From the NCBI GenBank assembly GCA_027307335.1, contig DAHUXD010000065.1, forward strand, positions 1 to 57,187: DNA of 57,187 bases. Reading direction: 5' to 3'. Below are positions 1-57,187 of the stretch, piece after piece (positions within the stretch are counted from its first letter, which is position 1; each line of letters opens with the position of its first letter). Under the pieces are notes generated by a model, which was not told the DNA's origin, did not search any database, and worked only from the letters and a program-made list of their open reading frames with translations. Source of the stretch: Acidobacteriota bacterium. GTDB lineage: Bacteria; Acidobacteriota; Thermoanaerobaculia; UBA5066; Gp7-AA6. Made by a program: the position numbers and the translations under genes.

Positions 1-25
1 CGCCGGCCGCCCGGACGGCCCGGCC

Positions 26-781
26 GTGACGCGAGCGACGCCCCGCCCGGACGGCCGCCCGCCCGGGGAGCTCCGGCCCGTCTCGATCGAGACGGACGTC
101 GCCCGCCACGCCGAGGGGTCCGCGATGATCACGCTCGGCCACACGAAGGTCTTCTGCGCCGCCTCGGTCGAGGACCGCGTGCCGCCGTTCCTGAAGGGCA
201 GCGGGAGCGGCTGGATCACGGCGGAGTACGGGATGCTCCCGCGAGCGACCCACACGCGCTCGGCGCGCGAGGCCGCGCAGGGACGCCAGGGCGGGCGCAC
301 GCACGAGATCCAGCGCCTCATCGGGCGGTCGCTGCGCTCGGTGGTCGAGCTGCGCGGGCTCGGCGAGCGCACGATCACGCTCGACTGCGACGTCCTGCAG
401 GCGGACGGCGGCACCCGCTGCGCCGCGATCACCGGCGCGTGCGTCGCGCTCGCGATCGCGCTCGCGCGCCTGGTCAAAGAGGGGCGCATTCCCCGCTGGC
501 CGCTCCGCGAAACCGTCGCCGCGGTGTCCGTCGGCGTCTGCGCCGGCCAGGCGGTGCTCGACCTCGCGTACGAGGAGGACTCCGAGGCCGACGTGGACTG
601 CAACGTCGTCGGCACGGCGTCGGGCAACCTCGTCGAGCTCCAGGCGACGGCCGAGCGGCGTCCCTTCTCCGACGCGCAGCTGGCGGAGCTCGTCGCGCTC
701 GCGCGGAAGGGACTCGACCGGCTGCGCGAGGTCCAGGACGAGGCGCTCCGCGCGCATCTCGAGGGCATCCACCTCGGTTAG
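26..781 (+). CDS. rph: Ribonuclease PH
   Basis: Phosphorolytic 3'-5' exoribonuclease that trims tRNA 3' ends in the cytoplasm, releasing nucleoside diphosphates. The 251 residues align from end to end with the family: RPDGR near the N-terminus, the AEGSAMI strand, [32 protein letters not shown] with the phosphate-binding basic residues, and the core [13 protein letters not shown]. coli RNase PH has 238 residues, so this copy is complete. I take the GTG at 26 because the homologous region starts about eight codons later; the window edge hides the upstream region, so another start cannot be excluded. The next gene begins about 60 bp downstream on the same strand. Confidence 0.95.
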
Positions 782-811
782 TCACGGGCCGGGACACCGG
801 CATCTCAACCA

Positions 812-840
812 TACAATCGGGGCCTTCGACGGAGGTCGCC
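812..840 (+). promoter_or_regulatory. -10-like box and Shine-Dalgarno before the HIBADH-family gene
   Basis: TACAAT at 812-817 lies 23 nt before the ATG at 841, and GGAGG follows at 831-835. This would give an mRNA with a leader of roughly 15 nt. No clear -35 hexamer is visible. Confidence 0.4.
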
Positions 841-1725
841 ATGGCGCTCGAAGTCGGATTCATCGGGCTCGGCACGATGGGCCAGGGGATGGCGCGCAAC
901 CTGGCGAAGGCCGGATTCCGGCTCTCGGTCGCGACGCGGACGCCCGAGAAGGCCCGCGCGCTCGCGGCCGAGGTCGGGGCGACGGCCTTCGCCCACGCCG
1001 AGGAGGTCGCCCGCGCCGCCGACGTCGTCGTCTCGTGCCTCCCCGACGCGCCCGAGGTCGAGGAGGTGCATCTCGGTCCTCGCGGGACGGCCGCCGGGGC
1101 GCGGAAGGGCGCCGTCGTCATCGACTCCTCGACGATCGCTCCCGACGCCGCCGTCCGGATCGCCCGGGGCCTCTCGGAGACGGGCGTCGCGTTTCTCGAC
1201 GCGCCGGTCTCGGGCGGCCAGAAGGGCGCGATCGAGGGGACGCTGACCTTCTTCGTCGGCGGCGACGGGGCGGCGCTCGAGCGGGCACGGCCCGTGCTCT
1301 CGGCGATGGGGAAGCGGATCACGCACCTAGGCCCCTCGGGCTCCGGCCAGCTCGGCAAGGCCGTCAACCAGATCGTCGTGGCGGGCACGCTGATGGCGGT
1401 GTCGGAGGGCATCGCGCTCGCGGAGAAGGCGGGCCTGCCGATGGCGGCGCTGCACGAGGCGCTGATGGGCGGGGCGGCGAGCGGCTGGATGCTCGACATC
1501 CTCGGGAAAAAGATGATCGACCGTGACTTCAAGCCCGCGTTCGCGATCAAGCACCAGCAGAAGGACCTCGCGATCGTGCTGAAGACCGCGCGCGAGAAGG
1601 GAGTGCCGCTGCCCGGCACCGCGCTCGTGCACCAGCTCCTCTCCGCCCTGGAGGCGCAGGGCCGCGGCGAGGACGGCACGCAGGCGCTGCTGACGCTGTA
1701 CGAGCGGATGATCGCGCGCTCGTGA
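841..1725 (+). CDS. NAD(P)-dependent beta-hydroxyacid dehydrogenase (3-hydroxyisobutyrate dehydrogenase family)
   Basis: A 294-residue cytosolic oxidoreductase of the 3-hydroxyisobutyrate / tartronate semialdehyde / glyoxylate-succinic semialdehyde reductase family. It has the N-terminal dinucleotide fold FIGLGTMGQGMARNL, the substrate-binding DAPVSGGQKGA motif near residue 120, and GKAVNQ carrying the catalytic Lys near residue 175, followed by the all-helical C-terminal domain. The start is the ATG at 841, backed by GGAGG seven nt upstream; the longer open frame to the left overlaps rph and is not coding. The preference within the family (hydroxyisobutyrate versus glyoxylate or succinic semialdehyde) cannot be read from the sequence. 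The stop overlaps the GTG of the next gene, so the two are probably translated together. Confidence 0.9.
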   Translation: MALEVGFIGLGTMGQGMARNLAKAGFRLSVATRTPEKARALAAEVGATAFAHAEEVARAADVVVSCLPDAPEVEEVHLGPRGTAAGARKGAVVIDSSTIAPDAAVRIARGLSETGVAFLDAPVSGGQKGAIEGTLTFFVGGDGAALERARPVLSAMGKRITHLGPSGSGQLGKAVNQIVVAGTLMAVSEGIALAEKAGLPMAALHEALMGGAASGWMLDILGKKMIDRDFKPAFAIKHQQKDLAIVLKTAREKGVPLPGTALVHQLLSALEAQGRGEDGTQALLTLYERMIARS

Positions 1726-2498
1726 GCGCCGCGCTCTCCGGGGTCCGCGCGCTCCTCGTCGACCTCGAAGGCACCGTCTACCAGGATCGGCGGCTGATCC
1801 CCGGCGCCGCCGAGGCGCTCGCGGAGGCGGAGGCGCGCGGCATCCCGCACCGGTTCGTCACGAACACGACGAGCCGTCCCCGCGCGGTCATCGCGCGCGA
1901 GCTCGCCGAGATGGGTCTTTCCGTCGCTCCGGAGCGCATCTTCAATGCTCCCCGGGCCGCGCACGCGCTCCTCGCCGCGCGGGGGATCTCCCGCGTCGAC
2001 CTCCTCGGCACGCCGCGGCTCCTCGAGGACCTGCCCGGCATCGCCCAGGACGACGAAGCGCCGCAGGCGGTGGTGCTCGGCGACCTCGGCGACGCATTCA
2101 CCTACGCGCGCTTGAACCGGGCCTTCCGCCATCTCCTCGCCGGCGCGGAGCTCGTGACGCTCGCGCGCAACCGCTACTGGCGCGCCGCGGACGGGTTCAT
2201 GCTCGACGTCGGCGGCTTCGCGGCGGCGCTCGAGTACTCGTCCGGCCGCGAGGCGGTGCTCGCCGGCAAGCCGGCGCCCACGTTCTTCCGCGCCGCGCTC
2301 GACGCGCTCGGCATCCATCCGCACGAGGCGGCCATCATCGGCGACGATCTCGAGTCGGACGTCGGCGGCGGACAGGCGGCGGGGATGCGCGGCATTCTGG
2401 TGCGGACCGGCAAGCACCGCGCGGAAGACGCGGGGCGCTCGAGCGTGCGGCCCGACGCGGTCCTCGGCTCCCTCGCGGAGCTGCCGGCGCTCCTCTGA
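1722..2498 (+). CDS. HAD-IIA family hydrolase (LHPP/NagD-like phosphatase)
   Basis: A 258-residue haloacid dehalogenase phosphatase. Motif I is VDLEGTVY, with the nucleophilic Asp present but the second Asp of the usual DxD replaced by Glu. Motif II is VTNTTS, the motif III Lys lies in AGKPAP, and motif IV is GDDLESDV. The cap insertion between motifs II and III has class IIA length, and overall it resembles the TIGR01458/LHPP branch, which also varies at motif I. The GTG start shares GTGA with the upstream stop. Its substrate is unknown; sugar phosphates, phospholysine or phosphohistidine are known substrates of relatives. Confidence 0.85.
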   Translation: MSAALSGVRALLVDLEGTVYQDRRLIPGAAEALAEAEARGIPHRFVTNTTSRPRAVIARELAEMGLSVAPERIFNAPRAAHALLAARGISRVDLLGTPRLLEDLPGIAQDDEAPQAVVLGDLGDAFTYARLNRAFRHLLAGAELVTLARNRYWRAADGFMLDVGGFAAALEYSSGREAVLAGKPAPTFFRAALDALGIHPHEAAIIGDDLESDVGGGQAAGMRGILVRTGKHRAEDAGRSSVRPDAVLGSLAELPALL

Positions 2499-2504
2499 TA
2501 GGCT
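2499..2504 (+). promoter_or_regulatory. TAnnnT box of a probably leaderless start
   Basis: TAGGCT overlaps the region just after the HAD-gene stop and lies eight nt before the ATG at 2513. That leaves no room for a Shine-Dalgarno, and transcription would start at or next to the start codon. Inferred from spacing; no -35 is evident. Confidence 0.35.
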
Positions 2505-2512
2505 CGAACGCG

Positions 2513-2776
2513 ATGGCCGAGAAGCCTCCCGACGATCACGCCGACCGGGTGCACGCGTCCTTCGACGCGCTCCACCAACAGGTGGAGGGGCGCCTCGATG
2601 CCGCGTCGCGCACCGCCATGGAGAAGGTGCGGATCGCCGCCGCGGAAGGCGACCGGGAGTCGATGCGCGCTCACATGGAGACCCTGCGCGAGCGGCACGG
2701 CTGGCTCTACAAGGAGTTGGCCGCGCACCCCCAGGTCGCGACGCTCCTGGACGAGCTCGCGCTCTGGGGGTTCTGA
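2513..2776 (+). CDS. Small helical protein of unknown function
   Basis: An 87-residue acidic, soluble, probably all-alpha protein with no signal peptide, no membrane segment and no cysteine. Two amphipathic stretches (about residues 10-40 and 45-80) contain an ERHGWLYKELAAHP segment. I do not recognise the family. Codon use matches its neighbours, so it is likely a real gene. It starts 14 nt after the HAD gene and may be transcribed from its own leaderless promoter. Confidence 0.6.
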   Translation: MAEKPPDDHADRVHASFDALHQQVEGRLDAASRTAMEKVRIAAAEGDRESMRAHMETLRERHGWLYKELAAHPQVATLLDELALWGF

Positions 2777-2803
2777 AGGGCGAGGAGAGGGCCCGTTCTC
2801 CTG

Positions 2804-2824
2804 CCCCCTCCCGCCGGGAGAGGG
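2804..2824. repeat. Imperfect inverted repeat, possible weak terminator
   Basis: A CTCCC / GGGAG stem with a three-base loop lies in the 151-bp gap after the small gene. There is no T tract. It could terminate transcription weakly or be a small dispersed palindrome. Nothing else is visible in this gap. Confidence 0.25.
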
Positions 2825-2927
2825 AACCATTTCAGACGCGCCCTCCAGGAGTCATCCAAACGCCGTCCACCGGTGTATTGCCCCATGAAGCCGGCACTGG
2901 CACTGTGAGCCGGCTCGGGGGGCAGCC

Positions 2928-3905
2928 ATGGTTCCGGTCGATCGACGCAAGTTCTTCAAGATCACGGGGTTGACGCTCGGCGCCGGCGCGCTCTACCGCT
3001 TCGCGCCGCCCGCCCTGGGAGAGGGCGGCGGGCTCATGAACGCGCTCGGCCGCCAGAACGGCGAGCGGCCGACACCCTTTTCGTTCGTCCAATTTTCCGA
3101 CACGCACGTCGGTTTCGACGGGCCGCCCGATCCCCTCGGCACGAAGGCCTTCGAGCGCGCCGTAGAGACGGTCAACGCGCTGCCCGAGCCGCCGGACCTC
3201 GTCCTCTTCACGGGCGATCTGACGCACGACAGCGAGAAGCCGGGCGAGCACGCGGCGCGCATGAAGCGCTTCCGGGAGATCGCCGCGGGGCTGCGCGCGA
3301 CGCGGATCCAATGCGTCCCCGGCGAGCACGACGCCGGGCTCGACGGCGGCGTCCTGTTCCGCGAGAACTTCGGCGAGACGTACTACTCCTTCGACCATCG
3401 CGGCGTGCACTTCGTCGCGCTCGACAACGTCTCGCGCGGCAAGCCCGCCGTCGGACCGGAGCAGCTCGCGTGGCTGCAGAAGGACCTCGAGCGCTTCCCG
3501 AAGAGCGCGCCGATCGTCGTGTTCACGCACCGGCCGCTCTTCGACCTGAAGCCCGACTGGGAGTGGTTCACCTCGGACGGGGACCGGGTGATGAGCGCGC
3601 TCGCGCCCTACGAGAACGTGACCGTCCTGTACGGCCACATCCATCGGGAGCACGTGCACGAGGAGGGACACGCGACGCACTACGCGTCGCGTTCGCTCAT
3701 CTTCGCGTTTCCGGATCCCGAGACCGGCGCGCCGAAGAAGCCGGTTGCGTTCGATCCCGCGAAGCCGTTCGAGAACCTGGGTCTTCGCCGCGTCCGCGAG
3801 CGCCCGCCGGCCCGCCCGGGCGTCGAGCCGATGGAGCTCACGCTGCGCGAATACGCCGGCACCGTCGGCATCCAGCAGCTGCTTCGAAAAGGAGAGGAAT
3901 CATGA
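2928..3905 (+). CDS. Tat-exported calcineurin-like metallophosphoesterase
   Basis: A 325-residue phosphoesterase exported through the twin-arginine pathway: DRRKFFK is followed by a hydrophobic GLTLGAGALYRFA segment in the first 30 residues. The metallophosphatase core has SDTHVG (about 57), TGDLTHD (about 95), a block reading PGEHDA where the family has GNHD, FTHRPL (about 198) and GHIH (about 235). The Asn-to-Glu change falls on a metal-bridging ligand, so metal choice or activity may differ from CpdA-type enzymes. The C-terminus adds about 60 residues after GHIH. It overlaps the cupredoxin gene by ATGA, implying coupled synthesis of two periplasmic proteins. The substrate is unknown. Confidence 0.85.
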   Translation: MVPVDRRKFFKITGLTLGAGALYRFAPPALGEGGGLMNALGRQNGERPTPFSFVQFSDTHVGFDGPPDPLGTKAFERAVETVNALPEPPDLVLFTGDLTHDSEKPGEHAARMKRFREIAAGLRATRIQCVPGEHDAGLDGGVLFRENFGETYYSFDHRGVHFVALDNVSRGKPAVGPEQLAWLQKDLERFPKSAPIVVFTHRPLFDLKPDWEWFTSDGDRVMSALAPYENVTVLYGHIHREHVHEEGHATHYASRSLIFAFPDPETGAPKKPVAFDPAKPFENLGLRRVRERPPARPGVEPMELTLREYAGTVGIQQLLRKGEES

Positions 3906-4264
3906 AGACCGCCCTGCGTTTCCTCGCGATCGCGTCCGTCGTGCTCGCCACGGTGGCCTCGGTCGTCAGCGCGCCAGCCCGCGCCGACGAACCGCGCGTG
4001 ATTCCGGTCGTCGCCAAACGCTTCGAGTTCGAGCCGAAGGAGATTCACGTCAAGAAGGGCGAGAACGTCGTTCTCGAGGTCACGAGCCAGGACGTCACCC
4101 ACGGCCTCTTCTCGCGGAAGTTCGGCTTCGACGAAGACCTCGCGCCGGGGAAGACGGTGCGCGTTCCGATCCGCGCCGACGAGGCGGGCCCGTATCTGAT
4201 TCTCTGCGACCACTATTGCGGGTCCGGCCACGGCGGCATGAAGATGACGATCGTCGTCGAGTGA
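3902..4264 (+). CDS. Periplasmic cupredoxin with a CuA-type ligand set
   Basis: A 120-residue secreted protein with a Sec signal peptide (about residues 1-28, ending APARA). The mature part is one cupredoxin fold resembling the soluble domain of cytochrome c oxidase subunit II. Near the C-terminus CDHYCGSGHGGM gives C-x3-C-x3-H-x2-M, and VTHGLF supplies the upstream His, which together form a complete binuclear CuA ligand set. There is no transmembrane helix or heme motif, so it would be a soluble electron carrier or copper protein. It is coupled by ATGA to the phosphoesterase. Partners are not visible in the window. Confidence 0.85.
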   Translation: MKTALRFLAIASVVLATVASVVSAPARADEPRVIPVVAKRFEFEPKEIHVKKGENVVLEVTSQDVTHGLFSRKFGFDEDLAPGKTVRVPIRADEAGPYLILCDHYCGSGHGGMKMTIVVE

Positions 4265-4277
4265 GGCGTCCCATAAG

Positions 4278-5321
4278 ATGACCCACCGGAGGGCGCCGGC
4301 CTCGCGCGAGCGGGCCGGCGCCGACATCGTTACGAGCGACGAAGAGCTGCTCCGGGAGATCGCGCGCGGCCGTCATGATGCCGTGGGCGAGCTCTACGCG
4401 CGCCATGCCGGGGCGATCTTCGGCATGGCGTCGCAGACGTTCGATCCGGCGACCGCGGAGGAGATCGTCCAGGACGTGTTCCTCGCGGCCTGGCGCGGCG
4501 CCGCGTCGTTCGACCCGTCCCGCGGCGGCGCGAAGCCCTGGCTCTTCGCGATCGCGCGCCACCGCATCGCCAACGAGCTCCGGCGCCGGACCCGCCGCCC
4601 CGCCGACGCTCCCGGCGCGGACGAGGACGCGGTCGCCGACCTCCCCGATCCCCTGCCCGCGGCGGACGACGCGCTCTGGAAACGGCGGCGCGGGGAGATC
4701 CTGCGCGCGGCGCTGGCGCGCCTGCCCGACGGCGAGCGGGCCGCGCTCGGGCTCGCGTACTTCGAGGACCTGCCGCACGGGGCGATCGCGTCGCTCCTCC
4801 AGGTCCCGCTCGGCACGGCCAAGTCGCGCATCCGCTCCGGGGTGGCGCGGCTCCGCGTCGCGGTGGGCCCGCTGGTGGCGATGCTCCTCGTCGGCATCAT
4901 GGTGGCGATCGCCGTCCGGCAGCGGAACGGAGGCCGCGAGCTCGCCCGTGACGAGAGGGCCCTCGAGATGCTGACCTCGAGCGATTCCGTCGCGCTGCGC
5001 CTCTCCGCCGGGCCCGGCGTTCCGCCCGAGGCGCACGCGACCTTCCGCTTCCGGCCCGGCTCCCCGACCGCCGTCGTGACCCTGTCGAAGTTCCCCGCGA
5101 CGGCGCCCGGCGAGACGGACCGGGCCTGGGCCCGCGCCGGCGGCCGCTGGATCCTGCTCGGCGAGGCCGTTCCCGACGCCTCCGGCCACGCGCGCCGGAT
5201 CGCCGAAAATGCCGCCCTCGGCTCGGCCCCGGAGCGCCTCCTCGTGACGCGCGAAACCGGGCCGGCGGGCGCCGAGCCCGGCGGCCGGACGATGGCCGCC
5301 TGGGAGCCGGATCGGAAATAA
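4278..5321 (+). CDS. ECF sigma factor fused to a transmembrane segment and RskA-like domain
   Basis: A 347-residue protein with three parts. Residues about 30-190 are an ECF sigma factor: region 2 has TAEEIVQDVFLAAW and region 4 has LPDGERAALGL followed by the helix-turn-helix LPHGAIASLLQV. Residues about 196-216 are one hydrophobic helix (VAMLLVGIMVAIAV). Residues about 225-340 resemble the C-terminal domain of RskA-type anti-sigma factors, with the strand pattern, an AVVTLSKFPA segment and a RLLVTRETGPAG end. The fusion would anchor the sigma factor to the membrane with the RskA-like part outside. Release, if any, would need proteolysis. The ATG at 4278 overlaps TAAGAT (4274-4279), so a later start cannot be ruled out. 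Confidence 0.8.
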   Translation: MTHRRAPASRERAGADIVTSDEELLREIARGRHDAVGELYARHAGAIFGMASQTFDPATAEEIVQDVFLAAWRGAASFDPSRGGAKPWLFAIARHRIANELRRRTRRPADAPGADEDAVADLPDPLPAADDALWKRRRGEILRAALARLPDGERAALGLAYFEDLPHGAIASLLQVPLGTAKSRIRSGVARLRVAVGPLVAMLLVGIMVAIAVRQRNGGRELARDERALEMLTSSDSVALRLSAGPGVPPEAHATFRFRPGSPTAVVTLSKFPATAPGETDRAWARAGGRWILLGEAVPDASGHARRIAENAALGSAPERLLVTRETGPAGAEPGGRTMAAWEPDRK

Positions 5322-5322
5322 T
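5317..5322 (+). promoter_or_regulatory. -10-like box, leaderless start
   Basis: AATAAT overlaps the stop codon of the sigma-fusion gene and lies nine nt before the ATG at 5332. No Shine-Dalgarno fits between them. Inferred from spacing only. Confidence 0.35.
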
Positions 5323-5331
5323 CCGCTCCGC

Positions 5332-6492
5332 ATGGCGGACACGCCGCAGCGGCGCACGAAGTGGAAGGACCTCCTCCGGGAGACCTTCCGCGACGTCGGC
5401 CGCGAGGACATCATCGGCCTCTACCGTCGCGAGTGGCGCGACGCGAAGGAGAAGCTCACCGCCGACGACCGGGAGGCGATCGACCGCACGCGCCGGCGCT
5501 GGAAGCGGTGGTTCAAGACCCTCAACAGCGTGCTCTTCGGCCTCGCGGCGCGGCTGGCCCCCGCGCGCCGGGTGATCTTCCTCGTCGTGCTCGCGCTCTT
5601 TCTCCTCACGATCTTCTCGCCGAAGTTCGAGCGCCGCGAGAACCGGGAGGAGGACGGCAAGGAACGCACCGTCAGCTACACCGTCGACCTCGACAGCGGG
5701 TTCCTCGCGGCGTCCTCCGCGCTGCTCGTCCTGCTCCTCGGCATGGAGCTCGTCGACAAGATCAATTTCCGCGACGAGCTCGAGCTCGCGCGGGAGCTCC
5801 AGGCGAGCCTGATCCCGAAGGTCCTCCCGCGCCTCCCGACGCTCGAGCTCGGCGCCCACAACGAGATCGCCAACATGGTCGGCGGCGACATCTACGACTT
5901 CGTGCCGCTGCCGGACGGCCGGCTCGCGGTCCTCTTCGGCGACGCATCGGGGCACGGCATGGCCGCGGGGCTCGTCATGGCGGTCGCGCACGCCGCGTTT
6001 CGCACCCAGCTCGAGACCGATCCCTCGCCCGCCGCGATGTTCGCGACGCTCAACCGCATCCTTTGCCGCACGGGAAGCAAGCGCGCCTTCTTCGGCTGCG
6101 TGTATCTCGTGGTGGCGCCGGACGGCGGCGTGACGAGCGCCGTCGCCGGGCACCCTCCCGCGATCCGGATCGCCGCCGACGGCACGGTGCGCGGACGGAT
6201 CGGCACCGGCGCGTATCCGCTCGGCATCAAGCCGGACCTCACCTGGCCGGTCGACTCGAGCCGGCTCGACGCGGGCGACGTGCTGCTGATCCACTCCGAC
6301 GGACTCTCGGAGGCGCGCAACGCCGTGGGCGAGGACTTCGGCGACGCGCGCATCGAGGCGGCCGCGCGCGCGGGCGTGCGGACCGGCGCGCAGGCGCTCG
6401 CGGACGCACTGGCGGGAGAGGCCCGCGCCTTCCGCGGCGGCGAGGCGCCCGAGGACGACGTCTCGATCGCGGTCCTGCGGCGCACCGCGTAA
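5332..6492 (+). CDS. Membrane-bound PP2C/SpoIIE-type serine phosphatase
   Basis: A 386-residue phosphatase of the RsbU/SpoIIE class. A basic, helical N-terminus (1-75) leads to two membrane segments (about 77-98 and 122-142) with a short charged loop between them. The phosphatase domain (about 150-385) has the metal-binding motifs GGDIYDF, FGDASGHG, HSDGLSEA and EDDVSI. Enzymes of this class dephosphorylate anti-sigma antagonists in partner-switching pathways. It directly follows the membrane-tethered sigma factor, so the two may belong to one response, although no STAS antagonist or anti-sigma kinase is encoded nearby. Confidence 0.88.
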   Translation: MADTPQRRTKWKDLLRETFRDVGREDIIGLYRREWRDAKEKLTADDREAIDRTRRRWKRWFKTLNSVLFGLAARLAPARRVIFLVVLALFLLTIFSPKFERRENREEDGKERTVSYTVDLDSGFLAASSALLVLLLGMELVDKINFRDELELARELQASLIPKVLPRLPTLELGAHNEIANMVGGDIYDFVPLPDGRLAVLFGDASGHGMAAGLVMAVAHAAFRTQLETDPSPAAMFATLNRILCRTGSKRAFFGCVYLVVAPDGGVTSAVAGHPPAIRIAADGTVRGRIGTGAYPLGIKPDLTWPVDSSRLDAGDVLLIHSDGLSEARNAVGEDFGDARIEAAARAGVRTGAQALADALAGEARAFRGGEAPEDDVSIAVLRRTA

Positions 6493-6564
6493 CACGCGCG
6501 TATTCCCGGGCGCCGACGGATCGGGGCGTGGAATCCGTCTCCCCGGATCCTCGTTGTGAGGGGT

Positions 6565-6588
6565 GCGGCCCTCTGGGCCGCGGTTTTG
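6565..6588 (+). terminator. Hairpin between the phosphatase gene and lon
   Basis: A perfect seven-base stem, GCGGCCC / GGGCCGC, with a three-base loop (6565-6581) is followed by GGTTTT. It may terminate the phosphatase transcript. It could also lie in the lon leader, since it sits 57 bp before the lon start. Confidence 0.5.
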
Positions 6589-6644
6589 CAATGGGAACCG
6601 GCGGGCGGGTTTCGCGCGTATTTAAGCCCGGAAAGGAAATCCGA

Positions 6645-9101
6645 ATGACCCAGTCTCAGGCTCTCCCGGTCGTTCCGATGAGGAACGCCGTTCTGTTTCC
6701 GGGCGTGACGTTCCCGATCTCGGCGGGCCGCGCGGGGACCCTGCGCGCCATCGAGGCGGCGATGAACACGCCCGAGCGCCTCGTCTTCGCGGTCGCCCAG
6801 CGGCACGACGGAGAGAACGTCGTCCCGACCGACCTCTACACGATTGGAACGATCGCGACGCTGGGCTCGATCCAGCGCGGCATCGGCGGGATCCGTCTCG
6901 TCCTCGAGGGCAAGTCGCGCGGCATCGCGCTGCGCGTCGGCCCGCACGGCGGCTATCTCGAGGCCACCGTCCAGGACGCGGCCGAGATGCTGCCCCTCGA
7001 TCCTCGCGAACCCGCGTTCGCCGGTCTCCACCGCGAGGCGCGGGAGCGCGCCGCCGAGCTCGGCAAGAAGCTCGGCCTCCCGGAGGAGACCGTCGACCAG
7101 ATCCTGGCCGAGGTCAACGAGCCCGGCCGCCTCGCCGACCTCGTCGCCGGCTACCTCGACATTCCGGTCGCCGAGAAGCAGATCCTGCTCGAGACCCTCT
7201 CGGTCGAGGACCGCCTGCGCCGCGTGCTCCTGCACGTGCAGCGGCAGGTCGAGGTCCTCTCCGCGCAGGAGGACATCCAGTCGAAGGTCAAGGAGGAGAT
7301 CGGCGGCCGCCAGCGCGAGATGTACCTGCGCGAGCAGCTGAAGGCGATCCAGAAGGAGCTCGGCGAGGGCGAGGGCGAGAGCAACGACGGCCTGAAGGAG
7401 CTGCGCGCCAAGCTCGACGCGCTCGACATTCCCGAGGAGGCCCGCAAGGAAGTGGACCGGGAGTGGGCGCGCCTGACGCGCATCGGCCGCGAGTCCATGG
7501 AGTCGCAGGTCATCCGCACGTATCTCGAAACCGTGGCCGAGCTGCCGTGGAACGTGCGCACCGAGGAGAAGCTCGACGTCGGCGAGGCGGCTCGCGTGCT
7601 CGACGAGGACCACTACGGCCTGAAGGACGTCAAGGACCGGATCCTCGAGTTCCTCGCGGTGCGGCAGCTCGCCCAGCAGCGCGACGTCGCGGCCGAGAAG
7701 CCCGCCCCGAGCGAGCCGGAGACCGAGAAGAAGGTCGAGGCCGCCCGCGCCGGCAAGGGACGGATCCTGCTGTTCTCCGGCCCGCCCGGCGTCGGCAAGA
7801 CGTCGATCGCCAAGTCGATCGCCCGCGCGATGGGGCGCAAGTACGTGCGCATCTCCCTCGGCGGCGCGCGCGACGAGGCGGACATCCGCGGCCACCGGCG
7901 GACCTACATCGGCGCGATGCCCGGGCGCATCCTGCAGGGCATGAAGCAGGCGGGCTCGAAGAACCCGGTCTTCCTGCTCGACGAGGTCGACAAGCTCGGC
8001 GTCTCCTACCAGGGCGACCCGGCATCGGCCCTCCTCGAGGTGCTCGACCCGGCGCAGAACGACTCGTTCACCGACCACTACCTCGGCGTGCCGTTCGACC
8101 TGTCCGAGGTGCTGTTCATCGCGACGGCCAACTTCATCCAGAACATCCCGGCCCCGCTGCTCGACCGCATGGAGAACGTCGACTTCGCCGGCTACACCGA
8201 GGAGGAGAAGCTCCAGATCGCGAAGAGCTACCTGGTGCCGCGGCAGATCGAGGAGAACGGCCTCGCCCCCGGGCAGCTGACTCTCGAGGACGCCGCGGTC
8301 CGCGAGGTCATCGCGAGCTACACGCGCGAGTCCGGCGTCCGGCAGCTCGAACGCGAGCTCGGCAAGCTGGCGCGCAAGATCGCCCGCCGCGTGGCGGCGA
8401 AGGAGATCGAGACACAGACCGTCCGGCCGGAGGACGTCCGGCCGCTCCTCGGCCGCCCGCGCGTCCACCCGGAACGCATGGCGCGCGAGGACCAGATCGG
8501 CATCGCGACCGGCATGTACTACACGCCGGCGGGCGGCGACATCATGTTCGTCGAGGCCTCGCTCATGCGCGGCAAGGGCGAGCTCATCCTGACGGGCCAG
8601 CTCGGCGACGTCATGAAGGAGTCGGCGCGCGCGGCCTGGACGTTCGCCCGGTCGCACGCCGCGTGGCTCGGCATCGACGAGAAGGACTTCGAGCGCGACA
8701 TCCACATCCACGTGCCGGCGGGCGCGATCCCGAAGGACGGCCCCTCGGCGGGCATCGCGATGGCGTCGGCGGTCGTCTCGGCGCTCTCGCGGCGTCCCGT
8801 CCGCAACGACGTGGCGATGACGGGCGAGATCACGATCTCGGGCCGGGTGCTCCCGATCGGCGGGCTGAAGGAGAAGATCCTCGGCGCGGTCCGGGCGGGC
8901 ATCAAGCGCATCGTGATCCCGAAGGACAACGAGGCCGACCTCGAGGACCTGCCGGAGGTCGTGCGCGCGATGATCGAGGTGGATCCTGTCTCGACGCTCG
9001 CCGAAGCGCTCGCGGTGACGCTCCGCAACACCGCGCTCGAGAACGGGCGGCTCCTCTTCGCGGACACGGTCCAGACCGAGGAAGAGCGCCGGCCGCAGTA
9101 A
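6645..9101 (+). CDS. lon: ATP-dependent protease Lon
   Basis: An 818-residue cytoplasmic AAA+ serine protease that degrades misfolded and regulatory proteins. In order: substrate-binding LON domain (PVVPMRNAVLFPG at the N-terminus), coiled-coil middle part, AAA+ module with Walker A GPPGVGKTS (about 381) and Walker B FLLDEVDK, and the C-terminal protease with the catalytic Ser in KDGPSAGIAMA (about 702) and the catalytic Lys in GLKEKILGA (about 745). About 30 residues near 345-375, rich in Glu, Lys and Pro, extend the loop before Walker A. The ATG at 6645 follows AAAGGAAA; the longer open frame to the left overlaps the phosphatase gene and is not coding. TATTTA at 6619 may be the -10. No CIRCE-type element is seen. 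Confidence 0.97.
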   Translation: MTQSQALPVVPMRNAVLFPGVTFPISAGRAGTLRAIEAAMNTPERLVFAVAQRHDGENVVPTDLYTIGTIATLGSIQRGIGGIRLVLEGKSRGIALRVGPHGGYLEATVQDAAEMLPLDPREPAFAGLHREARERAAELGKKLGLPEETVDQILAEVNEPGRLADLVAGYLDIPVAEKQILLETLSVEDRLRRVLLHVQRQVEVLSAQEDIQSKVKEEIGGRQREMYLREQLKAIQKELGEGEGESNDGLKELRAKLDALDIPEEARKEVDREWARLTRIGRESMESQVIRTYLETVAELPWNVRTEEKLDVGEAARVLDEDHYGLKDVKDRILEFLAVRQLAQQRDVAAEKPAPSEPETEKKVEAARAGKGRILLFSGPPGVGKTSIAKSIARAMGRKYVRISLGGARDEADIRGHRRTYIGAMPGRILQGMKQAGSKNPVFLLDEVDKLGVSYQGDPASALLEVLDPAQNDSFTDHYLGVPFDLSEVLFIATANFIQNIPAPLLDRMENVDFAGYTEEEKLQIAKSYLVPRQIEENGLAPGQLTLEDAAVREVIASYTRESGVRQLERELGKLARKIARRVAAKEIETQTVRPEDVRPLLGRPRVHPERMAREDQIGIATGMYYTPAGGDIMFVEASLMRGKGELILTGQLGDVMKESARAAWTFARSHAAWLGIDEKDFERDIHIHVPAGAIPKDGPSAGIAMASAVVSALSRRPVRNDVAMTGEITISGRVLPIGGLKEKILGAVRAGIKRIVIPKDNEADLEDLPEVVRAMIEVDPVSTLAEALAVTLRNTALENGRLLFADTVQTEEERRPQ

Positions 9102-9125
9102 CGGATTCGCAGACCATTCGTCCCC

Positions 9126-9154
9126 GGGCGGCCTCCAAGGCCGCCCGTTTCGTT
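9126..9154 (+). terminator. Rho-independent terminator of lon
   Basis: A perfect eight-base stem, GGGCGGCC / GGCCGCCC, with the five-base loop TCCAA is followed by GTTTCGTT, 24 bp after the lon stop. Confidence 0.8.
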
Positions 9155-9166
9155 CTTGCGCTGGCA

Positions 9167-9192
9167 TAAGATCCGGCCTCCATGCGAGGAGG
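9167..9192 (+). promoter_or_regulatory. -10-like box and Shine-Dalgarno deciding the M13 start
   Basis: TAAGAT at 9167-9172 should place the transcript start near 9179-9182. AGGAGG at 9187-9192 then sits four nt before the GTG at 9197, which makes GTG rather than the ATG at 9182 the better start. Confidence 0.5.
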
Positions 9193-9196
9193 ATCC

Positions 9197-11233
9197 GTGA
9201 AGAAGCTCTCGACCGCCGTGCTCGTTTTCATGGCAGCCGCGCTGGCCATCGCCCAGCAGACCCCCTCCTCCAAACCGACGCCGGAGCTCCACGGGATCAA
9301 TCCGGCCGACATGAACACGTCGGTCGCCGCCTGTCAGGACTTCAACCAGTACGCCAACGGCGGCTGGATGAAGTCGAATCCGATTCCGTCGGATCAGTCC
9401 GAGTGGGGCTCTTTCTCCGTCCTCGAGGAGCAGAACCGCGAGAGCCTCCACAAGGTCCTGGAGAAGGTGTCGAAGGCCTCGAACGCAGCCGGCACCGACG
9501 ACCAGAAGGTCGGCGATTTCTACTCCTCCTGCATGGACGAGGCCGCGATCGAGGCGCAGGGGGCGAAGCCGCTCCAGGGCGAGCTCGACGCGATCGACAA
9601 GGTCGCGAGCGCGCCCGATCTCGAGGCGGAGATCGCGCGCCTGCAGCTTTCCGGCGTCAACGCGGTGTTCAACTTCGGCTCGGACCAGGACCGCAAGAAC
9701 TCGAGCGAGGTGATCGCGGGGGCGTACCAGGGAGGCCTGGGCCTGCCCGACCGCGACTACTACACGAAGACGGACGACGATTCGAAGAAGCTCCGCGACG
9801 AGTACCTCGCGCACGTGACGAGAATGCTGGCGCTCCTCGGCGAGGCTCCGAACCAGGCGGCGGAGGACGCGAAGGCGATCCTGGCGCTCGAGACCAAGCT
9901 CGCCGAGGCCTCGATGACGCGCGTCGAGCGGCGCAACCCGGACAACACGTATCACCGCAAGTCGCTCGACGAGGTCGCAAAGCTCACGCCCAACTTCTCG
10001 TGGAGCGGGTTCCTCAAGGATCTGAACGCCCCGACGGTGGTCGCCGTCAACGTCGCGCAGCCCGGCTACTTCGAAGCGGTCAACCGCGAGCTCACCGGGA
10101 CGCCGCTGCCCGCCTGGAAGGCGTACCTGCGCTGGCACCTCGTCCACTCGGCCGCGCCGAGCCTCTCGAAGGCGTTCGTCGACGAGAACTTCAACTTCTA
10201 CGGCAAAACGCTGCAGGGCACGCCCGAGAACGAGGTCCGCTGGAAGCGCTGCGTCTCCGCGACGGACGACGCGCTGGGGTTCGCGCTGGGCAAGGCCTGG
10301 GTGCGCGACTACTTTCCCCCGGAGTCCAAGGCCCGCGCGGACGCCATGGTCAAGAACCTGGTAGCGGCGCTGCGCGCGGACCTGACGACGCTCTCCTGGA
10401 TGGGCGAGGCGACCCGCAAGGAGGCCCTGGAGAAGCTGAACGCGTTCGACCAGAAGATCGGCTATCCCGACAAGTGGCGCGACTATTCGAAGCTCACGAT
10501 CGACCGCGGCGCGTACGTGCTCAACGTCCAGCGCGCCAACGACTTCGAGTACCGGCGCGATCTCGCGAAGATCGGCAAGCCCGTCGACCGCGCCGAGTGG
10601 GGCATGTCGCCGCCGACCGTCAACGCGTACTACAGCGCGCAGAAGAACGAGATCGTCTTCCCGGCGGGCATCCTGCAGCCGCCGTTCTTCGACGCGAAAG
10701 CCGACGACGCCGTCAACTACGGCGCGATCGGCGCGGTCATCGGCCACGAGATGACGCACGGCTTCGACGACCAGGGCCGCAAGTTCGACGCGAAAGGCAA
10801 CCAGCGCGACTGGTGGACGCCGGAGGACCTGAAGAACTACCAGCAGCGCTCGAAGTGCGTCGAGGACCAGTACGCCTCGTACGTCTACGAGGGGCAGCAC
10901 ACGAACGGCAAGCTCGTTCTCGGCGAGGCGACCGCGGACCTCGGCGGACTGGGCATCGCGTACCGCGCGTACCACATCTCGCGCGAGGGCAAACCCGCGG
11001 CGGCGAAGATCGACGGCCTGACCGACGACCAGCGCCTGTTCCTCGCCTGGGCGCACGTGTGGGCCGCGAACATCCGCCCCGAGTTCGCGAAGCTGATGCT
11101 CAACACGAACCCGCATCCGCTGCCGCAGTTCCGAGCGGACGGGCCGCCGTCGACCCTGCCCGAGTTCGCGAAGGCGTTCGGCTGCAAGCCGGGCGATCCG
11201 ATGGTGCGAAAGGACCTCTGTCAGATCTGGTAG
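9197..11233 (+). CDS. Secreted M13 family zinc metallopeptidase (neprilysin/PepO-like)
   Basis: A 678-residue zinc endopeptidase. With the GTG at 9197 it starts MKKLSTAVLVFMAAALAIA, a normal Sec signal peptide; the ATG at 9182 would add five residues in front of it. The M13 N-terminal domain follows (DFNQYANGGWMKSNPIP, DRDYYTK). The catalytic part has NAYYSAQKNEIVFPAGILQPPFF, the zinc motif HEMTHGFDDQGRKFD (about residue 517) and the downstream Glu in GEATADLGG (about 576). No lipobox or membrane anchor remains after cleavage, so it is probably periplasmic or secreted. Relatives cleave short peptides. It stands alone between two terminators. Confidence 0.93.
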   Translation: MKKLSTAVLVFMAAALAIAQQTPSSKPTPELHGINPADMNTSVAACQDFNQYANGGWMKSNPIPSDQSEWGSFSVLEEQNRESLHKVLEKVSKASNAAGTDDQKVGDFYSSCMDEAAIEAQGAKPLQGELDAIDKVASAPDLEAEIARLQLSGVNAVFNFGSDQDRKNSSEVIAGAYQGGLGLPDRDYYTKTDDDSKKLRDEYLAHVTRMLALLGEAPNQAAEDAKAILALETKLAEASMTRVERRNPDNTYHRKSLDEVAKLTPNFSWSGFLKDLNAPTVVAVNVAQPGYFEAVNRELTGTPLPAWKAYLRWHLVHSAAPSLSKAFVDENFNFYGKTLQGTPENEVRWKRCVSATDDALGFALGKAWVRDYFPPESKARADAMVKNLVAALRADLTTLSWMGEATRKEALEKLNAFDQKIGYPDKWRDYSKLTIDRGAYVLNVQRANDFEYRRDLAKIGKPVDRAEWGMSPPTVNAYYSAQKNEIVFPAGILQPPFFDAKADDAVNYGAIGAVIGHEMTHGFDDQGRKFDAKGNQRDWWTPEDLKNYQQRSKCVEDQYASYVYEGQHTNGKLVLGEATADLGGLGIAYRAYHISREGKPAAAKIDGLTDDQRLFLAWAHVWAANIRPEFAKLMLNTNPHPLPQFRADGPPSTLPEFAKAFGCKPGDPMVRKDLCQIW

Positions 11234-11273
11234 CGCGGCCTCGTCCGGCGTCGCCGGGACCGCGGTTCTTCTA
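11234..11273 (+). terminator. Possible terminator after the M13 gene
   Basis: A nested inverted repeat directly follows the stop: outer CGCGG / CCGCG and inner CCGGC / GCCGG around GTC. TTCTTCT follows it. Confidence 0.45.
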
Positions 11274-11324
11274 ATCGTCTCACGGGAAGGGACTTCAGCG
11301 CGGCCGGTCGCGCCCGATCGCGTG

Positions 11325-11330
11325 CGATAA
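11325..11330 (+). promoter_or_regulatory. -10-like box upstream of the ATP-grasp cluster
   Basis: GATAAT lies about 50 nt before the ATG at 11382. It is the only A/T-rich hexamer in a G/C-rich gap and is a candidate promoter for the ATP-grasp, ligase and aminopeptidase genes. No convincing -35 is seen. Confidence 0.3.
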
Positions 11331-11381
11331 TCTGCGGTTTTCCGGCCGCGGCCGCACGTCTCAAGAAACAGAGGTCCGCTC

Positions 11382-12404
11382 ATGAAACGCATCGGCATTC
11401 TCTTCGGTCAGGAACGCTCCTTCCCCTTGACGCTCGTCGATCGCCTCAACAAGGCCGGCAACGGCGCGGTCCAGGCCGAACCCGCCCGCATCGGCGGCGT
11501 GGGGCTCGACACCCCGAAGCGCTACGACCTCCTGCTCGACCGCATCAGCCAGGACATCCCCTTCTACCGGGCGATCCTGAAGAAGGCGGTCCTCGACGGG
11601 ACGATCGTCGTCAACAACCCGTTCTGGTGGACGGCGGACGACAAGTTCTTCAACAACGTGCTCGCCCGCAAGCTCGGCGTGGCGGTGCCGAAGACGGTCA
11701 TCCTTCCGTCGAACCAGCACCCGCCCGACACCACGTCGGAGTCGATGACGAACCTCGTCTTCCCGCTCGACTGGGACGAGATCTTCCAGCACATCGGGTT
11801 CCCCGCCTTCTTCAAGCCCTACTCGGGCGGAGGCTGGAAGAGCGTGTACCGCGTCACGAACCCGGACGAGTTCTTCGCCGCCTACCGCGAGTCCGGCCAG
11901 ACGGTCATGACGCTCCAGGAGGAGATCGTCTTCACGGAGTACTTCCGCTGCTACGCGATCGGCCGCAAGTACGTCCACATCATGCGCTACGACCCGAAGC
12001 AGCCGCACCACGCCCGCTACGTCAAGGAGGGGCCGCCGGTCGACCCGGCGATGCTCGAGCGCGTCCACGCCGACTCGCTCAAGCTCATGAACGCGCTCGG
12101 CTACGACTTCGGCACGCTCGAGTTCGCGGTCCGCGACGGCGTGCCCTACGCGATCGACTTCCTGAACCCGGCGCCCGACGCGGCCGTCGAGTCGGTCGGC
12201 GCGGAGAACTTCGAGTGGGTGCTCGACCACGCGACCCGCTGGCTGCTCGAGCGAGCGGCGCAGGATCCCGAGCCGATCTCGGACTACCACTGGGCGACGT
12301 TCCTCGCCGGCGGCAACGGCTCGACGGAAAAAAAGACTGCCCCGCGCCCGCGCAAACCCGCCGTGCCCCGCGCCACGCCCTCGCGCCCGCGGAGCGACGC
12401 CTGA
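11382..12404 (+). CDS. ATP-grasp family ligase-like protein
   Basis: A 340-residue soluble protein with an ATP-grasp fold. Residues 1-110 form the pre-ATP-grasp domain (IGILFGQERSFP, YDLLLDRIS). The central part has the nucleotide-binding FPAFFKPYSGGGWKSVYRV and the TLQEEIVFTEYFRCYAIG segment. The magnesium-binding end is LEFAVRDGVPYAIDFLNPAPD, where the Asn of FLNPAPD fits the usual NxR-like position. The last 30 residues are a basic, Pro-rich tail. Such enzymes join a carboxylate to an amine with ATP; the substrate is unknown. It is 11 bp from a YbdK-type ligase, so the pair may build one small amide or peptide. Confidence 0.85.
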   Translation: MKRIGILFGQERSFPLTLVDRLNKAGNGAVQAEPARIGGVGLDTPKRYDLLLDRISQDIPFYRAILKKAVLDGTIVVNNPFWWTADDKFFNNVLARKLGVAVPKTVILPSNQHPPDTTSESMTNLVFPLDWDEIFQHIGFPAFFKPYSGGGWKSVYRVTNPDEFFAAYRESGQTVMTLQEEIVFTEYFRCYAIGRKYVHIMRYDPKQPHHARYVKEGPPVDPAMLERVHADSLKLMNALGYDFGTLEFAVRDGVPYAIDFLNPAPDAAVESVGAENFEWVLDHATRWLLERAAQDPEPISDYHWATFLAGGNGSTEKKTAPRPRKPAVPRATPSRPRSDA

Positions 12405-12415
12405 CGGCCACGCGG

Positions 12416-13555
<1,140 letters not shown>

Positions 13556-13582
13556 TGATCGCGCCCGGACGGGCGTGACGCG

Positions 13583-13597
13583 AAGGAGCTCACACTG
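13583..13597 (+). promoter_or_regulatory. Shine-Dalgarno and CTG start codon
   Basis: AAGGAG at 13583-13588 is followed after six nt by CTG at 13595. No ATG, GTG or TTG lies in frame between the upstream TGA (13556-13558) and the GTG at 13700, which falls inside conserved protein. The unusual start is therefore well supported. Confidence 0.65.
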
Positions 13598-14620
13598 ACC
13601 CAAGAACTGCGGGAACTCCAGACGACGTATGCCGAGGACCTGATCCCCGGCGCCCGGAACGCCATTCGGACGTGCCTGCGCGTCCAGCCCCACGAGAGGG
13701 TGGCGATCGTCACCGACCTCGAGACCGAGGAGATCGGGGCGAGCCTCGCGGACCAGGTGCGCGAGCTCGGAGCGACCATCGAGGTCCACGTCATGGAGGA
13801 CTACGGGCCGCGCCCGATGCTGACGCTGCCGGACGCGATCGCCGAGGCGCTCGAGCACGCGGACGTCTCGATCTACGCGGGTCAGCCGAAACAGGGTGAG
13901 CTCGCCTTCCGCCGCGCGCTGACGGCGATCATCGACCGCCGGCAGATCCGCCACGCGCACATGGTCTCGATTTCGCACCGGATCATGGTCGAGGCGATGC
14001 GCGCGAACTTCGACGACGTCGACGCGATCTCCTGCCGCCTGCTCGACCGGGCGCTGAAGGCGAAGAAGATCGTGGCGACCTCGCCGGGGGGCTCGCACCT
14101 CGAGGCGACCTTCGATCCTTCGATCAAGTGGCTGAAGACCTCCGGGATCATCTCGACGTCCAAGTGGGGCAACCTGCCGGGCGGCGAGGTCCTGACCTCT
14201 CCGGCGCGGGTGGACGGCGTCTACGTCGCGGACGGCGTCGTCGGCGACTACCTCTGCGCGCGCTACGGCGATCTGCGGGACAACCCGCTGTCCGTCACGA
14301 TCGAGAACAGCCGGATCAAGGACGTGCAGTGCCGGCGCGAGGACCTCGTGCGCGACTTCCTCGCCTACACGGCGACCGACGAGAACTCCAACCGCGTCGG
14401 CGAGTTCGCGATGGGAACGAACATCGCGGTTCACGACGTCATCGGCAACATCCTGCAGGACGAGAAGCTGCCGACGCTTCACGTCGCCTTCGGCCACCCG
14501 TACGCCGAGCACACCGGCGCGAAGTGGATGAGCACGACCCACATCGACATCGTCGGCCGCGATTTCAACGTCTGGTTCGACGGCGAGCCGATCATGGAGG
14601 CGGGGCGCTTCCTGATCTAG
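13595..14620 (+). CDS. M29-type aminopeptidase, CTG start
   Basis: A 341-residue protein of the thermophilic aminopeptidase (M29, AmpS-like) family. Residues about 15-36, GARNAIRTCLRVQPHERVAI, are the typical N-terminal block and are recovered only if translation begins at the CTG at 13595. The catalytic half shows NLPGGEVLTSP, GEFAMGTN, LHVAFGHPYAEHTGAKWMS and THIDIVGRDFNVWFDG, carrying the Glu and His metal ligands expected for a two-metal exopeptidase. It lies 39 bp after the carboxylate-amine ligase and probably shares its transcript. In this setting it may process or recycle the ligase product rather than act as a general peptidase; that is inference. Confidence 0.85.
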   Translation: MTQELRELQTTYAEDLIPGARNAIRTCLRVQPHERVAIVTDLETEEIGASLADQVRELGATIEVHVMEDYGPRPMLTLPDAIAEALEHADVSIYAGQPKQGELAFRRALTAIIDRRQIRHAHMVSISHRIMVEAMRANFDDVDAISCRLLDRALKAKKIVATSPGGSHLEATFDPSIKWLKTSGIISTSKWGNLPGGEVLTSPARVDGVYVADGVVGDYLCARYGDLRDNPLSVTIENSRIKDVQCRREDLVRDFLAYTATDENSNRVGEFAMGTNIAVHDVIGNILQDEKLPTLHVAFGHPYAEHTGAKWMSTTHIDIVGRDFNVWFDGEPIMEAGRFLI

Positions 14621-14638
14621 CCCTCTGCGGCGGGCGGA

Positions 14639-14644
14639 TACAAT
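14639..14644 (+). promoter_or_regulatory. TAnnnT box of a probably leaderless kinase gene
   Basis: TACAAT lies ten nt before the ATG at 14655, with no Shine-Dalgarno between. It suggests that the kinase has its own promoter and a leaderless or near-leaderless mRNA. Confidence 0.45.
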
Positions 14645-14654
14645 CCGTCCGTCC

Positions 14655-17219
14655 ATGACCCTAGCGGCCGGAACCCGACTGGGTCCCTACGAGATCCTCT
14701 CGCCCCTGGGCGCCGGCGGAATGGGAGAGGTCTACAAGGCGCGCGACACGAAGCTCGATCGCGACGTCGCCATCAAGGTCCTGCCCGCCTCGCTCGCGCG
14801 TGATCCCGCGGCGCTCGCTCGCTTCGAGCGCGAAGCCAAGGCGGTCGCCGCCCTCTCGCATCCGAACATCCTCGCCGTCCACGACTTCGGCACCTCCGGC
14901 GAGACGACCTACGCGGTCATGGAGCTGCTCGATGGCGAGTCGCTGCGGCAGCGTCTCGCCGAGGGCGCGCTCCCGACGCGCAAGGCCGCGGAGATCGCGC
15001 GGGAGATCGCGCTCGGGCTCGCCGCGGCGCACGACAAGGGCATCGTCCACCGGGATCTGAAGCCCGAGAACCTGTTCCTCACGAAAGAGGGGCGCGTCAA
15101 GATCCTCGACTTCGGCCTGGCGCGGCAGCTCGGCCTGCCTCAGACCGGCGACACACACTCGCCGACCGCCGCTCCCGGCACGGAGCCCGGGACCGTGCTC
15201 GGCACGGTCGGCTACATGGCGCCCGAGCAGCTGCGCGGACAGCCCTCGGACCACCGCTCCGACATCTTCTCCTTCGGCGCCGTGCTCTACGAGATGCTCG
15301 CCGGCCGCCGCGCTTTCCTCGGCGAGACGGCGATCGAGACGATGAACGCGATCCTGAAGGAGGATCCCCCGGAGATCTCCTCGGGCAAGACGATCCCTCC
15401 GGGCTTCGAGCGGATCGTCTCCCACTGCCTCGAGAAGAAACCCGACGAGCGCTTCCAGTCGGCCCGGGACCTTGCGTTCGACCTCGGCGCGCAGTCGACC
15501 GCGTCCGCAGCGAGCGGGGCCGTCCCCGCGATGGCGGCGCCGTCGCGAACGCGGCGGAGGCTGGTGTTTTCCGTCGTCGGACTCGCCGGGCTCGCCATCG
15601 CGTTCTGGGCGGGAACGAGGCTCGGATCCGGATCCGTCGCGCCGCGCATCCGGATGCAGCGACTGACCTTCCGCCGCGGCAACGTCATGTCCGCGCGCTT
15701 CGCGCCCGACGGACAGACCGTGGTCTACGGGGCCGCGTGGGAGGGAAAGCCCTCCGAGCTCTTCTCCGTGCGCACCGATTCCGTCGAATCGCGGCCCCTC
15801 GGTCTCGAGCACGCGAACGTCCTCTCCGTGTCGCCACGCGGAGAGCTCGCGGTCCTCCTCAACAAGGGCAGTTTCCAGATCCCCAGCTCGCCCGGCACGC
15901 TCGCCCGCGTTCCGCTCGGAGGAGGCGCCGCGCGCGAGCTTCAGGAGGGCGTGATCAGCGCCGCGTGGGCGCCCGACGGCGAGAACCTGGCGGTCATCCG
16001 ACTCGCGCCATCGGGCAAGCTGCTCCTCGAGTATCCGGTCGGCCATGCCATCTCGGAGTCTTTCTACCTGAGCAATCGGATCGTCATCTCTCCGGCCCGC
16101 GGCGACCTGGCGTGGGTGGAAGAGGGAGCGATATGGGTCGCGGACCGCTCCGGGCGAAAGCGGAAGCTGGTCGAGGGCCTCCGGGAGGTCCAGGGCATTG
16201 CCTGGTCGCGGACGACCGGCGAGATCCTCTACTTCGCCAGCCGCGGACCCGGAGACTCCGCCCTCCGCGCAGCGACGCTCGCGGGGCGCGAACGGATTCT
16301 GTGGTCCGGGACCGCGAACCTGGCGCTTCACGACGTCGCCCCCGACGGCCGGCTCCTCGTCGAGCGGGCGTCGAGCCGGACGGGCGTCCTCTTCGCACCG
16401 GCCTTCGGCGCCCCGGAGCGCGAGCTCGGCTGGCTCGACGGCACCTCGCTCGCGGATCTGTCCCGCGACGGCTCGCGAATTCTCTTCACCGAGACCGGCG
16501 AGAGTGTCGGCGCAACGAGGGGCGTCTACCTGCGGGGAACCGACGGGTCGCCGGCGGTGCGCCTGGGAGACGGGAACCCGACGAGCCTTTCTCCGGATGG
16601 ACGGTGGGCGATGGCGCTCACCACGGTCCCGAAACCCGAGATCGTCCTCCTGCCCACGGGCCCGGGTTCGCCTCGGAAGGTTCCCGTCGAAGGCGTGACG
16701 CCCCTGTGGGCGAGGTTCCTCGGGGATGGCCGCCGGATCCTCATCTATCACTCGGCGCCGGGGGAACCGCCGCGGGGATCCGTGGTCGGGATCGAGGGAG
16801 GACGTCCGACGGCGATCCCGATCACGGGCATCAACGCCGACGTCGGCACCGCGTATTCGCCAGACGGCGCGCGAATGGCCTACGGTACGTCCAATCGGCG
16901 GATCCTCGTCGCTCCGCTCGCCGGGGGTGATCCGACGCCCGTTCCGGGCGCGCCCCTCGGCCCGTGCGAAAGCATCTATGCCTGGACCGGCAACGGCCGG
17001 TCCCTGATCGTCGCAAACTACTGCGAGGTCCCCGCGACCGTCTTCCGGGTGGACCTGCTGAGCGGCGAACGAACGCTCTTGAAGGAGCTCGTGCCCGGCG
17101 ACCGCGCCGGGGTCATCTCCATCAACAACCCCTGCTTCCAGGCGGACGGAGACGGCTACGCCTACAGTTACGTCCGGGTGGTTTCCTCCGACCTCTACCT
17201 GATCGACGGACTGAAGTAG
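14655..17219 (+). CDS. Receptor-like Ser/Thr protein kinase with TolB/WD40-like propeller
   Basis: An 854-residue membrane kinase. The PknB-type domain (about 8-280) is complete: GAGGMGEVYKA glycine loop, AIKVLP with the catalytic Lys, GIVHRDLKPENL, ILDFGLA, and the activation-segment GTVGYMAPEQ. A single hydrophobic helix at about 299-320 (LVFSVVGLAGLAIAFWAG) precedes a roughly 530-residue exported region built of beta-propeller-like repeats such as ARFAPDGQTVVYG, AAWAPDGENLAVI and YSPDGARMAYG. The propeller probably senses a ligand or protein outside and the kinase signals inside. The downstream gene starts 10 bp after the stop, so an ATP-grasp-like protein may be co-expressed. Confidence 0.92.
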   Translation: MTLAAGTRLGPYEILSPLGAGGMGEVYKARDTKLDRDVAIKVLPASLARDPAALARFEREAKAVAALSHPNILAVHDFGTSGETTYAVMELLDGESLRQRLAEGALPTRKAAEIAREIALGLAAAHDKGIVHRDLKPENLFLTKEGRVKILDFGLARQLGLPQTGDTHSPTAAPGTEPGTVLGTVGYMAPEQLRGQPSDHRSDIFSFGAVLYEMLAGRRAFLGETAIETMNAILKEDPPEISSGKTIPPGFERIVSHCLEKKPDERFQSARDLAFDLGAQSTASAASGAVPAMAAPSRTRRRLVFSVVGLAGLAIAFWAGTRLGSGSVAPRIRMQRLTFRRGNVMSARFAPDGQTVVYGAAWEGKPSELFSVRTDSVESRPLGLEHANVLSVSPRGELAVLLNKGSFQIPSSPGTLARVPLGGGAARELQEGVISAAWAPDGENLAVIRLAPSGKLLLEYPVGHAISESFYLSNRIVISPARGDLAWVEEGAIWVADRSGRKRKLVEGLREVQGIAWSRTTGEILYFASRGPGDSALRAATLAGRERILWSGTANLALHDVAPDGRLLVERASSRTGVLFAPAFGAPERELGWLDGTSLADLSRDGSRILFTETGESVGATRGVYLRGTDGSPAVRLGDGNPTSLSPDGRWAMALTTVPKPEIVLLPTGPGSPRKVPVEGVTPLWARFLGDGRRILIYHSAPGEPPRGSVVGIEGGRPTAIPITGINADVGTAYSPDGARMAYGTSNRRILVAPLAGGDPTPVPGAPLGPCESIYAWTGNGRSLIVANYCEVPATVFRVDLLSGERTLLKELVPGDRAGVISINNPCFQADGDGYAYSYVRVVSSDLYLIDGLK

Positions 17220-17229
17220 CGAGACGCCG

Positions 17230-18423
17230 ATGATTCCCGAGCTCCGCCGCGCCTACAACGAGTCGTTCACGCCCGAGAAGTACGAGGCCTATTCGCGGCG
17301 CCTCGCCGAGCGCGCCGGCACGGAGATCGCGTTCCGTCTCGCGGAGACGCCCGTCTTCCTGCCGAAGGAGCTGCGCGACGAGATGGTCTCGGCGTCGCTC
17401 GACATCTTCCGCCAGCTGTCGACCCCGGCCGCGCTCGAGCGCTCGCTCGCCGCGGTCCCGCCGGCGCTCGACGTGCCGGGCTGCACCGAGTGGCCGACCT
17501 TTGCCGTCGTCGACTTCGCGGTCGCGCGCGGCGAGGGCGACCGCCTCGTCCCCAAGCTGATCGAGCTGCAGGCGTTTCCGACGCTCTATGCGTTCCAGGT
17601 CGCGCAGTGCGAGGAGGTGTCGCAGCTGTGCCCGAACCCGTCCGGGCTGCGCTGGTTTCTGTCGGGCCTCGGCGACGCCTCGTACAGGAAGGTCGTCGGC
17701 GACGCGATCCTCGGCGGCCACCCGCCCGAGAACGTCGTTCTGCTCGACCTCGACCCGCCGCATCAGAAGACCGCCGTGGACTTCGCGTTCACCGAGCAGT
17801 TCTGGGGCGTGCGAGCGGTCGACCCGGGCGTGATCGAGCGCCGGGGCCGCGAGCTCTGGTACACCCGCGACGGGAAACCGACGCGCATCCTGCGGATCTA
17901 CAACCGCCTGATCTTCGACGAGCTCCCGGCGGCCGGCGAGGGAGCCCTGCCGCTCGGCCTCCGCGAGCCGCTCGACGTGTCGTGGGCCGGCCATCCGAAC
18001 TGGTACTTCCGCTGGAGCAAGCACGCGCTGCCCGATCTGAAGCACCCGTGCGTCCCCGAGGCGGTCCTGCTCTCGGATCTCGAGACGCCGCCGAAGGACC
18101 TCTCGGAGTGGGTGCTGAAGCCCCTGTTCTCGTTCGCGGGCTCGGGCGTGAAAATCGACGTGACGGCGCGCGACCTCGCGTCCGTGCCGCGCGAGCAGCG
18201 CGCGCAGACGCTGCTGATGCGGAAGGTGGACTACGCGCCCGCGCTCGAGACGACCGACGGGCACTTCTCCAAGGTCGAGGTGCGCGTCATGTTCGTCTGG
18301 CGCGGCGCGAAGCCGTTTCCGGTGATCACGCTCGCGCGCCTGTCGCAGGGAAAGATGATGGGCGTCGACTTCAACAAGAACAGGACCTGGGTCGGGTCGG
18401 CCTGCTGCCTCTGGCCGGCCTGA
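17230..18423 (+). CDS. Uncharacterised ATP-grasp-like protein
   Basis: A 397-residue soluble protein that I do not recognise as a named family. Several features fit an ATP-grasp, perhaps of the glutathionylspermidine-synthase type: LIELQAFPTLYAFQ, VVLLDLDPPHQKTAVDF, WVLKPLFSFAGSGVKIDV (a nucleotide-binding Lys-Pro-Gly pattern), and KVEVRVMFVW followed by a C-terminal strand pair ending GSACCLWPA. No signal peptide or membrane helix is seen. It follows the receptor kinase by 10 bp and lies near the ATP-grasp/YbdK/M29 cluster, so it may add a further carboxylate-amine ligation step. A hairpin, GGGCGG / CCGCCC, lies about 17 bp after the stop. Confidence 0.6.
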   Translation: MIPELRRAYNESFTPEKYEAYSRRLAERAGTEIAFRLAETPVFLPKELRDEMVSASLDIFRQLSTPAALERSLAAVPPALDVPGCTEWPTFAVVDFAVARGEGDRLVPKLIELQAFPTLYAFQVAQCEEVSQLCPNPSGLRWFLSGLGDASYRKVVGDAILGGHPPENVVLLDLDPPHQKTAVDFAFTEQFWGVRAVDPGVIERRGRELWYTRDGKPTRILRIYNRLIFDELPAAGEGALPLGLREPLDVSWAGHPNWYFRWSKHALPDLKHPCVPEAVLLSDLETPPKDLSEWVLKPLFSFAGSGVKIDVTARDLASVPREQRAQTLLMRKVDYAPALETTDGHFSKVEVRVMFVWRGAKPFPVITLARLSQGKMMGVDFNKNRTWVGSACCLWPA

Positions 18424-18601
18424 GGGCTCCGCGGGTTTGACGGGCGGCCCCCGCCCTGTGAGCCGCCTCTCAGGCTGGGATTTCCCGCAGGTGACCTCCG
18501 GGCACCTGTTTTGCAATACTGCACCCTTCGCTTGAACACGACGACAGACGACACGCGGCGAGGCCGCGTCGGGGTGGGACCGAGGAGCTCCGATCCGGGG
18601 C

Positions 18602-18608
18602 GGGAGGG
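18602..18608 (+). promoter_or_regulatory. Shine-Dalgarno deciding the GTG start at 18613
   Basis: GGGAGGG sits four nt before the GTG at 18613. The ATG at 18511 lacks a ribosome-binding site and would add a 34-residue hydrophilic leader in front of the signal peptide. Confidence 0.5.
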
Positions 18609-18612
18609 TCTT

Positions 18613-20556
18613 GTGCGATCTGAAAACAGGTTGGATTCGAAATGCGGGGGCCGTGCGCGTTCCATTCGAGGAGCTCTCCCCCTGGGCGTCTTCGGCCTCG
18701 CGATGCTCGTCCGACCCGCCGTCGGACAAGTCATCACCGAATTCCCGATTCCGACAATCGACAGCCAGCCCCAGGGCATCGTGGGCGGCCCCGACGGCAA
18801 TCTCTGGATCTGCGAGGTCAACGGCAACAAGATCGCCCGGCTGACGCCCGCCGGCGTCTTCACGGAGTTTCCGATCCCCACTCCGGCATCCGGAACGGAA
18901 ACGATCTGCGTCGGCCCGGACGGCAATCTCTGGTTCGCCGAGGAGGATGTCGCCAAGATCGGAAGGATCACGCCGAGCGGCACGATCACCGAATTTCCGA
19001 ATCTGACCGCGGGCTCCGCTCCCGACGGGATCGTGACCGGTCCCGACGGGAACATCTGGTTCTCGGAGACGGGGACCGGCAAAGTCGGGAAGATCACGGT
19101 CGACGGCGTCGTCACGGAATACACGGTGCTCACCGACAGCAGCAATCCCGGAGGCGCGACCGGCGGTGCGGACGGGAACGTCTGGTTCGTCGAATACAAC
19201 GCGGGCAACGTCGGACGGGTGACGAAGACGGGCGTCGTGGCGGAATTTCCGATCCCAACGTCCAACTCCCATCCGTACTACATCACCTCCGGCCACGACG
19301 GCAATCTCTGGTTCTCGGAAGGCGGCGCCCCGAAGATCGGCCAGATCACGCCCGGCGGCCAGATCACGGAGTTCTCGAACGGATTGACCGGGTCGGGCGA
19401 CTTCCTCACCCCCGCCGCGGACGGCAACGTCTGGTTCACCGAGTACTTCAACGGAGCGGTCGGCCGTATCACCCCGAACGGCACGGTCACCGAGTTCTCG
19501 CTCGGGGGCAGCTACGTGCCCTTCGGCATCACCAGCGGATCCGACGGCGCCGTCTGGTTCGTCGAGCTGGGAAGCAACAAGGCCGCACGGATCACGACCG
19601 GCCCCGCCATCCCCGCGGGTCTCGACGTGGACGCGCGGAGCGTCGCGGGCTCGTCGTCGAACGCCAACGGCATCCTGGAGACGGGCGAGACGGTCCAGGT
19701 CGCCCCGCACTGGACGAACACGCTCGTGACCGGCCAGTCACTCACCGGCGCCGCTTCGAACCTGGCCGGACCGGCCGGCCCGACCTACACGATCGACGAC
19801 GCCTCCGCCGACTACGGCACGGTCCCCGGCGAAAGTACGGCAGACTGCAACGGAGCGACGGGAGACTGCTATCTCATGACCGTGTCGGGCTCCCGGCCCG
19901 CGCCCCACTGGGACGCGACGTTCACGGAGGCCCTGACCCCCGGCAGCGTCGCGAGGACCTGGACCCTCCACGTCGGCGAGAGCTTCCCGGACGTCCCCGT
20001 CTCTCATCAGTTCTACGCGCCGATCGAGAACCTCTTCCACAACGGGATCACGGGCGGCTGCGCCGGCGGCGGCTATTGTCCCGACAGCTCGGTGACCCGC
20101 GCCCAGATGGCCGTCTTCCTCATGAAGTCGAAGCGCGGAGCGCAGAACCAGCCGCCCGCGTCGACGGGGACGGTGTTCGCCGACGTCCCGGCCAACAACC
20201 CCTTCTCGCCGTGGATCGAGCAGCTCGCCGGCTTCCGGATCACGGGAGGCTGCGGCGGCGGCGACTACTGCCCGAACAGCCCCGTCACCCGCGCCCAGAT
20301 GGCGGTCTTCCTCCTGAAAGCCGAGCACGGTTCCGCGTACACGCCGCCGGCGTGCAGCGGCATCTTCGGCGACGTCGCGTGCCCGAGTCAGTTCGCCGAC
20401 TGGATCGAGCAGCTCGCCGCCGAGGGGATCACGGGAGGCTGCGGGGGCGGGAACTACTGTCCGAACAACCCGGTCACGAGGGGACAGATGGCGGTGTTCC
20501 TGGTGAAGACCTTCGGGCTCGAGATCTACGGCGCGAAGCTGCCGCCCACGCCCTGA
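18613..20556 (+). CDS. Secreted Vgb-type beta-propeller protein with three SLH-like domains
   Basis: A 647-residue exported protein. A basic n-region and hydrophobic LPLGVFGLAMLV segment form a signal peptide ending near PAVGQ. Residues about 40-335 are seven repeats of the form GPDGNLWFaE..KIGRiTpsG.iTEFpiP, like the propeller of virginiamycin B lyase, though lyase activity cannot be assumed. A linker with an Ig-like or jelly-roll character follows. Three S-layer-homology-like repeats of about 60 residues make up the end, each with ITGGCxGGxYCPxxxVTRxQMAVFL; each contains two Cys, which is unusual for SLH domains. These would hold the propeller at the cell surface. The gene ends one base before the convergent esterase gene ends. 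Confidence 0.85.
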   Translation: MRSENRLDSKCGGRARSIRGALPLGVFGLAMLVRPAVGQVITEFPIPTIDSQPQGIVGGPDGNLWICEVNGNKIARLTPAGVFTEFPIPTPASGTETICVGPDGNLWFAEEDVAKIGRITPSGTITEFPNLTAGSAPDGIVTGPDGNIWFSETGTGKVGKITVDGVVTEYTVLTDSSNPGGATGGADGNVWFVEYNAGNVGRVTKTGVVAEFPIPTSNSHPYYITSGHDGNLWFSEGGAPKIGQITPGGQITEFSNGLTGSGDFLTPAADGNVWFTEYFNGAVGRITPNGTVTEFSLGGSYVPFGITSGSDGAVWFVELGSNKAARITTGPAIPAGLDVDARSVAGSSSNANGILETGETVQVAPHWTNTLVTGQSLTGAASNLAGPAGPTYTIDDASADYGTVPGESTADCNGATGDCYLMTVSGSRPAPHWDATFTEALTPGSVARTWTLHVGESFPDVPVSHQFYAPIENLFHNGITGGCAGGGYCPDSSVTRAQMAVFLMKSKRGAQNQPPASTGTVFADVPANNPFSPWIEQLAGFRITGGCGGGDYCPNSPVTRAQMAVFLLKAEHGSAYTPPACSGIFGDVACPSQFADWIEQLAAEGITGGCGGGNYCPNNPVTRGQMAVFLVKTFGLEIYGAKLPPTP

Positions 20557-20557
20557 C

Positions 20558-21271
20558 TCAAGGCACGTAGCTCCGGATCTGCACCTTCCACCAGGGCCAG
20601 TCGTGGCCGTAGGGAGCGTCCCAGACGCTCCCGCGGTTGCGGATGCCCTTCTCGTTCAGGATCCGGAGCATGTTCGTCGTGCCCGACAGGATGTTGTCGG
20701 TCGCCCCCGTGACGATGCAGAGATCCATCGTGTTGAGGCGCGCGACCCAGTCGGCGTTCATGTTGGGCACGTTCGCCGTCGGACAGTGGAAGTAGCAGAG
20801 CTCGTCCCAGTAGCCGTCCAGGAATCCGTGGATGTCGTACTTGCCGGAGAACGCCACGACCTTGTCGACGACGTCGGGATGGCGGAAGCCGAAGTTGCCG
20901 GCGTGGTACGCGCCGAAGGACGCGCCGAGCGTCGTCACGCGCGCGGCCGTCCTCCCCTTGCTCCGCACGAACGGGACGACCTCGCTGTAGATGTAGCGGT
21001 CGTACTGATCGTGCCGGCGGATGCGGTCGGCCGGGTGCTTCTCCTTGGCGTAGAAGCTCTCCTCGTCGACGCTGTCGACGCAGGCGATCTGGATCGCGCC
21101 GCCCTCGATCAGGTCGGCGACGGCCCCGATCAGGCCGAAGTCCTCGTTCTGGTAGAAGCGGCCGACCGAGGTCGGGAACCAGATCATGGGCCGGCCCGCG
21201 TGGCCGAACCAGAGCATCTCCATCTTCCGGCCCAGAGTGGGCGAATCCCAGGCGACGTATTCGCGGTGCAT
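20558..21271 (-). CDS. Alpha/beta-hydrolase, COG4947-like esterase
   Basis: A 237-residue cytosolic hydrolase. The nucleophile elbow is TLGASFGAYHAG (about 115) with Ser in a G-x-S-x-G context, and the C-terminal catalytic His lies in YGHDWPWWKVQI. FDGYWDEL-like and NMNADWV segments are typical of a poorly characterised bacterial esterase group. The start is the ATG at 21271, preceded by GAGGAG; the longer frame runs back into the collagen-like gene. It follows that gene on the same strand after a 100-bp gap containing a strong hairpin. The substrate is unknown. Confidence 0.8.
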   Translation of the reverse strand: MHREYVAWDSPTLGRKMEMLWFGHAGRPMIWFPTSVGRFYQNEDFGLIGAVADLIEGGAIQIACVDSVDEESFYAKEKHPADRIRRHDQYDRYIYSEVVPFVRSKGRTAARVTTLGASFGAYHAGNFGFRHPDVVDKVVAFSGKYDIHGFLDGYWDELCYFHCPTANVPNMNADWVARLNTMDLCIVTGATDNILSGTTNMLRILNEKGIRNRGSVWDAPYGHDWPWWKVQIRSYVP

Positions 21272-21330
21272 GCGCTCCTCGAAAAAGGCGGGCGGATGAT
21301 CGCACGTTTTTCGCCGGGGAACGCGATGCG

Positions 21331-21364
21331 CCGCGCGGTTCCGTTCCGGAGGCTCCGCGCGGCG
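21331..21364 (-). terminator. Hairpin after the minus-strand collagen-like gene
   Basis: A perfect nine-base stem, GCCGCGCGG / CCGCGCGGC, with a 16-nt loop lies eight bp after the collagen-gene stop. There is no T tract, so it may act with Rho or protect the mRNA end. Confidence 0.4.
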
Positions 21365-21372
21365 CGAACGAA

Positions 21373-22647
21373 TCAGTTGGAGGGCGGGGTGTAGGCGAGC
21401 CACATCGCCGACGTCCCCGTCTGGATCTCGGCCTTGAAGCTCCCGCTGCCGATGCCGAAGATCCGGCAGGGAATCTGGTCGTCGGCGGTGCGGGTCATGT
21501 ACGTGCACTGGATGTTGCTGTTCGGCTGAATCGAAGGATCGCTGACGGTCACGGTGCACTTCGCCCATGTCGGCGAATCGGGCTCACCGGGAACCGCCGA
21601 GCACGCCAGCGTGCCCACGCTGATCGGGCACGTGCAGGTGCCGGGAGCGCCCTGCGGCCCGGGTGGACCCTGCAATCCCGGAGGCCCCTGGAGGCCGATC
21701 GGCCCGGGAGCGCCCTGCGGTCCCGGGGGACCCTGAGGTCCCGTCGCGCCGGGAGGTCCGGCGGCACCGGGAGCGCCGGCCGGGCCCGGAGCACCGGACT
21801 CGCCTTCCGGTCCCGGCGGTCCGGCCTGCCCGCGCGAGCCGGCCGGTCCCGGAACGCCCTGCGCGCCTTGCGCGCCCTGCGGACCCGCTGGCCCCGCCGG
21901 ACCCTGCGGACCCGTCAACCCGCTCGGGCCCTGGAGACCCTGCGGACCGGCCGGGCCCTGAGGACCCACGCCGCTGCCGCCGGTCGGATCCGGAACGTAG
22001 TAGCCGAGAACGTCGACGATGAGATCCGCCGCCGCGTCCGGCCCTCCCGTGGAACCCGGCAGGAGCGCGAGCCGGAACGTGGTCCCGTCGTTACCTCCGG
22101 TCTTCACGATGCCCTGCTGGGATTCGGAGAAGTCGATGCCGTTCCAACCGAACCATTGCGCGATCGCGCCGTGCATCTCGAGGTACTCGGTCTCCCCGAC
22201 CAGCACGATGCCGGGTGCGGGCGTGCCGCCGCCGTCTCCCGAGCGGTTGAACCAGGTGACGCGCAGGACCACCGCCATCATGGAGCCGTAGAAGTCCTCG
22301 TAGGCGGGATTCGACGCGCGCCGGTTCGCGATCGCGCAGGGATTCGACGCCGGCAGGGTGCGGAACGAGTAGAACCGCGATTCCCCCGGCTGAAACGTCG
22401 GCGCTCCGAACGGAGACTCGAACGCGGACGCCGCCCGGGTGTCGACGAGCCGGCACGGGATGATCTCCTGATAAGCGGGACGATCGCCCGCCGGCGCGAA
22501 CTCGAGCATGGTCTTGACCCAGAAGCCTTCGGCCTGGAGCGGCGTCGTCGACCGGTCCGTGGTCTTGGGACGGCTGTCGGCCGCGCCGAGGACGGTGGTC
22601 GCGAGCGCGGCGACCGCCGCCAAGAGGAACGCTTTCCTGCTGTTCAT
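21373..22647 (-). CDS. Secreted collagen-like protein with CRLVDTR head domain
   Basis: A 424-residue exported protein. Residues 1-22 are a signal peptide ending VLGAA. Residues about 60-215 form a head domain bounded by [10 protein letters not shown] and [11 protein letters not shown], a pairing seen in many actinobacterial and acidobacterial surface proteins. About 36 uninterrupted Gly-X-Y triplets follow (about 228-337), rich in GPQ, GPA, GPP and GLQ, consistent with a collagen triple helix. A C-terminal globular domain of about 85 residues contains four Cys. No anchor is visible. AGGAGG precedes the ATG. It is divergently transcribed from a related collagen-like gene 354 bp away. Confidence 0.85.
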
Positions 22648-23001
22648 AACCGCCTCCTGATTCCCCTCTCACGCTAGCGCTCCGGCGCCTGGCCGACGAG
22701 ATTCGCGTGCACCCTTTCCTGTCCTTTCGGACAGTCGGCGCCCGTGGTGCATCTGCATCAGAGGCCTCCGGGTCCGCGCTCGCCGGGCAACGGACGCCCG
22801 AGAAAAAGTGGCAGCGGCGCGGTGTCGCGCACGAACAGTTTTCGTCAGCCGCATTCCGCCCGACGCGGCAACTCGTTGAGAACACGCAACCCGCATCGAT
22901 GGCCCGCGCGTTGCTCTCTCCGTCGCTCGAGTTGGAGGTGCGCGCCGACCCACGACTGTGTCGGAGAAACAGCGCCGCCCTCCTGAAATTCGAGGAGAAC
23001 A
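22648..23001. promoter_or_regulatory. 354-bp divergent promoter region of the two collagen-like genes
   Basis: It must hold both promoters. The only clear element is the perfect inverted repeat CTGTCC-TTTC-GGACAG at 22719-22734, a possible operator. AGGAGG (minus strand) and GAGGAG (22992-22997, plus strand) lie next to the two starts. No coding sequence is convincing. Confidence 0.35.
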
Positions 23002-26000
23002 ATGAGCTTGAGACTCCGGTCGTCCCTCGCCCTCCTGCTGTCGCTGCCGTGCACACTGCTCGGCCTGGGCGACGAGGAGGCGCCTCTGTTCAACTGGACC
23101 GCGCCTCCGCTGTACTGGCAAGCCGCGTCCGCGAACGCCGGCGCGCGCGCCGCGACGAAGTCGGCGGAGATCGGCACCGCCGTCAACGCCACGCCGGTTC
23201 CCTTCGTGGCGCTCTCGCCGTGCCGTCTGGTCGACACCCGAGTCCAGAGCGGTTTCCCGGCTCCGTATGGGCCGCCGTCGCTGACCCCCGGCACCCAGCG
23301 CGACTTTCCGGTCGCGGGTCAGTGCGGCGTTCCCCAGGGCGCGACCGCGGTCTCCTTCAACTTCACCGTCGTGCGCACTCTGGGCACGGGCTGGCTCGCC
23401 ACCTTCCCGCAGGGCGAGAGCTGGGGCGGCACCTCGACGCTCAACTACGTGGCCGGCCAGATCGTCGCGAACAACGCGGCGATCGCGCTCGGCACGAGCG
23501 GCGGGCTGACCGTCTTCGTCTCCGGCGCGCAGGCCGACCTGATCGTCGACATCAACGGGTATTACGGCGGCAGCCTCGTCTCGACGGTGAACGGACTCGC
23601 GGGCGACGTCGTGCTGGAGGCGGGCGACAACGTCACCATCACGCCCACGGGCAACACGCTGACCGTCGCGGCGACGGGAGTTCAGGGGCCTCCCGGCCCG
23701 CAAGGCCCGGCGGGTCCCGCTGGTCCTCAGGGGCCTCAAGGTCAGCAGGGCAATGTGGGCCCGCAGGGTCCCATCGGCCCCATCGGTCCGCAGGGCGCTC
23801 AAGGTCCGCAGGGTCCCATCGGTCCGATCGGTCCGCAGGGCGTCCAGGGCAACGACGGCGTTCAGGGCCCGCAGGGCGCGTCGATGAGCTTCATCGGCGC
23901 GTGGAGCGGCGGCACCACCTACGCGTCGCTGCAGACCGTCTCGTTCAACGGCTCGAGCTACGTCTCGCTCGTCGACAACAACATTGGCAATCAACCCGAC
24001 ACGAATCCCGCGCAGTGGGCCCTCGTCGCGCAGAAGGGCGACAAGGGAGACACCGGCGACACGGGCGCTCAGGGTGCGCCGGGTCCGCAAGGCAGCGTCG
24101 GAGCGCAAGGTCCGGCTGGTGCGCAAGGTCCCGCCGGTCCGCAGGGCAACGTCGGTCCGCAGGGACCGATCGGTCCGACGGGTGCTCAGGGTCTGCAGGG
24201 TCCCATCGGCCCGATCGGTCCGGTTGGTCCGCAAGGCGTTCAGGGCAACGACGGTGCCCAGGGCCCGCAAGGCGCGTCGATGAGCTTCATCGGCGCGTGG
24301 AGCGGCGGCACGACCTACGCGTCGCTGCAGACCGTCTCGTACAACGGCTCGAGCTACGTCTCGCTCGTCGACAACAACATTGGCAATCAACCCGACACGA
24401 ATCCCGCGCAGTGGGCCCTCGTCGCGCAGAAGGGCGACAAGGGAGACACCGGCGACACGGGCGCTCAGGGTACGCCGGGGCCGCAAGGCAACGTCGGAGC
24501 GCAAGGTCCCGCCGGTCCGCAGGGCAACGTCGGTCCGCAGGGACCGATCGGTCTGACCGGCGCTCAAGGTCTGCAGGGTCCCATCGGCCCGATCGGTCCG
24601 ATTGGTCCGCAGGGCGTTCCGGGCGCCGACGGCTCTCAGGGTCCGCAGGGCGCGTCCATGAGCTTCATCGGCGCGTGGAGCGGCGGCGCGACCTACGCGT
24701 CGCTGCAAACCGTTTCGTACAACGGCTCGAGTTACGTCTCGCTCATCGACAACAACACGGGGAATCAACCCGACACGAATCCAGCGCAGTGGGCGCTCGT
24801 CGCGCAGAAGGGCGACAAGGGAGACAAAGGCGACACGGGCGACACGGGCGCTCAGGGTGTACAGGGACCCCAGGGCAACGTGGGCCCGCAGGGGCCGGCC
24901 GGTCCGCAGGGTCCGCAAGGCAACGTCGGTCCGCAGGGACCGATTGGTCTGACGGGCGCTCAGGGTCCGCAGGGTCCCATCGGACCGATCGGTCCGATTG
25001 GTCCGCAGGGTGTTCAGGGCAACGACGGCGCGCAGGGGCCCCAGGGCGCGTCCATGAGCTTCATCGGCGCGTGGAGCGGCGGCACGACGTACGCGTCGCT
25101 GCAGACCGTCTCGTTCAACGGCTCGAGCTACGTCTCGCTCGTCGACAACAACACCGGCAATCAACCCGACACGAATCCGGCGCAGTGGGCGCTGGTCGCG
25201 CAAAAGGGGGACAAGGGAGACAAGGGCGACACCGGCGACACGGGCGCACAGGGTCCGCAGGGCAACGTCGGGCCGCAGGGCCCGGTCGGCGCGACCGGTT
25301 CACAGGGTCCTAAGGGTGACACCGGCGCGACGGGAGCCACCGGCCCTCAGGGCCCGCAAGGTCCTCAGGGCAACGCTGGAGCGCAGGGACCGATCGGTCC
25401 GGTCGGTCCGATTGGTCCGCAAGGCAACGACGGAGTGCAGGGTCCGCAAGGTCCGCAGGGCGCCTCGATGAACTACGTCGGTGCGTGGAGCGGCGGCACC
25501 GCTTACGCGGCGCTTCAAACGGTTTCCTTCAACGGCTCGAGCTACGTCTCCCTCGTGGACAGCAACACCGGCAATCAGCCCGACACGAGCCCGGCGGACT
25601 GGGGACTCCTCGCGCTCAAGGGAGACACGGGTGCCACGGGTCCGCAGGGCGCCACGGGCGCAATCGGTCCGCAGGGCCCGCAGGGCAACACGGGTGCCAC
25701 CGGCGCCACCGGTCCGCAGGGTCCCATCGGCGCCACCGGTGCCATCGGGCCGCAAGGACCGAAGGGTGACACCGGCGCGACGGGCGCCACCGGTCCTCAG
25801 GGACCGACCGGCGCCACGGGTGCGCAGGGCCCGAAGGGTGACACCGGCGCGACGGGCGCGATTGGTCCTCAGGGTCCGACCGGCGCCACCGGCGCGCAGG
25901 GACCGACCGGTCCGATCGGACCGCAGGGTCTGCAAGGAGCGACCGGTCCTCAGGGACCCCCGGGGCCGACGGGAGGAACGCCGTTGATCGGCGGCACGAG

Positions 26001-26346
26001 CGGAACGTCAAGCATGGTCAGCGGTCGCTACATGGGAATGTTCGCCGGCAACCAGAGCAACACCGAATCGAGAGTGCAGAACATCATGCCCGCGGCCGGT
26101 ACGGTCAGCAGCTTCTACGTCTTCGTCGAGACGGCTCCTGGAACGGGTGAGTCGTGGACCCTCACGCTGCGCAAGAACGGCGTCGACACGGCGGTGACTT
26201 GCACGGTTTCGGGCACGGCACAGGTCTGCTCGGACACGACGCATTCCGTCGCGTATGTCGCCGGCGATCTCATCTCCGTCCGCGAAGCCTCGACGGCAGG
26301 TCCCAATGGCTCGGCCGGTCAGTGGACGGCCACGTTCCATCCCTAA
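23002..26346 (+). CDS. Secreted collagen-like protein with five inserted W-x(n)-W modules
   Basis: A 1,114-residue exported protein. A signal peptide (1-22) is followed by a head domain bounded by SPCRLVDTR (about 74) and [11 protein letters not shown] (about 187), as in its divergent neighbour. From about residue 230 Gly-X-Y tracts alternate with five near-identical 49-residue modules, each ASM-S/N-F/Y-IGAWSGG...[16 protein letters not shown]...NQPDT.PA.W. The Trp, Tyr and Gly pattern resembles CBM5/12-type carbohydrate-binding modules. [13 protein letters not shown] at each return to collagen is a charged, stabilising motif. The last about 125 residues form a globular tip like those of trimeric fibres. 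Probably a trimeric, glycan-binding surface fibre. Confidence 0.85.
23881..25620 (+). repeat. Five-copy long tandem repeat inside the collagen-like gene
   Basis: The module copies begin at about 23881, 24277, 24655, 25051 and 25465, so the unit lengths are 396, 378, 396 and 414 bp. They differ by steps of 18 bp, i.e. two Gly-X-Y triplets. Copies are nearly identical at DNA level, consistent with recent duplication or gene conversion. The fifth copy is the most diverged. Confidence 0.9.
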
Positions 26347-26361
26347 TCCGATGAAAAACGC

Positions 26362-26382
26362 CCGGGCCCGCGAGGGTCCCGG
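26362..26382 (+). terminator. Hairpin after the collagen-like gene
   Basis: CCGGGCCC / GGGTCCCGG with one bulge and a GCGA loop lies 15 bp after the stop. There is no T tract, so support is moderate. Confidence 0.35.
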
Positions 26383-26976
26383 CTCGTTGGGTCGCAATGT
26401 CAGGCTCGAGGGAAACAAGCCTTACGTCTCCACCAATCCTCAGTCGAACGGGATTGACGGGAAGGTCATCGTCGGAGAATTGGTGTGGGAGAAGGTGAAG
26501 TGACGCCCGCTTCACTCGCTGCTGACGCGCCGCCGTGAGGGGTCAGGCCATTCAGGCGGCCATGCGGCGATTTTTTCGGACCGTGCTCAACGCTCCGTCC
26601 GGGCCGCGCGCGGAAACGCACACGGCGAAATTCTCCGCGGTCCTCACTCGGGAGCCCGAAGGCTGGCAGATCGCTTCCTTCCACAAACACGTTGACCCCA
26701 CCTGCCGGCGAAGCGGCTTCCTGAAACGCACGTGCAGCGGACGAGCCCTGGAGTAGGCCGCCTAAACCGAACCTAAAACCGAAGCGCGAGATGATCGCGT
26801 TCGATCCGGCGGAGCGATGCGGCAACGAGGGCGCCCACGCCTGGCATTCGGCTCGATTCCTCCGTCCGCTTCCCGCGGACCTCCGGTCTTACTGCGCACG
26901 ACGCGAACGCTTCCATTGCCACAGAGGCGACATGGGAAGAAGAGCGCGGCCGAACGCCGCGCCCCGGGAGGACGTC
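26383..26976 (+). pseudogene. 594-bp stretch with decayed gene pieces
   Basis: No intact gene is seen. A frame ending at 26503 reads RLEGNKPYVSTNPQ and then GKVIVGELVWEKVK before its stop, and looks like the C-terminus of a lost protein of unknown family. A second frame from GTG 26535 to 26756 has a segment FSAVLTREPEGWQIASFHKH, typical of the C-terminus of SnoaL-like DUF4440/SgcJ proteins, but lacks the N-terminal half. Both are read on the plus strand. They appear to be remnants, with moderate certainty for the second only. Confidence 0.4.
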
Positions 26977-28305
26977 ATGAGGCATTACCTGCTCACCAAC
27001 CTCGCACTCGCCGGCCTCGCCCTGGCGGCCCGCGGACAGAGCGTCACGGAGTACGCGATTCCGCCGGCGGCACCCGGCATCGGCGCGGTCGACATCGCCG
27101 CCGGACCGGACGGCGCGCTCTGGTTCACCGAGTCGGTCGCGAGCAAGATCGGCCGCGTCACCGCGACCGGAGACTTCGCCGAGTTCTCGCTGTCTTCGGC
27201 GCGCTACCCCACCTCCATCGCCGCGGGCCCCGACGGCGCGCTTTGGTTCACCGAAGGGAATGGAAACCGGATCGGGCGGATGACCACGGGCGGCGCCGTG
27301 ACCGAATACACCTTCACGGCGGGCGACCAGAACGCCGGCGGCATTACGGCGGGACCCGACGGGGCGCTCTGGTTCACGGCGAACGTGGACGGCAAGATCG
27401 GCCGGATCACGACGTCGGGCGCCATCACGACGTTTGACGTGCCGACCCCGAACAGCAACAGCCGAACGCTGACGATCGGGCCCGACGGCGCACTCTGGTT
27501 CACCGAGTGGAACGCCGGCCAGATCGGGCGCGTCACGACGGACGGAGCGTTCAGCGAGTTTCCGATCACGACTCCCGGCTCCCAGCCCTACGGCATCGTG
27601 ACCGGGCCGGACGGTGCACTCTGGTTCACCGAGTCGGGTGCGCGGCGCATCGGGAGGATGACGACGTCCGGCGCGGTGTCGGAATTCGGCGTCCCGGGCG
27701 CCAACGTCGTGCCGTGGGCGATCGTGTCCGGACCCGATGGGGCGCTCTGGTTCACCGACGCCGACGGAAAGATCAGCCGGGTCTCCACCTCCGGCAGCTT
27801 CACCCAACTGACGCCTCCCACGAGCAACAGCGGGCCGAGCGGCCTGACGGTCGGTCCGGGAGGACTCTGGTTCGTGGAGGCGAACGCGAACAAGATCGGG
27901 ATGGTCACGCTCGGCGCGGCCGCCAACGCCTGCGTCGCTTCGTCCACGACTCTCTGCATCGACGACCACCCGGGCGACAAGCGCTTCAAGGTCGAGGTGG
28001 ACTATCAGACGACGGAGGGAGGCGGATCCTCCGGAAATGGAACGGCGATTCCGCTGTCCGGGCTCGGGGTCACGCAGGGCGGGCTGTTCTGGTTCTTCTC
28101 CGCGAACAACCCCGAGCTCCTCGTGAAGGTCCTGAACGGATGCGGGGCCAACGGCCATCACTGGGTTTTTGCGTCGGCCGGGACGAACATCGGACTGACG
28201 ATCCACGTGACCGACGAGACGACCGGAACGAAAAACGACTATCCGAACCCCGACCTCCACGCGATGGAGCCGATTCAGTCCACTTCCGCTTTCCCGTGTC
28301 CCTGA
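26977..28305 (+). CDS. Secreted Vgb-type beta-propeller protein
   Basis: A 442-residue exported protein. MRHYLLTNLALAGLALAARG is the signal peptide; the ATG at 26977 has GGGAGG six nt upstream, and the longer frame to the left lacks a plausible start. Residues about 22-310 are seven propeller blades of the form aGPDGALWFTE...KIGRiTtsGa.tEf, very close to those of the SLH-bearing protein at 18.6 kb. The last about 130 residues are a different domain with CVASSTTLCIDD, FKVEVDYQ, GLFWFFSANNPELLVKVLNGC and a Tyr-Pro-Asn-Pro-rich end; this domain is common in acidobacterial secreted proteins and of unknown role. It lacks SLH repeats and so is likely released. Confidence 0.83.
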   Translation: MRHYLLTNLALAGLALAARGQSVTEYAIPPAAPGIGAVDIAAGPDGALWFTESVASKIGRVTATGDFAEFSLSSARYPTSIAAGPDGALWFTEGNGNRIGRMTTGGAVTEYTFTAGDQNAGGITAGPDGALWFTANVDGKIGRITTSGAITTFDVPTPNSNSRTLTIGPDGALWFTEWNAGQIGRVTTDGAFSEFPITTPGSQPYGIVTGPDGALWFTESGARRIGRMTTSGAVSEFGVPGANVVPWAIVSGPDGALWFTDADGKISRVSTSGSFTQLTPPTSNSGPSGLTVGPGGLWFVEANANKIGMVTLGAAANACVASSTTLCIDDHPGDKRFKVEVDYQTTEGGGSSGNGTAIPLSGLGVTQGGLFWFFSANNPELLVKVLNGCGANGHHWVFASAGTNIGLTIHVTDETTGTKNDYPNPDLHAMEPIQSTSAFPCP

Positions 28306-28365
28306 AGGAGGTGAGCGACCGAAGATCACATCTGAGTTAAGGGCGCATCGAGTTCTCCCCTAATC

Positions 28366-28737
28366 GTGGGGATCAGGCGGCGCATGGGCGCCAACAAGGC
28401 GAAGCGACAGGCCGCCGGTCAGAGCTCTGCCAGCGCGATGGATCGAGAGGCCCTGACGAAGCTGAGGACGGCCCAGCTTCCGCCCATCTCCAGGGAGACC
28501 GCGAGCGCCGAGTTCTATCTGCTGGTCGGTCCGGGAGGCAAGGTCGTGGATGCGCGCTTCGTCTCGGGTGATGACGCCCTGAAGAAGGCCGCCGCGGACC
28601 TGAAGAAGGCGTCGCTCGGAACCACCTTCCCGGATGACGGCACGACTCGCCTCCTTCGCCGGGGTGTTCTCGGCTGCTCCGACGTCAGCGGCTGCAGCAT
28701 GGTGCTTTACACGCCGGAGTTGGTGCGGTTGGAGTGA
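28366..28737 (+). CDS. TonB C-terminal-like protein, possibly truncated
   Basis: A 123-residue reading frame whose second half (EFYLLVGPGGKVVDARFVSGDDALKKAA) resembles the C-terminal domain of energy-transducer TonB proteins. It lacks the usual N-terminal membrane anchor and Pro-rich spacer, and the N-terminus is basic and polar. It may be a remnant of a larger gene or a small cytosolic derivative. The start (GTG at 28366 or ATG at 28384) is uncertain; no good ribosome-binding site is seen. Confidence 0.4.
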   Translation: MGIRRRMGANKAKRQAAGQSSASAMDREALTKLRTAQLPPISRETASAEFYLLVGPGGKVVDARFVSGDDALKKAAADLKKASLGTTFPDDGTTRLLRRGVLGCSDVSGCSMVLYTPELVRLE

Positions 28738-28855
28738 GACCGAAAGGTTCGCCCGGCGACCCAGCGCCTGGATCGACACGCGGGGACTCACCCATCGCCC
28801 TCGCCTCTTCGTATCGCTCTGACGTGCAGGATTTTGGGGTCGAGAATTGAAAAGG

Positions 28856-30592
28856 CTAGTTGATCGAGGTGTCCTGTTCCGGTCCCCGCTCCGTTAGAAG
28901 AAATTGAACCGTTGCCGGCCCGTCATCCGGTACCTCGATGCTCACTGCGGATACCTGGGCGCCCAATAGATAGGACTTCTCCGACGATGGTTGGAGAGGG
29001 TTGCCATCGGCAACAACCTGAACGGGCGCTCCATGAACTCGGAGTTCGAGCGTCGCGCCCGACGGCGTCAACGGCAACGAGCAGCCGATCTCGGCGTTCC
29101 GAGCTGCTGCGAGGTCCGGCGTTAGTCCGATCAACGCGCCTCGGCGAACCTCGCAACGAATCGCGCACCCCTGGCCAGCGTCGAGGCGAAATGATCGGAC
29201 ACCAATGAGCTCTCGTGCGTCCAGCCGTGAAACGAGCGCTGACAGAGGTGGGACGAAAATCAGCAGTCCAGCCGAAACGGCGCCTCCAGCGAAGAGGAGT
29301 CGGACACGCTTCGTGCGTGGCACCTGAGAGAGTTCGCCAGCGGCGAGAGGAATCGCGAGCAGCTCCAGCGCGATAGTGGGCAGCACGAGCCTGCCGAGCG
29401 GCGAGACGACAATATGGATCGCGAACTTCAATGCGACGGCGCTCGCCAACAGAAGAATGTCGGAGCGACGCCTGCGAATGCCGATGATGAGGGTCGCCGC
29501 AAACGCACCTTGGATGAGAGCGAGCACGACGACCGACAGCGGGCGTGCGTAATGGAGGAAGGCGTCGGCCCTGGCGCGAATCTCCGTCGGGAGAGACTGC
29601 GGCACGCCCATGCTCCAGTGCAGCGCGTCCGAATCGGCATCGAGAGCGAGGCGCGGAAGCCATGCGATGATCCGAAGGGCGTGGAAGGCCGGCCGGCGCT
29701 CCACCTCTTCCACGGTGAGCCGCAGCAGCTGCCCTGGCGAGCCGAAGAGACCCTGCTTTGTCGATGGGTCCCGGGCCGCCGCGTAAGACCGGGCGTCGAT
29801 CCAGCCCTCGGTGCCGGCACCCGGCATGAAGCTGCCGAACAGCCCGAGCGCCCCATGCTCGGTCGCGAGGGTGAAGCGACCGGTCGCTTGCCAGCGTTGG
29901 AAACACAGAAGAGCGGTGAACGTTACCAGAGCCGCCGCCATCGTCGCGATGTCTCGCGCTCGCCTTCGGGACGCGCTGTTCGATATCCCGGCGGCAATCG
30001 CCAGCGGCAGGAGCGCGACGAGCATTTCCTGCCGGATCGCGATACACACCACGAAGAGAAGGGCCGAGATCAGCGGCCTGTCGCGCCCGAAGGGACTCCT
30101 GAGTCGCCGGACCGCGAGACAAGCGAGCGAGACCATCGGCAGCAGCACCCAGTTGTCCTGAACCACGACGCCGGAAAAGACGATCTGTCCCGGCCAGAGC
30201 GCCAGAAGCAGGCCGGCGAGTAGGCGCCACCGGAAGGCCACGACACCGCGCCAGATTAGGAACGGAACGAGACCGAGGAGTCCAGTGAGAAGTGCCGTCG
30301 CGAACCGTGCTGAGGTGACGACCGGAAGGTGCATCTTGAGGATCAAGGCGAGAATCATTGGAAGCCCGGGGTTGAACTGACCCCAGTACCATCCCGGAGC
30401 GGCCACCCCGTTCGAACGGATCAGCTCGCCGAAGTGAATCAGCTGGAGAGAGTCCCAGAACGGGAGTGTTGGGAACACCCCCAGGAAGAGGAGTCGTGAC
30501 CCGACGCCCAGAAAGATCAGCAGGACGGCGCCGGCAACCTCTCGTCGCACGGTGCGTGGGAGTGAAATGCTCGAAGCTTCTCGCCTTTGCAA
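28856..30592 (-). CDS. Polytopic GT-C-type glycosyltransferase-like membrane protein
   Basis: A 578-residue integral membrane protein with about ten hydrophobic helices in residues 18-445, then a roughly 130-residue extracytoplasmic beta-rich tail. Near the N-terminus LPFWDSLQLIHFGELIRS supplies the acidic first-loop motif of lipid-phosphosugar-dependent (GT-C/PMT-like) glycosyltransferases. It would transfer a sugar from a polyprenyl-phosphate donor outside the membrane. The start is weak: TTG at 30592 without a good Shine-Dalgarno, with GTG 17 codons later as an alternative. Codon use is less GC-biased than in the first 28 kb, fitting its place left of the first tRNA-derived repeat. The acceptor is unknown. 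Confidence 0.7.
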   Translation of the reverse strand: MQRREASSISLPRTVRREVAGAVLLIFLGVGSRLLFLGVFPTLPFWDSLQLIHFGELIRSNGVAAPGWYWGQFNPGLPMILALILKMHLPVVTSARFATALLTGLLGLVPFLIWRGVVAFRWRLLAGLLLALWPGQIVFSGVVVQDNWVLLPMVSLACLAVRRLRSPFGRDRPLISALLFVVCIAIRQEMLVALLPLAIAAGISNSASRRRARDIATMAAALVTFTALLCFQRWQATGRFTLATEHGALGLFGSFMPGAGTEGWIDARSYAAARDPSTKQGLFGSPGQLLRLTVEEVERRPAFHALRIIAWLPRLALDADSDALHWSMGVPQSLPTEIRARADAFLHYARPLSVVVLALIQGAFAATLIIGIRRRRSDILLLASAVALKFAIHIVVSPLGRLVLPTIALELLAIPLAAGELSQVPRTKRVRLLFAGGAVSAGLLIFVPPLSALVSRLDARELIGVRSFRLDAGQGCAIRCEVRRGALIGLTPDLAAARNAEIGCSLPLTPSGATLELRVHGAPVQVVADGNPLQPSSEKSYLLGAQVSAVSIEVPDDGPATVQFLLTERGPEQDTSIN

Positions 30593-30661
30593 GCTGCTGC
30601 GGCGATGGTACAGCGCGCTTTCAGCTCAGGGATGCCCCTGGCAGTGCAGATCGCAGTCGAG

Positions 30662-30768
30662 TGCACCGTGAGTGCACCGACGGACGGACTCCGAGCCGTC
30701 GTCCAAGCTAAGTGGTTGAAAACATGGTTGGGGCGGCCGGGATGGAACCGGCGACATCAGCTCCTAAG
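30662..30768. repeat. Decayed attachment site 1 (arm plus tRNA-Pro 3' half)
   Basis: TGCACCGTGAGTGCACCGA at 30662-30680 is followed 63 nt after its first base by a diverged copy of the tRNA-Pro 3' end (30725 to about 30768) with substitutions in the T-arm and anticodon region and one base lost. The arm shares 25 identical bases with that of site 3. It is the most decayed of the three sites. Confidence 0.65.
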
Positions 30769-30805
30769 GCCGACTGAGGAAACGCAGACCATATTGGACT
30801 GGCTC

Positions 30806-30965
30806 TAACCAGCATTCGCGTGCGACGACTTGACCTGTAGGAACCGAGCCTCTCGCCCGGCGATAGTGTCAAACGCGTTCTCTATGGCGCCAAGGTCCAG
30901 CACGGGAGATGGTTGCGCGAGGTTAAAGAACGTCCTACCGCCGGCCGGCCGATCCGGGCGAGCGT
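30806..30965 (-). pseudogene. C-terminal remnant of an unidentified gene
   Basis: A minus-strand frame of about 50 codons downstream of the kinase stop ends in ENAFDTIAGREARFLQVKSS plus HANAG and a stop at 30806. It reads like protein but has no start of its own. It may be the end of a gene cut by island insertion. Family not recognised. Confidence 0.25.
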
Positions 30966-30977
30966 GCTGCCCTCAAC

Positions 30978-33683
30978 TCAGGTGTCGAGAAAACCCGCGA
31001 GCGCCGGCCGGCCCTCGAGCGTCGTCCGATACCCGTACGCGACGAGCGCGATGACGACCGCGACGGCCAGGATCCCCGAGGACGCGTACCAGGCGGAAAC
31101 GTGTCGTGTGATGGGAAACAGAGAAAGGATCTGTACCGTGAAGAACCCCACTCCGTAGGCCAGCAAACCGAAACGGACGAGAAGGAAAACGATGCTTCCA
31201 CCGATGACGAACCAGAATACCGCCTCCTTCAGGGGCTCCTCGGAACCGCCGAAGCCGCTGAAGGAGAACAGGACCATGAAGGCGAACGCGGCCAGCCAGT
31301 CCTTCCGCAGGAGGGTGCGAAGAAGGAACAACAGGAAAAAGATCGCCATCGCGATGAAGAGAGAGTACGCGAATGCCCCGATGATATCGGCGGCGCCGAA
31401 CCGAATACCCCGGAGCGCGTCGAGCTGCACGTAGGGTCGAACCGGAATGCCGACGCGATTCGAAACGAAGCCCTGCGCGCGACGAAGCAGCGTCCAGAAA
31501 GTCCCCCACAAGACGCCGACCAGGACATCGCGGCCGACGACGCCGTCTCGGAACTGTCCCGTGAGCACTCGCGTCCAGGACACGAGCGCACCGGGCCAGC
31601 GGCGACGCACGAAGGGCTCGACAGCGAGGTAGAGAATGCCGGCGAAGGCCGCGGCGAAGAGCGCGAAACCCGCCATATCCACGAAGAGCCGGAACTCGTC
31701 GGAGTAGGCCACGTGGGTTCCCTCGAGGACCCACGACAGCAGGAAGGCGGCGAAAACGAAGAGGGCGAATCGGAACGCTCCTCGCCGGTCACCGCGGCCC
31801 AGACGCAGGTTGCGGCGAGCGACCAGAACGCTTCCGACCAGCACAGTCACGAAGAGGCTGAGAAGGACGAAGTTGCTGATGCCAAGGCCCCGGTCTGCGC
31901 CGGCCTGGCGCGCGGGCGTGGTCCATGGCCATACGATGCGGAACATGACGGGCGTGCCCCGATAAGCGGCGGCCTCGACGCGGATCGGAATTTTCGGAAG
32001 CTCCGGGAAGGCTCCGGTCCAGGCGGCCCGGGTGTCCGCGAAGGTCTCCGGTAGCCATGCGGGCCTGGCCGGCTTGAGATCGGTCGCGCCGAAGCCCGCC
32101 GCGGAAATGAGGGGTCCCCAATCCGGCGCCGGGTCAGGCCCTTCCGGCACGGTCTGCGGTGGCACGCCCTCGAACTCGAGCAGCCGTCCCTTCATGTCCA
32201 GGACGACGAGAACCATGCCCGCGACGTCGAGCGGCGGGACGTTTCGCGAAATTCGGTCGTCGAGAAATGGGTCGCCGGGAGACAGCTCGCGCGGGCTGGT
32301 GCGGTACCAGAACTCGATCGCCGGCGGGCGTCCCGCCTCGAGATCCTTCCAGCGCGTCCTCGAGCGGTCGTTCTTCCTCACGTGGTCGAAGTACTCCGTG
32401 TTCTGAACGAGGCCCCAGGCTCGGTCGAGCGGCCTCGCTGCATACCCCTGCCGGGCGGCGATCTCCTGCGCCTGGAAGGAGAGCGCCTCCGGGGACAGCT
32501 CGAGAGGCGTTCGTCCGACAAGACCAAACTGATCGGCGACCAGGATTACGAGAGCGAGACCGATGAAGGCGGCCGTCAGGCAGGCGAGCGCGACTCGCGG
32601 TGCCAGGCCGGTCGATCCTCCGGCGGCCGCGACCATCTCGGGCGAAGGCGTTTCGCCGGCCGCGAGCGCCGCGGCGAGCGGGTCGCCCCCGGGGAGTGAC
32701 GCGGAGACCTGCAACGCCGAACCCGGACGTCGGGCCGGATCCCTCTCCAGGCAACGCAGAATCGCGTGATCGATCTTGGGATCGAGATCCCGGGCGATCT
32801 GCGACGGCGGGGTCGCGCCCGCCTCCTTCTGACGCCGCATTTCCGCGAGCGTCGCCGCTTCGAAACCCTTCTTGCCCGTAAAGAGCTCGTAGAGCACCAG
32901 GCCCAGGGAGTACACGTCGCTCCGAACGGTCGCGGCCTTGCCGTCGAGCTGCTCCGGCGCCATGTAGGCGGGCGTGCCCGCGATCTCGCCCTCGCGGGCT
33001 CCTTCCTCGCCGAGGACCGCCAGGCCGAAATCAGTGATGCGTAGGCGTCCGCGGCCGTCGATCATCACGTTGGCCGGCTTCAGATCGCGATGAAGGACCT
33101 TCTTGTCGTGGGCGGCCGCTATTCCAGCGCACAGCTCCCGTGAGAGCTCCAACGCCTTGTCGTGAGGAAGTCGCCCAATCCGGCGTAATAGTGAGGCCAG
33201 ATCCTCGCCGTCGATGAACTCCATCGAAAGGAAGAGCAGTCCCTCGATTTCGCCAACGTCGTGGACGCGGCACACGTTTGGATGGGAAACCTGACGGGAA
33301 AGCCGAACTTCCGCCAGGAAACGTTCCCGTCGTCCGGGGTCGGCGGCGTGCGTGCGCGGCAGGAACTTCAGCGCCACAGGCTGGCCGAGCGTGAGATCGT
33401 CGGCCCTATACACCTCGCCCATGCCGCCCCGGCCGAGGAGGCCGATGATTCGGTAGCGCTCGACGAGCACGGTCCCCGGCGCAAACGCTCCGTCGTCGAT
33501 CGAATCGCCGGAGGCCAGCCGGCCGACGGGCACCGAGGACGGACTACGCCGCAGCGCAGCCTGGGCGACTGAGGGGGAAGCCAGGCCCGTCGGCGCCTGA
33601 GACACGGAGGAGACCTGCTGGCCGCACGCCGAACAGTAGAAGGCGTCGTCCGGGACGCTCGCGGAGCAGAAAGCGCAGATCAT
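30978..33683 (-). CDS. Zinc-ribbon Ser/Thr kinase with large polytopic membrane domain
   Basis: A 901-residue kinase. Residues 1-22 form a zinc ribbon (CAFC and CSAC pairs). The kinase domain (about 72-335) has GRGGMGEVYRA, ALKFLP, KVLHRDLKPANV, ITDFGLA and GTPAYMAPEQ. A membrane helix (about 362-385, VALACLTAAFIGLALVILVA) is followed by an extracytoplasmic region (about 390-600), then about eight further helices to the end. The last part (FSGFGGSEEPLKEAVFWFVIGG) has a Glu-Glu motif in a helix, reminiscent of but not clearly a CPBP protease. The ATG overlaps the stop of a 46-codon frame. It is the only intact large gene between attachment sites 1 and 2. Confidence 0.85.
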   Translation of the reverse strand: MICAFCSASVPDDAFYCSACGQQVSSVSQAPTGLASPSVAQAALRRSPSSVPVGRLASGDSIDDGAFAPGTVLVERYRIIGLLGRGGMGEVYRADDLTLGQPVALKFLPRTHAADPGRRERFLAEVRLSRQVSHPNVCRVHDVGEIEGLLFLSMEFIDGEDLASLLRRIGRLPHDKALELSRELCAGIAAAHDKKVLHRDLKPANVMIDGRGRLRITDFGLAVLGEEGAREGEIAGTPAYMAPEQLDGKAATVRSDVYSLGLVLYELFTGKKGFEAATLAEMRRQKEAGATPPSQIARDLDPKIDHAILRCLERDPARRPGSALQVSASLPGGDPLAAALAAGETPSPEMVAAAGGSTGLAPRVALACLTAAFIGLALVILVADQFGLVGRTPLELSPEALSFQAQEIAARQGYAARPLDRAWGLVQNTEYFDHVRKNDRSRTRWKDLEAGRPPAIEFWYRTSPRELSPGDPFLDDRISRNVPPLDVAGMVLVVLDMKGRLLEFEGVPPQTVPEGPDPAPDWGPLISAAGFGATDLKPARPAWLPETFADTRAAWTGAFPELPKIPIRVEAAAYRGTPVMFRIVWPWTTPARQAGADRGLGISNFVLLSLFVTVLVGSVLVARRNLRLGRGDRRGAFRFALFVFAAFLLSWVLEGTHVAYSDEFRLFVDMAGFALFAAAFAGILYLAVEPFVRRRWPGALVSWTRVLTGQFRDGVVGRDVLVGVLWGTFWTLLRRAQGFVSNRVGIPVRPYVQLDALRGIRFGAADIIGAFAYSLFIAMAIFFLLFLLRTLLRKDWLAAFAFMVLFSFSGFGGSEEPLKEAVFWFVIGGSIVFLLVRFGLLAYGVGFFTVQILSLFPITRHVSAWYASSGILAVAVVIALVAYGYRTTLEGRPALAGFLDT

Positions 33684-33820
33684 CGCCGTGGGGCCGCAAT
33701 CTTACGCTCAAGGATTTCGTCGGGCTTGGGACGGGTCCCGGCCGCGAGCGTCACGAGGCCGGTGGCCGGATCGCGCTTCACGACCACGACGTCGCAGGAA
33801 GGCACCTGTCTAGCGAGCAT
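33680..33820 (-). CDS. Small 46-codon frame coupled to the zinc-ribbon kinase
   Basis: From the ATG at 33820 to a TGA that overlaps the kinase ATG (ATGA). The peptide has a coding-like middle, CDVVVVKRDPATGLVTL, and a charged end, DEILERKIAAPRR. It could be a small regulatory partner, a leader that couples translation, or the tail of a lost gene. I do not recognise it. Confidence 0.35.
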   Translation of the reverse strand: MLARQVPSCDVVVVKRDPATGLVTLAAGTRPKPDEILERKIAAPRR

Positions 33821-33885
33821 CAGTGGTGGAAGGCGTCTGGACGATATCGGTCAGTCTGCCGGTGTCGGGAGGCTCCAGAATCAAG

Positions 33886-33990
33886 TGCACCGTGAGTGCA
33901 CCGACCGATGAGAGGTGACCGAGGCATTTCGCTAAGTCGCTGAGATGGTCGGGGCGGCCGGGATCGAACCGGCGACCATCTGCTCCCAAA
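33886..33990. repeat. Attachment site 2 (arm plus exact 45-bp tRNA-Pro 3' copy)
   Basis: The arm element TGCACCGTGAGTGCACCGA starts at 33886. From 33946 to 33990 the sequence is identical over 45 bp to the intact tRNA-Pro gene from its CCA end through the anticodon loop (50964-51008), then stops matching. This is the expected form of the distal att repeat of an island inserted in a tRNA gene. Confidence 0.85.
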
Positions 33991-34041
33991 CCTAAAACGG
34001 CGGCTCTTTCTGGGTACCAGCGTCGATGACTCGGGATCATT

Positions 34042-34176
34042 CTAGAGCATGGAAAACCAGCGACTAGCGTGTGCATGCAGCGGAACGTCTTGCTCCGCGA
34101 CAGCTGCGGGAGGAAGCGCTTCAGCCACCGCCCGGTACTCCTTGGGCGTCCTCGCTTGTCGCCTTCGGCTTAGCAT
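34042..34176 (-). pseudogene. Possible 44-codon minus-strand gene piece beside site 2
   Basis: A minus-strand frame reads RTPKEYRAVAEALPP and ends SRWFSML. It looks coding in composition but is very short and overlaps the degenerate attC-like hairpin at its start. It lies about 50 bp right of the att core, as does the remnant beside site 1. Family not recognised. Confidence 0.25.
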
Positions 34177-34234
34177 GCGGGGGCAGCGGACTCGCTCTTC
34201 GCCTTCGGCTTATCTGACCCGCTATGCGTTGGGT
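34173..34234 (+). repeat. Degenerate attC-like site upstream of the cassette
   Basis: GCAT-GCGGG (34173-34181) can pair with CCCGC-T-ATGC (34218-34227) with one bulged T, and GTTGGGT (34228-34234) fits the R' core site. No matching R'' is seen. The loop contains CGCCTTCGGCT, also found in the downstream attC loop and again at 34160. Confidence 0.5.
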
Positions 34235-34244
34235 GGATCACAGC

Positions 34245-34979
34245 ATGGACACGGGCGATAGCTTCAGCGCCGCGTATTCTGGGCTTGAAGTCGCAATGAA
34301 AGCCCTCGCCGAGGCAGACGGAGACGTCTATCTCCCGAACCCTGAGCCGCATGGTCCAGTCAACTACGTCCTTGTCTGCATGGAGCCCTCTCTCGGGGCG
34401 CATTCAGCGGAGTACGCTCGCGCGCAGATCGCGAGTGGCTGTAGGAACTTCCTAAATTCGCCTGAGGACTTCATTCTTCACCTAGCTGCCCAACGGTATC
34501 TCTGCCGGCCGGGCCAGCGTTACCATGTCACGGACATCTCCAAGGGCGCGATGCTCGTAAGCGTCGCACGGAAGGCGAGGGCGGAGCGATACGCAAGGTG
34601 GCATAGCCTACTTCTGGAGGAACTCGCTCTCGTCGCCTTGCCCACTGCCAAGATCGTCGCCGTGGGGTCTGAAGCCTTCAGGCATCTCACGCGTCACGGA
34701 TGTGAATGGCCGGTTACGCAGGTGCTTCACTACTCTGGCCAGGCAGCGCGTGCCCGCAGAGCCGCTGTGTCCGGGCTTGAGCTTCAATTCGACGAATTCG
34801 CAGCGTCCATAACGCACGATGACCTACTTGCGTCGGCTTTCGACGTCCTACAGGCCGCTCGCATCCCCGCCGCAATCTGCAACGCCACGTTGACCCGCTT
34901 GAGCCGCAGCTCCCTCACGGCGTCCCGTTTGCAGCTCCTATTCAGCTATAAAGTGGCTTTCGAATCGTTGTGCTCCTGA
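34245..34979 (+). CDS. Cassette-borne protein, possibly uracil-DNA-glycosylase-like
   Basis: A 244-residue soluble protein in an integron-type gene cassette. I start it at the ATG at 34245 because the ATG at 34224 lies within the R' core of the upstream site. Segments NYVLVCMEPSLGAHS, YHVTDISKGAML, LLLEELALVALPTAKIVAVGSEAFRHL and VTQVLHYSGQ follow the order of motifs in the uracil-DNA glycosylase superfamily (phosphate-loop strand, partner strand, Glu-Leu helix with ALG-like strand, and a His-Tyr-Ser end), but the catalytic motifs are not canonical. It could be a nucleic-acid repair or defence protein; the assignment is tentative. The stop is 29 bp before the attC. Confidence 0.45.
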   Translation: MDTGDSFSAAYSGLEVAMKALAEADGDVYLPNPEPHGPVNYVLVCMEPSLGAHSAEYARAQIASGCRNFLNSPEDFILHLAAQRYLCRPGQRYHVTDISKGAMLVSVARKARAERYARWHSLLLEELALVALPTAKIVAVGSEAFRHLTRHGCEWPVTQVLHYSGQAARARRAAVSGLELQFDEFAASITHDDLLASAFDVLQAARIPAAICNATLTRLSRSSLTASRLQLLFSYKVAFESLCS

Positions 34980-35008
34980 GCCAGGGAACACTCGGCCGGG
35001 TGGGAGCC

Positions 35009-35084
35009 GCCCAACATGCGCGTGCAGCAGACTCGCTCATCGCCTTCGGCTCTTTGCGAGCCGCTGACGCGTCACCCGTTCGGC
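35009..35084 (+). repeat. Integron attC recombination site
   Basis: R'' GCCCAAC (35009-35015) and R' GTTCGGC (35078-35084) pair at six of seven bases. Inside, GCGT/ACGC, CAGC/GCTG, G/C and CTCGC/GCGAG form a long stem. G35024 and A35031 are extrahelical on the same strand and the loop has 19 nt. The order R''-L''-L'-R', the 76-bp length and two extrahelical bases are the hallmarks of attC sites used by integron integrases. Confidence 0.75.
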
Positions 35085-35155
35085 GCCTGGAGTCAGCTGC
35101 CCTCACCGCGGTTTACGTTCCCCGCAGGTCTGGGACTTTTCATGGGACCTCAGCC

Positions 35156-38100
35156 CTAAGCCGCTATTCCTTGGCGGCGTCGGCGCGAAATACTTCCGAA
35201 CAAGGCCACGACCGCCGACCCGAGTGCCGCGGCCAGAACGCTGGCTGAAAGAATCTCAACTATCCAGTGCCTACGTGGGAGGAAGGCATCTGGAAGAGCG
35301 AAGACGTCTAGGGTCCAGTTGCGGTCGCCAGGGAGAGGGACGATGAACGACTGCTCGAACCCCTCGCGAGCCGGGCCGGCGTTCGCGCCGCCCCGTTCCG
35401 CCAGCGGCGGCGCCTTCGGCTCGCTCGGGTCGCGCAGCCGAAGCCCGATACCGGAGGCGTCGACCTGCGACGCCGCCTTGTCGACGAGCGGCGCCACCCG
35501 GAGGATCGCCACCACGAAACCGAGCAGCGCCTTCGGCCGCGCCTCCTCGGACCCCGGATCGCCGCCGCGAAAGACCGGGGCGTAGGCCGAGACGACCGGC
35601 GGCCCCTTGCGGCCCGTGCTCTCGACCAGCTCGAAAGGCGGCGAGAAGGTGATCACGCCCTTGTCCCGGGCCTTGGAAGCGGTCGCCCATCGCGGTGGGC
35701 TTGAGGCGATGTCGAACCCGAGAGCGCGCGCGCTTGGAGGTTCCATGTAGAGGATCGGAACATAGAGGTCGCGATGCCCGACGGCGGTGGCCTTGCCGTC
35801 CACGACCTCCCAGAAGCCGAGATCCATCACGTGGTCAGCCTTCGCCTCCGCCTCGCTCTTCGCTCGGTCGCTCCCGCGCACGAGCGGCAGCCATTCGAAG
35901 GCGTAGACCTCGGGGTTGCGCGTGAGCATCGGAACCGCGAGCAGGCGAAACTGGACTCGCGTCATTACGTGATCCGACGCATCCATGAAGCTCTGCAGGG
36001 TGTAGAGGTTCTCGAGCGCTAGCGTCAGCCGTTCCGAGACCTGAGCCTGGAGGCGTTGCGCCTTCTGCGAGAAGGCGAGTTGCGCAGCGGCCTCGGCGCT
36101 CTTGTCGAAATAGATTCCCCAGCCGAACAGAAGAGCGGCAGCGAGCCCAGCCGCGGCAACCCACCTCTGGCGCCGGTTTCGATTCGCAAGGGTCGTCATT
36201 GCCCTCGCGAAATCCTCCTCAACTGCCGAGAGCCCACCCTCGTAGGTTTGCCGCCATGCCTGGTACTCGAGATACGAAGCTCCCGTCCAAAGAACGTCGT
36301 CGGATTGCCCTCGCTTCAGCCACAAGTGCGCCGCTTGTCGAAGCTCGTCTCGAAGTTGCGCCCCGACTGCACTCTGCGTCTGCCACCGAACAAGCCGCGG
36401 CCATGCCGTCAAGAGCGACTCGTGCAGGATCTCCACGTGTCGCCCGCCGGACGCGCCACCGCCTTCATCGGCCTCGTAGGATGTCAAGAGCCTCGCGTCT
36501 ACGAGTTGCCTTACCACGGTCTCAGCGGCAACACGGTCTGGAAAAGCCGACAGCAACTCGTCGGTGGTCAGCACGGCACGCGTGCCCTGTGCCGTGGTTA
36601 GGTTTCGAAAGATCGAGCGCACAGTCCCTTCATGCTCGAGACCTATACGATCGAGAGTGGCCTCCGCGTGCAGGGCGAGGGCCCCTTCTACGCCGCCAAC
36701 CTTGAGGTACGTCTCTCGGGTGAGGACTTTCCGCTCCTGGTCTCGGCGATTCCATAGTTTAGAAACAGCGAATGCCAACAGCGGTAGAGCTCCGCGCCCT
36801 CCCTCGACGGCACTAAGAATGTCCTCCACGAGTGCATCGTCCTCGAAGCTATAGCCGAGCTTGCGAGCCGGTTCGACCACGGCGCGTCTGAGGTCCTCCC
36901 GCGTCAGCGTACCCAGGGGTGTCAGTTCGCTGAAGACTTCCGCTAGAGCCGGATGCTCGTGACATCGCATCAAGAAGTCATCGCGCAGGGACAGAAGGAG
37001 GTGAACGTCGGCCTCTTTCGCTAGTCGCCCAAGGAGCGCGGCGAATCGAGCCTGGGTCTCCGTTGAGTTCAGCGTGAAGAGCTCCTCGAATTGATCCAGA
37101 ACGATGAGCGCTTGCTCGTGGTGCTTGCGCCAACGGGCGAGCAACTCGAATGCGGTCGCAGGATCGTCAAAACCCGCAAGCTTCCGCAATGCCTCGGAGT
37201 CTCCGGCAAGTTCGGGGCCCAGAATCTGGCCGAGAGCCCTCAGCGGCGCTGGCCCTGGCGTACTGACGAGCGTTGCCCACCCCTTAGGTCTGGACGCCAC
37301 AACGCCCGCACGGACGAATGAGGTCTTGCCGGCCCCCGAAGCCCCAATCACGGCCAGCAGTCGGCGACGTCGGATCTTGTCCCAAAGCATTGCGACTTCG
37401 TGCTCGCGGCCGAAGAAATTTCCCGCGTTCTCTTCGGTGAAGGAAGAGAGGCCGGGGTACGGATTCTTTTCTTCCACTTCTCGGAGCGTGGCAGTCTCGC
37501 CTCGCCCCTGAAGCACCGCTTCGAGTTCCATTGCCAGGTCATGGGCTGACTGAAAGCGCTTCTCAGGCTCCTTTTCTAGACAGCGGTCAAGAATGGTCTC
37601 CGTCCTGGGAGAGGCAGGGAGCTTCTCGGGTGCATCCTGCAGGATCGCCGTCAGAGTCGCGGGGATTGTCTCCCGTCGGAACGGATGTTTCGCTGCCATG
37701 AGCTCGTAGAGCACCACTCCAAGCGAGAAGATGTCCGAACGGTGGTCCACGTCCTCCGCACGTAGCTGCTCAGGGGACATGTAGGCCAGCGTGCCGAGCA
37801 ATACCCCGGGCTGCGTGAGATTCGTTGCCGTCGAAGCTTTGCTCTCGACCTCGGTGCCCGTCCCGAGCTTCGCGAGACCAAAGTCGAGAATCTTTATTCG
37901 ACCTTCGGCCGTGAGGAAGAGATTCTCTGGCTTTAGGTCCCGATGAACGATGCTCTTGCGATGAGCAGCGGCCAGGCCCTGGGCCACCTGTAGGCCCCAC
38001 CCCAACACCTGTTGAGTCGAGGGAACTCTGCGCACTATGACATCCCGTAACGTCTCGCCCTCGAGAAGCTCCATAACGACATAAGGCATTCCCTCGTAGC

Positions 38101-38338
38101 TTCCAACGTCGTAAATCGACATGATGTGAGGATGATTCAGGGCGCCGGCAGCTCTGGCCTCTTTCTCGAACCTGCTCAGGCGAGCAGGGTCCCGAGAGAC
38201 AGCATCTGGCAAGACTTTGATGGCAACATCGCGCCCCAATCGGGGATCGCGCGCCCGGTAGACCTCCCCCATCCCGCCCTTGCCAACTGGCGACAGAATC
38301 TCGTAGGGACCTAGACGAGTCCCAGCTGGGAGTGTCAT
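35156..38338 (-). CDS. Ser/Thr kinase fused to STAND NTPase and CHASE-type sensor
   Basis: A 1,060-residue signalling protein. The kinase (about 8-275) has GKGGMGEVYRA, AIKVLP, SIVHRDLKPENL, ILDFGLA and GTLAYMSPEQ. A STAND-type NTPase (nSTAND1-like, about 310-700) follows, opening with NPYPGLSSFTEENAGNFFGRE, with Walker A IGASGAGKTS (about 345) and Walker B LIVLDQFEELF (about 430). After a membrane helix (about 735-753) comes an extracytoplasmic CHASE-like domain (about 790-1005, containing VYAFEWLPLV), then a second helix (about 1025-1045). CHASE domains bind small ligands, usually at the N-terminus of histidine kinases or cyclases; here it is C-terminal. STAND modules act as nucleotide-driven switches. 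Confidence 0.85.
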   Translation of the reverse strand: MTLPAGTRLGPYEILSPVGKGGMGEVYRARDPRLGRDVAIKVLPDAVSRDPARLSRFEKEARAAGALNHPHIMSIYDVGSYEGMPYVVMELLEGETLRDVIVRRVPSTQQVLGWGLQVAQGLAAAHRKSIVHRDLKPENLFLTAEGRIKILDFGLAKLGTGTEVESKASTATNLTQPGVLLGTLAYMSPEQLRAEDVDHRSDIFSLGVVLYELMAAKHPFRRETIPATLTAILQDAPEKLPASPRTETILDRCLEKEPEKRFQSAHDLAMELEAVLQGRGETATLREVEEKNPYPGLSSFTEENAGNFFGREHEVAMLWDKIRRRRLLAVIGASGAGKTSFVRAGVVASRPKGWATLVSTPGPAPLRALGQILGPELAGDSEALRKLAGFDDPATAFELLARWRKHHEQALIVLDQFEELFTLNSTETQARFAALLGRLAKEADVHLLLSLRDDFLMRCHEHPALAEVFSELTPLGTLTREDLRRAVVEPARKLGYSFEDDALVEDILSAVEGGRGALPLLAFAVSKLWNRRDQERKVLTRETYLKVGGVEGALALHAEATLDRIGLEHEGTVRSIFRNLTTAQGTRAVLTTDELLSAFPDRVAAETVVRQLVDARLLTSYEADEGGGASGGRHVEILHESLLTAWPRLVRWQTQSAVGAQLRDELRQAAHLWLKRGQSDDVLWTGASYLEYQAWRQTYEGGLSAVEEDFARAMTTLANRNRRQRWVAAAGLAAALLFGWGIYFDKSAEAAAQLAFSQKAQRLQAQVSERLTLALENLYTLQSFMDASDHVMTRVQFRLLAVPMLTRNPEVYAFEWLPLVRGSDRAKSEAEAKADHVMDLGFWEVVDGKATAVGHRDLYVPILYMEPPSARALGFDIASSPPRWATASKARDKGVITFSPPFELVESTGRKGPPVVSAYAPVFRGGDPGSEEARPKALLGFVVAILRVAPLVDKAASQVDASGIGLRLRDPSEPKAPPLAERGGANAGPAREGFEQSFIVPLPGDRNWTLDVFALPDAFLPRRHWIVEILSASVLAAALGSAVVALFGSISRRRRQGIAA

Positions 38339-38723
38339 CGGACGACTGCTGTGTTTAGTTTATGCCGCTGGCGCTCGAAAGGCCCGGACGTGGCCGGGCG
38401 CTAATGGCCATTACTGAACGCAAGAGTCCTCGTGCCACGCGCCGGACGCTCCAGACCTCGGAAGCCTGACGTGGCCCCCGGATCAAGGTGCCAGCGCTAT
38501 GCGGTCAGTGTCGCTGCCGCACAGTTTCGGCGGCCGTCGGTCGATGTTGGCGGTTTCGAACAGCGAATCCACACCAAGTGCACCGGCCTGGCGACTCGGG
38601 ACGCTTCCGCGACTAACCAGCTCAGTCGATGGCGCCTTGGGGTTCGACTAGCCGGGTGACCATTGGTCTTGGTGACAGCTGGGCCGGCACGGGTCCAAAC
38701 TCCGCTCGCGGCCGCTTCTGCAT
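38339..38723. other. 385-bp gap without a recognisable gene
   Basis: Lower GC bias than the host genes. I see no convincing coding frame, RNA or terminator. A palindromic patch, GGCCCGGACGTGGCCGGGC, lies near 38380. A single TGCACCGG near 38577 resembles half of the att arm but is not followed by tRNA sequence. Confidence 0.5.
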
Positions 38724-38831
38724 CTACTTCGCCATCTTCGTCGCCGCCGCGATCGCCACGCGAACCCCGGGATCGAGCGCCAGCGCCGCCCCGAACACCT
38801 CTTGAACCCGAGCCCAACGCTCCGGCGTCAC
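38724..38831 (-). pseudogene. N-terminal remnant of a second kinase gene
   Basis: The 35 codons from GTG 38831 to a TAG at 38724 read TPERWARVQEVFGAALALDP, matching the leader of the adjacent kinase (MTPERWQRAQEIFGEALL) and of many acidobacterial kinases with this N-terminus. Nothing of the kinase domain remains downstream. It is probably left over from a duplicated or replaced kinase gene. Confidence 0.6.
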
Positions 38832-38900
38832 TGTGTCGACCCCAGTACCTGCCGCTGCAGCCCTTTTCGTTCTCTCGATGACGGGAGGCCGCCGACCTGA

Positions 38901-41747
38901 TTACGCACCGGCAATCAGCTTCTTAAACCTAGGATTCTCGCGAAGTGGTTCGAAGTTGGGGTCGATCTTTAGCCACTCGGGCGTCAGGAAATAAGGGATC
39001 TTCAACAGCGGCTCGAGCTGATCGAGGGCCTTCTCCTGCTCTCCGGTAAGTATGTAAATGTGTACTAAAGCGCCCTGCATAACTGCACCTCCCCACGCGT
39101 CCCTAGATAAGGGCAGGACCGTGACGGCGCGCGTACCCTCCTGAATGGCACCCTCCTTATTGCCCAAATATGCTAGGGCGAGACCGAGGCGCGCGTGGCC
39201 AGTACCGTCTATGCTCTTTGGCGCAGCGCGAAGCTCTTCCACGAGCGCCTTCCTCGCCTGGTCGGCATAGAAGAGACAATTCGCCCTGTCCCCCTTCAGC
39301 GCCGAAGCCTGAGCAAGGCCAAGACCCCAAGCGCCTCTGTTGTCGTCGAAGGCGCTCGGGGGCAGGCGAAGAAGCAATTCGCGTTGGTCGTCGTCAAGGA
39401 GCCAGATCAGCTCACACTCCTGGGCCATATGGTTCACGAGGGCCGGCTCAAGCTCTCTCGGCACGGTCTTGAGCACAGCTCTGGCTCCGTTGATATCACC
39501 CTGCATCACGAAGGACAGCGCCTTGAGCTCAAGCAGGTAGAGGCTGGCGGGTGCAAGAATGAGCCCGCGATCGAAGGCCTCCCTCGCCTCGCGGTATCTT
39601 TTCAGGCTAAGAAGTGTCGAACCGACAGCCTGGGGGTTCGTCGGATCATGTGGATCGAGGCGTTCTGCTTCCTTGAAGTGCCCTACCGCTTCCTCCGGCC
39701 GGCCAAGGCATATCTCGGTCATGGCCATTCCAGAAACAAGGTCAGGGTTGTTGGGTGCAAGACGGAGGCCGCGACCGTATTCTGCCCGAGCGCGGCTGAA
39801 GTCGAGGGTCACGAAATGCTGGTAGAGACCAAGAGCTAGGTACCCTTCGGGCCGGTCGCCTGCTAGCGCCACTGCCTTTTCAGCGGCTAGCCGAGCGTGC
39901 TCGGCGGTTTCCGCCTTGTGTGTGACACTGAACATTACGGTATACGCCCTGGAAATCAACCCCCATGCGTCAACAAAGCTGGGGTCCAGGGCGACGGCCT
40001 GTTCGTAATAGCCGAGTGCAATTCGGACGTTGGACAAGGGATTGTTGGTCCAACCGTCCCAAGCCCCCTGACCCTTGAGAAATACGTCATAGGCCGCGAG
40101 GCTCAGCGTGGGCCTCTCAGTTAGCCGCCGTTGCTGACCAGCTCCGAGCGCAACGCCTAGTTCCTGCGCCACCTTCGTTGCGACGTCCGAGTGCACCCGA
40201 AACACGTCCGTCTTCGACACGTCGAACGGCTGCTGCCACTTCGACGTCGGAGCACCAGAAGTGGATACCTCGATGAGCTCGGGTTCCACCTCCACGCGGT
40301 CCGCCCCTCCGGACCCCTTCTGCCAGCGAACCGTCGCCGTCAGGAGATAGCCGACGTCGAGCTCGCGCGCAATCTGCTGCGGCGTCTTGGTCGTCTTCTT
40401 GTACGGTGTCGAGCTGCCGCGGGCGATCACCTGGACGCCCGACAAGAGGGTCAGTTTGCCACGGATTGCATCTGAGATTCCGTCGGCAAAGCCGTCGTCC
40501 TCCGGCGCTCCGAGGTTCTCGAACGGAAGAACGGCGATGCGCTTGGGGCCCGGCTTCTCGACTCGGGTCGGGCGTCTGGTTACGCCGATGCCAGCTGCGA
40601 TTGCCACAGCAATCAGCGTCGCGGCCGCGATGAGGGCTCCGCGGGCGATTCGCCCCGGCCGCTCGAGCGACGAGACCTCGGACAGCGCCTGGAAGACCTC
40701 CCGCACCGATCCGTAACGCTGCTCGCGGTCCTTGTCCAGGCATCGCGCAACGATTTGATTCAGGGCCGCCGACCTGCGGCCCTTAGTCTCAACGGGCCCT
40801 GCCGGCTTCTCCAAGAGGATCGCCGCCATGGTGTCCGCCGGCGTCTCCTTCCGGAACGCCCGTCGGCCCGACAACATCTCGTACAGGATCGCTCCGAAGG
40901 AGAAGATGTCCGAGCGCCGATCTACCTCCTGCCCGTTGACCTGCTCGGGCGACATGTACCCTAGCGTCCCCATCACGGTACCGGGTTGAGTACGGCCTTC
41001 GGCCCTTGGCGGGCTTGCTGTCGCCTCGTGTTCATCCTCTCGACCGCGGCGCTTGGCGAGCCCGAAGTCGAGGATCTTGAGATGCTCGTCCCTGGAGATG
41101 AAGATGTTCTCCGGTTTTAGGTCCCGGTGAACGATCCCCTGCTCGTGCGCAGCCGCAAGTCCCTTGGCGAGTTGCACGGCGAAGTCGATCGACTGAGCCT
41201 CAGGAAGAGGACCCTCATCGAGCATCGCTCGGAGTGTCCTGCCGTCTAGGAGCTCCATGACCGCAAAGGACACGCCGCCCTCGGTGCCGAAGTCGTGGAT
41301 TGCAAGAATGTTTGGGTGGGACAGTGCCGCGACGGCTTTCGCTTCGCGTTCAAAGCGCGCCAGGGCACTCGCGCTTGCACTCAAGTGTGCCGGGAGTACT
41401 TTGATCGCCACATCCCGGTCGAGCCGCGAGTCCAAGGCGCGGTAGACCTGCCCCATGCCTCCCGCCCCGATGGCAGCGATCACCTCATACGGCCCGAGCC
41501 GGGCGCCACTCTCGATCGGCGTACCCGATTCAAGGGGCCAGGTTGGCGATTGCGATGGCGTGATCGCTGGAGAAGCCAGGAAGTTCGGCGTTGCCGCGTC
41601 GTGGGCCGCGAGAAGAGAGTTGACCTCCGTTGCCAGCTCCTTATCGCCACCGCAGGCACCCCCTACGAAGGCTGAGCGCTCATCGGCGCCGCGCAAGAGG
41701 GCTTCTCCAAAAATCTCCTGTGCTCGTTGCCAACGCTCCGGCGTCAT
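38901..41747 (-). CDS. Ser/Thr kinase with TolB-like and TPR domains, partner of the ECF sigma factor
   Basis: A 948-residue membrane kinase. After a MTPERW leader (1-75) the kinase domain (about 88-350) has GAGGMGQVYRA, AIKVLP, GIVHRDLKPENI, ILDFGLA and GTLGYMSPEQ. A membrane helix (about 375-395) is followed by a TolB-like domain (IAVLPFENLGAPEDDGFADGISDAI, about 410-525), as found beside TPRs in cyclase and CadC-type regulators, and then a long TPR array (about 560-940). I choose the ATG at 41747 because it forms ATGA with the sigma stop and matches the family leader. ECF/kinase pairs of this type are known where phosphorylation of the sigma factor activates it; the same is inferred here. 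Confidence 0.88.
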   Translation of the reverse strand: MTPERWQRAQEIFGEALLRGADERSAFVGGACGGDKELATEVNSLLAAHDAATPNFLASPAITPSQSPTWPLESGTPIESGARLGPYEVIAAIGAGGMGQVYRALDSRLDRDVAIKVLPAHLSASASALARFEREAKAVAALSHPNILAIHDFGTEGGVSFAVMELLDGRTLRAMLDEGPLPEAQSIDFAVQLAKGLAAAHEQGIVHRDLKPENIFISRDEHLKILDFGLAKRRGREDEHEATASPPRAEGRTQPGTVMGTLGYMSPEQVNGQEVDRRSDIFSFGAILYEMLSGRRAFRKETPADTMAAILLEKPAGPVETKGRRSAALNQIVARCLDKDREQRYGSVREVFQALSEVSSLERPGRIARGALIAAATLIAVAIAAGIGVTRRPTRVEKPGPKRIAVLPFENLGAPEDDGFADGISDAIRGKLTLLSGVQVIARGSSTPYKKTTKTPQQIARELDVGYLLTATVRWQKGSGGADRVEVEPELIEVSTSGAPTSKWQQPFDVSKTDVFRVHSDVATKVAQELGVALGAGQQRRLTERPTLSLAAYDVFLKGQGAWDGWTNNPLSNVRIALGYYEQAVALDPSFVDAWGLISRAYTVMFSVTHKAETAEHARLAAEKAVALAGDRPEGYLALGLYQHFVTLDFSRARAEYGRGLRLAPNNPDLVSGMAMTEICLGRPEEAVGHFKEAERLDPHDPTNPQAVGSTLLSLKRYREAREAFDRGLILAPASLYLLELKALSFVMQGDINGARAVLKTVPRELEPALVNHMAQECELIWLLDDDQRELLLRLPPSAFDDNRGAWGLGLAQASALKGDRANCLFYADQARKALVEELRAAPKSIDGTGHARLGLALAYLGNKEGAIQEGTRAVTVLPLSRDAWGGAVMQGALVHIYILTGEQEKALDQLEPLLKIPYFLTPEWLKIDPNFEPLRENPRFKKLIAGA

Positions 41748-42337
41748 CGGACCGGTCCAACGAGCTCGCGATGCAACCACGCTCTTGCCACAGCCCACTT
41801 CCGCTGAACAGTCGCCGTGGAGCTTTCGAGTGCCGTCGCCACTTCCTCATTGGTCAGGCCGGCAAAGAACCTGAGCTCGACGATACGAGCCTGTTCCAGA
41901 TCGAGGGCTGCAAGTTTGACGAGTGCGTCGTTAACAGCGATCACGTCGACTTCGCGAGGCATGGTCATTGCGATGGTCTCGATGTTCGAGATCGCTGCCG
42001 GCTCGCCACGTTTCTTGGCCGCGCGCCGGCGAGCGTGATCTGCAAGGACCTGGCGCATCGCCCGGCCAGCGACGAGGAAAAAATGGGCCCGATTCGCCCA
42101 AGGTGTATCGCGAGCTCCCTGGAGCTTGAGGTAAGCCTCGTTGACGATTGCAGACGGCTGAAGCGTGTGGTTCGCGCGTTCTCGCCTCATGTGTCGCTCG
42201 GCTAGCCGGTGGAGCGTGCTGTACACCAATGGGACGAGCTTCTCCGCGGCAGAGGAGTCACCCGCTTGCCACGCACGCAGGAGCGCAGTGACTTCCCCTT
42301 GTGTCGGAGGTGAGCTAGCCCTCGTGTCCTTCGACAT
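41744..42337 (-). CDS. ECF sigma factor, Sig-70_X6 type
   Basis: A 197-residue sigma factor of the kinase-associated ECF group (TIGR02999/Pfam Sigma70_ECF). Region 2 contains LVYSTLHRLAERHMRRERANHTLQPSAIVNEAYLKL-like sequence (about 35-75) and AHFFLVAGRAMRQVLADHARRR. Region 4 is ALDLEQARIVELRFFAGLTNEEVATAL with its helix-turn-helix (about 145-185). The group lacks a classical anti-sigma factor and is usually next to a Ser/Thr kinase, as here by ATGA overlap. Its targets are unknown; the giant Ig protein and other island genes are candidates. Confidence 0.9.
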   Translation of the reverse strand: MSKDTRASSPPTQGEVTALLRAWQAGDSSAAEKLVPLVYSTLHRLAERHMRRERANHTLQPSAIVNEAYLKLQGARDTPWANRAHFFLVAGRAMRQVLADHARRRAAKKRGEPAAISNIETIAMTMPREVDVIAVNDALVKLAALDLEQARIVELRFFAGLTNEEVATALESSTATVQRKWAVARAWLHRELVGPVR

Positions 42338-42530
42338 GATCGGGATCTGAGCCGAAGTTTATGCTTCGGATGTTGGTTTGGTTTCGCTACTCTAAACACT
42401 GGCTAAACCTCAGTGAACCGCTCGCAAAAAGGGGCCCGCCCGGCGAACGGAGAAAGGCAAGAGCCTCAGCCGGACGAGCCGGACGGAGAGTCGAGTCGCA
42501 GCGGCTCTCCGCTTGGAACGGGTTTAGGAC
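42338..42530. other. 193-bp gap upstream of the ECF gene
   Basis: It should hold the sigma/kinase promoter, read on the minus strand. TTTAG-type A/T-rich patches near 42390-42410 are the only candidates. No -35/-10 pair is convincing. Confidence 0.3.
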
Positions 42531-42713
42531 CTACTTTCGACGACCAGCGGGCGGCGGCGGCGGAAGCGGAGTGGGAACGCGGCAGGGGTGATGATTGACG
42601 CTGCCCCTGACGTGACTACAGTTAGGGCTCGGCGGCAGCGTGCTGGCCGAAAGCTCCGCAACGATGACCAGAAGAGGAACCGCCGCGAGGAGCGTTCCGA
42701 TCAACTTCTTCAT
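42531..42713 (-). CDS. Small secreted Pro-rich peptide
   Basis: A 60-residue product: MKKLIGTLLAAVPLLVIVAELSAS is a clear signal peptide, followed by a short polar part with two Cys (PNCSH, HHPCRV) and a proline run near the end. AGGAGG lies seven nt before the ATG, one of the best ribosome-binding sites in the island, so it is probably translated. The 35-residue mature peptide could be disulfide-linked. It has no recognisable family and sits between two sigma-like genes on the same strand. Confidence 0.6.
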   Translation of the reverse strand: MKKLIGTLLAAVPLLVIVAELSASTLPPSPNCSHVRGSVNHHPCRVPTPLPPPPPAGRRK

Positions 42714-42948
42714 GGTTCGTCCTCCTTTGCCCTAGAAAGCGCAAAAGAGGACCGGCGTGCATCAAGGGCACTCGAATCGACAAGGGAGATCGAAGGTGAT
42801 CGGCCTCAGTGCACCAGGAGTGCGCTGGCTCGAGGGAGGAAGCGGATCAGAGTTCGAAGGTGCCTAGAGACCAGGCGCTGCGGGTTCTCGTTGAGGCGTG
42901 ACTACCGGTCTCATTAACCGATTCGACGGGCTCGAATCTGACGCTGGC
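42714..42948. other. 235-bp gap
   Basis: It probably carries the promoter of the small secreted peptide gene. I see no other feature in it. Confidence 0.4.
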
Positions 42949-43470
42949 TTAGGCCAACCCTCGCCGACCTAACCTACTTAGCCGTTTCGCTCTCGCCCTG
43001 ATTTGACCTAAGTGGTGTTGCTCACTCCCGTGCCGAATGCCGATCTGGCGGGCGGCCTCAGATAAGCAAAGCCCGTTCGCCATTAGCGCGAGGAGCCGAC
43101 GTTCTCGCAGAGGCGAGCGTGCGGCCAACCGCTCCAGGAAGAGTCTCGCGTCCATCCCGCTCTGGAAAGCTGACGCTTCGCGATCGCGGCTGCGAATCGA
43201 CACCTCCGTGAGTCGGGCTTCGCGCCACCGATGACGGAGGTATCGTCGCAGGAAGTTCTGAAGGACGGCCGCTAACCAGGGAGCAACAAGGGCCGTCTCG
43301 AGATTTCCACTAGACACGAGCCAGGTGAGGACGTCTTGGGCTAGATCCTCCGCTTCGGAGGCTGTTAGACCTGCGATCACGGCTGCTGCCGTCAGGCGCC
43401 CAAGGATGGTCAGTAGCGCATCATCAGCTGGGATTCGTCGGTCAAAATGGCTGACTTCCGAACTCATCAT
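42949..43470 (-). CDS. ECF-like sigma factor
   Basis: A 173-residue protein with the ECF layout. The region 2 equivalent is TASEAEDLAQDVLTWLVSS followed by APWLAAVLQNFLRRYLRHRWREA. The region 4 equivalent is SPLRERRLLALMANGLCLSEAARQIGI and a helix-turn-helix ending RAKRL. Region 2 is divergent, so promoter specificity is probably unusual. GGAGGC precedes two adjacent ATGs (43470 and 43467); the second has the better spacing. It is transcribed away from the giant Ig gene and has no adjacent anti-sigma gene. Confidence 0.7.
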   Translation of the reverse strand: MMSSEVSHFDRRIPADDALLTILGRLTAAAVIAGLTASEAEDLAQDVLTWLVSSGNLETALVAPWLAAVLQNFLRRYLRHRWREARLTEVSIRSRDREASAFQSGMDARLFLERLAARSPLRERRLLALMANGLCLSEAARQIGIRHGSEQHHLGQIRARAKRLSRLGRRGLA

Positions 43471-43818
43471 GCCTCCGCTAACCTAAGGATTGTCGCGAGA
43501 GGTGCCTGGGAAGGTGTCTGCGGCAATTCCTAGCTAGCGAATCTTTTTCCCATCTTTTCGCTCTCGTCAAGCGACTTCTATCTAGACAGCGCTAACTTGC
43601 TAAGGCCCGAGTGAGCACACGCCAGCCGACCGGCGAAAAACGAGCACGCCTGCCGAAGGTAGCGATTGCCTTGGCGAGGGCCATCCTCTACAAGATCACA
43701 CTCTCGCCGCTCGACGAACGAGCGGCGCGGGATGTGAAGACCTCGAGATCCGTAGCCCGGCGACCGGTTCGACGACCCAGGCCAATTCGTTCTGTCTCTT
43801 GTTGATCCACCGGAGGGG
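43471..43818. promoter_or_regulatory. 348-bp divergent region between sigma-like gene and giant Ig gene
   Basis: A/T-richer than its surroundings (for example near 43535-43590), fitting two divergent promoters. A GGAGGG lies eight to ten nt before the giant-gene start. No operator repeat is obvious. Confidence 0.35.
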
Positions 43819-46800
43819 TTGAAGATGAAAAAGACCTTCACTCGCCACTCGTCATCGACCGAAAAGCAGCACTTGCCCCTTCTGGTCGTTCGGTTGGCAG
43901 CCCTAGTCGTCTTCGCGTGCTCCTCGCATCCCCTCTTCTCCCAAACGCTCCAATCCGTTTCCCTGAGTCCAGCCGCGCTTCCTATTGGCAATCAATCGAC
44001 GGGAACGGTGACGTTGTCTTCGGCGGCACCCGCAGGCGGCGCGACCGTGACCCTCTCGACCTCCGATTCGAAAGCAACGCACTTGCCCGCCAACGTGGTC
44101 GTGCCCGCGCAGGGGATCACAGCGACATTCGTCATCACGACCAGCTCGTTGCCGCCCGGCACTTCGACCGAAACCGTAACCATCAGCGCGATTTACGCTG
44201 GCGTCACCAAGACCGCAACGTTAACGCTATTCGTCGGCCTCTCGTTCTCGCCAGGGTCCGTGGCTTACGGCCAACCGACGACGGGAACAGTCACTCTTGC
44301 CTCACCGGTCCCAACCGGCCAAACGGTCTCGGTATCCTTAAGCAGTTCAAACCAGGCAGTCTTTCCCGTTCCGTCATCCCTAGTTCTCACGGCCGGTCAA
44401 TCGAGCAAGACGTTCGTAGTTACACCGACCATAGTTACTGCCAATACGTCCATCACCGTAACGGCGACATACACGGGCTTCACGGCAACGGCTGCCGTTA
44501 CTGTCTGGCCTACCAGCCTGGCATCCGTCACACTTTCAGCTGCCAGCGTGATCGGTGGAACGCCAGTCTCCCTAAAGATTCTCCTAACCAATCCCGCGCC
44601 TCCTGCCGGCCAACTCGTCTTGATCACAGGCCTTTCAAGGGGGTGTCCGTCGAGCCTCACGATTCCCGCGGGCTCAGATATTGGAACGTTAACTTGTAGT
44701 ACTGCCCCCGTGTCGACGGACACGATTCTCAACATCAGCATAAGCGCGAACGGTGGCCAACTTCTCGCTCTCGTTACAACTGCTGGCCCGTCGATACTCT
44801 CGCTTACGACGGCACAGCCCGAAGCTCTGAGCGGTCAGTCCTTAAGTGCCACGATAACGCTAAACGCCCCTGCGCCGGAGGGTGGCGCCACAGTTAACCT
44901 CAGTTCACTAAATTCGTCCATCGCGCACTTCAGGTCTGCAACCGCCTTCATTCCGGCGGGCCTGACGACTGGGGTTGCACAAGTTGATACCGGCCCGACT
45001 ACTGGAGCCGCTACGCTGACCGCGGGGTATGGAAGGTATGCGGACCTCAACGTTACCGTCACGGCAGTCATTGTCCCTCTATCAATCCGAACTTCACTTT
45101 CTCCGATAACGCACGGCTCTATCGGTTACTACACGATCACCCTTGATGCGGTAGATTGCAACGGCGGCGCCGTGAGCCTGACCAGTAGTCACCCCGAAAT
45201 CTTTCCTGTTCCGTCAAGCGTTCCGTGGCCGTGTTCGGACCATTTCGACATCACACTCCCCACGATCACGCCTGCTCCTGGTTCGACGGTTGTGACTCTT
45301 TCCGCGACTCGGAACGGCTCGACGGCCTCCCAGAACGTCATCGTCGCTGGGGCGCCGATTGCGTCAGCGATTTCCGCCGGCGTCCAGACCGCCCCGCCCG
45401 GAACACTTCACGCTACTCTTGCTCTGATCGGTACGTCGTATCCTAGCGGGACGCAAATCCCCGTTTGGAGCTCCAACCCGGCGCTCGCTAGCGTCCCAGC
45501 ATCAATAACAACCAACGGCTCCGCGACGTATGACGTGCTGGTTACGCTTTCTACTCCAACCGTGCCTAGTCTCATCACGCTGTCGGCCGCCTATGGCGGT
45601 ATGACAGTCCGATCTGACCTTATCGTAACGCCTACTGTGTCGCTCAACGGCCTAGCCCTGGAGACCACTGAGTTAACAGGCGCTGCCTTTTCTATAACCG
45701 GTGATGTCTCACTAAATGGCCCCGCACCTAGCGGGGGCATCATCGTCACGTTAGCCAACTCCCAGGCAGCAATAATCACAATGCCGACGTCGATAACGGT
45801 CGCGCAGGGCCTTCAGATCGCTAGCTTCACCATCACTACCCAGGCGGTGTCCACGGATACCTCCGCCACCATCACGGCCATTGCCGCCGGGATCAGCCTC
45901 AGCGCTCCTCTCACGGTCCTTGCTCCCACTGTTAGTGCCGTGACTCTAGCTCCCGACGTCGTAACGGCCGGCGGCTCGGTTGTCGCAACCGCTGTTCTCT
46001 CGGGCCCCGCTCCCACAGCCGGCCTGAGTATTCCGATCTCGGCTTCCTCGACGGAGGTCCAGGGCACGACGTTCCCTACGCTCACCAACAGCAGCCTACC
46101 GATCGCTGCCGGGAGTTCTAGTGGGTCGTTCACGGTCCAGACCATACCGCAGACCATTCAGGGCTGCTGGAACTTCGTTGACGTATCCGCGTGTCGCCTG
46201 CTCGCGTGCGGGACTGGAAGACTATGGGTGTACAGCAGCGCGCTTCTAGGTCTGTCCCTCAGCCCTGCCACCGTGCAGGGCGGTCAACCATCCACCGCGA
46301 TCATCACGCTGAACGGAACTCCAGATGTGCCGGCGACAGTTCAGCTAACGAGCACGCCGGCCGGGATCGTGACAATGCCGACGAGTGTCGTCATAGCGGG
46401 AGTGACCGGGCAAGTGGCCATCAACACGAGCGTTGTGTCGGCAGACACGGCAGTGACGATAACAGCAACCTACGGGGCATCAAGTGGTGGCGGTTCCGTC
46501 CAGCTTCAGCAGGTCCTCACCGTTACAAAGCTTGCGACACTCCAGTCGCTGACACTTACCCCAGCCATGATAATAGGTGGAAACACCGCCACGGGAACAG
46601 TCTTGCTAGACGGCCCTGCACCATCCGGCGGGGCGATCGTGTCCCTGACCAAGACCGGCTCTTCGGCCGTCGCTATACCGAGTTCGGTCACTGTTGCAGC
46701 CTCGCAACAGTCCAAATCGTTCAACGTCACCACGACAGCGGTAAGTTCAGCCGCTACCGCTAATATCACTGCGGCGTACGGAGGTATCAGCAGGCCGACC

Positions 46801-49800
46801 ACAATCACGGTCCTTCCTACCTCCGCGGCGACCCTAGCGGCAGTATCCGTGAATCCGTCCACGGTTCCGGGGGGAACGAATTCCACCGGAACAGTCACCC
46901 TCACTGGCCCGGCCCCTAGTGGCGGCGCGACAGTCTCACTATCAAGTTCGAACCCCAGTGTCGCGTCCGTTCCGGCTACCGCAACGATTTCTACTGGCCT
47001 CTCGGGCCCATTTCCCGTGACCACTTACTCGGTCTCAGCTCAGACCGCGGTTACCATTACCGCAGTCTACGGGTCGACGACCGCCAGGACGACAACGATC
47101 ACCGTTACACCTCCTTCTGCGGCGGCGGTCACGTCGGTCACCTTGAGCCCGCAATCTGTTGCGGGCGGCGAAACGTCGACGGGGACGGTTAGCCTTTCGG
47201 CGGCGGCTCCCTCCGGAGGCTTGGTGGTGGCCCTCTCAAGCTCCAACTCGGCTGTCGCGATTCCAGACAACACAACTGTCACAGTGCCGCAGGGTTACAC
47301 GGCTGCAACATTTTCGATCTCGACATTTGCGGCGACGAGCAGCTCGGTCGTCACTATCACTGCCGTGGGAGGAGGCAGCAGCCGGAGCGCGTCGCTCACC
47401 GTTAACGCCGCGACATTTAGCGGCGTTGCCTTTGCCGTACCGAGTACGGTCGGCGGGAGCTACGTAGCGCTTACTGCCTCCCTCAGCGGGATAACGCCCT
47501 CGGGCGTCACAATCGCGCTATCGTCAAGCAACTCAGCCCTACCGGTGCCGGCATCGATCAGCGTCGGCGGCGGTAGATCGAAGAGCACTGCCGTGATCGC
47601 TACGACCCAGGTCGCGACCGACACGGTGATCACTGTGACCGCGACACTAGGCGCAATCGTTCGGACTGCCCAAATTGCGCTGACGGTGGCGCCCGAGCTT
47701 CTGAGCGCCGGCACGACCACTCCCGCCCTGCCCGCCGGGCAAGTTGGTGAAGGCTTTGTCACACTCAACGGTCCAGCTCCGTCCGCGGGTATGGTCGTAG
47801 CCCTCACGAGCAGCGATCCAACCGCGGTTATCGTGCCAGCGAACGTGACAATTCCCCAAGATTCGGACTCGATCGGCTTTGACATTACGATTCCGGCTCA
47901 GCCCCTGGATAAGACTGTGACCATTACGGCAACGGCTGCCGGGAAGACCGCGACCTTTCAGCAGGACGCTCTAAACGTGGGCATCAGCAGCGTTACCGCT
48001 ACGCCGGCCTCCATACCTGCAGGTACTTCGTCGACCGGCCAAGTGACGCTGTCCTCCAGCGCACGACTGCCCGTAGAGGTGTTTCTTACGAGCGCTAATC
48101 CCGACCTAGTTCAGGTTCCAGGGAGCGTCGTGATCGCCAATAGTGCCACCGGTACATTTCCCATCACGACCTCGGGGGTAGGAAGCAACACTAGCGTCAG
48201 CATTTCCGCGACGTTCCAGGACCCGAGCGAGCTACCGGTTCTAGCTAAATCTGAAGCACTCGCGACCGGAACAGTCACGGTTACGACCTCATCGCCACCC
48301 CAGCTGGCGAGCTTGCAGTTCCCGGCGGGAGTCGGTGTCTCCGCCACACAGTACACCGTAACCGGTTACGTCAAGCTCACAAGCCAAGTGACGACACCGG
48401 TCACGGTCGCCATAACGTCCCTAGACCCACTAATAGCCACCGCGCCGCCGACGGTCACTATAACCTCAGGTTATGTCGGCACGTTCCCTGTAACGATGAC
48501 GCCGATGGTCGGCGGTACCGCGCGCTTCACGGCGACCTACGGCACCGTGTCATTGACACGATCTGTCGGTGTGGCTCCGCCGTCAACGTTCTCGTATTAC
48601 GTGACACCTACAGGTTACCCTGGCAACCTGCAGGCGATGGGCTGTGACACTGCGACCCGGATGTTAGCCAATGGCCTCACGGAAGGCGCGGTGATCTTGG
48701 ACTTCGGCGCGGCGACGCGCATTCTTCCAGACATTGGTGGCACTCGCGTCTACGGTGCGACCCTTCACAGTAGCTCGGCAAATTGGAAGTCGACGTATAC
48801 CCTCGCTCAGGATGTCTACACTCAGTACTATCTTGGCTTCATAGCTTGTGAGTCGCCCAGCGATGTCGGTGTGACGCTCATACTCGCCACCAACACGACC
48901 GGAAAGCACGAGAACTACACCGAGCATGCCGCCGCGTGGTCGGGCTTTGTCGACGCCTTGAACGACGGCTACGGCTCGGGGCTCGTCGTCGGCGGCAATG
49001 ACATGGAGCCGGATGTAACGAAAGGCTGGGCGACTCCGTCACTCGCCCGCCAGTGGATCGACAGCTGGATCGCACAGCCATTTATCGGTATTTGGAATCC
49101 AAACGAGTGCGTTTATACGGGCGCCGCGGTAGCCGACTCTGCCTCGCCGTGGAAGAAAGACGATTACTACTATTGTGCGCAGGGCGGCCTCAACGTGTTC
49201 GGCAGCCAATTCCCGATGGGAGCGCCGATGCCGCAAATTTACAACACGCGAGGAAAACAAGCTTCCATTTGGCACGACATCTCGGCGTACGCAGCCACTG
49301 CCTACAACGATCCGATTCTGTTCGGGGGCGCCTTAACACAGCAACAGGCGTGTATTGACTTGAATGATCCATGTACTGGTAGGAACAATCCTCCCTCTCA
49401 GGGCTGGTATCAGTTATTTAGCGACATCGCCGCTGACCCAGCAACGGCTGCTGGGACGGAGTTTATGAACTGGTCCACCGACATAGCATGGTTTCCGAAC
49501 GCCGGCACGATAGCCAAGGAGGGCGAACTTCGAGAGGTACCGTCACTAGAGGACGCAACGTCAGAACTGCGCGCGAAGTACGAGGCCGGGCGCGCGCGGC
49601 TGGCTGAACACCTTGCGCGCGTAGTCCCACAGGGCAAGCCCGCTGACCCGGCTGGTTCTGATGGCGAGGAGAGCGGAATCATGTCCAACCAGGACATCTA
49701 CGGACCGATCGCTCGCAAGATTAACCTTCAGAACTGGTACCAGGGGAGGGTTGACGGTGCCATCGTGGCTGCATATGCCGGGTCGGAAAGGCACCTTCGG

Positions 49801-49989
49801 ACTAGCCCGTTGCTCTTGGTGCAAGCTCTTTCGCCGGACGGTATGGGCGGAGGGCCGCTTCAGGCATACAGGCCTCCCAATGCCACGGGTATGCTTCGCA
49901 TTGTCAGCAGCGCTGGCGACCTCCTAGTGCTCGCCACCGATGACGGTAGTCAGTATGCGTTCGACCTGCGGAGTCGCCAATGGCAATAG
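43819..49989 (+). CDS. Giant secreted Ig-repeat protein with glycosidase-like C-terminus
   Basis: A 2,056-residue exported protein. The signal peptide lies in residues 1-42 (hydrophobic [18 protein letters not shown], cut near LFSQ). Residues about 43-1585 consist of some sixteen Ig-like repeats of 85-100 residues with the pattern sVtLsP..v.GG..stGTVtLs.pAPsgGa.V.LsSsn, then vpasvtV..G..s..F.vtT..V...t.vtItAtYgG. The last about 465 residues are distinct: a domain with [43 protein letters not shown] and [15 protein letters not shown], which may be a TIM-barrel, glycosidase-like fold; catalytic residues are not certain. No LPXTG, PEP-CTERM or SLH anchor is seen. GC and codon bias are clearly lower than in host genes, suggesting transfer. 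Confidence 0.75.
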
Positions 49990-50015
49990 CCGGCGAGACG
50001 TTCGTGGGCACCGGT

Positions 50016-50021
50016 TATAAT
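50016..50021 (+). promoter_or_regulatory. Consensus TATAAT -10 box
   Basis: TATAAT 26 bp after the giant-gene stop and 33 bp before the ATG at 50054. No matching -35 is seen, but it is the only perfect -10 hexamer I found in an intergenic region here. Confidence 0.45.
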
Positions 50022-50053
50022 ATTGCCTCACCGAAGATTGCCTACTGCCCCGG

Positions 50054-50665
50054 ATGGACACGCGCATGGGCGTAATAGCGCACAAAACAGCTGTTCGAGT
50101 TGTCGCCGGTCTGGTGGTCGGCCTCGCGACAACCAGGTGTCTTGCGGTAGCACCGACTCCGCCGAGTCCAAGGGAGACCACCTACCGGAGCGATGCGGTC
50201 GGCGTCACGCTGCGAGTCCCGGCCAACATGGCCGCGCTTAGCGGTGAGCAGGCGCGCATCGGTTTTGCCTGGCCGCTACCTGACATGAGACTAGATCTCC
50301 ATGAACCCGACCTTCGAAAGGTCGGGATTACCAGGGCGTCTGTGGTGGTCTACGCATCGATCGACGGTTATTGCCCGCCGCCGCAGCCGGATGAAGGAGG
50401 GGTTCCGGTGACCTTGGGAGGCCGTGCCGCATATCACGTCACATGGACAGACGCGGCAGGAGCCTTTGGGATCCAGGGCGATGGGTTCAGCACGCTCTAT
50501 CGAGGCAAGTGCTTCTTCATAGCGGCCGTGATCGAGACGCTACGAGTGGACTACGACAGTCTACAAGAGCAGCGGCATGCGGATGCACGGTACAAGGAGA
50601 TTGCCGAGTATCTACAGCGGGTTCTTCGGACGGTCAGGTTCCTTGATAGGCCGGATAGCAATTAG
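50054..50665 (+). CDS. Secreted hypothetical protein
   Basis: A 203-residue exported protein. The signal peptide is TAVRVVAGLVVGLATTRCLA; the second ATG at 50066 gives a more typical n-region. The mature part starts with a Pro-rich segment, then YRSDAVGVTLRVPANMAAL, a beta-rich centre (VPVTLGGRAAYHVTWTD) and a C-terminal helix (KEIAEYLQRVLRTVRF). Family not recognised; the layout resembles small secreted proteins that describe or bind a surface component. It is the last island gene before the tRNA-proximal att site. Confidence 0.6.
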   Translation: MDTRMGVIAHKTAVRVVAGLVVGLATTRCLAVAPTPPSPRETTYRSDAVGVTLRVPANMAALSGEQARIGFAWPLPDMRLDLHEPDLRKVGITRASVVVYASIDGYCPPPQPDEGGVPVTLGGRAAYHVTWTDAAGAFGIQGDGFSTLYRGKCFFIAAVIETLRVDYDSLQEQRHADARYKEIAEYLQRVLRTVRFLDRPDSN

Positions 50666-50899
50666 GAATTGCGTACCTCCCAGCCGGACCCTCGGTAAGT
50701 CCATCTCCGGCGGTCGCGCACAGCCAAGGCGGCCGCGCTAACCTTCTTCCTCCAGGCCTGGCGGGGTCTGGCCGGTTTACAGCCTGATTCCGCCTGCACA
50801 CCTGACGCGAAGCACTCGGGAAGGCGCTAGGTCTAGGGTCACCCCGTTCCTATCCAAAGGGTCTAAGCCACAATCGAGCGAATAGGAGCCGAAGACGAC
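50666..50899. other. 234-bp gap at the island's right end
   Basis: No gene, integrase remnant or RNA is recognisable here, although an integrase would be expected next to the tRNA in a complete island. Confidence 0.5.
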
Positions 50900-51008
50900 T
50901 GCACCGTGAGTGCACCGACGGACGAAAGCCAACCGAGCGGTTTAGCTAACTCATTGAAAGGATTGGTCGGGGCGGCCGGGATCGAACCGGCGACCATCTG
51001 CTCCCAAA
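50900..51008. repeat. Attachment site 3 (arm plus tRNA-Pro 3' half, intact)
   Basis: The arm element TGCACCGTGAGTGCACCGA begins at 50900, 64 nt before the tRNA CCA end. The 45-bp core (50964-51008) is the 3' half of the intact tRNA-Pro gene. TGCACCG occurs twice, 11 bp apart, in each arm, as might suit two integrase or accessory-protein contacts on one helix face. Confidence 0.8.
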
Positions 51009-51038
51009 GCAGATACGCTACCGCTGCGCTACGCCCCG
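50964..51038 (-). tRNA. tRNA-Pro (anticodon UGG)
   Basis: On the minus strand the acceptor stem CGGGGCG pairs with CGCCCCG and is followed by A and an encoded CCA. The anticodon stem AUCUGC/GCAGAU encloses the loop UUUGGGA, so the anticodon is UGG. The T-arm has GUUCGAUCC. All arms fold. The downstream (3') side borders the island and the 5' side borders host-like DNA, so the insertion left the tRNA functional. Confidence 0.95.
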
Positions 51039-51068
51039 GGTCTTCCAATTATCCCACCGCTGCGCGCG

Positions 51069-51920
51069 TCAGCCCGCGAGCCCCGTCTCACGTTCGGCGT
51101 AGTCCCACAGCCTCGCCGCCGTCGCGTCGTCCTGCGCCGCCTTCGACGGCGACGTCTCGCGGAAGCGCTTGAAGTAGCGGCCGGTCACGCCGTCGAGCGC
51201 GGGGTCCGACGCGAGACGCACGACGGGGTCCGCCCCTCGCGCGGCGTTGTGGATCCGGCCGCCGATGATCCAGAGCACGGCGAGGATCATCATCCTCAGC
51301 GGGATCAGCGGCACCTCGCGCCAGATGCGCGTCGCGATCGCGCCCGGATGGAGCGCGGCGACCGAGAGCCACGGCTCGCGCCGCGCGAGCTCGCGCGTGA
51401 ACAGGATCTGCGCGAGCTTCGAGTTCGCGTACGCCTGGTAGCCGCCGTAGCCGTGCTCGAGCTCGAGGTCGTTCCAGTCGATCCGTCCGGTCGGATGCGC
51501 ATCCGACGAGACGTTGACGACGCGGGGACGCGAGCCGCGGCGCAGCGCCGGCAACAGCAGCCGTGTGAGCAGGTACCCGCCGAGGAAGGTCGTCTGCCAG
51601 GTGCGCTCGTGGCCGTCCGCCGTGAGCTCCCGCTGCCGGACCGCGACGCCGGCGTTGTTCACCAGCACGTCGAGCGACGCATGGGTCTCGGCGAAGCGCG
51701 ACGCCGCGCGGCGGACGGACTCGAAGGACGCGAGATCGATCGGCAGCACCTCGGCCGAGCCGCCGGAGCCGCGGATCTCCCGGGCGACCTCCTCGCCGCG
51801 ATCCGGATCGCGGACGCCGAGGACGACGTGCGCTCCGAGGCGCGCGAGCTGCCGCGCCGCCTCGCGGCCGATGCCGCTCGTCGCGCCCGTGACGAGAACG
51901 GTGCGCCGCCCGTCTGCCAT
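51069..51920 (-). CDS. Short-chain dehydrogenase/reductase, retinol-dehydrogenase-like
   Basis: A 283-residue NAD(P)-dependent oxidoreductase. It has the classical cofactor motif VTGATSGIGREAA, DLASF, LVNNAGVA, the catalytic Ser in VVNVSSDAH and the Tyr-Lys pair in YANSKLAQ. LHPGAIATRIWR marks the substrate-side loop. The pattern is closest to RDH/WWOX-type bacterial SDRs; the substrate is unknown. No signal peptide. It lies 30 bp upstream of the tRNA gene on the same strand, so the two might be co-transcribed. GC and codon use are again host-like. Confidence 0.9.
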   Translation of the reverse strand: MADGRRTVLVTGATSGIGREAARQLARLGAHVVLGVRDPDRGEEVAREIRGSGGSAEVLPIDLASFESVRRAASRFAETHASLDVLVNNAGVAVRQRELTADGHERTWQTTFLGGYLLTRLLLPALRRGSRPRVVNVSSDAHPTGRIDWNDLELEHGYGGYQAYANSKLAQILFTRELARREPWLSVAALHPGAIATRIWREVPLIPLRMMILAVLWIIGGRIHNAARGADPVVRLASDPALDGVTGRYFKRFRETSPSKAAQDDATAARLWDYAERETGLAG

Positions 51921-52159
51921 CCGGGCTCGATCCTACAGAAAGACGAACGGACACGCGTGCGGCTCGTCGAGGTGCGCGCGACGCCTTAGCGTTTCCTCAA
52001 AGGCCGAGCAATTAGCGTTCTCTAAACCGGGATGAATCGCCCCGCGCTTGCGGCTTTCCCCTGATGAGCGCGCGAGAAAGGAGGGCGCGCCTCGGATCCT
52101 CCAATTTCCGGTGACCGGCGTGGCGTTCGCCGCGCGACGCCGGCAAGAAAGGATGAGAC
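51921..52159 (+). promoter_or_regulatory. Upstream region of the cupredoxin gene with a direct repeat
   Basis: TTAGCGTTTCCTCAAA (51986) and TTAGCGTTCTCTAAA (52012) are similar direct repeats 26 bp apart, a spacing that fits a dimer-binding regulator. Nothing else is recognised in these 239 bp. AAAGGA lies about six to eight nt before the ATG at 52160. Confidence 0.35.
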
Positions 52160-52642
52160 ATGTTCAAGACTGCAGGCCGGGCAACGCTTGCCGTCCTTGC
52201 CATCGTCGTCGCGGCGGGCTGTCACAACGACAGCAACACCGTCACGGGTCCCCTGCCGGCGCCCTCGACGACGCCGGCTCCCGGGGTTCCCACCGCCACT
52301 CCGGTTCCGGGAGCACCGACCCCCACGATGACGCCGATCCCTGTGGGGCAGATGGCGACCGTGCAGGTCGGTCCGGGGGGCTCGATGTCGTTCGTCGATC
52401 AGAAGAGCGGCTCGAGCACCACGACGATTCACGTCGGGGACACGGTTCAGTGGGTCTGGGTCAGCGGCTTCCACTCGACGACCTCGGGCACCTGCGCGGG
52501 GGCGTGCACGCCGAACGGGCAGTGGGACTCCGGCGCCGGCTCGGGAATGACGTTCACGCACACGTTCACTCAGGCGGGCTCGTTCCCGTATTTTTGTCTG
52601 GTGCACCAGTCCGCGATGCAGGGCATGGTGGTCGTTCAGTAG
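52160..52642 (+). CDS. Cupredoxin lipoprotein (plastocyanin/pseudoazurin-like)
   Basis: A 160-residue lipoprotein. The signal peptide ends in the lipobox VAAGC (Cys about 21), followed by a Pro/Thr-rich tether to about residue 65. The cupredoxin domain has the first His in VWVSGFHSTT and the C-terminal ligand loop YFCLVHQSAMQGM, giving Cys, His and Met for a type 1 copper site. A Cys pair in GTCAGACTP may form a disulfide. It should be an electron carrier on the outer face of a membrane. It is followed by a strong terminator and so is probably monocistronic. Confidence 0.88.
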   Translation: MFKTAGRATLAVLAIVVAAGCHNDSNTVTGPLPAPSTTPAPGVPTATPVPGAPTPTMTPIPVGQMATVQVGPGGSMSFVDQKSGSSTTTIHVGDTVQWVWVSGFHSTTSGTCAGACTPNGQWDSGAGSGMTFTHTFTQAGSFPYFCLVHQSAMQGMVVVQ

Positions 52643-52658
52643 CGGCCTCGAAGCGGTC

Positions 52659-52692
52659 GAGGGGCCGCCCTGGCGTGGGTGGCCCCTCTTTC
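52659..52692 (+). terminator. Rho-independent terminator of the cupredoxin gene
   Basis: GAGGGGCC (52659-52666) pairs perfectly with GGCCCCTC (52681-52688) and is followed by TTTCC. It lies 16 bp after the stop. Confidence 0.7.
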
Positions 52693-52730
52693 CGCGCCCT
52701 CCTCCCCTTCCCCCGGGCTCCGGGCTGCCA

Positions 52731-52736
52731 TACGCT
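52731..52736 (+). promoter_or_regulatory. TAnnnT box before the RND efflux operon
   Basis: TACGCT at 52731-52736 is the best candidate -10 for the efflux pair. It gives a leader of about 100 nt; GAGGAGG at 52827 then serves the ATG at 52844. A 33-codon frame begins six nt after the box and ends overlapping that ATG. Confidence 0.3.
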
Positions 52737-52843
52737 GTAACGATGTTCGGCGGCAGGCCGTTTGCAGTTGAAGGAGCGCCTGGCGAAGCCGTCTCGAGGC
52801 GACGCCCGCGGGTTCCGAGTCCCTTTCGAGGAGGCAGCGCCGA

Positions 52844-54097
52844 GTGATGTCGAACCGTCCCGACACCGGGCCCGCACCGCCCGAGCCCCCGGTCCCCGAG
52901 TCGGAGCCCGTCGCCGAGCCGTCGCCCGCGAGGCCGCGGCGGCGGGGCCTCTGGATCGGGCTCGGCCTCGTCGCTCTGATCGTCGCGGCGATCGTGATCT
53001 CGCGCTCCGGCAATTCGGCGAGCAAGGCGCAGGCCGCGGCCCGCGCCCGCGCACAGGCGCCGATCCCCGTCGTGGTCGCCCCGGCGCAAACCGCGGATTT
53101 CCCCGTCTACCTGACCGGGCTCGGCACGGTGACGCCGCTCGCGACCGTGACCGTGCGCTCGCGCGTCGACGGACAGCTCCTGCGCGTCGACTTCCGCGAG
53201 GGCCAGCTGGTCAAGGAGGGCGACGTCCTCGCCGAGATTGACCCGCGCCCGTTCCAGGTGCAGCTGACCCAGGCCGAAGGGCAGCTCGCCAAGGACGAGG
53301 CGGCTCTCGCCAACACGAAGCTCGACCTCAACCGCTTCAAGGACCTCGTCGCGCAGGGCCTCATCCCGCAGCAGCAGTACGACGCGCAGGTGTCGACGGT
53401 CGCGCAGGCCGAGGCGTCGATCAAGACGGACCAGGGCTCGATCGATGCCGCGAAGCTGAACCTGACCTACGCGCGCATCACCGCGCCGATCACGGGCCGC
53501 GCCGGCCTGCGGCAGGTCGATCCCGGCAACATGGTGCACGCGACCGACCAGGGCGGCATCGTCGTGCTCACGGAGCTCGATCCGATCGCGGTTCTCTTCA
53601 CGTTGCCGGAGGACAGCCTCCAGGCGGTCCTGCGCAAGCTGCGCACCGGCGCGACGCTGCCCGTCGAGGCATGGGACCGCGACCTGAAGAACCGGCTCGA
53701 GACCGGCAAGCTCCTCACGGTCGACAATCAGATCGATCCGACGACGGGAACCGTGCGTCTCAAGGCGCAGTTCGACAACCACGACGGCGGGCTGTTTCCG
53801 CAGCAGTTCGTCAACGTGCGCCTCCTCATCGAGACGCTGACCCAGGTCGTCGTCGTGCCGTCAGCGGCAATCCAGCGCACCACGCGGGGCCCGTCGGTCT
53901 TCGTCGTCGGCGCCGACGACCAGGTCGCGATGCGGCTCGTCGAGGTGTCCCAGCAGAGCGACACCCGGGCCGTCGTCGCGAAGGGCGTGTCGGCGGGAGA
54001 GCTGGTCGTCGTGGACGGCGTCGACAAGCTCCAGGAGGGATCGAAAGTGGTGGCGCGCAAGGCCGGAAGCGCCCCCGCGTCGCCGAGGCCCTCGTGA
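52844..54097 (+). CDS. RND efflux periplasmic adaptor (MdtA/AcrA family)
   Basis: A 417-residue membrane-fusion protein. A Pro/Glu-rich cytoplasmic N-terminus (1-32) precedes one membrane helix (about 33-53, [19 protein letters not shown]), so it is membrane-anchored rather than a lipoprotein. The family order follows: [37 protein letters not shown] (lipoyl half), a coiled-coil hairpin (about 135-205), [21 protein letters not shown], beta-barrel, and the membrane-proximal end [15 protein letters not shown]. It links the pump to an outer-membrane channel. GAGGAGG supports the ATG at 52844. The stop overlaps the pump GTG by GTGA. Confidence 0.92.
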
Positions 54098-57000
54098 GCC
54101 CGTCTCGTCCCTTCATTCTCCGGCCGGTCTCCACGGCGCTGATCATGGTCGGCCTGACGCTGGCCGGAGTCGTCGCCTACAAGCAGCTTCCGGTTTCGGC
54201 GCTGCCGCAGGTCGACTACCCGACGATCCAGGTCATGACGTTCTATCCGGGCGCCGGCCCGGACGTCATGGCCTCGTCCGTGACGGCGCCGCTCGAGCGG
54301 CAGTTCGGCCAGGTGCCGGGCCTGAACCAGATGACCTCGACGAGCTCCGACGGCGCATCGGTCATCACGCTCCAGTTCGACCTCGACCTGAACATCGACG
54401 TCGCCGAGCAGCAGGTGCAGGCTTCGATCAACGCCGCGGGCACGTACCTCCCGAGGGACCTGCCGAATCCGCCGATCTACAGCAAGGTCAATCCCGCCGA
54501 CGCGCCGATCCTGACGCTCGCGCTGACCTCGGACGCCATGCCGCTCTCGAAGGTTCACGACCTCGCCGACACGCGCCTGGCGCAGAAGATCTCGCAGCTG
54601 CCGGGCGTCGGCCTGGTGCAGCTGACGGGCGGCCAGAAGCCGGCCGTGCGCGTGCAGGTCAACCCGACCGCGCTCTCGGCCTACGGGCTGACGCTCGAGG
54701 ACGTGCGCACGGCGATCGCCGCGTCCAACGTCAACCAGGCGAAGGGCAGCTTCGACGGGCCCGCCCAGGCGTACACGATCGGGGCCAACGACCAGCTCCT
54801 CTCGAGCGCGGATTACAGGCCGCTCGTCATCGCCTACCGCAACGGCGCGCCGGTGCGGCTCGAGGACGTCGCCGACGTCACGGACTCGACCGAGAACGCC
54901 AAGCAGGCGGCCTGGACCAACGACGTCCCGGCGGTCATCGTCAACATCCAGCGGCAGCCCGGCGCCAACATCATCCAGGTCGCCGACCGCATCAAGAAGC
55001 TGCTGCCCACGCTGCAAGCGTCGCTGCCCTCGTCGGTGAAGGTGACGATCCTGACCGACCGCACGACCACGATCCGCGCCTCCGTGCACGACGTGCAGTT
55101 CGAGCTGATGCTGACCATCGCGCTGGTCGTCATGGTCATCTTCCTCTTCCTGCGCAGCCTCTCCGCCACGATCATCCCGTCGGTCGCGGTGCCGCTCTCC
55201 CTCGTCGGCACGTTCTCCGCGATGTACCTGCTCGGGTACAGCCTGAACAACCTGACGCTGATGGCGCTGACGATCGCGACCGGCTTCGTCGTGGACGACG
55301 CGATCGTCATGATCGAGAACATCTCCCGGTTCATCGAGGAGGGCGAGAAGCCGCTCGCGGCGGCGCTCAGGGGCTCGGACCAGATCGGCTTCACGATCCT
55401 GTCCTTGACCCTGTCGCTGATCGCGGTCCTGATCCCGCTCCTCTTCATGGGAGACGTCGTCGGGCGGCTCTTCCGCGAGTTCGCGGTCACCCTCTCGATC
55501 ACGATCCTCGTCTCGGGATTCGTGTCGCTGACGCTGACGCCCATGATGTGCGCGCGGATCCTCAAGCACCGGAAGCTCTCGGAGCAGAGCCGCTTCGCGC
55601 AGATCTCCGAGCGACTCTTCGACAAGGTCATCGACTTCTACCGGCGGACGCTCGAGGTCGTCCTCGAGCACCAGCCCGCAACGCTCGCCGTCGCGATCGC
55701 CACGCTCGCCGTCACGATCCTCCTGTACGTGCTCATCCCGAAGGGCTTCTTCCCGGTCCAGGACACGGGCATCATCCAGGGCATCTCGGAGGCGCCGCAG
55801 TCGGTCTCCTTCCCGACGATGGCCGACCGGCAGCGGGCGCTCGCCCGGGTCATCCTCAAGGATCCCGCCGTGGAGAGCCTGTCCTCGTTCATCGGCGTCG
55901 ACGGCACGAACGCGACGCTGAACAGCGGGCGCATCCAGATCAACTTGAAGCCGCTCGACGAGCGGAAGATCTCGGCGAGCGACATCATCCGCCGTCTCCA
56001 GCCGGAGCTCGCCAGGGTCGAAGGCATCACCCTGTTCATGCAGCCCGTGCAGGAGCTGACGGTGGAGGACCGCGTCAGCCGCACGCAGTACCAGTACAGC
56101 CTCGAGGATCCCGATCCGCAGGAGCTCGCGCTGTGGGCGCCGAGGCTCGTCGAGGCGCTGCAGAAGCGGCCCGAGCTCGCCGACGTCGCGACCGACCAGC
56201 AGAACCGGGGACTCAAGGCGACGCTGGTGTTCGACCGCTCGACGATGTCGCGCCTCGGCATCACCCCGCAGGCCGTCGACGACGCGCTCTACGACGCCTT
56301 CGGGCAGCGGCAGGTCTCGACGATGTTCACCCAGCTGAACCAGTACCGAGTCGTGCTGGAGGTCGACCCCAGCTTCCAGAAGAGCCCGACCGATCTCGAG
56401 CACATCTACGTGCGCGGCGCCAACGCCGCGAGCGGGACCAGCGGCGCCAGCGGCGTGATCCCGCTCTCGGCCTTCACGACGGTCTCGGAGTCGCGCACGG
56501 CGCTCGCGATCAACCACCAGGGGCAGTTCCCCGTCGTGACGGTGTCGTTCAATCTCTCGCCGGGCTACTCGCTGGGCCAGGCCGTCCGCGCGATCGAGGA
56601 CGCGGGGAAGCAGATCGGCCTGCCGGCGAGCATCCAGGCGGGCTTCCAGGGAACCGCGCGGGCGTTCGGGGCCTCGCTCGTCAAGGCGCCGCTCCTGATC
56701 CTCGCCGCGCTCGTCGCCGTCTACATCCTCCTCGGCGTCCTCTACGAGAGCTACATCCACCCGATCACGATTCTCTCGACGCTGCCGTCGGCGGGCGTGG
56801 GCGCGCTCCTGTCGCTGATGCTCTTCCGCATGGACTTCAACGTCATCGCGCTGATCGGAATCATCCTGCTCATCGGCATCGTCAAGAAGAACGCGATCAT
56901 GATGATCGATTTTGCGCTCGACGCTGAGCGCAAAGAAGGCAGGCCTGCGCTTGACGCGATTTACCAGGCATGCCTCCTGCGCTTCCGACCGATCATCATG

Positions 57001-57187
57001 ACGACAATGGCGGCGCTCCTCGGTGCCCTGCCTCTCGCTCTCGGGACGGGCATGGGGGCGGAGCTGCGCCGCCCGCTCGGCATCGCGGTAGTCGGAGGCC
57101 TCCTCGCCTCGCAGGTGCTGACGCTCTACGCGACTCCGGTGATCTATCTGTGGTTCGATCGCCTTTCTCACTCTTTCGGACGACCTG
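54094..57187 (+). CDS. RND efflux pump, MdtB/MuxB-like, cut at the window end
   Basis: At least 1,031 residues of an inner-membrane proton-driven multidrug exporter; the end ([20 protein letters not shown]) is the usual last stretch of these about 1,040-residue pumps, so very little is missing. It starts at GTG 54094 within the adaptor stop and opens [42 protein letters not shown], typical of the HAE1 family. Further on come the pseudo-repeat periplasmic domains, TM4 with [14 protein letters not shown] carrying the paired Asp of the proton relay, and the second-half [13 protein letters not shown]. MdtB-type pumps often work with an MdtC partner, which may lie beyond the edge. In the last about 250 bp codon third positions are somewhat less GC-rich. 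Confidence 0.95.

Follow-up and report, generated by a model that had tools for sequence, protein, structure and literature searches.

Introduction

A tycheposon is a tRNA-targeted element with a tyrosine recombinase and characteristic modules. At the ssrA gene of Dehalococcoides, multiple tandem islands occur with direct repeats of the 3' end of the RNA gene, and 15 islands without an integration module were suggested to be CIMEs (PMC3146451). Accretion and CIMEs have been reviewed together with ICEs and IMEs (PMC5704250). The locus described here lies in the window (the whole stretch of DNA that was analysed, 57,187 nucleotides) and resembles the ssrA islands in its tandem stack downstream of one RNA gene, its 3'-end repeats and its integrase-less members. 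The Dehalococcoides islands target a tmRNA, insert in the T-loop with a 20-bp repeat, use the serine recombinase DsiB and in many cases keep an integrase, whereas here the target is a tRNA-Pro, the repeat is 45 bp from the anticodon loop, the arm pattern resembles the tyrosine type and none of the elements found contains an integrase. As in CIMEs (PMC5704250), there are no integration or transfer genes between the att sites and the elements stand in tandem at one target; by contrast, a resident ICE or IME that could be their partner, with arms that match, was not found. The locus adds a new lineage, the Acidobacteriota, to a mode of genome growth that is already known, and stands near the Dehalococcoides ssrA islands.

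Results

tRNA-Pro sites and the elements between them

The sole tRNA found in the window by ARAGORN and Rfam is tRNA-Pro(TGG), and BLAST of this tRNA on the whole genome returned the two displaced copies of its 3' half that the earlier note had placed at 33946-33990 (exact, 45 bp) and at about 30725 (decayed). The sites, the elements bounded by them and the repeat beside each site (the arm) are as follows.

50964..51038, minus strand: intact tRNA-Pro(TGG), the attachment target (ARAGORN; Rfam RF00005, 67.6 bits)
33946..33990, minus strand: site S2, exact 45-bp copy of the tRNA-Pro 3' half (100%, tRNA bases 33-77), far end of E1 and near end of E2
30725..30773, minus strand: site S1, decayed copy of the tRNA-Pro 3' half (86%, tRNA bases 28-77), far end of E2 and near end of an older element
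33991..50963, no strand: E1, 17 kb, 61.4% GC, no recombinase, includes an integron cassette
30774..33945, no strand: E2, 3.2 kb, one gene for a 901-aa protein kinase (30978-33683, minus strand; Pfam PF00069)
21273..30661, no strand: element 3, probable older accessory DNA with collagen-like genes and a 578-aa protein
50900..50918, minus strand: arm repeat of S3, exact, 46 nt past CCA, tandem repeat 9/11
33886..33904, minus strand: arm repeat of S2, exact, ~41 nt past CCA
30662..30680, minus strand: arm repeat of S1, exact, ~45 nt past CCA

E1 and E2 are each bounded by direct repeats of the tRNA-Pro 3' end beside the intact tRNA, whose own 3' half is the contribution of the proximal element E1. 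The decay order, which the earlier note saw as fitting successive insertions, depends on a single 86% copy and cannot by itself fix the sequence of insertions. The stack had been taken to begin at 30.66 kb; its oldest element reaches further left, possibly to ~21.3 kb, and has no recognisable far end.

In composition and cargo the islands are unlike the backbone. The left flank (up to 21.27 kb) has a GC content of 69.6%, the right flank (from 51.07 kb) 68.8% and E2 66.2%. The tetranucleotide correlation between the two flanks is 0.79, and with the left flank it is 0.32 for E1, 0.46 for E2 (which is short for such a profile) and 0.26 for 21.3-30.66 kb (a value biased by the collagen-like repeats). 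E1 encodes a kinase-nSTAND1-CHASE protein, a kinase-TPR protein, an ECF sigma factor, a sigma-like protein, a 2056-aa repeat protein that matches no Pfam family and a 203-aa protein; the cargo consists mostly of signalling proteins. A role of the kinases in defence is not claimed; the PADLOC matches (PD-T4-6) span mainly the kinase domain. Among 20 related genomes none has a relative of the 251-aa protein of E1, and the 578-aa protein of element 3 (28.9-30.6 kb) is present in one of the 20, with two paralogs in its own genome and no homolog found in G001 or G002, two members of the same family. Relatives have not conserved the cargo that was tested; conservation of the 31-51 kb genes in place, without tRNA-linked variation, was what the earlier note had named as an argument against islands.

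An integron cassette in E1

The proximal island contains an integron gene cassette that the earlier note had missed.

34189..35088, plus strand: integron gene cassette, ORF 34224-34979 between two attC sites
~34175-34232: left attC, decayed, hairpin z -0.84
35006-35088: right attC, well formed (GCCCAAC...GTTCGGC), bottom-strand hairpin z -3.66

The motif GACTCGCTCTTCGCCTTCGGCT, present at 34189 and 35030, recurs on contigs C11 and C48, with 16 same-strand copies in the first 12 kb of C48, and C11 encodes an integron integrase (IntI TIGR02249, 442 bits). The genome has a chromosomal integron, with IntI on C11 (L072) and many attC sites on C11 and C48 (L112). Because the attC repeat is common to this array, and with array-like attC sites, a bottom-strand hairpin at the right site and an integron integrase in the genome, ORF 34224-34979 is read as a stray integron cassette in E1, ~200 bp from S2 and far from the array. 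Its protein has no relative in PDB, plasmids or PHROGs, and a single-sequence structure model was unusable (pLDDT 34).

The arm repeat and the left-end module

In tRNA sense the arm contains TCGGTGCACTCACGGTGCA; this tandem repeat of 11 bp starts 41-46 nt past CCA at all three tRNA-Pro sites, and TGCACCGTGAGTGCACCGA is exact at 30662, 33886 and 50900; exact matching bore out the coordinates and the distance of 60-64 nt before the CCA end that had been given for it. With up to two mismatches the arm occurs in three places in the 4.37-Mb genome, all beside tRNA-Pro 3' copies, and the reversed pattern, searched as a control, gave 0 matches in the genome. Chance is excluded, since a 19-mer is found three times in the genome, each time equally far from a tRNA-Pro 3' copy. 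A common dispersed repeat unrelated to tRNA genes, which the earlier note had seen as fatal to its reading, was rejected on searches of the genome, the phylum and 85k genomes: the arm is absent from 395 other Acidobacteriota genomes sampled, bar one match with three mismatches, as well as from the viral contigs searched, and the 85k genomes gave nothing beyond G001 and two isolated matches. The latter (in Micromonospora and Chloroflexi) are without an adjoining tRNA-Pro and were taken as chance; no tRNA lies close to the matches that G029, G031 and G040 gave at 1-2 mismatches.

The alignment of the three sites suggested in the earlier note was run with the G001 site added. All four left ends have in common, in order, the tRNA 3' half, TCA, A[C/G]TTAGC and a 20-bp GTCGGTGCACTCACGGTGCA block, and the spacers between these parts have diverged across the four sites and two genera; such a module fits related elements constrained at integrase contacts better than one duplicated block. 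In the window E1 and E2 have tRNA repeats at both ends and the arm at their left ends only; it was not found at their right ends. That every site has an arm holds as claimed, but the window shows left-end arms alone, whereas in G001 the right end has one too.

The tRNA-Pro locus in related genomes

G001 (QHVV01000111.1) is an Acidobacteria gp7 MAG from the same family as the window genome and a different genus. Its tRNA-Pro has the arm at +46. Beyond this lie ~3.6 kb of other cargo, with genes for a histidine kinase and for a response-regulator/pyridine-nucleotide reductase, and then come a second arm, a ~150-nt segment and another tRNA 3' copy. The ~150-nt segment also stands behind the first arm (two blocks, 85% and 92% identical), and the arm marks both element ends. 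The same tRNA thus has different cargo beside it in G001, and related attachment ends recur at successive elements. In L009, 12333-12510, the first arm and the 150-nt segment lie directly after the tRNA, and their last letters are TTTGGGAG, with which the tRNA core begins; this arm with its segment looks like the remnant of a near-empty element of ~260 bp. Only one other genome, G001, shows the pattern, which counts against the explanation preferred below. A third family member, G002, has a contig that ends inside tRNA-Pro, which is at most suggestive of a repeat there.

Recombinases

The absence of a recombinase from about 20 kb, asserted in the earlier note, was confirmed by Pfam on the main island ORFs (30.6-51 kb) and by a six-frame search for PF00589, which found none on the contig. 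A search for remnants with six integrases gave nothing convincing in the window, so that neither the six-frame nor the homology search found a hidden or decayed integrase there, and Pfam found no transfer genes in the main ORFs of E1 and E2. Neither element was found by these scans to encode the integrase and relaxase of an ICE or IME; both are, as CIMEs are, without integrase and transfer genes.

The genome has six tyrosine recombinases, two of them Xer-like by score; of the four non-Xer enzymes, C11 encodes the integron integrase, C38 one in a prophage at tRNA-Pro(GGG), C57 one that adjoins tRNA-Gly and C26 the fourth. The CGGTGCACTCA arm is absent at all four non-Xer loci, and the check proposed earlier, for the arm next to tyrosine recombinase genes, yielded no cognate integrase in the searches run. 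The prophage-like region on C38 (L074, 6633-11683) comprises an integrase and a tape-measure-like protein. It resembles the islands in its tRNA-Pro target and in a perfect 12-bp tandem direct repeat (12/12) at +44 past CCA, the same place as the island arms; it differs in having its own integrase and a tape-measure-like phage gene and in the sequence of the repeat. In G008, from the same order, an integrase with an Arm-DNA-bind_3 domain adjoins a tRNA-Pro 3' copy; this element has the tRNA-Pro(TGG) target and the displaced 3' copy of the islands, and unlike them an arm-binding tyrosine integrase beside that copy and other repeats. The different tandem repeat, ACTGACAAAACTGACAAAAG, is present in several copies (L047, 6970-7140, and the end of L048).

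On account of the prophage repeat at +44 and the arm-binding integrase beside a tRNA-Pro 3' copy in G008, the arm is most likely an arm-type binding site of a tyrosine integrase; its function is argued by analogy because a cognate integrase for this arm was found nowhere. Counting against this reading, tandem repeats behind tRNA genes are no rarity in themselves: 6 of 51 control tRNA loci, a set without G001, have one downstream whose score equals or exceeds that of the weakest site in the window.

The lack of an integrase could also be original. The elements would then be non-autonomous satellites that never had one and relied from the start on the integrase of a helper acting in trans, with the arm module as the sole requirement. 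E1, E2 and the G001 elements, in two genera, are all without integrase, E2 (~3.2 kb) and the G001 element (~3.6 kb) are very small with one or two cargo genes, and the left-end module is kept while the remainder differs. Against this, no helper element with this arm was found in the genome itself, in 60 relatives, in 396 genomes of the phylum, in viral contigs or in 85k genomes, and integrase loss by decay yields the same picture and has precedent (PMC3146451, PMC5704250), which leaves satellites an unlikely account, though the best placed of the alternatives.

Apparent inversion of the tRNA and its islands

Comparison with the tRNA-Pro neighbourhood of six related genomes revealed a reversed block that the earlier note had missed.

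21273..51057, no strand: inverted block with the tRNA and the islands

By synteny, the window genes at 2-21,272 match 38.6-48.15 kb of G001 and 10.3-17.1 kb of G002, and in both genomes tRNA-Pro follows the matching genes as the next conserved feature and shares its strand with the first gene. In the window this first gene is RNase PH (2-778); G005, G007, G008 and G013 too have its homolog a short way upstream of tRNA-Pro and equally oriented. The tRNA-Pro of the window stands 30 kb further along and on the opposite strand. Flipping ~21.27-51.057 kb gives back the order esterase-like gene, tRNA-Pro, islands, and because reversal restores the gene order, the two backbone-like flanks are taken as the two sides of an accessory block flipped with its tRNA. 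The motif GTGGGATAATT, just before the tRNA, also occurs in G001, and therefore the breakpoint lies beyond it. From gene order, tRNA-Pro and the island stack were apparently inverted as a unit, and the position at 51.04 kb, which had been taken as the right edge of the islands, is the tRNA 5' side after the rearrangement and not the ancestral island edge. Divergent collagen-like repeat genes (21373-22647 and 23002-26346) adjoin the inversion breakpoint. The one downstream gene of G001 tried for locating the ancestral far flank has no homolog in the window genome (G000), and G001 and G002 have the homologs of the right-flank genes in other places, which did not reveal the second junction.

The reversed order might be an assembly error, the true order being that of G001 and G002; the draft genome is in 65 contigs and neither junction was seen in any other genome. 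No inverted repeats that could mislead an assembler were found at the two breakpoints, and the SDR gene ends normally, close beside the tRNA promoter, both of which make such an error rather improbable.

Discussion

The locus is probably the product of tandem accretion of related, CIME-like elements without integrase at tRNA-Pro(TGG), followed by inversion of the block. At least two insertions took place at this one tRNA gene, and probably three; the tRNA repeats and common arms at successive sites support the successive insertions by related elements proposed in the earlier note. Related integrative elements would have entered the 3' half of tRNA-Pro(TGG) in succession, each supplying its own tRNA 3' half, so that the tRNA stays whole; the displaced 3' half would form the direct repeat that now marks the far end of the element. 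The crossover may lie in or beside the anticodon loop, since the tRNA repeats begin there. As the elements are without integrase and transfer genes, they may now be fixed, or movable only with an integrase from outside, and the tRNA and stack would later have flipped as a block.

A wider version of the satellite account is distinctly doubtful: a family of small satellites in gp7-type Acidobacteriota that never had an integrase, with only a conserved tRNA-Pro attachment module in common and a helper in trans, would amount to a tRNA-anchored cassette system. Its members would each bring one gene or operon, for example for kinases or two-component pairs, and line up in arrays that grow. Least probable is the duplication of one segment that comprised the tRNA 3' half together with spacer and arm, without separate insertions and with unrelated DNA filling the gaps later. 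It would give the same ordered parts at all three sites, but the spacers have diverged where the tRNA half and arm are identical (S2) or close, G001 has an arrangement of its own in which other cargo lies between two arms, and the copies begin at the tRNA anticodon loop, as expected of att cores.

Tandem accretion at a tRNA gene, the reading preferred here, is thereby documented in a little-studied phylum, with an attachment module conserved in two genera. The case also shows a tRNA and its stack apparently inverted together and an integron cassette outside its array. The module is a bait for the missing integrase, and also for integrase-less islands that are overlooked by gene-based island finders.

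Follow-up and report, generated by a model that had tools for sequence, protein, structure and literature searches.

An integron gene cassette with an attC site of the resident family inside a tRNA-Pro genomic island of an Acidobacteriota bacterium

The window, that is the whole stretch of 57,187 nucleotides analysed here, contains a genomic island which is bounded by tRNA-Pro sequences and carries a gene cassette close to its left end. The features are as follows.

33946 to 33999, minus strand: copy of the 3' half of tRNA-Pro at the left island end (exact repeat of 44-45 bp), a putative attachment-site repeat
34000 to 50963, no strand: genomic island holding the cassette (GC drop, flanking tRNA repeats, gene content)
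34064 to 34150, plus strand: possible third attC remnant, strongly decayed (collinear alignment with an array site)
34168 to 34234, plus strand: decayed attC site, whose R' box GTTGGGT (34228 to 34234) is the leading edge of the cassette
34229 to 35078, plus strand: gene cassette of 850 bp between two putative G^TT crossover points (sequence and two attC sites)
34245 to 34979, plus strand: cassette gene, 244 aa (codon-position GC 0.64/0.49/0.69, as in neighbouring genes)
35009 to 35084, plus strand: intact attC site (covariance model and identity to the nearest array site)
50964 to 51038, minus strand: intact tRNA-Pro(TGG) at the right island end (ARAGORN and Rfam)

The GC content is about 0.60 between approximately 34 and 51 kb, compared with about 0.70 outside. 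This deviating composition, together with direct repeats containing the tRNA 3' end, is that of a tRNA-gene island, and the earlier proposal that the cassette sits in an island is thus confirmed. At the left end, likeness to the tRNA-Pro 3' half runs on, in diverged form, to position 33886. Among the island genes are two for kinases and one for an ECF sigma factor, and no match to PF00589 (tyrosine integrase) that could represent an integrase of its own was detected in the window contig. In two relatives, G001 and G002, tRNA-Pro lies near a relative of the window gene at 17230-18423, in a different arrangement and with attC matches of at most 16 bits; a clean empty island site was not seen in either of these tRNA-Pro regions. 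An older copy of the tRNA-Pro 3' half is present at 30662-30773 of the window, and G001 has a similar tRNA-Pro repeat (L186:10214-10351 and 13712-13918). Such recurring copies, here and in G001, suggest that this tRNA gene has served repeatedly as an integration target. The island also contains an open reading frame of 2056 aa (43819-49989, plus strand) with no Pfam match and an unusual codon-position GC of 0.55/0.59/0.66.

The attC site at 35009-35084 is genuine. Its R'' box GCCCAAC (35009-35015) and R' box GTTCGGC (35078-35084) carry the AAC and GTT of such boxes, with one mismatch between them, and the arms are complementary. In the bottom-strand fold (−21.7 kcal/mol, z −2.67, with 2 of 200 shuffled sequences folding equally well) and in the consensus structure, the unpaired bases at 35024 and 35031 are both on the R''/L'' side. 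Since the consensus fold of the array sites has them on this side too, the cassette is read on the plus strand, and folding and recombination are expected of the bottom strand. The covariance model used for the searches was made of 13 aligned attC sites of the same genome, all of 76 bp, from which the window site had been left out. With this model the site, which is itself 76 bp long, scored 83.4 bits (E 2.2e-16), the best unrelated match in the window being at 13.2 bits. It resembles the attC sites of a true array with an integrase: it is identical to the nearest array site at 69 of 76 positions, which is within the range that the array sites show among themselves, and as a DNA query it found 15 further matches in its own genome (contigs C48 and C11) with E values from 1.8e-26 to 2.4e-12. 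Since five of its bases are absent from the 13 array sites, including one in R'' and one in R', the site may be impaired in recombination. The original prediction had described these two boxes, the two extrahelical bases and a stop codon 29 bp before R''. All are present in the sequence and in the fold, the stop codon ending at 34979.

The site had also been described as a lone one, and this has to be corrected, as a decayed second attC (34168-34234) borders the cassette, possibly followed upstream by a third. The second site scored 22.9 bits (E 0.0092) in the window with the 13-site model, its core matches the intact attC as DNA with an E value of 3.3e-7, and it aligns along its whole length to the array consensus, minus 9 bp. 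For the segment 34064-34150 no full-length covariance-model match was obtained, and 1.5% of window segments align with the array site equally well; its collinear alignment is therefore suggestive only of a third remnant. The segment between the two crossover points, which we place from known attC chemistry, is a genuine integron gene cassette of the resident attC type. The cassette layout originally proposed was thus borne out by the covariance model and by the second attC at the leading edge, with 34229-35078 as its proper limits. At the position where the two right-hand boxes, R'' (GCCCAAC) and R' (GTTCGGC), are mismatched, R'' does pair with the R' box on the left side of the cassette (GTTGGGT). 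This is the pattern expected of a unit that has moved as a circle, but it concerns one position in one case.

Translation of the cassette gene more likely begins at 34245 than at 34224, because the ATG at 34224 precedes the crossover point. No credible relative of the 244-aa product was found in viral contigs, phages, plasmids and the PDB, in 60 related genomes, in 15 integron-bearing genomes or in 398 genomes of a second phylum; nothing else in its own genome matched it, and 396 genomes of the phylum gave short weak matches only (E 4e-4 or worse). No family of Pfam, NCBIfam, PHROGs or PADLOC matched either, and an AlphaFold2 model made without relatives had a mean pLDDT of 33.4, too poor for a fold test. 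The guess that the product might be UDG-like found no profile or sequence support in these four collections or in the PDB and is not adopted. Integron cassettes often encode orphan products.

The absence of an integron integrase, as originally stated, is correct for the window and its contig, where PF00589 has no match, but not for the genome. Contig C11 carries an intact gene for an integron integrase, a tyrosine recombinase scoring 441.8 bits with TIGR02249 (cut-off 265), and about 20 attC sites of the same family are distributed over C11 and C48. In this array, genes are separated by GCCTAAC...GTTAGGC sites lying 0.3 to 1.3 kb apart. Three attC sites are downstream of intI on C11, and C48 begins within an array; the two contigs probably adjoin. 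A genome-wide covariance search yielded 22 matches at E values up to 1, and 20 of these, the window site included, had an E value of 1.6e-6 or better. Two weak attC-like matches, at 25 bits on C20 and at 15.3 bits on C16, were not accepted as sites. Among 60 genomes, comprising this one and its relatives, an integrase above the curated cut-off was found in 22, and attC sites were detected in 17 with the 13-site model at an E value of 0.001. Integrons have moreover been described in many phyla (PMC8618304, PMC8352920), and the view that cassettes are little described in this phylum was at least incomplete.

How does the window locus compare with known arrangements? Clusters of attC sites lacking an integron integrase (CALIN) are a described class, for which IntegronFinder 2.0 (PMC9024848) requires two or more neighbouring attC sites without an integrase in the vicinity. 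The window holds one intact site and one decayed site of low score (22.9 bits), and no integrase is present in the contig. It shares with CALIN the attC sites and a cassette gene without a nearby integrase, and differs in having a single intact and a single decayed site within a tRNA-bounded island. In about half of Xanthomonas genomes, attC clusters occur off the home locus with the integrase elsewhere in the genome, as here (PMC12444791). Off-target insertion by an integrase located elsewhere, loss of intI and rearrangement have been proposed as origins of CALIN (PMC8618304). A published route, by which cassettes insert at attG sites of non-classical type (Loot et al. 2024, cited in PMC11023631 and PMC12444791), would likewise yield a cassette outside an integron, but the upstream edge in the window is a decayed attC and not a plain genomic site. 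The window cassette probably falls into the CALIN class. Since other bacteria are known to have outlying cassettes, it adds a further example to a known kind. In relative G002, three attC sites (L140:5597-5666, 7983-8052 and 9338-9407) lie in the 125-kb contig C14, away from the integrase contig C68, and are possibly another outlying cluster.

We consider it probable (roughly 0.7) that the locus is a remnant CALIN of the resident attC family, made up of one cassette with an intact attC and one clear, perhaps a second, decayed attC within the tRNA-Pro island. From the attC sites, the island repeats, the intI gene and the array, all directly observed, we infer how the cassette reached the island. 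The integrase of the resident integron would recognise the folded bottom strand of attC, and the cassette would have moved in circular form, through recombination of attC with attC or with attG. The island cluster would thus have been seeded in trans by the resident integrase, by which it may still be mobilised, and the upstream attC copies would have decayed after seeding. This reading is supported by the score with an independent model, the 76-bp length and the 69/76 identity, the intact intI and the array of about 20 sites, and also by the decayed attC at the leading edge, the left R'/right R'' pairing, the island repeats and the GC drop. No strain devoid of the cassette was found, so that insertion by the integrase is proposed from these features.

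The most serious competitor is that the island arrived from another strain of the lineage with a piece of array already in it, through ordinary recombination or loss of intI, the genome's own integrase playing no part. A row of two or three attC copies, the decayed ones having hardly any sequence between them, does look like a shrunken array piece, and such clusters are recognised to arise through intI loss and rearrangement (PMC8618304). However, the island has neither a trace of intI nor other neighbours from an array, and the cassette borders are clean; we judge this course of events unlikely, though it deserves to be kept in mind. Far less probable is an assembly join through which part of the real array entered this contig: the assembly consists of 65 contigs, and misassembly is known to result from attC repeats (PMC9024848), but both window attC sites carry changes seen in no array site, and the cassette product has no counterpart elsewhere in the genome. 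Lastly, GC-rich sequence readily forms hairpins, as the shuffled sequences that fold equally well illustrate, but a chance hairpin resembling attC is ruled out for practical purposes by the E value obtained with the independent model and by the similar sites standing in array order behind intI. The presence of cassettes of the resident family within a tRNA-bounded island, here in a lineage that is not among the well-studied pathogens, points to a plausible exit route from the home array.

The surroundings of the integrase gene may matter more than the cassette itself. The resident intI is transcribed toward its cassettes, as in Treponema integrons (PMC3607928) and in the inverted integrase sub-clade (PMC8352920), which belong to other lineages. 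It differs from these in that, in five genomes of the present order, intI is located behind genes resembling the SOS mutagenesis genes imuA and imuB. These five genomes represent two families (L011:849-5224, L141, L143, L153 and L154). In G000, G001 and G002, intI is downstream of an imuB-like gene, with a gap or small open reading frames between them, and G000 and G002 also show imuA. In G012 and G013, imuB is followed immediately by intI, with overlapping frames in the latter genome. The names ImuA and ImuB are based on gene order and on profile scores below the curated cut-offs.

A direct repeat, TTRCGCCTnTnTTACGCCTA, is present at the start of imuA. Three copies with at most 2 mismatches were found in G000, at imuA, before lexA (TIGR00498, 197.7 bits) and before a dnaE2-like gene, and the reversed control pattern gave none. 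Across 20 genomes there were 17 sites (L011:849-868, L191:1501-1520, L192:1501-1520 and L193-L206), compared with 3 matches for the reversed pattern. They precede lexA (3), imuA (2), intI directly (2, in G006 and G011), dnaE2-like genes (3), radical-SAM genes (5) and others (2), that is, intI, imuA, lexA, dnaE2-like or radical-SAM repair-type genes in 15 of 17 cases. The dnaE2 and radical-SAM (DNA-repair-linked type) names come from reading the translations, without a profile result. The repeat is probably the operator to which LexA binds in this order.

That intI can be under SOS control is known from Vibrio and other bacteria (PMC3323433, PMC3108266). No description of intI inside an imuAB operon was met in the portions of the literature covered by our search, and this silence is weak evidence of novelty. 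We propose, tentatively and with somewhat more doubt than conviction, that intI joined a LexA-controlled imuAB-like operon, so that a single promoter, responding to DNA damage, would drive both error-prone repair and the shuffling of cassettes. The same integrase would seed tRNA islands, which could carry cassettes between strains. With intI under SOS control, a single operon would allow the coupling between mutagenesis and cassette shuffling to be tested. In relative G001, the integrase gene (L143:2246-3285) is split across two frames and may be broken. In addition, a short similar stretch that includes GGTGAGATGAT was noticed by eye to recur near intI and in the array, at approximately L011:5355, L011:6849 and L009:8510.
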